This document shows, piece after piece, positions 1 through 44,760 of a stretch of DNA of 44,760 bases. This DNA is from Actinidia chinensis (taxonomy: Eukaryota > Streptophyta > Magnoliopsida > Ericales > Actinidiaceae), in the NCBI GenBank assembly GCA_009663005.1, contig CM018903.1:15402734-15447493 (forward strand), read 5' to 3'. The notes below the pieces were generated by a model. The model made no database searches and was not told the origin of the DNA. It worked only from the letters and a program-made list of their open reading frames with translations. The position numbers and the translations under genes were made by a program. Positions within the stretch are counted from its first letter, which is position 1. Every line of letters begins with the position of its first letter.

Positions 1-1137
1 ATTTTTACAAGTGAAAAACTCGATTAAAATGCAAGAACGTGGTAGCCGGCTCGTTGTAAACTCCGAACTTAACAACCCCTTTCACACTGCTTTACTCCAC
101 TGTTATTTGGTAGAAATACAAGGGATAGTCTACCCAAACTTGAACGGGGTTCCAAGCTTGTCCAATGTAATATTTTACAAGTTCAAACTCGATTAAACCG
201 AGAAGGGTTACTGAGGCTGTTTTGAAGAGCCTCTGAACTACCTTCCTCTTTTAATCCAGTTGCATTGGTAAAAAATCCAAGGAAAGGCAGCCGAACTCGA
301 ACGATGGTTCCGAGCCTTGTCCAAGTAATTTTTTACAAGTTTAACTCAATTAAAACAAGAAGGGGTTAAGCCGAGCTATTTTGAAGTCCGAACTGCCTTC
401 ACTGTCTTTAAAATCCAGTTGCACTTGGTAAAAATCAATAGGAAAGGCTGCCCCGAACTCGAAAGAGGGGTTCCGGCTTATCGAATATAATTTTTACAAG
501 TTAACCAACTCGTTTAAAATGCGAGAAAGAGTTAGCCAAACTGGTTTGAAGGCCTGAACTGCCTTCGCTTTGCTTAAATCTAGTTGCACTTGGTAGAAAA
601 TCGATAGGAAAGCTAGCCGAACTTGAACGAGGGGTTCCGAGCTTGTCCAATGTAGTTTTTTTACAAGTTTACACTCGAATACAACGGCGAGAAGAGGTTA
701 GCCGAGCTAGTTTGAAGCTCCGACCTGCATTCACTGGCTTTATCCGTTGCACTTAGTAGAAAATCGATAAGAAGATAGCGAACTCTGAACGAGGTTTCCG
801 ATCCTGTCCAATGCATGTTTTTACAAGTTAAACTACGATTAAATGCAGAAGCTGTTAGACTAGCTGTTTTGAAGCTCCAGAACTGCCTTCACAACTGCTT
901 TCATCCGTTGCACTTGGTAGAAAAATCCAAGGGAAAGCCAAGCCGAACTCGAAACGAGGGGTTCTGATCTTGTTCAATGATTTTTTTATTTACAAGTTAA
1001 CTCGATTAAAACACGAAACGTAGCCAGCTGATTTGAGGGGCTCCGAACTGCATTCACTAGATATAATCCAGGTTCACTTGGTAGAAAATCCAAGGAAAGT
1101 TAGACCCAAACCTCGAACGGGGTTCCGAGCTTATCGT
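1..1137. repeat. Left edge: C2-H-A-G-F-H2-B
   Basis: The window opens inside the T-run box of a C2 unit and runs C2-H-A-G-F-H2-B. This is the 10-mer order with B-C-G1 missing between H and A. The A unit at about 330 has gagctattttg rather than the usual gagctagtttg and may be an H/A hybrid. The array must continue beyond the left edge. Confidence 0.7.
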
Positions 1138-3535
1138 TATGTTTTACAAGTTAACTCGATTAAATGCGAGAAGGGGTTTTATCCGAACTGGTTTAAGCTC
1201 TGAACTGCCTTCACTTGTTTTAAAGATCTAGTTGCACTCGATAGAAAACTCGAGAGAAAGCTAACTGAACTCGAACAGGTTTCCGAGCTTGTCCACCTGT
1301 AATTTTTTATAAGTTAACGCGATTAAAACGGGAGATGGGGTTAGGCCGAACTTAGTTGAAGCTCTGAACTGCATTCACATGGCTTTAATCCAGTTGCACT
1401 TAGTAAAAAATTGATAAGAAAGATAGCCGAACTCGAACGAGGGTTCCGAGCCTGTCCCAATGCAAGTTTTTTACAAGTTAACTCGATTAAATGCGAGAAG
1501 CTGTTAGACGAGCCTTGTTTTGAAGCTCCCGAACTGCCTTCACTGGCTTTCATCCATTGCACTTGGTAGAAAATCCAGGGACAAGCAAGCCGAACTCGAA
1601 GAGGTTCTGAGCTTGTCCCATGTAATTTTTTTTACAAGTTAAAACAACTCGATTAAAACACGAGAAGCGGTTACCGAGCTGATTTGAAGCTCCTAACTGC
1701 ATTCACTATTATATCTAGGTTCCTTGTAGAAAAATCCAAGGAAACTTAGCCGACGTCGAATGACGGTTCCGAGCCCATATAATGTAATGTTTTTACAAGT
1801 TCACTCGAGTAAAATGGCGAGACCTGGTTGAGCCAAGCTCGTTGTAAACTCTGAACTACCTTCACTGGCTTTAATCCAACTGTCATTGGAGAAAAAATCC
1901 AAGGTATAGCTACTCAAACTTGAACGAGGGTTTCCAAGCTTTTCCATGTAAATTTTTGACAGTTACTCTATTAAACGAGAAAGGGTTGCCGAGCTGATTT
2001 GAAGCTCCGAACTACATTCACTATGATATAGCCAGGTTCACTGGTAGAAAAATCACAGGCAAAGTTATCCAACTAAAACTCGCGAGGGTTTCCGACTTAA
2101 TCGAATATATGTTTTACAAGTTAACTCTATTAAAATGCAGAAGGGGTTGCCTGAACTGTTTTGAAGCTCTGAACTGCCTTCGCTTGTTTTAATCCAGTGC
2201 ACCTTGGTAGAACAAAAAATCGATAGGAAAGCTAGCTGAACTCGAACGAGGTTTCGAGCTTGTCATGTAATTTTTTATAATTTAACTCGATTAAACGGGA
2301 GAGGGGTTTAGCCGAACTAGTTTGAAAATCTCTGAACTGCAATTCACTGTCTTTAATCCAGTTGCACTTAGTAGAAATTTGATAGAAGATAGTCCGACCT
2401 CGAACGAGGTTTTCCGAGCCTGTCCAATGCAAGTTTTTACCAGTTAACTCGATTAAAATGGCAGAACTGTTAGACGAGCTTTTTGAAGCTCCCGAACTCT
2501 CCTTCACTGGCTTTCAGCCAGTTGCACTTGGTAGAAAAATCAAGGGAAAGCAAGCCGAACTCGAACGAGGGTTTCTGAGCTTGTCCCAGGTAATTTTTTA
2601 CAATTTAACTCGATTAAAAACGAGAAGCGGGTAGCCCGAGCGGATTTTGAAGCTCCGAAATGCATTCACTAGATATAATCTAGGTTCACCTTGGTAGAAA
2701 AATCAAGGAAAAGTTGCCGAACTCGAACGAACGGTTCCGAGCCCGTCCAATGTAATTTTTACAAGTACTCGATTAAATGGAGAACGGGTTGCCGAGTTGG
2801 TTTTTAAATTTCTGAACTGCCTTCACTGTTTTAATCACTACATTTGTAGAAAAATCCAGGGATCGGTACCCAAAACTTGAACAGAGGTTCCAAAGCTTTC
2901 CAATGTAATTTTTTACAATTTAACTCTATTAAAAACGCGAGAAAGGGTTAGCTGAACTGGTTTGAGCTCCGACTGCCTTCCACTTTGATTTAATCCAGTT
3001 GCACTTGGTAAAAAATCGATATTAAGCTAGCCGAACACGCACGAGGGTTCCGAGCTTGTCTAATGTAATTTTGTACAGTTAACTCGATTAAAACGCTATA
3101 AGGGGTTCGCCGAGCTAGTTTTGAAGCTCCGAACTCATTCACTGGCTTTAATCCAGTTGCACTTAGTAGAAAATCGATAAGAAGATAGCCGCACTCGAAC
3201 GAGGGTTCTGAGTCCTGTCCAATGCAAGTTTTTACCATTAACTCGATTAAAATGTCGAGATGGGTAGACACTTTTTGAAGCTCCGAACTGCCTTCACTGG
3301 CCTTTCGTCCAGTTGCACTGGTAGAAAAATCCAAGAGAAAGCAACGAACTCGAGACGAGGGTTCTGAGCTTGTCTAATGTAATTTTTTTACAAGTTAACT
3401 CGATTAAAACACGATAAGGGTTAGTCCGAGCTGATTTGAAGCCCGAACTAAAGTCACTAGATATAATCCAGTTCACTTGGTAGAAAAATCAAAGGGCAGT
3501 TACCAAACTCGCACAGGTTCCGAGCTTATCGAATA
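1138..3535. repeat. 15-monomer higher-order repeat, copy 1
   Basis: Monomer order is G'-F'-H2-B-C2-B-G'-F'-H2-B-C-G1-F-H2-B. Internally it contains two related blocks of six and nine units that both begin G'-F'-H2-B. The two G' units differ: the first reads cttcacttgtttt with cactcgatag, the second cttcgcttgtttt with an ordinary cttggtag. The same difference recurs in the same slots of the next copy, showing that the true period is the whole 15-mer and not the six-unit half. Starts are precise to a few bases because of indels. Confidence 0.8.
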
Positions 3536-5055
3536 TAATGTTTTTACCAGTTTTAACTCGATTAAATCCGAGAAGGGGTTAGCCAAACTGGTTTGAAGCT
3601 CTGAACTGCCTTCACTTGTTTTATCTCCAGTTGCACTCGATAGAAAAATCGATATAGGAAAGCTAGCTGAACTCGAACGAGGGTTTCGAGCTTTCCAATG
3701 TAATTTTTTATAAGTTAACCTCAATTCTAAAACAACGGGAGAAGGGGTTAGCCTAACTAGTTTTTGAAACTCTGAACTGCCTTCACTGGCTTTAAAAATT
3801 TCCGTTGGCACTTAGTAGAAAAATTGATAATAAAGATTATCCGAACTCGAACGAGTTCCGAGCCTGTCCAAGCGAAATTTTTACAAGTTTAAAAACTCAG
3901 ATTAAAATGCGAGAAGCGTTAGACGAGCTGTTTTGGAAGCTCCGACCTGCCTTCACTGGCGTTCACATTCAAGTTTGCCTTGGTAAGAAATCCAAGGGAA
4001 GCAAAACCGAACTCGAACGAGGGGTCTGAGCTTGTCCTAATGTAATTTTTTATTACAAGTTAACTTTCCGGGAAAAACAAATTAAAACACGAGAAGCGGT
4101 TAGCCGCGCTGATTGAACGCTCCGAACTGCATTCACTAGATATAATCTAGGTTCACTTGTGTAGAAAAATCCAAGGAAAAGTTAGGCCGACTCGAACGAC
4201 GGTTCCGAGCCCGTCTACTGTAATTTTTTACAAGTTAACGCGATTAGAAATGCGAGAACGGTTAGCCAAGCTCGTTGTAAAACTCTGAACTACCTTCACT
4301 TGGCTTAATCGCAACTATTCCAAACTGCATTTGGTAGAAAATCCCAGGGATAGCTACCAAACTTGAACGAGGGTTCCAAGCGTTGTCCATAGTGAAGTTT
4401 GTTACAAGTTAACTCTATTAAAACAACACGAGAAGGGGTTAGCCGGCTGATTTGAAGCTCCGAACTACATTCACTAGATATAATCGCAGTTCACTTGGTA
4501 GAAAAATCAAAGGCAAAGTTAGCCAAAACTAACTCGAATCGAGGGTTCCGATCTTATCGAATAGAATGTTTTTACAAGTTAACTCGATTAAAATGCGAGA
4601 AGGGGTAGCCGAACTGGTTGGAAGCTCTGAAACTGGCCTTCGCTTGTTTTAATCGCATTTGCACTTGGTAGAAAACTCCGATAGGAAGCTAGCTGAACTC
4701 GAACTAGGTTTCCCGAGCCTGTCCAATGTATTTTTTTTATAAGTTAAATCTCTATTAAAACGGGAGAAGGGGTTAGCCTAACTAGTTGAGCTCTGAACTA
4801 CGGCATTCATGGCTTTACTCAGTTGCACTTAGTAGAAAAATGATAAGAAAGATAGCCGAACTCGAACGATGGTTCCGAGCCGTCCAATCAAGTTTTTTTA
4901 CAAGTTAACTCGATTAAAATGCGAGCAAACTGTTAGAACGAGCTATTTTGAAGCTCCGAACTGCCTTCATTGGGCTTTCATCCAGTTGTCACTTGTAGAA
5001 AAATCCAAGTGAAAAGCAAGCCGAACTCGAACGAGGGTTCTGAGCTTGTCCAATG

Positions 5056-5216
5056 TAATTTTTTACAAGTTAACTCGATTAAAACACGAGAAGCGGTTAG
5101 CCGAGCTGATTTGAAGCTCCGAACTGCATTCACTAGATATAATCTAGGTTCACTTGGTAGAAAAATCCAAGGAAAAGTTAGCCGAACTCGAACGACGGTT
5201 CCGAGCCCGTCCAATG
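5056..5216. repeat. Satellite monomer type B (reference copy)
   Basis: An exactly 161-bp copy. It is the easiest type to recognise: acacgagaagcggttag near the start, gctgatttgaag, then cactagatataatc followed by taggttcac or caggttcac, gaaagttagcc, and the ending gagcccgtcc. I located about 50 copies. Their spacing, usually a clean multiple of about 160 bp, was the ruler for finding the higher-order repeats. B is normally followed by type C or C2, and by A in the 8-mer block at the right end. Confidence 0.92.
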
Positions 5217-5654
5217 TAATTTTTTACAAGTTAACTCGATTAAAATGGGAGAACGGGTTAGCCGAGTTGGTTTTAAATTCTGAACTGCCTTCACTGGTTT
5301 TAATCCAACTACATTTGGTGAAAAATCCAGATTGGTCCCCCCAAAACTTGAACGAGGGTTCCAAGCGCTTATCCAATGAATTTTTTTTACAAGTTACTCT
5401 AAAACTCTTTAAAACGCGAGAAAGGTTTAGCTGAACTGGTGGGGGAAGCTCCGACTGCTTCACTTGAATTAAATCCAGTTGTCACTTGGTAAAAAAATCT
5501 ATAGGAAAGCTAGCCGAAACTCGACGAGGGTTCCGAGCTTGTCCAATGAATTTTGTATCAAGTTAACTCGATTAAAATAACGCGAGAAGGGTTTAGCCGA
5601 GCTAGTTTGAAGCTCCGCGAAACTGCCTTCACTTCACTGGCTTTAAATATCCAG

Positions 5655-5670
5655 TTTTTTTTTTTTTTTT
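5655..5670. repeat. 16-base T homopolymer inside a monomer
   Basis: The word ccagttgcacttgg is interrupted by a run of 16 T, about 14 more than the two expected. The unit is otherwise intact on both sides. No target-site duplication or transposon sequence accompanies it. It is most simply a sequencing or consensus insertion. Confidence 0.85.
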
Positions 5671-8669
5671 GGCACTTGGTTAAAAAAAATCAATAGGAAA
5701 GCTGCCGACTCGAACGAGGGTTCCGAGCTTATCGAATATAATTTTAACAGTTCAACTACTCGATTAAAATGCGAGAAGGTGTTAGCCGAACTGGTTTTTT
5801 GAAGCTCTGAACTGCCTTCGCTTTTTGCTTTAAAATTCCCAGTTGCACTTGGTAGAAAAATCGATAGGAAAGCTAGCCGAACTTCGAATGAGGGTTCCGA
5901 GCTTGTCCAATAAATTTTTTTTAACAAGGTAACTAGATTAAATGCGAGAAGGGGTTAGCCGACTAGTTTGAAGCTCCGAACCGGCATTCAGCTGGCTTTA
6001 TCCAGTTGCCTTAGTAAGAAAAATCTATAAGAAAGACTAGGCCGAACTCGAACTAGGGTTCCGAGCCTGTCCAATGTAAGTTTTTACAAGTTAACACCTC
6101 GATTAAAACGGCTAGAAGCTGTTATAAGCCGTCTGTGTTGGGAGCTCCGAACTGCTTCACTGTTCTTTCATCCAGTTGGCACTTGGTAGAAACATCCAAG
6201 GTTAAGCAAGGCCGAACTCAAACAGGGTTTCGAGTTTGTCCAATGCAATTTTTACAAGTTAACTCGATTAAACACAAAAGGCAGTTAGCCTAGCTGCTTT
6301 GAAGCAACCGAACTGCATTCACTCGATATATCCGGTTTCACATTGGTAGAAAAATCCAAGGGAAGTTAGCCGACTCGAACGAACGGTTTTTCGAGCCCCG
6401 TCCATAGGTATATTTTTTATCAAGTTAACCTCGTTAAATGCAGAACGGTTTACCGAGCTCGTGTAAACTCCGAAACTACCTTCACTGCTTTAAATCCAAC
6501 TGGCATTTTGAAGACAAAATCAAGGGAGAGCTACCAAACTTGAACGAGGGTTCCAGCTTTCCAATGTAATATTTTTACAAGTTAACTACCTCGATTAAAA
6601 CCGAGAAGGGGTTAGCCGAGCTTTTTGAGCTCTGAAAACTACCTTCACTGGCTTTAATCCAGTTGCACTTGGTAGAAAAATCGATATGAAAGCTAAGCCT
6701 AACTCTAATGTGGTTCCGAGCTTGTCCAATATAATTTTTTTAGCAAGTTAACTAGATTAAATTGCGAGAAGGGTAGCCGAACGTAGTTTGAAGCTCCGAA
6801 CTGCATTCACTGGCTTTAATCCAGTTGCATTAAGTAGAAAAATCGATGCAGAAAGATGCCCGAACTCGAACTAGGGTTCCGAGCCTGTCCAATTGTAAGT
6901 TTTTTAAAACAGTTAACTCGATTAAAACCGCGAGAAGCTGTTAGACGAGCTGTTTTGGAGTCTCCGAACTGCCTTCACTGGCGTTCATCCAGTTGCACTT
7001 GGTAGAAATCCAGGTTAAGCAAGCGAACTCAAACAATGGTTTCGGTTGTCCAATGCACTTTTTTTACAATTACTCGATTAAAACACGAAAAGCAGTTAGC
7101 CTATCTGATTTGAAGCACCGACTGCATTCACTAGATATAATCCCGGTTTCACTTGGTAGAAAAATCCAGGGAAAGTAGCCGAACTCGAACGAAACGTTCC
7201 GATCCCGTCCAATGTAATTTTTGTGACAAGTAACTCGATTAAAATGCGAGGAAAACGGGTTTAGCCGGCTCGTTGTAAACTCCGAACTAACTTCACTGGC
7301 TTTAATCCAACTGCATTTGGAAGAAAAATCCAAGGGATAGCTAACCTCAACTTGAACGAGGGTTCAACTTGTCCAATGTAATATTTTACAGTTAACTCGA
7401 TTAAACGCGAGAAGGGGTTAGCCGAGCTACTTTTGAATCTCTGAACTACCTTCCTGCTTTAATCCATTGCACTTGGTAGAACAATCCGAGGGAAAGCAAG
7501 CCGACTCGAACTAGGGTTCTGAGTTGTCCCATGTAATTTTTTACAAGTTAACTCGATTACAACCAGAAAGCGGTTTAGCCGACTGATTGAAGCTCCGAAC
7601 TGCATTCAGTAGATATAATCCAGGTTCGCTTGGTAAAAAAATCCAAAGAAAGTTAGCGAACTCGAACGAGGGTTTTCTAGCCCGTCCAAGTGAATTTTTT
7701 ACAAGTTAACTCGATTAAAATGGGAGAACGGGTTAAAGCCGAGTTGGTTTTAAAATCCGAACTGCCTTCCACTGATTTAATCTAACTACATTTGGTATGA
7801 AAAATCAAGGATTAGCTACCCAAACTTGACGAGGGTTCCAAGCTTGTCCAATGTAATTTTTTAACAAGTTACAACTCTATTAAAACGCGAGAAAGGGTTG
7901 CCGAACTAGTTTGAAGCTCCGAACTTCCTTCACCTTGATTTTATCCGTTGGGCACTTGGTACAAAAATCGATAGGAAACCTAAGCCGCACTCGAACGAGG
8001 GTTCCGAGCTTGTCCAATGTAATTTTTTACAAGTTAAAAACCGATTAAACGCGAGAAGGGGTTAGCCGAGCTAGTTGGAAACTCAGAACTGCTTTCACTA
8101 GGTTTTTTAATTATCCAGTTGCACTTTGGTAAAAATCAATAAGAAAGCCTAGCCGACTCGAAAACGAGGTTCCGATCTTATCGAATATAATTTTTTACAG
8201 TTAACCTCGATTAAAATGCGAGAAGGGGTTAGCCGAACTGGTTTGAAGCTCCGAACTGGCCTTCGCTGCTTTAATCTATTGCACTTGGTAGAAACATCGA
8301 TAGGAAGCTAGTCGAACTCGAACGAGGGTTCCGAGTTTGTCAATGTAATTTTTTACAAGTGAACTCGATTTAAAAGGCGAGAAAGGAGCGTTAACGAGCT
8401 GTTTTGAAGCTCCGAACTGCATTCACGGCTTTAATCCAGTTCCAATTTAGTTGAAAAATCGATAAGAAAGCTAGCCGAACTCGAACCGAGGGTCGAGCCT
8501 GTCCAATGTAATTTTTTACAAGGTAACTCGATTAAAACGCGAAAGGGGTTAGCCGAGCGTTTGAAGCTCTGAACTGCCTTCACTGGCTTTAATCCAGTTG
8601 CATTGGTAGGAAAAAATCCAGGGAAAAGCAAGCCGAACTCGAACCAGGGTTCCAAGCTGCCCAATTAAT

Positions 8670-9613
8670 TTTTTACCCCAAGTTACTCGATTAAAACGCT
8701 AGAAAGGGTTAGCCGAACTAGTTTGAAGCTCCGAACTGCCTTCACTTGCTTTAATCCAGTTGCACTTGGTAGAAAAATCGATAGGAAAGCTAGCCGAACT
8801 CGAACGAGGGTTCCGAGCTTGTCCAATGTAATTTTTAAAAGTTAACTCGATTAAAACGCGAGAAGGGGTTAGCCGAGCAAGTTTGAAGCTCCGAACTGCC
8901 TTCACAGGTTTTAATCCAGTTGTACTTGGTAGAAAAATCGATAGGAAAGCTAGCCGAACTCGAACGAGGGTTCCGAGCTTGTCGAATATAATTTTTTACA
9001 AGTTAACTCGATTAAAATGCGAGAAGGGGTTAACTGAGCTTGTTGAAGATCCGGAAATGCATTCCTGGATTTAATCAGTTGCACTTTAGTAGAAAACGAA
9101 TAAGAAAGCTACAAAATCGAAACAAGGGTTCCGAGGCCTATCCAATGTAATTTTTAACAAGTAACCGATTAAACGCGAGAAGGGGTAGCCGAGCTGTTTT
9201 GAAGCTATGAAACTGCTTCACTGGCTTTAATCCAGGTGCAAATGGAGAAAAATCCAAGGAAAGGCAAGCCGAATCGAACGCGTGTGGTTCGAGCTTGTCC
9301 ATTAATTTTTACAAAGTTAAACTCATTAAAATCGAGAAGGGGTTAGCTGAGCGTTTTAAAGCTCCTAACTGATTTACTGGCTTTAATCCAGTTGCAACTT
9401 GATAGAAAAATCAAGGGAAAAACTAGCCGAAACTCAACGGGGTTCCGGCTTGTCCAAGTTAATTTTTACAAGTTAAACCGATAAAATGCGAGAAGGGGTT
9501 AGGCGAACTGGTTAAGCTCCGAATTGCCTCAATGGCTTAATCCAGTGCAATGGTAGAAAAATCCACGGGAACGGCAAAGCCGAACTCGAACGAGGGTTCC
9601 GAGCTTGTCAATG
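8670..9613. repeat. Transition: G1-A'-I/F-H-D-E
   Basis: Six monomers link the 10-mer region to the 3-mer block. The G1 and A' units (8720-8990) are among the cleanest in the window. The unit near 8990 combines the type I word gttaactgagctt with the type F word tttagtag. The D and E units from 9305 are the first D and E copies in the window. The E copy ends in the H-like ccacgggaacgg and is probably a hybrid. Confidence 0.65.
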
Positions 9614-12006
9614 TAATTTTTTACAAGTGTAACTCAATTAAAACTCGAGAAGGGGCTAACTGAGCTGTTTTAAAGCTCACTAACTGTTTCAACTGGGCCT
9701 GTGATCCAGTTGCACTTGATAGAAAAATCCAAGGGAAAGCTAGCCGAACTCGAACGAGGTTCCGAGCTTGTCCAATGTAATTTTTCAAGTTAACTCGTAA
9801 AACACGAGAGCAGTTAGCCGAGTTGATTTGAAACTCGAACTGCATTCCACTAGAAGAATCCAGGTTCACTTGTAGAAAAATCCAAGAGAGTTAACCGAAC
9901 TCGAACGAGGGTTCCGAGCACAGTCCAATGTAATTTTTTACACGTTAACTCATAAAATGCGGAACGGGTTAAGCGAGCTCGTGTAAACTCTGAACGACCT
10001 TTACTGGCTTTAACAACTGCATTTGGTAGAAAAATCCAAGGGATAGCTATCCAAACTTGAACGAGGGTTCCAAGCTTGTCCAATGTAATTTTTTACAAGT
10101 TAATCAATTTAAAACTCGAGAAGGGGTAGCTGAGCTGTTTAAGCTCCTAAATGATCACTGGCTTTAATCCAGTTGCACTTGAAGAAAATCTCAAGGGAAA
10201 GCTAGCCGAACTCGACGAGGGTTCCGAGCTTGTCCATGTAATTTTTTTCAAGTGAACTCTATTAAACCGAGAAGCCTTATCCCGTTGATTTGAAACTCCG
10301 AACTGATTCCTACTAGATATAACCAGTTCACTTGGTAGAAAAATCCCAGAGAAAGTTAACCGAATCGAACTAGGGTTCCGCGCCCGTCCAATGTAATTTT
10401 TTAAAGTAACTCATTAAAATGCGAGACCGGGTTATCCGAGCTCGTGTAAAACTCTGAATACCTTTACTGGCCTTTTAATTCCAACTGCATTTGGTAGAAA
10501 ACTCCAAGGGATACTATCCAAACTTACGAGGGTTCCAAGCTTGTTCAATGTAATTTTTTTACAATGTTCCTCAATTAAAACTCGAGAAGGGGTTAGACTG
10601 AGCTGTTTTAAAAAAGCTGCCTAACTGATTTCACTGGCTTTAATCCAGTTGCACTTGATAGAAAAATCCAAGGGAAAGCTAGCCGAACTCGAACGAGGGT
10701 TCTGAGCTGTCCCAATTTAATTTTTACACGTTACCTCGATTAAAACACTAGAACGGTTAGCCGAGCTGATTTGAAGCTCGAACTGCATTCATAGATATAA
10801 TCCAGGTTCACTTGGTAAAAAATCCAAGGGACATTAGCCGACTCGAATGAGGGTTCCGAGTCCGTCCAAGTAATTTTTACAATTAACCTGATTAAAATGC
10901 GAGAACGGTTAGCCGGTTGGTTTAAACTCCGAACATACCTTCACTGGCTTATCTAATCCACTGCTTTGGTAGAAAAAGTCCAAAGGGATAGCTATCCAAA
11001 CTTGAACGAGGGTTCCAAGCTTGTCCAATGGTAATTTTTACAGTTAACTCAATTAAAACTCTAGAAGGGATAGCTGAGCTGTTTTAAAGCTCTACTGATT
11101 TCACTGGCTTTAATCCAGTTTCACTTGATAGAACAATCCAAGGGAAAGCTAGAGCCGAACTCGAACGGGGTCCAAATCCAGCTTGTCCAATGTAATTTTT
11201 TCAAGTTAACTAACGCGCTTAAAACACAGAAGGCAGTTAGCCGAGCTGATTTGAACTCCGAACTGCCATTCACTATATATAAATCCAGGTTCCTGGTAGA
11301 AAAATCAAGAGAAAGTTAACCGAACTCGAACGAGGGTCCGATCCCGTCCATGTATTTTTGTACAAGTTACCTCGATTAAAATGCGAGAACGGGGTTAGCC
11401 TAGCTCGTTGTAAACTCCGACTAACCTTGTACACTGGTCTTTATCCAACTGCATTTGGTAGAAAAATCCAAGGGATAGCTATCTCAAACTTGAACGAGGG
11501 TTCCAAGCTTGTCCAATGTAATTTTTTAACAAGTTAACTCATTAAAACTCGAGAAGGGGTTGCTGAGGCTGTTTTAAAGCTCCCCTAACTGATTTCACTG
11601 GCTTAATAATCGCAGTTGCACTTGATAGAAAAATCCAAGGAAAGCTAACTAACTCCGAACGAGGGTTCCGATCTTGTCCAATGTAATTTTTTACAAGTTA
11701 ACTCGATAAAACACGAGAAGGCGGTTAACCGGCTGATTGAATCTCCGAACTGCATCACTAGATATAATCAAGGTTTTACTTTTTGTAGAAAAATCAAAGG
11801 CAAAGTAGCCAAACTCGAACGAGGGTTCCACCGAGCCGTCCATGTAAATTTTTACAGTTAACTCGATTAAATGGGAGAACGGGTTAGCCGATTTGGTTTT
11901 AAATAAATTCCGAACTGCCTTCACTGCTTTAATCCAACTACTTTTGTAGAAAATCCAGGGATAGCTACCCAAACTATGAACGATTGTTCCCCCAGCTGGT
12001 CCCATG
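9614..12006. repeat. Five copies of the 3-mer higher-order repeat D-B-C
   Basis: D monomers start at 9614, 10086, 10551, 11031 and 11518, spacings of 472, 465, 480 and 487 against an ideal 483 (3 x 161). Each D is followed by B and then by a C-family unit. The C-family unit is C2 in copies 1, 2 and 4 and C in copies 3 and 5, so the block is not perfectly homogenised. Here B comes directly after D, whereas elsewhere D is almost always followed by E. Confidence 0.85.
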
Positions 12007-12724
12007 TATTTTTTACAAATTAACCGATTAAAACGCGAAAAAGTGATTAGCCGCTGGTTGAAGCTCCGAACTGCCTTCACTTGCTTTACTCCGTTGCACT
12101 TGGTAGAAAAAATCGATAGGTAAAGCCTACCCGAATGGAAAACACTAGTGTTCCGAGCTTAATCGAATATAATGTTTTACAGTCACTCGATTAAAATCGA
12201 GAAGGGGTAGCCGAACTGGTTTGAAGCTCCGAACTGCCTCACTTCTTTCATCCAGTTGACTTGGTAGAAAAATCGATAGGAAGCTACCCGAACACGAACG
12301 AGCTGTTCGATCTTATCGAATATCATTTTTTACAAGTTACTCGTTAAAATGCGAGAAGGGGTTAGCCGACTGGTTTGAAGCTCCGAACTGGGCATTTCGC
12401 TTGCTTCAATCCTGTTGCACGTGTAGAAAATCGATAGGAAAGCTTGCCGAACTCGAACGAGGGTCCGAGCTTGTCTAATGTAATTTTTTCAAGTACGCGA
12501 TTAAAAACGCCCGAGAGGTGAGCCGAGTGTTTGAAGGCTCTGAACTGCCTTCACTGGCTTAATCCAGTTGCACTTGGTAGAACAAATCCAAGGAAAAGTT
12601 AGACGAACTCGAACGAAGGGTTCCGAGCCCGTCCAATGTAATTTTTTACAAGTTAACCCGATTAAAATGCGAGAACGTGGTTAGCAGTTGGTTTTAAATA
12701 CCGACTGCCTTCACTGGCTTTAAT

Positions 12725-12740
12725 CCCCCCCCCCCCCCCC
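12725..12740. repeat. 16-base C homopolymer inside a monomer
   Basis: The word aatccaactgc of a type C monomer has 16 C in place of two, then continues normally with actgctttgg. Probably a read or consensus artefact. Confidence 0.85.
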
Positions 12741-14700
12741 ACTGCTTTGGTAGAAAAATCCAGAAGGATAGCCTACCCAAACTTGAAACAAGGGTTCCAA
12801 GCTTGTCCAATGTAATTTTTTACAAGTTACTCGATTTAAAACGCGAGAAGGTTAGCCGAACTGGTTTGAAGCTCCGAACTGCCTTCACTGCTTTAATCCA
12901 GTTGCACTTGGTAGAAAATAAGAAGAAAAAAAGGAAAGCTAGCCCTAACCGAACGAGGGTTTCGATCTTGTCCAATGTATTTTTTTAAAGTAACTCGATT
13001 ATAAACGCGCGAGAAGGGGTTAGCCGAGCTAGGTTTGATTGTTGAAGCTCTGAACTGCCATCCAGGTTTTAATCCAGTTTTTTGTACTTGGTAGAAAAAT
13101 CGATAGGAAAGCAAGCGAACTCGACGAGGGGTTTCTGGGCTCTTGTCGAAAATAACTGTTACAAGTTAAACTCGATTAAAACGCGAGCGAGAAGGGTTTT
13201 AATGAGCATATTTTGAGCTGCGAACTGCCATTCACTGGCTAATGCAGTTGCCACTTGGTAGGGAAAAAAACAAAATCCAAGGAAAGCAAGCCGACTCGAA
13301 CGAAGGGTTTCGAAGCTTGTCCAATGCAATTTTTACAAGTTAACTACGATTAAAAATGCGAGAAGGGGTTAAAACTGAGCTGTTTGAAGCTCGAACTGCA
13401 TGCACTGGCTTATCCAGTTGACACTTAGTAGAAAAAATCGATAAGAAGCTAGCGAACTCGTAACCAAGGCGTTCGAGCTTTGTCCCAATGTAATTTTTTT
13501 TTGACCAAGTTAACCGATTAAAAGCGAGAGAGAAGGGGTTAGCCGAGCTGTTGTGAAGCTCTAAACTGCCTTCACTGGCTTTAATCCAGTGCACTTGGTA
13601 GAATAGTAGAAAAATCGATAGGAAAGCTAGCCGAACTCGAACGATGGGTCCGAGCTTGTCCATAATTTTTACAAGTTAACTCGATTATTAAAAGCAGAGA
13701 AGGGTCTAGCCGAGCAAGTTGAAGCTACGAAATACATTCACTGCGTTTAATCCAGTGCACTTGGTAGAAAATGATAAAAAAGATAGCCGAAATCGAACGA
13801 GGGTCGAGCCATGTTCCAATGTAATTTTTTACAAGTTAACTCGATAAAGCGAAGAGAGAAGGGGTTAGCCGAGAGATGATTTTAAGCTCCGAGCTGCCTT
13901 CACTGGCTTCATCCAGTTCACTGGTTAAGAAAAATCCAAGGGAAGCAAGCGAACTCGAACGAGGGTTCCGAGCTTGTCAATGTAATTTTTTACAAATAAC
14001 TCGATTAAGCTTGAGAAGCAGTTAGCCGAGCTGATGTGAAGCTCCGAACTGACATCACTAGATCTAATCCAGGTTCATTGTAGTTAGAAAAATGCCGCAG
14101 AAAAAAAGTTAGCCGAACTCGAACGAGGGTTCCGAGCCCGTCAAATGTAATTTTTTTACAAAGTTAACCTGATAACATGCGAGAAGGAGAAGAGAACGTT
14201 TTAGCCGAGCTTGGTTTTAAACTCCGAACTGCCTTCAATGGCTTAATCCAACTGCATTGTGGTAGATAAATCCAAGGGGTATTACCCAAATTGACGAGGG
14301 TTCAAAGCGGTCCAATGTAATTTTTTAAAGTACACTCGATTTAAAAAACGCGAGAAAGGGTTAGGCAACTGGTTTGAAGCTGGCCGAATGCCTTCACTGG
14401 CATTTATCCAGTTGCATTGGTAGAAAAAATCGATAGGAAAAGCTAGCGAACGCGAACGAGGGTTTTCGAGCTTTTGTCAAATGTAATTTTTTACACAAGG
14501 TAACTCGCTTATTTTAAAACGCAGAGAAGGAAGGGGTTTTAGCCGAGCTAATTTAACAGCCCGAAATGCCTTCACTGGCTTTATCCAGTTACACTTGGGT
14601 AAGAAAAATCGATAGGAAAGCTACCCGAACACGAACGAGGGTTCCGAGCTATCGAATATAGATTTTTTACAAGTTAACCGATTTAAAATGCGAGGAAGGG

Positions 14701-14735
14701 GTGGTAACTGAGAGGGGGGAAAGAGGACGGGTGGA
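14701..14735. other. G/A-rich replacement within a monomer
   Basis: Where gttaactgagcttgtttgaa would be expected, the sequence reads gtggtaactgag, then a 22-base G/A-rich stretch (agggggga, aagaggacgg, gtgg), then agccgaaccgcattgc. About 20 bases of normal unit are replaced rather than simply interrupted. Confidence 0.7.
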
Positions 14736-15874
14736 GCCGAACCGCATTGCACTGGCTTTAATCCGTTGCACTAGTAGAAAAATGATAAGAAAGCTTAGCC
14801 GAACTCGCACAAGGGTTCGAGCCGGTCTCAAGTAATTTTTACAAGTTAACTCGATTAAAACGCGAGAAGGGACGAGAGAGAAGGGTAGCGAGCTGTTTTG
14901 AAGCTCTAAATGCTCTTCACTGGCGTTTAATCCAGATGCACTTGGTAGAAAAATCGATAGGAACAGGCTTAGCCGAACGCGAAGCGAGGGTTCCGAGCTT
15001 GTCCAATGTAATTTTTACAGTAAATCGATTAAAACGCGGGAGAGAAGGGGGTTTTAGTCGGAGCGTTTTTTTTAAGCTTTTGAACTGCCTTCACTGGCTT
15101 TCATCCAGTTGCACTTGGAGAAAAATCCAAGGAAAGCAAGCCGACTCGAACGAGGGTTTCCGAGCGTTGTCCAGTTGGTAATTTTTTCAAATTTTTTAAA
15201 TAGCGATTATTAAAACTTGAGGAGAAGCGGGTTAGCCGAGATGATTTGAGCTCGAACTGCATCATTAGATATAATCAGGTTGCTTGGTTAAAAATCGAAA
15301 GGCAAAGGAGCAACTCGACACGAGGGTTCCGAGGCCCGTCCAATGTAAATTCTTGCTTACAAGTTAACTCGATTAAAATGGCACAACGGGTTCGCCGAGT
15401 GCGTTTTAATTCTGAACTGCCTTCACTGGTTTAAATCCAGACTACATTTGGTAGAAAAATCAAGGGATAGCTACCCAAACTTGAACAGGTTCAAGGCTTG
15501 TCCAATGTATTTTTACAATTAACTCGATTTAAAACGCGGGGAGAGAAAGAAAGGGTTAGAAGAGAGAGAAAGGTTAGCCGAACTGGTTTGGAAGCTCCGA
15601 ACTTTGGCCTTCACTTGCTTTAATCCAGTTGCACTTGGTAGGAAAAATCGATAGCGAAGCTAGCCGAACTCGAACGAGGGTTTCGAGCTTGTCCAATGTA
15701 ATTTTAAAGTTAAACTCGATATTAAAACGCGGGAGAAAGAAAGAAGGGGTGTTTAGCCGCCGAGAGCTAGTTTGAAGCTCAGAACTGCCTCACAGGTTTT
15801 AATCCAGTTGTACGTGGTTAGAAAAATCGATAGGAAAGCAAGCCGAACTCGAACGAGGGTTCCGAGCTTGTCGA

Positions 15875-16035
15875 AAATAATTTTTTACAAGTTAACTCGA
15901 TTAAAACGCGAGAAGGGGTTAACTGAGCATATTTGAAACTCCGAACTGCATTCACTGGCTTTAATGCAGTTGCACTTGGTAGAAAAATCCAAGGGAAAGC
16001 TAGCCGAACTCGAACGAGGGTTTCGAGCTTGTCCA
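15875..16035. repeat. Satellite monomer type I (reference copy)
   Basis: A near-clean copy with gttaactgagcatatttg and the unusual aatgcagttgcacttgg (g for c in the otherwise constant aatccagttg). It follows the A' sub-form whose end reads gcttgtcgaaaataat. Sister copies are at about 19482 and, as hybrids with H, at about 13150 and 24385. It is rare and confined to the centre of the window. Confidence 0.75.
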
Positions 16036-17192
16036 ATGTAATTTTTTAAAGTAACTCGATAAAAGCGAGAAGGGGTTAACTGAGCCCTTGTTTGAAGCTC
16101 CGAACTGCATGCACTGGCTTTAATCTAGTTGCACTTAGTAGAAAAAATCGATAAGAAAAAGTATTCGAACTCGAACAAGGGTCCGAGCTTGTCAAATGTA
16201 TTTGCTACAAGTTAACTCGACTTAAAACGCTGAGAAGGGGAGCCGAGCAAGTTGTGGAAGCTCCGAACGTATCATTGGCTTTAATCCAGTTCCACTTAGT
16301 AGAAAAATGATAAGAAAGATAGCCGAACTCGAACGAGGGTTCCGAGCCTTGTCCAATATAATTTTTTACAAGTTAACCGATTTTTAAAACCGAGAGAAGG
16401 AGGTTAGCCGAGCTGTTTGAAGCTCTAAAATGCCTTTCACTGGCTTTAATCCAGTGCCACTTGGTAGAAAAAATCGATTAGAAAGTAGCCGAACGACGAG
16501 GTTCCGAGCTTGTCAAGGTAATTTTCTACAAGTTAACTCGATTAAAAAGCGAGGAGGAGGTGGTGGATAGAAGAGGAGAAGGGGTAAGCCGAGCAAGTTT
16601 GAAGCTCCAACTGCATTCACTGGCTTTAATCCAGTTGCACTTGTTAGAAAAATGAAAGAAAGAAGCCGAACTCGAACGAGGGTCGAGCTTGTCCAATGTA
16701 AATTTTTACATAGTTACCTTGATTAAAACGCGAGAGGGGTTAGCCGAGCTATTTTCAAAGCTCCGACCTGCCTTCACTGGCTTTCATCCAGGTGCACTTG
16801 TAGAAAATCCAAAGGGAAAGGCAGCCGAACTCGAACGAGGGTAGTTCGAGCTTGCCAATGTAGTTTTTACAAATTAACTCGATTTAAAACTTGAGAAGCG
16901 GTAGCGAGCTGATTTGAAGCTACCGAATACAGTCATTAGATATAATCCAGGTTCCAACTTGTAGAAAAATCAAAGGCAAAGTTTAGCCAAATCGAACGAG
17001 GGTTCGAGCCCGTCCAATGTAAATTTTACAAGTTAACTCAATTAAAAATGGGAGAGAGAACGGTTAGCCGAGTTGGTTTTAGTTGGTTTTTTAAATTCTG
17101 AAATGCCTTCCTGGTTTTATCAACTACATTTGGTAGAAAAATCCAAGGGATAGCTACCCAAACTTGAACGAGGGTTCCAAGCTTGTCCAATG

Positions 17193-17353
17193 TAATTTTT
17201 TACAAATTAACTCGATTAAAACGCGAGAAAGGGTTAGCCGAACTGGTTTGAAGCTCCGAACTGCCTTCACTTGATTTAATCCAGTTGTACTTGGTAGAAA
17301 AATCGATAGGAAAGCTAGCCGAACTCGAACAAGTGTTCCGAGCTTGTCCAATG
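17193..17353. repeat. Satellite monomer type G1 (reference copy)
   Basis: An exactly 161-bp copy. It resembles G in gccgaactggtttgaag, but begins acgcgagaaagggttag and reads gccttcacttgatttaatc or gccttcacttgctttaatc. It follows type C in the 10-mer and 6-mer HORs, and its slot is replaced by the pair D-E in the 11-mer version at 35.7 kb. Confidence 0.85.
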
Positions 17354-17514
17354 TAATTTTTTACAAGTTAACCCGATTAAAACGCGAGAAGGGGTTAGCC
17401 GAGCTAGTTTCAAGCTCCGAACTGCCTTCACTGGCTTTAATCTAGTTGCACTTGGTAGAAAAATCGATAGGAAAGCTACCCGAACACGAACGAGTGTTCC
17501 GAGCTTATCGAATA
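17354..17514. repeat. Satellite monomer type A (reference copy)
   Basis: An exactly 161-bp copy with no obvious indels. Diagnostic words are cgagctagttt in the middle, gaaaaatcgatagg, then gctacccgaacacg and the ending gcttatcgaatataa. The last word replaces the usual gcttgtccaatg. It contains a ClaI-type ATCGAT. Type A is normally followed by type G in the HORs at 5.1-8.5 kb, 34-41 kb and 42-44.8 kb. A sub-form with cacaggtttt and ttgtactt (A') is at 8829-8988, and another with agctctaaactgcc (here A'') occurs between 13.5 and 23.7 kb. Confidence 0.9.
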
Positions 17515-17674
17515 TAATTTTTTACAAGTTAACTCGATTAAAATGCGAGAAGGGGTTAGCCGAACTGGTTTGAAGCTCCGAACTGCCTTCGCTTGCTTTA
17601 ATCCAGTTGCACTTGGTAGAAAAATCGATGGGAAAGGCTTGCCGAACTCGAACGAGGGTTCCGAGTTGTTAATT
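17515..17674. repeat. Satellite monomer type G (reference copy)
   Basis: A 160-bp copy, clean until its last 20 bases. Diagnostic words are aaaatgcgagaagggg, gccgaactggtttgaag and ctgccttcgcttgc, followed by tttaatc. It follows type A. A variant G' with cttgtttt and gctagctgaactcg is confined to the 15-mer region at 1.1-4.7 kb. Confidence 0.85.
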
Positions 17675-20600
17675 TAATTTTTTACAGTTAACTCGATTTA
17701 AAACGCGAGAGGGGTAGTCCGAGCGTTTGAAGATCGGAACTGCCTACCTTCACTGGCTTTATCCAGTTGCCACTTGGTAGAAAAATCCAAGGGAAAGCAA
17801 GCCGAATCGAACGAGGGTTCCGAGCTTGTCCAAGTAATTTTTACAAGGTTAACCGATTAAACACGAGAAGCGGTGTAGCCGAGCGATTGAGCACCGACAT
17901 GCATTTCACTAGATATAATCCAGGTTCAATTGGTAGAAAAATCCAAGGAAAGTTAGCCGAACTCGAGCGAGGGTTCCGAGCCCGTCCAATGTAATTTTTT
18001 ACAAGTTAACCCGATTAATTAAAATGCGGAGACGGGTTAGCCCCGAGTGAAGTGGTTTGAATACCGAACATGCCTTCACTGGCCTTTAATCCAAACGCAT
18101 TTGGTAGAAAAATCCAAGAGGATAGCTACCCAAAACTTGGAACAAGGGTTCCAAGCTTGGTCCCAGTAATTTTACAAGTTAACTCGATTAAAACGCGAGA
18201 AGGAAAGGGTTAGCCGAAAACTGGTTTGTTTTGAAACTGCCCGAACTGCCTTCACTTGCTTTAATCAGTGCACTGTAGAAAAATAGAAACATAGGAATGC
18301 TAGCGGAACTCGAACGAGGGTCTCGAGCTTGGCAAGTAATTTTTTAAGTTAACTCGATTAAACAGAGAAGGGTTAGCCGAGCTTTTTGAAGTTCCGAACT
18401 GCATGCAATGGCTTTAATCCAGTTGCACTAGTTAGAAAAATCGATAAGAAAGCTTAAGCCGAACTCGAACAAGGGTTTTTCGAGCTGTCCAATGTAATTT
18501 TTTACAAGTTAACTCGATTAAACGCCGAGAAGGGGGTATAGCCGAGCAAGTTTGAACTCAGAATCGCATTCACTGCTTAATCCAGTTGCCTTAGTAGAAA
18601 AATAATAAGAAAAGATAGCCAAACTCGAACGAGGGTTCCGAGCATGTCAATGTAATTTTTACAAGGTTGTTAAACCGATTAAAACGCGAGAGGGGTGGGG
18701 GTTAGCCAAGCTTGTTTTGGTGTTTTTAAGCTCGAAATGCGTCATGGCCTTTCATCCAGTTGCACTGCGTAGTAGAAAAATCCAAGGGAAAGCAGCCGAA
18801 CTCGAACGAGGGTTCCGAGCTTGTCCAAGAATTTTACAAGTAACTCGATTTAAAACACGAGAAGCGGTAGCCGAGCTTGATTAGCTGATTTGAAGAACCG
18901 AACTGCATTCACTAGATATAATCCAGGTTCACTTGGTAGAAAAATCCAAGGAAAGTTAGCCGACTCGCACGAGGGTTCCAGCCCGTCCAATATAATTTTT
19001 TACAAGTTCAACCCGATTAAAATGAATGCAGAACGGGTTAGCCGAGTTGGTTTTTAAATACCGAACTGCTTCCCTGGCTTTAAAATCCAACTGCATTTGG
19101 TAGAAAAAATCCACAAGGGATAGCTACCGCAAACTGAACAAGGGTTCCGAGCTTTCCCAATGTAATGTTTTTTACAAGTTAACTCGATAAAACGCGAGAA
19201 GGGGTTAGCCGAACTGGTTTGAAACTCCGAACTGCCCTCACTTGGCTTAACAAGTTTCACTTGGTGAAACATCGATGAAACTAGCCGAAAACTCGAACGA
19301 GGGTTTCGATCTTGTCCAATGTAATTTTTTAAAGTTAACTCGATTAAAACGCGAGAAGGGGTTAGCCGAGCTAGTTTGAAGCTCCGAACTGCCTTCACAG
19401 GTTTTAATCCAGTTGTACTTCGTAGAAAAATCGATAGGAAAGCAAGCCGAACTCGAACAAGGGTTCCGAGCTTGTCGAAAATAATTTTTTACAAGTTAAC
19501 TCGATTAAAACGCGAGAATGGGTTAACTGAGCATATTTGAAGCTCCGAACTGCATTCACTGGCTTTAATGCAGTTGCACTTGGTAGAAAAATCGATAGGA
19601 AAGCTAGCCCGAACTGAACAGGGTTCCGAGCTTGTCCAATGTATTTTTTTACAAGTTAACTCGATTAAAACGCGAGAAGGGTTAGCCGAGCTGTTTGGAG
19701 CTCTGAAGCTACTGCCTTCACTGGCTTTCATCCGTGCACTTGGTAAGAAAAATCCAAGGGAAGCAAGCCCGAACTCGAACGGGGTTCCGATCTTTTTCAC
19801 TGTAATTTTTTTACAATTAACTCGATTAAACACGAGAAAGCGGTTAGCCCGAGCTGATTTGAAGCACCGAACTGCATTCAATAGATATAATCCAGTTTCA
19901 CTTTGGTAGAAAACTCCCCCAAGGGAAGTTAAGCCGGAACTCGACTAGGTTCCGAGCCCTGTCCAATGTACTTTTTTTACAAGTTAACTCCGATTAAATG
20001 CGAGAACGGTTAGCGAGTTGGTTTTTAAATACCGAACTTGCCTTCACTGGCTTTAATCCACTGCATTTGGTAGAAAAAATCCACGGGTAGCTACCCAAAC
20101 TTGAACAAGGGCTTTCCAACTGTCCAATTTATTTTTTCAAGTTAACCTCGATTAAAACCGAGAAAGGGTTAGCCGAACTGGTGGTTTAAACTCCGACTGC
20201 CTTCACACTTCTTTAATCCCAGTTTGCACTTTGGGTAGAAAAAATTCGATAGGAAATGCTAGCCGAACTCGAACAGGGGTTCGAGCTTGTCCAATGTATT
20301 TTTTTAAGTTAACTCGATTAAACGCTAGAAGGGGTTAGCACAGCTGTTTTGAAGCTCCGACTGCATGCACCTTGCTTTAATAATCCATTTGCACTTAGTA
20401 GAAATGATAAGAAAGCTATCCGAACTCGCACAAGGGTTCGAGCCTGTCCAATGTATTTTTTACAAGTTAAACTCGATTAAACGCGAGAAGGGGTTGCCGA
20501 GCACAGTTGAAGCCCGAACTGAGCATTCAATGGCTTTATCCCGTTGCACTTCGTAGAAAAATTATAAGAAAGATATCCAAACTCGAACGAGGGTTTTCCG

Positions 20601-22936
20601 ACCTGTCCAATGTAATTTTTTACAATTAACTCGATGAAACGCAGAAGGGGTTACCAAGCTGTTTTTGTAAGCTCCGAACTGCCTTCACGGCTTTCATCCA
20701 GTTGCACTTGGTAGAAAAATCCAAGGGAAGGCCCAGCCAAACTCGAACGAGGGTTCGAGCTTGTCCAATGTACTTTTTTTTACAAATTAACTCGATTAAA
20801 ACTTGAGAAGCGGTTAGCCCAGTTGATTTTGAAGCTCCGAACTGCATTCACTAGATATAATCCAGGTTCTTGGTAGAAAATCTCCGGTGAAAAGTAGCCG
20901 AACTCGAACGGGGTTCCGCGCCCGTCCAATGTATTTTTTACAAGTTTACTCGATTAAAATGCGAGAACGGGTTTAGCCGAGCTGGTTAAACTTCCGAACA
21001 GCCTTCACTGGCTTTAATCCAACTGCATTTGGTAGAAAAATCCAAGGGGTATCTACCCAAACTTGACGAGGGTTCCAAGCTTTGTCCAATGTAATTTTTA
21101 AAAGTTAACGAACTCGATTAAAACCGCGAGAAGGGTTAGCCGAACTGGGTTTGTAAGCTCTGAACTGCCTTCACTCTGCTTTACTCAAGTTGCACTGGTA
21201 TAAAAATCGATGGAAAAGCTAGCCGAACTCGACTATGGTTCCGAGCTTGTCCAATGTAATTTTTTACAAGCTTTAACTCGATAAAAGCGAGAAGGGGTTA
21301 GCCGAGCTGTTTTTGAAGCTCTAAACTTGCCTCACTTGTGGCTTTAAATTCCAGTTGCCTTTGTAGAAAAATCGATAGGAAAGCTAGCCGAACTCGAACT
21401 AGGGTTTCCGAGCTTGTCCAATTAATTTTCTACAAGTTAACTCGATTAAAACGCAGATGGGTTTAGCCGAGCGTTTGAAGCTCCGAACTGCATTCACGAG
21501 GCTTTAATCAGTTTGAACTAGTAGAAAATTGATAAGAAAGATAGCCGAACTCGAACTAGGGGTTCCGAGCCTGTCCAATGTAATTTTTTTACAAGTTACT
21601 CGATTAAAAAAACGCGAGAAGATGTTAGCCGAGCTGTTTTTTAAGCTCCGAACTGCCTTCACTTGCTTTCATCCAGTTGCACTTGGTCGAAAATTCCAAG
21701 GGACAGCAAGCCAAACTCGAATCAGGGTTCCGAGCTTGTCCAATTTAATTTTTTACAAATTAACTTCGATTAAAACTTGAGAGAGCTGTGTAGCCGAGCT
21801 GATTGAAGCTCCGAACTGCCTTCCTAGATATAATCCAGGTTCATTGGTAGAAAAAATCCGAGGAAAAGTTAGCAGAACTCGAACGAGGTTCCGGCCCGTC
21901 CAATGTAATTTTTACAAGTTACGTCGATTAAAATGCGAGAACGGGTTAGCCCGAGCTGGTTTAAACTCCGAACAGCCTTCACTGGCTTTAATAATCCCTG
22001 CATTTGTTAGAAAAATCCAATGGGTATCTACCCAAATGTGAAACGAGGGTTCCAAGCTTGTCCATGTAATTTTTTAAAGTTAACACTCGATTAAACGCGA
22101 GAAAGGGTTAGCCCGAACTGGTTTGAAGCTCCGACTGCCTTCAATTGCTTTAATCATTGCACTTGGTAGAAAAATCGTAGAAAAGCTAGCCTAATCGAAC
22201 GAGGGTGTTCCGACTTTGTCCAATGTAATTTTTTACAAGTTTCTCGAGTAAAAACGCGAGAATGGGTTCGCCGAGCTGTTTTGAGCTCTAAACTGCCTTC
22301 ACTGGCTTTAAATCCAGTTGCCCTTGGTAAGAAAATCGATAGAAAGCTTAGCCGAACTCGACGAGGGGTTTTTCCGAGCTTGTTCCAATGTAATGTCTAC
22401 AAGGTTAACTCGATTCAAACGTGAGAAAGGGGTTAGCCGACAAGTTGAAGCTCCGAACTCTGCATTCCCTCGCTTTATCCGTTGCACTTTAGTAAAAATT
22501 GATAAAAAGATGCCGAACTCGAACGAGGGTCCGAGCCTCTCCACTATAATTTTTACCAAGTTCAACTCGATAAAACGCGGAAGATGTTAGCCGAGCTTGT
22601 TTTTAAGCTCCGAACTGCCTTCACTGGCTTTCATCCAGTTGCACTTGTTTAGAAAATCCCAGGGAAAGGCAAGCCCGAACTCGAACGAGGGTTCCGAGGC
22701 TGTCCTGTAATTTTTTTACAAATTAACTCGATTAAAACTTGAGAAGCGGTTCCCGAGCTGATTTGAAGCTCCGAACTGCATTCAACTAGATATAAATTCC
22801 AGGTTTCACTTGGTAGACAAAAATCGGGCTAGGAAAGTTCAGCCGAACTCGAACGAAGGTTTCCGATCCCTTCCCATTAATTTTTGACAAGTTCACTCGA
22901 TTAAATGCGAGGACGGGTTATCCGAGCCGTGGTTTT

Positions 22937-22977
22937 AACACTCCCAAAAAAAACTCCTAACAGCCAAAACTTACACA
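22937..22977. other. A-rich insertion in a C monomer
   Basis: After gtggttttaacactccc there are eight A, ctcctaacagcc, then aaaacttacacactgg in place of the normal gaacagccttcactgg. About 20 extra bases, partly a second copy of the aactcc-aacagcc word. No recognisable element. Confidence 0.6.
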
Positions 22978-23149
22978 CTGGCTTTAATCCAACTGCATTT
23001 GTAGAAAAATCCAAGAGTATCTACCCAAATTGAACGAGGGTTCCAAGCTTGTCCAATGTAATTTTATTAAAAGTTAACTCGATTAAAACTCGAGAAAGGT
23101 TACGCCGAACTGGTTTTGAAGCTCCGAACTGCTTCACTTGCTTTAATCC

Positions 23150-23182
23150 AAAAAAGTTTTTTTTTTTTTTTTGGCCCCCAAA
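23150..23182. repeat. Composite homopolymer insertion (A, T and C runs)
   Basis: Within aatccagttgcacttgg of a G1 unit, the sequence has six A, one G, 16 T, two G, five C and three A before acttgg resumes. Each run is an expansion of a base or pair present in the normal word, so the order of the monomer is kept. This fits pulse-repeat type read error better than biological insertion. Confidence 0.8.
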
Positions 23183-23739
23183 CTTGGTGAAAAATCGATA
23201 GGAAAGCTAGCCGAACTCGAACGATGGTTCGGAGCTTGTTCCAATGTAATTTTTTACAAGTTAACTCGATTAAAACGCGAGAGGGGTTTAGCCGAGCCTA
23301 ATTTCCAAGCTCCCCGAACTGCCTTCACTGGCTTTAATCCAGTTGCACTTGGTAAAAAAATCGATAGGAAAGCTACCCGAACACGAACGAGGGTTCCGGG
23401 CTTATCGAAAATAATTTTTTACAAGTTAACTCGATTAAAATGCGAAAGGGGTTAACTGAGCTTGTTTGAAGCTCCGAATTTGGCATGCACTGGCTTAATC
23501 CAGTTGCACTTAGTAGAAAAATCCGATAAGAAAGCTAGCCGAACTCGAACGCCTTTCCAATGTAATTTTTTACAAGTTAACTCGATTAAAATCGCGAGAG
23601 GGGTTAGCCGAGCTGTGTTTGAAAGCTCTAAAAAACTGCCTTCCCACTGGCTTTAATTCCATTTGTCACTTGGTAGAAAATCGATAGGAAAGCTAGCCGA
23701 ACTCGAACGAGGGTTTCCGAGCTTGGTTCCAATGTAATT

Positions 23740-24660
23740 TTCTACCAGTTAACCGATTAAAACGCGAGAAGGGGTTAGCCGAGGCAAGTTTGAATCTCCG
23801 AACTGCATTTACTAGATATAATCCAGGTTCACTTGGTAGAAAAATCCAAGGGAACGTTAGCCGAACTCGACGAGGTTCCGAGCCCGTTCAATGTATTTTA
23901 CAAGTTTAACCCGATAAAATGCGAGAATTGGGTTGCCGAGTTGGGTTTAAATACCGAACTGCCTTCACTCTGGCTTAAATCCAACTGCATTTGGTAGAAA
24001 AAATCGAAGGGATAGCACCCAAACTTTAACACGTTTCCGAGCTTGTCCATGTAATTTTTTACAATTTAACCTCGATTAAAACGCGAGAAAGGGTAGCCGA
24101 ACGTGGTTTGAAACCCAACTGCCCTCACTTGCTTTAATACTCAAGCCTCACTTGGTGGAAAAAATCGATAGGAAGCTAGCGAAATTCGAACGAGGGTTCG
24201 ATCTTGCAATGTAATTTTTTAAAGTTAACTCGATTAAACGCGAGAAGGGGTTAGCCGAGCTAGTTTGAAGCTCCGAACTGCCTCACAGGTTTAATCCAGT
24301 TGTAACTTCGTAGAAAAATCTATAGGAAAGCAGCCGAACTCGACGAGGGGTTTTCCGAGCTTGTCGAAAATCATTTTTTACAAGTAACTCGATTAAACGC
24401 GACGAATGGGTTAACTGAGCATATTTGAAGCTCCTAACTGCATTCACTGGGCTTTAATGCAGTGTTTGGCACTTGGTAAAAAAAATCCAAGGGAAAGCAA
24501 GCCCGAACTTGACGAGGGTTTCCGAGCTTGTCCAATGCATTTTTTACAAGTTAACTCGATTACAACACGCAGAAGCAGTTAGCCAAGCTGATTTTGAAGC
24601 TCCGAACTGTATTCACTAGATATAATCCAGGTTCACTTGGGATAAAACTCCAAAGCAAAT
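23740..24660. repeat. Hybrid monomers at the left side of the gap
   Basis: The unit from about 23740 begins like F2 (gaggcaagtttg) and ends like B (actagatataatccagg). It is followed by C, G1, A', a unit from about 24385 that begins like I (gcatatttg, aatgcag) and ends like H (ccaagggaaagcaagcc), and a B cut off by the gap. The hybrids remove two or three slots relative to the 6-mer. Confidence 0.65.
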
Positions 24661-24760
24661 NNNNNNNNNNNNNNNNNNNNNNNNNNNNNNNNNNNNNNNN
24701 NNNNNNNNNNNNNNNNNNNNNNNNNNNNNNNNNNNNNNNNNNNNNNNNNNNNNNNNNNNN
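24661..24760. other. Assembly gap, 100 N
   Basis: Exactly 100 N, the conventional length for a gap of unknown size. The sequence breaks inside a B monomer after aaaactccaaagcaaat and resumes at tcgaacgagg, about ten bases further on in monomer phase. The first bases on the right end in gccttgtcc, which is F-like, and the next unit is H. Left B and right F-H do not belong to the same monomer, so at least several units are probably missing. Confidence 0.98.
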
Positions 24761-25122
24761 TCGAACGAGGGTTCCGAAGCCTTGTCCCCCAATGTAATTT
24801 TTTACAAGTTACTCGATTAAAACGCGAGAAGGGGTTAGCCGAGATGTTTTTTGAAGCTCTGAAATGCCTTCACTGCTTTAATCCAGTTGGCACTGGTTGA
24901 AAAATTCAAAGGAAAGCAGCCGAACTCGAACGAGGGTTCCGAGCTTGTCCAATGCAATTTTTTATAAGTTAACTCGATAAAAACACGAGAAGCAGTTAGC
25001 CAAGATGATTGAAGCTTCACTTCTCCGAACTGCATTCACTAGATATAATCTAGGTTCACTTGGTAGAAAAATCCAAGGGAAAGTTAGCCGAACTCGAACG
25101 ACGGTTCCGAGCCCGTCCAATG

Positions 25123-25278
25123 TAATTTTTTACAAGTTAACTCGATTAAAATGCGAGAACGGGTTAGCCGAGCTCGTTGTAAACTCCGAACTACCTTCAC
25201 TGGCTTTAATCCAACTGCATTTGGTAGAAAAATCCAAGGGATAGCTACCCAAATCGACGAGGGTCGAGCTCGTCCATA
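25123..25278. repeat. Satellite monomer type C2 (reference copy)
   Basis: A 156-bp copy; the missing bases lie mainly near its end. It shares the second half of type C (catttggtag, gatagctaccc) but reads gagctcgttgtaaactcc or gagcttgttgtaaactcc where C has gagttggttttaaactcc. In the 10-mer HOR, C2 and C occupy different, fixed slots, so the distinction is real rather than noise. Other copies lie near 10, 1785, 4210, 6410, 7215, 11352, 32520, 33470, 34255, 35865, 37650, 39205 and 40790. Confidence 0.82.
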
Positions 25279-25435
25279 TAATTTTTTACAAGTAACTCGA
25301 TTAAAACCGCGAAGCGGTAGCGAGCTGATTTAAAGCTCTGAACTGATTCAGTAGGACATAATCCAGGTTCACTTGGTAGAAAAATCCAAGGGAAAGTTAG
25401 TCGAACTCGAACGAGGGTTCCGAGCCCGTCCAATG

Positions 25436-25596
25436 TAATTTTTTACAAGTTAACCCGATTAAAATGCGAGAACGGGTTAGCCGAGTTGGTTTTAAACTCC
25501 GAACTGCCTTCACTGGCTTTAATCCAACTGCATTTGGTAGAAAAATCCAAGGGATAGCTACCCAAACTTGAACGAGGGTTCCAAGCTTGTCCAATA
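25436..25596. repeat. Satellite monomer type C (reference copy)
   Basis: An exactly 161-bp copy. Diagnostic words are atgcgagaacgggttag, gagttggttttaaactcc, aatccaactgcatttgg, gggatagctacccaaac and ggttccaagcttgtcc. The last word creates an 8-bp perfect palindrome, caagcttg (a HindIII site), that other types lack because they read ccgagcttg. C follows B in nearly every arrangement in the window. Confidence 0.92.
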
Positions 25597-27672
25597 TAAT
25601 ATTTTACAAGTTAACTCGATTAAAACGCGAGAAGGGGTTAGCTGAGTTGTTTTGAAGCTCTAAAACTGCCTTCATTGCTGTAATCCAGTTGACCATTGGT
25701 AGAAAAATCAGGCGAAAGCAAGCGAACTCGAAAACGAGGGGTCTGAGCTTGTCCAATGTAATTTTTTACAAGTTAACCTCGATTAAAAACACGAAGAAGC
25801 GGTTAGCCGAGATGATTCTGAAGCTCCGAAACTGCATTTAGTAAATATAATCCAGGTTCATTGGTAGAAAAATCCAAGGGAAAGTTAGCCGACTCGAACG
25901 AGGGTTCCGAGCCTCCAATGGAAGTTTTTTACAAGTTAACTCGCTTAAAATGCGGAGAACGGGTTAACTGAGTTGGTTTAAACTCCGAACTGCCTTCATT
26001 GGCTTTAACAACTGTATTGGTAGAAAAATCCAAGGGATAGCTACCCAAAACTTGACGAGGGTTCCAGCTTGTCCAATGTAATTTTTTACAAGTTAACTCA
26101 CATTAAAACGCGAGAAGGGGTACCGAAACTGGTTTGAAGCTCCGAACGGCCTTCCCTGCTTTATCCAGTTGCCTTGGTAGAACATCCAAGGGAAGCAAGC
26201 CGAACTCGAAGAGGGTTCCGAGCTTGTCCAATTAATTTTTTACAAGTTAACTCGATTCAAAACACCGAGAAGAGGTTAGCCGAGCTGATTGAAGCTCCGA
26301 ACTGCATCAGTAGATATAATCCGGTTCATTGGGAGAAAAATCCAAGGGAAATTAGCCGAACTCGAACGACGGTTCCGAGCCCGTCCAATGTTTAATTTTT
26401 TACAAGTTAACTCGATTAAAATGCGAGAACGGGTTAGCTGAGTTGGTTTTAAACTCCGAACTGCCTTCACTGGCTCTAATCCAACTGCATTTGGTAGAAA
26501 AATCCAAGGGATAGCTACCCAAACTTGAACGAGGGTCCAAGCTTGTCCAATGTTAATTTTTTACAAGTTCTAACTCAATTAAACTCGAGAAGGGGTTAGC
26601 GGAGGGTTTTAAAGCTCCTACTGATTTCACTGGCTTATAATCCAGTATGCACTTGATTAAAAATCCAAGGAAAGCTAGCGAACTCGAACAAGGGTTCCGA
26701 GCTTGGTCAATATACTTGTTTACAAGTTAAACTCGAATTAAAAGCGAGAAGGAGGTTAGGCGAACTGGTTTTAAGGCTCCGAATTGCCTTCACTCCTCAA
26801 ACCAGTTGCACTGGTTAGAAAAATCAATAGGAAAGCTAGCCGAACTCGACAAGGGTTCCGAGCCTGTCCCATGTGACTTTTTGACAAGTTACTCGACTAA
26901 AACGCGGAACGGGTTAGCCGAGCTGTTTTGAATCTCTGAACTGCCTTCATCGGGCTTTAATCCAGGGTGCAATTGGTAGAAAAACCAAGGGACGCAAGCC
27001 GAACTCGAACGAGGGTTCCGAGCTTATCCAATGTATTTTTACAATGTATACTCGATAAACACGAGAAGTGGTAGCCGGCTGATTTGAGCGCGAAACTGCA
27101 TTCAGTAGATATAATCCACGTTTACTTGGTAGAAAAATCCAAGGGAAAGTAGCCGAACTCGAACGAGGGTTCCGAGCCGTCCAATGTAATTTTTTACAGT
27201 TAACCCCCACGATTAAAATGCGAGAACGGGTTAGCACGAGTTATTTTTGAACACAAACTGCCTTCACTGGCTTTAACCAACTGCATGTGATAGAAAAATC
27301 CAGGGATAGCTACCCAAAACTAAACAAAGGGTTCCAGCTTGTCCAATGTAAGTTTTACAAGTTAACTCGATTAAAACGGAGAAAGGGTTAGCTGAACGGT
27401 TTGAAGCTCCGAACTGCCTTCAACTTTGCTTTACTCCAGTTGACACTTGGTAGGATAAAAATCGATAGGAAAGCTAGTCAAACTCGAACGAGGGTTCCGA
27501 GCTTGTCCAACGTAATTTTTAAAAGTTCACTCGATTAAAACGCGAGAAGGGGTTAGCCGAGCAAGTTTGAAGCTCTGAACTGCCTTCACAAGTTTTAATC
27601 CAGTTGTACTTGGCAGAAAAATCGATAGGAAAGCTAGCCGAACTCGAACGAGGGTTCCGAGCTTGTCGAATA

Positions 27673-27833
27673 TAATTTTTTACAAGCTAACTCGATTAAA
27701 ACGCGAGAAGGGGTTAGCCGAGCTGTTTTGAAGCTCTGAACTGCCTTCACTGGCTTTAATCCAGTTGCACTTGGTAGAAAATCCAAGGGAAAGCCAAGCC
27801 GAACGCGAACGAGGGTTCCGAGCTTGTCCAATG
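27673..27833. repeat. Satellite monomer type H (reference copy)
   Basis: An exactly 161-bp copy, near clean. Diagnostic words are ccgagctgttttgaagc, ctctgaactgccttc and aatccaagggaaagc, followed by caagcc or aagcc. It almost always stands immediately before a B monomer, so H-B is the most constant junction in the window. Confidence 0.85.
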
Positions 27834-28149
27834 TAATTTTTTACAAGTTACTCGATTAAACGCTAGAAGGGGTAGCCGCACTAGTTTTGAAGCTCCGAAC
27901 TGCTTCACTGGCTTAATCAGTTGCATTTAGTAGAAAATCGATAAAAAGCTAGCCGACTTCGAACAGGTTCCAAGCCTGTCCAATGTAATTTTTTAAAGTT
28001 TAACTACTCGATTAAAACGCGAGAAGGGGTTAGCCGAGCTGTTTTGAAACTCTGAACTGCCTTCACTGTCTTTATCCAGTTGCCGCTTGGTATAAAAATC
28101 CAAGGGAAAGCAAGCCGAACTCCGAACGAGGGTTCCGATCTTTCCAATG

Positions 28150-31100
28150 TAATTTTTTAGCAAGTTAACTCGATTAAAAACCGAGAAGCGGTTAGCCGAG
28201 CTGATGTTTAGCTGCCCGACTGCAATTCAGTCGATATATCCAGGTTCACTTTGGTAGAACAATCAAGGAAAGTTAGGCCGAACTCGAACGAGTGTTCCGA
28301 GCCCGTCCAAATGTAATATTTACCATTTACTCGATTAAATTCGAGAAGGGTTAGCCGAGTTGGTTTAAATTCCGAACTACCTTCACTGGCTTTAATCAAC
28401 TGCATTTGGTAGAAAAATCCAATGAATGGATAGCCACCCAACTGAACGAGGGTTCCAGCTTGTCCAATGTAGTTATTTTTTACAAGTTTAACCTCCAATT
28501 AAAACTCGAGAAGGGGTTAGCTAGCTTGTTTTAAAGCTCCTAACTGATTTCACTGTCCTTTAATCCAAGTTTGCACTTGATAGAAAAATCCAAGGGAAAG
28601 CTAGCCGAACTCGAACGAGGGTTCCGAGCTTGTCCATATAATTTTTTAAAGTTAACAACTCTCGCTTAATGCGAGAAGGGGTTAGGCGGAACTGGTTTGA
28701 AAGCTCCCGAATTGCCTTCACTTCCATAATCCAGTTTGCCTTGAGAAAAATCAATAGGAAAAGCCTCGCCGAAACTCGAACAGGGTTCCGAGCCCTTTCC
28801 AATGTAATTTTTTACAAGTTAACAACTCAATTAAAACGCGAGAAGGGGTTCGCCGAGCTGTTTTGAAGCCTCTGAACTCCTTCCTGGTTTTAATCCAGTT
28901 GGCACTTGGTTTGAAAAATCCAGGGAAAAGCAGTCTAACTCAAGAGAGGTCCGAGCTGTCCAATAATAATTTTTTACAAGTTCACTCGAGTAAAAACGCG
29001 AGAAGGGGTTAGCCCCGAGCTGGTTTTTGAAACTCGGAACTGCCTCACTGGCTTTAATCCAGTTGCGCTTGGTAGTAAATCCAAGGGAGCAAGCCGAACT
29101 CCGAATGAGGGTTCCTAGCTTGTCCATATAATTTTTTACAAGTTACAACTCGATTAAAACACGAAAGCGGTTAGGCCAGCTGATTTGAAGCTCCGAACTG
29201 CTTCACTATATAATAATCCAGGTTCACTTGGTAAAGAATCAAAAGGGAAAATTACCGGGAACTCGAACGAGGGTTCCGTGCCCGTCCAATGTAATTATTT
29301 ACAAGTTAACTCGATTAAAGGCCGAGAATGGGTTAGCCTAATTGGTTTAAACTCCGAACTAAGGACCTTCACTGGCCTTTTAATCGCAACTGCATTTGGT
29401 AGAAAATCCAAGGATAGCTACCCAAACTTGAACTAGGGTTCCAAAGCTTGTTCCAATGTAATTTTTTATCAAGTTAACTCAATTAAACCCGAGAAGGGGT
29501 TAGCTTAGGCTGTTTTTCAATAAAGCTCCCAACTGATTTCACTGGCTTTAATCATTGCAACTTGAATAGAAAAAAAAATCCAAGGGAAAGCTAAGCCGAA
29601 CTCCGAACGGGTTCCTAGCTTGTCCAATATAATTTTTTACAAGTTAACTCGATTAAAATGCGAGAAGGGGTTAGGCGAACTGGTTTGAAGCTAGCTCCGC
29701 ATTGCCTTCACTTCCATAATCCAGGTGCACTTGGTAAAAAAATCAATAGGAAAACTATCCGAACTCGACGAGGGTTCCCGCGCCTGTCCAATGTAATTTT
29801 TTTAAGCAATCTAACACTCGATTACAACGCTAGAAGGGGTTAGCCGAGCCTGTTTGAAGCGCTGACTGCTTTCACTGGCTTTAATTCCAGTGGCACTTGG
29901 TAGCGAAATCCAAGAAAGCAAGCCGAACTCGAACGAGGGTTCCGAGCTTGCCATGTAATTTTTTTACAATTAACTCGATTAAAACTTTAGAAGCGGTTAT
30001 CCGGCTGATTTGAAGCTTCGACCGCATTCACTAGATATAATCCAGTTCACTTGGTAGACAAATCAAAGGGAAAGTTAGCCGAACTCGAACGAGGGTTCCG
30101 AGCTTGTCCAATGTTAATTTTTTTACAATTAACTCGATTAAAACGCGATAAGGGGTTAGCCGAGACTAGTTTTGAAGCTCCGAACTCTGCCTTCACTGGC
30201 TTAATCCAGTTGCCTTGGTAAGAAAAACAAGAAGCTACTCGAACTCAAAGAGGGTTGCGAGCTGTCCAATGTATTTTTTACAAGTGTAATCGAATAAAAT
30301 GCGAGAAGGGTTTAGCCGAGCTAGTTTTGAAGCTCCGAACTTGCATTTCAATGCTTTAATCCGTTGCACTTAGTAGAAAATCGATAAGAAAGATAGCCGC
30401 ACTCGAACGGGGTTCCGAGCCTGTCCAATATAAGTTTTTATTTACAATTTTAAACTCGATTAAATGCGAGAAGGGTTTAGCCGAGCTGTTTTGAAGCTCC
30501 AAACGGCCTTCACTGGCTTAATCCAGTTCCTTGGTAAAAAAAAATCCAAGGAAAGCAAGCCGAACTCGAACGGAGTTCCGATCTTGTCCAATTTAATTTT
30601 TTTCAAGTAACTCAATTAAAACGCGAGAAAGGGTTCGCCGAGCTAGTTTGAAGCTCCGCACTGCCTTCACTGGCTTATTCCAGTTGCACTTGGTAGAAAA
30701 TCAATAGGGAAAGCTACTTCGAACTCTAAAGAGGTTCCGAGCGTAGCGATTTAATTTTTTACAAGTTAACGCGATAAAATGCGAGACAAGGTTAGTCCAA
30801 CTGGTTTGAAGCTCCGAAACTGCCTTCGCTTGCTTTAATCTAGTTTGCACTTGGTAAGAAAAATCAATAGGAAAGTTAGCTGAATCGAACAAGGGTTCCG
30901 AGCCTGTCACTATAATTTTTTACAAGTTAACTTCGATAAAATTCGAGAAGGGGTTAGACAGCTGTTTTGAAGCTCCGAACTTGCCTTCCCTGGCTTTCAT
31001 CCAGTTCACTGGTAGAAAAATCCAAGGAAACGCAAGCTCGAACTCGAACGAGGGTTTTCCAGCTTGTCCAATGTAATTTTTACAGTTAACTCGATTAAAA

Positions 31101-33147
31101 CGCGAAGAAGGGGTTACCGAACTAGTTTTGAAGGCTCCGAACTGCATTCACTGGCTTATCCAGTTTCACTTAGTAGAAAATCGATAAGAAAGATAGCCGA
31201 ACACTACAGGGTTTCCAAGCCTGTCCACTGCTAATTTTTTTACGTTAACTCGATTAAAACGCGAGAAGGGTTTAGCCGAGCTGTTTTGAAACTCTGAACT
31301 GCCTCACTGTCTTTTAATCCAGTTGCGCTTGGTAAAAAAAATAAATCCAAGGGAAAGGCCAAGCGAACTCGAACGGGGTTCGAGCTTGTCCAATGTAATT
31401 TTTTAACAAGTTAACTCGATTAAAACACGAGAAGCGGTTAGCCGCTAATTTTAAGCCCGAACTGCATTCAGTAGATATATCCAGGTTCCTGGTAGAAATC
31501 AAGGGAAAGTTAGCCAACTCGAACGAGGGTTCCGAGCCCGTCATGTATATTTACAAGTTACTAACCGATTAAAAATGCGAAACGGGTTTAGCCAGTTGGT
31601 TTTAAATTCCGAACTGGGCCCTCACTGGTTTATCCAACTGCATTTGGTAGAAAAATCCAAGGGATAGCTACCCAAACTTGAACGAGGGTTCCAAGCTTGT
31701 CCAATGTAATTTTTTACAAGTTAACTCAATTAAAACTCGAGAAGGGGTTAGCTGAGCTGTTTTAAAGCTCCTAACTGATTTCACTGGCTTTAATCCAGTT
31801 GCACTTGATAGAAAAATCCAAGGGAAAGCTAGCCGAACTCGACGATGTGTTCCAGCTTGTCAATATATTTTTTTACTTACAAGTACTCGATTAAAATGCG
31901 AGAAGGGTTTAGGCGAAGCGGTTTAAAGCTCTGATTGCTTCACTTCCATAAATCTAGTTTGTGTGGGCAGTTCTGGTAGAGAAATCAATAGTAAACTAGC
32001 CGAACTCGACCTGGGTCCGAGCCTTCCAATGTAATTTTTTACAAGTTAACTCGATTAAAACGCAGAAGGGGTTAGCCGAGCTAACTTTGAGCTCTGAACT
32101 GCCTTCGACTGTTTAATCCAGTTGCACTTGGTTGAAAATCCAAGGGAAGCAAGTCGAACTCAAACGTAGAGTTCCGAGCTTGTCCATATAATTTTTTACA
32201 AGTTTTAAACTCTATTAAACGCGAGAAGGGGTTAGCCATCTTTTTTGAAACTCTGAACTGCCTTCACTGCTTTAATGCCAGTTGCGCTTGGTAGAAAAAT
32301 CCAAGGGAAAGCCCAGCCGAACTCGAACGAGGGTTCCGAGCTTGTCCAATATAATTTTTACAGTTAACTCGATTAAAACACGAGAAGCGGTTAGCCGAGC
32401 TGATTTGAAGCTGCCGGAACTACATGCATTCACTAGATATAATCCAGGTTTCCCTTGGTAGAAAATCCAAGTACATTAGCCGAACTCGAACGACGGTTCG
32501 ATCCTGTCCAATGTAATTTTTTACAAGTTACTCGATTAAAATGGCGAAACGGGTTACCGAGCTTGTTGTAAACGCCGAACTCCTTCACGTCTGGCTTTAA
32601 TCCAACTGCATTTGGTAGAAAAAAAAATCCAGGGATAGCGACCAAACTTGAACGAGGGTCCAAGCTTATTCCCATGTAACATTTTAACAAGTTACTCGAT
32701 TAAAAATGGAGAAGGGGTTTCCCGAGCTTTTTTAAGCTCTGAACTGCCTTCATTGCTTAATCCAGTTGCACTTGGGTAGAAACTCCAAGGGAAAGCAAGC
32801 CGAACTCGAACGAGGGTTTCTGAGCTTGTTCCAATGTAATTTTTACAGTTGACTCGATAAAACACGAGAAGCGATTGCCGAGCTGATTTGAAGCTCCGAA
32901 CTACATTCAGTAGATATAATCCAGGTTCACGTTGGTAGAAAAATCAAGGGAAATTAGCCAACTCGAACGAGGGTTCCGTGCCCGTCCAATGTAATTTTTT
33001 TTACAGTTAACACTCTATTAAAATCGAGAACGGGTTAGCCGATTGGTTTAAATCCGACTACCTTCACTGGCTTTATCCAACTGCATTGGTAAAAAATCCA
33101 AGGCTAGCGACCCAAACTTGAACGAGGGTTACCAAGCTTGTCCAATG
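28150..33147. repeat. 6-mer B-C-D-E-H-H and broken versions
   Basis: Copies B-C-D-E-H-H start at 28150 and 31396, and a five-unit B-C-D-E-H starts at 29129. Between 29956 and 31395 the order changes to B-A-F-H-A-G-H-F-H, which looks like material from the 8- or 10-mer family. From 32352 it continues B-C2-H and B-C. This 6-mer differs from the one at 16.9-23.7 kb: D-E-H-H replaces G1-x-y-H. Confidence 0.7.
31707..31865. repeat. Satellite monomer type D (reference copy)
   Basis: A 159-bp copy, clean over most of its length. Diagnostic words are aattaaaactcgagaagg (with a XhoI-type CTCGAG), gctgagctgttttaaagc, ctcctaactgatttcactgg and gcacttgatagaaa. It forms the 3-mer D-B-C at 9.6-12.0 kb. Elsewhere it comes after C and before E, for example at 28.5, 29.5, 31.7, 36.5, 41.4, 42.7 and 44.0 kb. 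Confidence 0.9.
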
Positions 33148-34091
33148 TAATTTTGTGTACAGTTAACTCAATAAAACTCGAGAAGGGGTTTAGCTGACTG
33201 TTTTAAAGCTCCTAGCCTGATTCATTGGCTTTAATCCAGTTGCACTTGATAGAAAAAATCCAAGGGAAAGCTAGCCGACCTCGAACGAGGGTTCCGAGCT
33301 CTTGTCCAATAATTTTTTTTAGCAAGTTAACGCGATAAAATTGCGAGAAGGGGTTAGCCGACTGATTGAAGCTCCGAACTGCATTACTAGATATATCGGT
33401 TCACTTGGTAGAAAAATCCAAGGGACAGTTAGCCGAACTCGAACTACGTTGCCGAGCCTGTCAATGTAATTTTTTACAAGTTAACCTCGATTAAATGCGA
33501 GAACGAGTTTTAGCCGAGCTTGTTGTAAACTCCGAACTACCTTTCATGGCTTTAATCCAACTGCATTTGGTAGAAAAATCCAGGATAGCTACCCAAACTT
33601 GAACGAGGGTCAGCTTATCCAATGTAATATTTTTACAAGTTAACTCGATTAAAATGCGAGAAGGGGTTAGCCCGAGCTATTTGAAGCTCTGACTGCCTTC
33701 ACTGGCGTTTAATCCATTCCGTGGTAAAAAATCAAGGGAAAGCAGGCCGAACTTCGAACGAGGGTTCTGAGCTTGTCCAATGTAATTTTTTAACAAGTTG
33801 ACTCGATTAAAACACGAGAACGTTCGCCGATCTGATTTGAAGCGCCGAACTTTCAGTAGATTAAACCAGGTTCACTTGGTTAGAAAACTCACAGGGAAAG
33901 TTAGGCCGAACTCGCACGAGGGTTCCGAGCTTGTCCATGTAATTTTTTACAGTTAACTCAATTAAACTCGCGAAGGGTTAGCGGGCTGTTTTAAAGCTCC
34001 TAGACTGATTTCATGGCTTTATCCAGTTGCACGTGATAGAAAATCCAAGGAAACTAAGCCGAACTCGAACGAGGGTTCCGACTTGTCCAAA
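33148..34091. repeat. Five-unit repeat with an E/B hybrid monomer
   Basis: The order D-(E/B)-C2-H-B begins at 33148 and D-(E/B)-C2-H-B begins again at 33940, a spacing of 792 bp (about 5 x 159). The second copy runs on into the 10-mer block. The E/B unit begins with a type E start (gcgagaaggggtt) instead of the B start (acacgagaagcgg) and then has the B body gctgatttgaag with ctagatata. Both copies share the same hybrid, so it was probably duplicated once formed. Confidence 0.65.
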
Positions 34092-36473
34092 TAATTTTTT
34101 ACAATTAAGCTCGTTAAAAGGCGAGAAGGGGTTCGCCGAGCTGATTTGAGCTCCGAACTGCATTCACTAAGATATAATAATCCAGTCACTTGGTAAGAAA
34201 AATCCAAATGGACAGTTAGCCGAACTCGAACGACGGTTCCGAGCCTGTCCAATGTAATTTTTTACAAGTTAACTCGATTAAATGCGAGAACGGTTAGCCG
34301 AGGCTTGTTGTAAACTCCCACACTAAACCTTCACTGGCTTTAATCCAACTGCATTGGTAGAAAAGATCCCAAGGGATATCTACCCACACTTTAAAACGAT
34401 GGTCCGAAGCTTATCCAATGTATATGTTACAAGTTAACTCGATTACACATGCGAAAGGTTTAGCCGAGCTATTTGAAGCTCTGAACTGCCTTCGTTGGCT
34501 TTAAAATCCAGTTGCACTGGTAGAAAAATCCAAGGGAAAAGCAAGCCGAACTCGAACGAGGTTCTGAGCTTGTCCAATGTAATTTTTTACAGTTGACTCA
34601 TAAACACGAGAAGCGATTAGCCGAGCTATTTGAAGCTATCCGAACTGCATTCATAGATATAATCCAGTTCACTTGTAGAAAAATCAAGGGAAAGTTTAGC
34701 CGAACTCCGAAACGAGGTTCCGAGCCCGTCCAATGTAATTTTTACAAGTTAACTCGATTAAATGCGAGAACGGGTTAGCTCGAGTTGTTTTTTAAATTCC
34801 GAACGTTGCCTTCACTGGCTTTATATCCAACTACATTGGTAAAAATCCACGGGATGCTACCCAACTGAACGAGGGTTCAAGCTTGTCAATGTAATTTTTT
34901 ACAAGTTAACTCTATTAAAACGGCAAGAAAGGGTTAGCCGAACTGGTTTGAAGCTCCGAACTGCCTTCACTGATTTAATCTAGTTGCCACTTGTAGAAAA
35001 ATCGATTGGAAAGCTCGCCGAACTCGAAAAGGGGTTCCGATCTTTAATCCATAATATTTTTTACAAGTTAACTCGATTAAAACCGAGAAGGGATTAGCGA
35101 GCTAGTTGGAATGCTCCGACTTTCTCACTGGCTTTAATCCATTGCACTTGGTAGAAAAATCAATGGAAAGCTACTACACCTCGAACCGAAAGAGGGTTCC
35201 GCGCTTATCGAATTCAATTTTTTACAGTTAATCGATTCCAAAATCGAGAAAGGTTAGCCTAACTGGTTTGAAGCTCCGAAACTCTTGCCTTCGCTTGCTT
35301 TATCTAAGTTTTGCCTTGGTAGAAAAATCAATAGGAAAGCCTAGCCGAACTCGAATGAGGATTCCGAGCTGTCCAATGATTTTTACAAGTTACGCCTCGA
35401 ATAAAACGCGAGAATGTTAGCCGCGCTAGGTTGAAGCTCCGACTGCATTCACTGGCTTTAATCCAGTTGCAACTTAGTAAAAAATCGATAAGAAGATAGG
35501 CCGAACTCGAACGAGGGTGTTCCGACCTGTCCAATGTAAGTTTTTACAGTTAACTCGAGTAAATGCGAGAAGGGCTTAGACGAGCTGTTTGAAGCTCCGA
35601 ACTGCCGTCACTGGCTTTAATCCTAGTTGCACTTGGTAGAAAAATCCAAGGGCAAGCAAGCCAACTCGAAACAGGGTTTCCAGCCTTGTCAATGTAATTT
35701 TTACAAGTTAACTCGATTAAACCGAGAAGCGGTTAAGCCGACTGATTTGCAAGCTCCGCAACTGCATTCACTTATATAATCCAGTTTCACTGGTAGAAAA
35801 ATCCAAGGGACAGTTTAGCCGACTCGAACGACGGTTCCGAGCCTGTCCAATGTAATTTTTTAAAGTAACTCGATTAAAAATGCCGAGAACGGGTTACGAG
35901 CTTGTTGTAAACTCCGAAACTACCTTTCAAACCTTCCTGGCTTTAAATCCCAACGCATGGGTAGAAAAATCCAAGGGATAGCTACCCCAACTGACTCGAG
36001 GGTCCAAGCTTATCAATGTGAATATTTTAACAAGTTAACTCGATTAAAATGGAGAATGGTTTAGGCGAGCTGTTTTGAAGCTCTTAAACTGCCGTCCACT
36101 TGCTTTAATCCAGTTGCCACTTGGTAGAAAAATCCAAGGGAAAGCAACCGACTCGAAACGAGGGTTCTGAGCTGGACAATGTCATTTTTTTTACAAGTTG
36201 ACTCGATAAAACACAAGAAGCGTTTTAGCCGAGCCTGATTTTAAGTCCGAACTGCATTCGTAGATAGATCCAGGTTCACTTGGTAAGAAAATCAAATGGG
36301 AAAGTTAAGCCGAACTCGAACTAGGGTCGATCTGTCCACTGTATTTTTACAAGTTAACTTCGATTAAAATGCGAGAACGGGTTAGCGAGTTGGTTTTAAA
36401 CTCCAACCTACCTTCACTGGCTTTAATCCAACTGCATTTGGTAGAAAAATCCAAGGGATACTACCCAAACTTG

Positions 36474-36512
36474 AAAAAGAAGAAAAGAAGAATGAAATAA
36501 AGAACCCGGGCG
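36474..36512. other. Short non-satellite insertion, 35 to 40 bases
   Basis: A type C monomer reads normally to cccaaacttgaa and resumes at ggggttccaagcttgtcc. Between them lies aaagaagaaaagaagaatga, then aataaagaacccgggcg, in place of the four to six bases cgaggg. It is the only stretch I found that is neither satellite nor a simple homopolymer expansion. It is too short to assign to any element. Confidence 0.75.
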
Positions 36513-39500
36513 GGGTTCCAAGCTTGTCCAATGTAATTTTTACAAGTTACTCATTTAAACTTCGAGAAGGGTTACTGAGCTGTTTTAAAGCTTTAACTGA
36601 TTGCATTCACTGGCTTTAATCCAGTTGACTTGATAGAAAATCCAAGGAAAGTCTAGCCGAACTCGAACGTGGTTTCTGATCTTGTCAATTATTTTTTTAC
36701 AATTAACTCGATTAAAATGCGAGAAGGGGTTAGCGAACTGGTTTGAAGCTCGGAATTGCCTTCATTTCCATAAATCCAGTTGCACTTGGTAGAAAAATCA
36801 ATAGGAAATCTGCCGAACTCGAACGAGAGTTCCGAGCCTGTCCAATGTTAAATTTTTTACAAGTTAACTCATTAAAACGCGAGAAGGGGTTAGCCGAGCT
36901 ATTTTGAAGCTCCGAACTCTTCACTGGCTTTGAATCCAGTTCACTTGGTAGAAATCAATTAGAAAGCTACTCGAACGCGAAAAGGGTTCCGAGCTTATCG
37001 AATTATTTACAAGTTAACTCGTTTAAAATGCGAGAAAGGGTTAGCCGAACTGGTTGAAGCTCCGAACTGCCTTCGCTTGCTTTAATCTAATTGGCAACAC
37101 TTGGTAAAAAAAATCGATAGGAAAGCTTAGCCGAACTCGAATGAGGGTTTCCGAGCTTGTCCAATGTAATTTTTTTCAATTAACTCGAATAAAAGCAGGA
37201 GGGTTTTAGCCGAGCTAGTTGGAAGCTCCGAACTGGCATTCACTGGCTTTAATTCAGTTGCACTTAGTAGTAAAAATCGATAAGAAAGATAGCCGAACTC
37301 GAACGAGGGTTCCGGCCTGTCCAATGTAAGTTTTTACAAGTTACTCGATAAATGCAGACGGGCTTAGACAGCTGTTTTAAGGTCTCCGAACTACTTCCTT
37401 CCTGGCTTTAATCTAGTTGCACTTGGTAGAAAAATCCAAGGGAAAGCAAGCCAAACTCGAACGAGATTCCGCGCTTGTCCAATGTATTTTTTAGCAAGTT
37501 AACTCGATTAACAACACGAGAAGCGGTTAGCCGAGCTGATTTGAAGCTCCAACTGCATTCAACTAGATATAATCCAGGTGCACTTGGTAGAAACAATCCC
37601 AAGGAACAGTTACCGAACTCGAACGACGTTCCGAGCCTGTCCATTGTAATTTTTTAAAAGTTAACTCGATTAAAATGCGGAACGGGTTACCAGACTTGTT
37701 GTAACTCCGACTCACCTTCAGCTGGCTTTAACCAACTGCATTGGTAGAAAAATCCAAGGATAGCTACCCACACTGAACATGGGTCCAGAAGCTTATCCAA
37801 TGTAATATTTTACAAGTTAACTCGATTAAAATGCGAGAAGGGGTTAGCCGAGCGGCTTTGAAGCTTTGAACTGCCTTCACTGGCTTTAATCCAGTTGCAC
37901 TTGGTAGAAAAATCCAAGGGAAAGCAAGCCGAACTCGAACGAGGGTTCTGAGCTTGTACAATGTAATTTTTTACAAGTTGACTCGATTAGAACAAGAGAA
38001 GCGGTTAGCCGAGCTGATTTGAAGCTCCGAACTGCATTCAGTAGATATAATCCAGGTTCACTTTGTAGAAAAATCAAAGGGAAAGTAAGCCGAACTCGAA
38101 CAAGGGTTCCGAGCCTGTCCAATGTAATTTTTTACAAGTTAACACGATTAAACGCGAGAACGGGTTAGCCGAGTTGTTTTAAATTCCGAATGCCTTCACT
38201 GGCTGTAATCACTACATTGCTAGAAAAAATCCAAGGGCTAGCTACCCCAACTTGAAACGAGGGTTCCAAGCTGTCCATGTAATTTTTTACAAGTTAATCT
38301 ATTAAAACGCAAGAAAGGGTAGTCGAAACTGGTTTGAAAGCTCCGACACTTGCCTTCATTGATTAATCTAGTTGCATTGGTAGAAAAAATCGATTGGAAA
38401 GCTAGCGAACTCGAACAAGGGTTCCGAGCTTATAAAGTATAATATTTTACAAGTTAACTCGATTAAAACTCGAGAGGGATTAGCTGAGTAGTTTGAGCTC
38501 GAACTGCCTCAACTGGCTTAATCCAGGACACTGGTAGAAAAATCATTGGAAGCTACTCGAATCGAAAAGGGGTTCGAGCTTATCGAATTCAATTTGTTAC
38601 AAGTTACTCGATTAAAATGCGAGAAAGGGTTAAGCCAAACTGGTTTGAAGCTCCGAACTGCATTCGACTTGCTTTAATCTGTTGCACTTGGTAGAAAATC
38701 GATAGGAACTCGAAGAGGGTTACGAGCTTGTCCAATGTAATTTTGTACCAAGTTGACTCGAATAAAATGCGAGAAGGGTTAGCGCGCTAGTTGAAGCTTC
38801 GAACTGCATACTGGATTTAATCCAGTTGCACTAGTAGAAAATCGATAAGAAAGATAGCCGAACTCGAACGAGGTCCGAGCGGTCCAATGTAAGTTTTTTA
38901 CAAGGTAATCGATTAAAATGCGAGAAGGGCTTAGACAGCTGTTTGAAGCTCCGAACTGCCTTCATGGCTTTAATCTAGTTGCACTTGTAGAAAAAATCCA
39001 AGGGAAAGCAAGCAAACTCGAACGAGAGTTCCGAGCTTGTCAAGTAATTTTACAGTTAACTCGATTAAAAACACGAGAAAGCGGTTAGCCGAGCTGATTT
39101 GAGCTCGAACTGCATTACTAGATATAAATCCGGTTTCATGTAGAAAAATCCAAGGGAAAGTAGCCGAACTCGAACGCGGTACGAGCCTGTCCAATGTAAT
39201 TTTTTACAAGTTAACTCGATGAAAATGCGGGAACGGTAGCGACCTTGTTGTAAACTCCGAACTACCTTCACTGGCTTTAACCCAACTGCCATTTGGTAGA
39301 AAAATCCAAGGGGATAGCTACAAACTTGAACGGAGGTCCAAGCTACCAATGTAATATTTACAAGTAACTCGATTAAAATGCGAGAGCGGTTAGCCGAGCG
39401 GCCTTTGAAGCTTTGAAATGCCTTCACTGGCTTTAATCCAGTTGAACTTGGTTAGAAAAAATCCAAGGGAAAAGAAGCCGAGCTCGAACGAGGGTTGTGA

Positions 39501-40462
39501 GCTTGTACAAGTAAATTTTTTAAAAGTTGACTCGATTAGAACAAGAGAGCGGTAGCCGAGCTGATTGAAGCATCCGAAACTGCATTCAGTAGATATATAG
39601 GTACATTGTAGAAAAACAAAGGGAAAGTAAGCCGAACGCGAACAAGGGTTCCGAGCCTGTCCAATGGAATTTTTTACAGTAACCGATTAAAATGCCGAGA
39701 ACGGGTTAGCCGAGTTGTTTTAAATTCCGGACTGCCTTCACTGGCTTTAATCCAAGTACATTTGGTAGAAAAATCCAAGGGATAGCTACCTAAACTTGAA
39801 CGAGGGTTCCAAGCTTGTCCAATGTAATTTTTTACAAGTTAACTCTATTAAAACGCAAGAAAGGGTTAGCCGAACTGGTTTGAAGCTCCGAACTGCCTTC
39901 ACTTGATTTAATCTATTTGCACTTGGTAGAAAAATCGATTGGAAAGCTAGCCGAACTCGAACAAGGGTTCCGAGCTTATCCAATATAATTTTTTACAAGT
40001 TAACTCGATTAAACGCGAGAGGGGTTATGAGTAGTTTGAGCTCCGAAACTGCCTTCACTGCTTTAATCCAGTTGACAACTTGCGTATCGAAAAATCAATT
40101 GGAAAGCTACTCGAACTCGAAGAGGGTTCCGAGCTTATCGAATTTAAGTTTTTACAAGTTAACTCGATTAAAATGCGAGAAAGGTAAAACGAATGGTTGA
40201 AGCTCCGAACTGCCTTCGCTTGCCTTTAATCTAGTTGCACTTGGTAGAAAAATACAATAGGAAGCTTAGCCGAAAAACTCGAATGAGGATTACGAGCTGT
40301 CCAATGTAATTTTTTACAAGTTAACTCGAATAAACCGCGAGAAGGGGTTAGCCGAGCTAGTTGAAGCTCCGAACGCATTCCTGGCTTTAACCAGTTGCAC
40401 TTAGTAGAAAATCGATAAGAAAGAATAGCCGAACTCGAACGAGGGTTCGAGCATGTCCAATG

Positions 40463-40621
40463 TAGTTTTTACAGTTTTAAACTCGATTAAAAATGCGAGC
40501 AGGCTTCGACGAGCTGTTTTGAAGCTCCGAACTGCCGTCACTGGCTTTAATCCAGTTGCACTTGGTAGAAAAATCCAAGGGAAGCAAGCGAACTCGAACG
40601 AGGTTCCGAGCTTGTCCAATG
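40463..40621. repeat. Satellite monomer type H2 (reference copy)
   Basis: A 159-bp copy. It shares the second half of type H but reads ggctt followed by gacgagctgttttgaag, and ctgccgtcactgg. Copies near 35540, 37330, 38900 and 40475 always follow F and precede B in the 10-mer. Forms with agctgttagacgagc near 810, 1460, 2420, 3220, 3865, 4890, 6070 and 6900 hold the same slot. Confidence 0.8.
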
Positions 40622-41898
40622 TAATTTTTTACAAGTTAACTCGATTTAAACACGAGAAGCGGTTAGCCCGAGCTGATTTGAAGATCGACGAACTGCAGTC
40701 ACTAGATATAATCCAGGTTCACTTGAGAAAATCCAAGGGGACAGTTAGCCGAACTCGAACGGACGGTTTCAGAGCCTGTCCAATGTAATTTTTTAAAAGT
40801 TAACTCGATTAACATGCGAGAACGGGTAGCCGAGCTTGTGTAAACTCCGAATAACTCACTGGCTTTTAATTCCACTGCATTTGGTAGAAAATCACAGGGA
40901 TAAGATTACCCAAACTTTGAACGAGGGTCCAAGCTTATCCAATTTACTATTTTTCAAGTTAACTCGATAAAATGCGAGAAGAGGTAGGCGAGCTTGTTTT
41001 GAAGCTCTAAACTGCCTTCACTGGCTTTAATCCAGTTGCACTTGGTAGAAAAATCAAGGGAAAGCAAGCCGAACCGAACGAGGGTTCTGAGCTTGTACAA
41101 TTTAATTTTGTACAAAGTTGACTCGATTAAAACACGAGAAGCGTTAGCCGAGCTGATTTGAAGCTCAGAACGGCATTCAGATATATAATCAAGGTTTACT
41201 TGTAGAAAAATCAAGGAAGTTAGCCGAACTCGAACGAGGGTTCGAGTCTTCCAATGTAATTTTTTATAAGTAACGCGATTAAAAATGCGAGAAAACGGGT
41301 TAGGCCGAGGTTGGTTTTAAACTCCAAACTACCTTCCACTGGCTTTAATCAAATGCATTTGGTAGAAAAAATCCAAGGGATAAGTACCCAAACTTGAACG
41401 AGGGGTTCACGCTGTTCCAATGTAAGTTGTACAAGTTAACTCAATTTAAAACTCGAGAAGGGGTTAGTGAGCTGTTTTTCTTGTAAAGTCTTAATATTTA
41501 CTGAGCTTTAATCCAGTTGCACTTGAAGAAAAATCAAGGGAAAGCTAGACGAACTCGAAACGAGGGTTCTGAGCTTGTCCAATATAATGTTTTACCAAGT
41601 TAACTCGATTAAAATGCGAGAAGGGGTTAGGCGAACTGGTTTGAAGTCGAATTGCATTCATTTCCATAAATCCCAGTTGCACTGGGAGAAAATCAAGAGG
41701 AAGCTAGCCGAAATCGAACGAGGAGTCCGAGGCCGTCTAATGTAATTTTTTACAAGTACTCGATTAAAGCGAGAAGGGGTAGCCGAGATGTTTGAAGCTC
41801 TGAACTGCCTTCACTGGGGCCTTAATCCAGTTGCACTGGTAGAAAAAATCCAGGGAAAGAAGCGAACTCGAACGAGACGTCCGAGCTTGTCCCCAATG
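40622..41898. repeat. Transition B-C2-H-B-C-D-E-H
   Basis: Eight monomers. The first five repeat the start of the 10-mer and the last three (D-E-H) match the end of the 8-mer that follows. The switch therefore lies between C at about 41270 and D at about 41430. The switch from C to D-E is the same one seen inside the 11-mer copy near 36.5 kb. Confidence 0.75.
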
Positions 41899-43643
41899 TA
41901 ATTTTTACCAATTAACTCGATTAAACTAGAAGCGGTTAAGCCCCGAGCTGATTTGGAAGCTCCGACCTGCATTCACTAGATATAAATCCAGGTTCACTTG
42001 GTAGAAAAATCAAAGGAAAGTAGCCTGAACCGAACGAGGTTCCGAGCTTGTCAATGTAATTTTTTTACAGTTAACTCGATTCTTTTTTAAAGCGAGAAGG
42101 GGTTAGCCGAGCTAGTTTGAAGCTCCGAACTGCCTTCACTGGCTTTAATCCAGTTGCACTTGGTAGAAAAATCAATAGGAAAGCTACTCGAACTCGAAAG
42201 AGGGTTCCGAGCTTATCGAATTTAATTTTTTACAAGTTAACTCGATTAAAATGCGAGAAAGGGTTAGCCGAACTGTTTTGAAGCTCCGAACTGCCTTCGC
42301 TTGCTTTAATCTAGTTGCACTTGGTAGAAAAATCGATAGGAAAGCTAGCCGAACTCGAATGAGGGTTCCGAGCTTGTCCAATGTAATTTTTTACAAGTTA
42401 ACTCGAATAAAATGCGAGAAGGGGTTAGCGAGCTAGTTGAAGCTCGAACTGCATTCACTGGCTTTTAATCCAGTTGCACGTAGTAGAAAAATGATAAGAA
42501 AGATAGCCGAACTCGAACGAGGGTTCAGAAGCCGTCCAAGATAATTTTTTACAAGTTAACGCGATTTTAAATGCGAGAACGGGTTAGCCAGAGTTGGTTT
42601 TAAACTCCAAATACTTCACTGGCTTTAATCCAACTGCATTGTAGAAAAATCCCCAGGGATGATACCCAAACTTGAACGAGGGTTCCAAGATTGTCCAATG
42701 TCAGTGTTTACAAGTTAACTCAATTTAAAATCGAGAAGGGGTTAGATGAGCTGTTTTTAAAGCTCTTAACTGATTTCACGGCTTTAATCCATTTGCACTT
42801 GATAGAAAAATCCAGGGAAAGGATAGCCGACTCGAACGAGGGTTCTGAGCTTGTCCAAGTAATTTTTACAACGACTCGATTAAAATGCGAGAAGGGGTTA
42901 GGCGCCTGGTGAGTCGGACTTGCCTTCATTTCATAAATCCAGTTGCACTTGGTAGAAAATCAATAGAATGAAAGCTAGCCGAACTCGAACGAGGTTCCGA
43001 GCTGTCTATGTAATTTTTTACAAGTTAACTCGATTAAAACGCGAGAAGGGTTAGTCGAGCTGGTTTTGAAGCTCTGAACTGCCTTCACTGGCCTTAATCA
43101 GTTCACTGGTAGAAAAATCCAAGGGAAAGCAAGCCGAACTCGAACGAGGGGTCCGAGCTTGTCCAATGTAATTTTTTACCAAAATTAACTCGATTAAAAC
43201 TTGAGAGCGGTTAGCCGAGCTGATTTGAGCTCCGACCATGAATTCAATAGATATAAATCCAGGTTCACTTGGTAGAAAAATCAAAAGGGAAATTTAGCCG
43301 AACTCGACACGGGGTTCCGAGCTTGTCCAAGTAATTTTTACAAGTTAACTCGATTAAAACGCGAGAAGGGTTAGCCGAGCTAGTTTGAAGCTCCGAACTG
43401 CCTTCAATGGCTTATCCCAGTTGCCACTTAGTAGAAAAATCAATAGGAAAGCTACTCGAACTCGAAAGAGGGTTCCGAGCTTATCGAATTTAATTTTACA
43501 AGTTAACCGATTTAAGGCGAGAAGGGTTAGCCGAACTGGTTTGAAGCTCCGAACTGCCTCGCTTGCTTTAATCTAGTTGAACTTGGAGCAGCAAAATGAT
43601 AGGAAAGTAGCGAACTCGAAGGCGGGTTCCGAGCTTGTCCATG

Positions 43644-43804
43644 TAATTTTTTACAAGTTAACTCGAATAAAATGCGAGAAGGGGTTAGCCGAGTTAGTTT
43701 GAAGCTCCGAACTGCATTCACTGGCTTTAATCCAGTTGCACTTAGTAGAAAAATCGATAAGAAAGATAGCCGAACTCGAACGAGGGTTCCGAGCCTGTCC
43801 AATG
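43644..43804. repeat. Satellite monomer type F (reference copy)
   Basis: An exactly 161-bp copy. Diagnostic words are gaactgcattcactggc, gcacttagtagaaaaatcg, ataagaaagatagccg and the ending gagcctgtcc. It follows G in the 10-mer and 8-mer HORs. Forms with gagcaagttt (F2) or a preceding acgggag box (F') appear in the 6-mer block and in the 15-mer block respectively. Confidence 0.88.
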
Positions 43805-43956
43805 TAATTTTTTACAAGTTAACTCGATTAAAATGCGAGAACGGGTTAGCCGAGTTGGTTTTAAACTCCAAACTACCTTCACTGGCTTTAATCCAACTGC
43901 ATTTGGTAGAAAAATCCAAGGGATAGCTACCCAAACTTGAACGAGGGTTCCAAGTG

Positions 43957-43974
43957 CCCCCCCCCCCCCCCCCC
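43957..43974. repeat. 18-base C homopolymer inside a monomer
   Basis: The word ggttccaagcttgtcc of a type C monomer reads ggttccaagtg, then 18 C, then tgtcc. The preceding 150 bases are free of errors, so the run stands alone in clean sequence. Confidence 0.85.
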
Positions 43975-44134
43975 TGTCCAATGTATTTTTACAAGATTAA
44001 CTCAATTTAAACTGAGAAGGGGTTAGCTGACTGTTTTAAAGCTCTTAACTGATTTCACTGGCTTACTCAGTGCCACTTGATAGGAAAATCCAAGGAAAGC
44101 TGCGAACTCAACGAGGTTCTGAGCTTGTCCAATG

Positions 44135-44294
44135 TAATTTTTTACAAGTTAAATCGATTAAAATGCGAGAAGGGGTTAGGCGAACTGGTTTGAGCTCGGG
44201 AATTGCCTTCATTTCCATAAATCCGTTGCAATTGCTAGGAAAAATCAATAGGAAAGCTAGCCGAACTCGAACGAGAGTTCCGAGCCTGTCTATG
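44135..44294. repeat. Satellite monomer type E (reference copy)
   Basis: A 160-bp copy. Diagnostic words are atgcgagaaggggttaggcg, gaattgccttcatttcc, a shortened cataaatcc in place of gctttaatcc, and gaaaaatcaatagg. It is found directly after D. Other copies are near 9455 (divergent), 26720, 28640, 29630, 31870, 36690, 41590 and 42870. Confidence 0.85.
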
Positions 44295-44760
44295 TAATTT
44301 TTTAACAAGTTAACTCGATTAAAACGCGAGACGGGGTTAGCGAGCTGTTTAAGCTCTGAACTGCCTTCACTGGCGCCTTAAAGCCAGGTGCACTTGGTAG
44401 AAAAAATCAAGGGCAAGCAAGCCGAACTCGAACGGAGGGTTCCGAGCTGTCCAATGTAATTTTTTACAAATTAACTCGATGAAAACTGGAGAAGAGGTAG
44501 ACGAGCTGATTTGAAAGCCTCCGACCTGCATTAACTAGATATAATCCAGGTTCACTTGGTAGAAATCAAAGGGAATTTAGCCGAACTCGAACGAGGGTTC
44601 CGAGCTGGTCCAATGTAATTTTTTACAAGTTAACTAGATAAAACGCGGAGAAGGGTTAGCCGAGCTAGTTGAAGCTCGAACTGCCTTTACTGGCTTTAAT
44701 CCAGTTGCACTTCGGTAAAAAATCAATAGGAAAGCTACTCGAACTCGAAAGGGGTTCGAG

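Follow-up and report, generated by a model that had tools for sequence, protein, structure and literature searches.

The window, a stretch of 44,760 nucleotides from Actinidia chinensis on a 26-Mb sequence (C16), was found to consist entirely of a single 161-bp satellite. A profile cut divided it into 277 units that lie head-to-tail and share one length, as in satellite DNA with higher-order repeats (HORs), and TRF returned a period of 161 across 137-44757, interrupted by an N gap. The GC content of the consensus was 46.0%. Because of this 100-N gap the window is two separate contigs lying at an unknown distance from each other (Table 1). The first-pass annotation did not mention the gap, nor the bimodal indel load, or read noise, nor the single five-type grammar behind the registers, the last two described below. 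Across the gap, the best dovetail reached a mean identity of only 0.78 (variable columns, 7 units), the same level as the threshold used to call a run.

The array begins 7.2 kb before the window and runs on for 64 kb past its right end, and its visible edges in the assembly are about 116 kb apart, although gaps may hide more. This region, 15.40-15.51 Mb on C16, is the main locus of the satellite and is probably pericentromeric or centromeric. Three more 100-N gaps lie at C16:15463675, 15488678 and 15543857, the first of which coincides exactly with a change of strand in the array. A search with the satellite pattern gave 258 matches; of the 100 listed, which were all exact, 47 were on C16 and 53 elsewhere, on C88, C107, C109, C129, C1092, C1100, C1160 and C1216. 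A match to plant snoR71 lies in the right flank, while within the window no Rfam family reached its gathering score. A 2001-base query gave no match among plasmids, and viral contigs and genome contigs searched for a prokaryotic or mobile origin gave no match to one exact 21-base word. Dyad symmetry of the consensus was discarded as a feature: it has 8 short inverted repeats, and 172 of 1000 dinucleotide shuffles had at least that many; among 33 clean units double changes at the paired positions were few (C-G to T-A at one pair in 4 units), most changes breaking the pair. Folding of the DNA was likewise discarded, with a z-score of just -1.62 and a fold that 14 of 200 shuffles equalled or bettered.

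Table 1. Contigs, scaffold gap and HOR registers in the window. Identities of runs are means over variable columns; several of the blocks rest on two copies or fewer.
Feature	Position	Strand	Evidence or remark
Contig 1 of scaffold	1..24660	+	151 tandem units of 161-bp satellite; TRF and profile cut
100-N scaffold gap	24661..24760	.	True length unknown; no convincing dovetail overlap between flanks
Contig 2 of scaffold	24761..44760	+	126 tandem units, running on right of window; TRF and profile cut
15-unit register, two copies	623..5709	+	Lag-15 run, 16 consecutive pairs, 0.89; exact 20-mer peak at lag 15
5-unit register, two copies	5710..7505	+	Lag-5 run, 6 pairs, 0.87; exact 20-mer peak at lag 5
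3-unit register (types G-N/A-C), five copies	9586..11974	+	Lag-3 run, 12 pairs, 0.88; also lags 6, 9; exact 20-mers at lags 6, 9, 3
Irregular stretch	12609..16671	+	Partial matches at lag 16/17
6-unit register (D-A-C-E-B-x), about eight copies	16329..24508	+	Lag-6 run, 44 pairs, 0.84; also lags 12, 18, 24, 30, 36
20-unit register, 1.5 copies	27644..32647	+	Lag-20 run, 11 pairs, 0.87; exact 20-mer peak at lag 20
5-unit register, two copies	33118..34705	+	Lag-5 run, 5 pairs, 0.92; exact 20-mers
10-unit register M-F-B-I-A-J-H-A-C-E and 11-unit variant (G-L in place of E)	~34065..41393	+	Lags 10, 11, 20, 21, 31; type string; exact 20-mers
8-unit register C-G-L-D-A-M-F-B	41230..44744	+	Lag-8 run, 14 pairs, 0.92

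Cutting by a 161-bp profile followed by clustering, as the first-pass annotation had suggested, recovered both unit types and local registers. In a mixture model with K=6, 8 or 10, all 276 units other than the last fragment were assigned with a posterior above 0.95, and at K=14 the same held for 99.6% of units. The order of the types was far from random, with a conditional entropy of 1.37 bits at K=8 as compared to 2.68 ± 0.03 in 500 shuffles. The types are discrete and follow one another in a repeating order, and units at the same position of a repeat are more alike than neighbours are, as in satellite DNA with HORs. The longest block within the window is the 6-unit register. The 10-mer proper lies at 36819-41393, and a stretch of 12 units at 6704-8638 matches part of it; the left-to-right succession of registers given in the first-pass annotation, in which a 10-mer came second, was accordingly not recovered. 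Its central claim, one satellite family in several HOR registers within 45 kb, was confirmed with at least six periods, and shuffles, exact 20-mers and a noise simulation support the registers.

Contig 1 had 53 runs of units matching at a fixed lag, whereas 100 shuffles gave a mean of 1.35 and at most 6; contig 2 also had 53, the shuffles giving a mean of 4.7 and at most 11. A single block yields several runs, at multiples of its period. Distances between exact 20-mers, which do not depend on the consensus, peaked at the same lags as the registers or at their multiples. It is very improbable that the registers are merely chance runs under a first-order rule of unit succession. In contig 1 none of 200 first-order Markov simulations reached the observed best run or summed score, which largely refutes such neighbour preferences there and is strong evidence for structure beyond them. 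In contig 2 the evidence is weaker and marginal, as the best run was matched in 2 and the summed score in 30 of 200 simulations; against chance, the 8-mer of this contig holds 14 consecutive pairs at 0.92, comprises 245 exact 20-mer pairs at lag 8 and is found again outside the window.

This second occurrence of the 8-mer, at C16:15450024-15453696 right of the window, was seen as a lag-8 run of 16 pairs in which the order of units is unchanged. Outside the window, four pieces of the array were analyzed, three of which had more runs than all 50 shuffles (15 vs a maximum of 6, 34 vs 8 and 27 vs 8), at lags 8 and 6, 5 and 10, and 11, respectively. The piece at the left edge gave a single lag-7 run of 8 pairs, a run count also reached by a shuffle. 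In two of four pieces from other contigs (L029 and L032) the block signal was not clearly above shuffles. The first-pass annotation had proposed an array edge as one source of the switching, and the assembled array does start 7.2 kb left of the window; blocks of varied period nevertheless continue toward the right edge, 64 kb beyond the window. As blocks also occur in the other contigs of the array, an edge effect alone is not enough to explain the patchwork.

The number of indels per unit was bimodal, with 0-2 indels in 20 of the 277 units, 3-4 in none and at least 5 in the remaining 257, and most of the window therefore looks like an unpolished long-read consensus. Adjacent copies were 91-94% alike on match columns when the count was restricted to unit pairs scoring above 0.8 over variable columns; read noise masks the true value. 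In simulated noisy arrays the letters at K=14 were correct for only 83-88% of units. Even so, when uniform 6-, 10- or 8-mer arrays were simulated with read-like base noise, no period other than multiples of the true one appeared in any of 65 windows, so random base noise does not create switches. HOR structure is recoverable despite heavy read noise.

A different concern is that noisy reads from different parts of a large array or from two haplotypes were joined, making some or most of the switches joins. The largely raw consensus, the 100-N gaps in the window and at three C16 sites, the strand flip exactly at one of them and the additional satellite copies on other contigs all point in this direction, as does a very noisy unit within three units of 3 of the 8 block boundaries (36 indels at 5709, 33 at 16329 and 47 at 36819). 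The six units around the other 5 boundaries, however, carry ordinary loads of 6-16 indels, several switches fall within single contigs, the 8-mer reappears right of the window in unchanged order, and different registers have sub-blocks in common. We therefore regard assembly artefact as an unlikely account of the patchwork. Some boundaries could be misjoins, given a largely unpolished sequence and a gapped scaffold, and accurate long reads are needed for the exact layout of the registers in so noisy and interrupted a draft. Any count of switches calls for a prior check of gaps and of unpolished consensus.

The registers are composed of the same types and share sub-blocks. A single five-type cycle accounts for 157 of 274 steps, while across 300 shuffles the highest share reached by a 5-cycle was 25%. 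Sub-blocks M-F-B and C-G-L are common to the 11-mer and the 8-mer and the part between them differs, which fits the pattern that exchange would leave. In addition, 5 of the 14 types (D, E, F, H and M) fit a mosaic of two parents better than they fit any one type, by at least 3 differences in raw counts. Type H drops from 4 differences to 1 as the left part of E joined to the right part of D, and E and F each drop from 8 to 3 when two parents are allowed; the remaining nine types lose just 0-2.

The likely explanation is an array derived from a pentamer and diversified by local amplification of rearranged units, with no single arrangement having swept the array. An ancestral HOR with some five types, arranged as delta-alpha-gamma-epsilon-beta, would have undergone out-of-register exchange between similar units, giving new arrangements that may then have been amplified locally in tandem into short blocks of 3, 5, 6, 8, 10/11, 15 and 20 units. 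Exchange inside units probably also yielded recombinant types. The repeated local amplification and unequal exchange put forward in the first-pass annotation fit the shared types, the common cycle, the shared sub-blocks and the mosaic types. Types, grammar and blocks, including the blocks in further contigs of the assembled array, are direct observations. As the cause we infer unequal crossing-over in preference to replication slippage or gene conversion; the mechanism is indistinguishable here from either of these. It is still debated how a HOR emerges and comes to dominate an array, and coexisting derived registers traceable to one five-unit order would allow the order of exchange to be reconstructed unit by unit.

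The array might alternatively be a live centromere core, that is a CENH3-binding site of which the patchwork is the normal state, as it is for arrays in which no one HOR dominates. The nucleosome-sized unit and the one main locus on the 26-Mb sequence speak for this. Salicaceae HOR arrays without CENH3 peaks are described, however (PMC12046899), the assembled array spans only about 116 kb between its visible edges, allowing for what gaps may hide, and among the 100 of 258 matches listed, none of those outside C16 falls on another large chromosome. A live core is thus possible but somewhat doubtful. It is compatible with the amplification of rearranged units favoured above.

Patchwork blocks in orangutan and human sit in complete, much larger arrays. 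The 161-bp satellite of Bradysia has a different sequence with 76.4% AT. Centromere-candidate satellites of Acer resemble the present one in unit length (161 bp in A. truncatum, 160 bp in A. yangbiense; PMC7702125), a comparison by length and GC, the latter being 53% and 41.25% against 46.0% here. Arabidopsis CEN178 and the Salicaceae arrays are also plant satellites, close in unit length and with numerous duplications of several units (PMC10199239, PMC12046899), whereas the units of the present array fall into discrete classes that follow a clear common cycle. TRASH, as described, avoids defining classes, since units may not fall into them (PMC10199239).

The first-pass annotation set the switching against human arrays that keep one HOR. 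Alpha-satellite cores are indeed described as homogeneous HOR arrays (PMC4496801) and, unlike these, no single HOR dominates here. The contrast was nevertheless overstated: TRASH gives mixed periods for human chromosomes 5, 8 and 13, which have a single period in the reference annotation (PMC10199239), orangutan arrays are described as patchworks of HOR blocks (PMC12428378), and peripheral human alpha satellite contains low-copy HORs (PMC4496801). The array described here shares several HOR blocks per array with the orangutan patchwork, and mixed periods with the human chromosomes. Local amplification and unequal exchange as in the low-copy peripheral alpha-satellite HORs is the best reading, although the low copy-number SF5 domains occupy older layers that flank a homogeneous core, and no such core was seen in this draft. 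Another close likeness is to human alpha satellite SF3 with its W1-W5 pentamer (PMC4496801). Both have nucleosome-sized units, discrete classes and HORs that retain remnants of one five-class order, a likeness of architecture; the organism differs, and copy numbers of blocks in the window range from about 1.5 to 8, in contrast to the homogeneous cores there. It is conceivable, albeit speculative, that a satellite largely confined to one chromosome independently evolved an alpha-satellite-like architecture of five ancestral classes and derived HORs, caught mid-process with some eight competing registers, perhaps of differing age, in about 116 kb and none homogenised. If so, one exchange event after another could be traced in the array.

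The 161-bp period was found across nearly the entire window with Tandem Repeats Finder, and wraparound profile alignment yielded 277 units: 151 lie left of a stretch of 100 N (window 24661–24760) and 126 right of it. By established convention exactly 100 N commonly mark a scaffold join, and the window is thus two contigs (contig 1 and contig 2). A convincing overlap across this gap was not found, the best dovetail being 0.78 over 7 units. The first-pass annotation, whose span included the gap but which made no mention of it, had described one satellite family over 45 kb; the satellite does extend nearly throughout, but not as an unbroken array.

Mixture models at 12 class numbers placed the BIC minimum at 8 classes, using a rough count of 60 parameters per class. 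Both contigs were also written as strings of 14 types, lettered in order of abundance; in simulated noisy arrays single letters were right in 83–88%, and they are therefore not to be over-read. Each contig had 53 runs in which successive unit pairs match at one constant lag, a single block contributing more than one such run at lags that are multiples of its period, compared to shuffle means of 1.35 (maximum 6) for contig 1 and 4.7 (maximum 11) for contig 2 in 100 shuffles. This bears out the several higher-order repeat (HOR) registers in succession that had been proposed on first reading. Consensus-free distances between exact 20-mers peaked at the register lags or at multiples of them. The highest peaks within the 6-mer block are printed at 37 and 30, where we read 37 as lag 36, since inserted bases lengthen the units there.

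Registers and low-indel islands in the window
Feature	Window position	Basis
15-unit register	623-5709	fixed-lag runs
5-unit register	5710-7505	fixed-lag runs
3-unit register	9586-11974	fixed-lag runs
6-unit register	16329-24508	fixed-lag runs
20-unit register, after gap	27644-32647	fixed-lag runs
5-unit register, after gap	33118-34705	fixed-lag runs
10-unit register with 11-unit variant	~34065-41393	fixed-lag runs
8-unit register	41230-44744	fixed-lag runs
Islands of 0-2-indel units in indel-rich surroundings	5027-5187, 15849-16009, 17164-17647, 19293-19614, 37774-38095, 43616-43936 and others	

Simulations of a first-order neighbour rule reached contig 1 in 0/200 cases on both best run and summed score. 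For contig 2 the best run was equalled in 2/200 and the summed score in 30/200, and this contig stands out from the neighbour rule on best run, not on summed score. Uniform 6-, 10- or 8-mers simulated with random base errors (5% insertions, 4% deletions and 3% substitutions, without misjoins) produced no lags other than multiples of the true period in any of 65 windows, so random base noise of this kind does not invent registers.

The registers share a grammar. With six classes, the cycle delta-alpha-gamma-epsilon-beta accounted for 157 of 274 steps (91/150 on contig 1, 66/124 on contig 2), compared to at most 25% for the best 5-cycle over 300 shuffles; adding zeta as a sixth member gave 60%. 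Of 52 steps from alpha, 43 lead to gamma, and 40 of 49 steps from delta lead to alpha. The 6-mer consists of the five-class pentamer plus one unit, and the 8-mer and 11-mer have M-F-B and C-G-L in common and differ in the stretch between them. Describing types as two-parent mosaics, judged by difference counts only, removed at least 3 differences for D, E, F, H and M and 0–2 for the other nine.

Seven HOR copy pairs contained 10–14% gap bases compared to 5–8% substitutions, with roughly half of the gaps adjoining the same base. Indels per unit were bimodal in the window (0–2 in 20, 3–4 in none and ≥5 in 257 of 277 units, partial end units included). The dip was less absolute over the whole assembled array, where a slightly different cutter and units with ≥100 matched columns gave 45, 15 and 539 of 599. 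The low-indel islands look like patchy polishing, and we read the sequence as polished islands within largely raw long-read consensus, which puts true copy identity beyond measurement in these data. Substitution marks common to many units should still be trustworthy despite the noise. A long T run, typical of read or consensus error, lies within a unit at window ~5655.

The genome comprises 638.4 Mb in 1499 contigs, and the surroundings on C16, the 26.1-Mb sequence carrying the window at 15402734–15447493, were scanned in part up to 100 kb on each side. Satellite spans C16:15395513–15511292, ~116 kb of which ~17.5 kb is unread, and in the assembly its left edge precedes the window by 7.2 kb. 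Right of the window the 8-mer recurs (lag 8 at C16:15450024–15453696), followed by a lag-6 block (C16:15457865–15461103); the recurring 8-mer region holds a 1.49-kb non-satellite insert of 53% GC (C16:15453931–15455420). Further 100-N gaps occur at C16:15463675, 15488678 and 15543857. The satellite changes strand precisely at the first of them, either by a real inversion or through a contig orientation that the assembly does not fix, and contig order and orientation are accordingly not settled.

Run tests on four array pieces outside the window (50 shuffles each) gave 15 runs against a shuffle maximum of 6 for the same-contig piece after the window, 34 against 8 for contig c (minus strand; lags 5, 10, 27 and 37) and 27 against 8 for contig d (minus strand; lag 11). 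The left-edge piece held one lag-7 run of 8 pairs, its run count being equalled by a shuffle. Two short pieces (C16:15486275–15488677 and 15488778–15491277) contain satellite units assigned to types. Short tandem repeats of 64 bp and 51/103 bp lie at and just beyond the right array edge (C16:15511287–15511618 and 15513155–15513446). In the left flank the integrase family PF00665 matched weakly, at E 4.9e-05, under the Pfam cut-off. In the right flank a plant snoRNA (RF00097) scored 41.5, narrowly over the gathering threshold of 40, the RNA scan covering 9 of 20 flank loci. On these matches a plant is the most likely source.

A 21-base satellite word matched the genome 258 times with ≤1 mismatch, and its reversed control had 0 matches in the same search. 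Among the 100 matches listed, 47 were on C16, 46 of them in this array, and the other 53 were spread over eight further contigs (19–75 kb for the four whose length is known); confinement to one chromosome is, from these 100 of 258, a lead and not a result. The remaining C16 match is an isolated exact word at 15729148, ~218 kb right of the array. The same satellite is borne by 10-kb pieces of four of the eight contigs (C129, C1160, C88 and C107). In 50 shuffles, two pieces exceeded the shuffle maximum (L030 and L031; 13 runs against 7 and 8 against 3), and a run excess was absent from L029 (8 runs; mean 3.1, maximum 14) and L032 (36 runs; mean 43.8).

The chief doubt about the register switches, which are read from assembled sequence, is the assembly. 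The simplest account is that the array started from an ancestral five-unit order that out-of-register exchange would repeatedly have broken up, the rearranged orders re-amplifying locally many times over with no single HOR taking over the array. Six words of the satellite sequence occurred in none of the papers searched; the novelty seems to lie in the satellite and its grammar, this kind of structure being already known.
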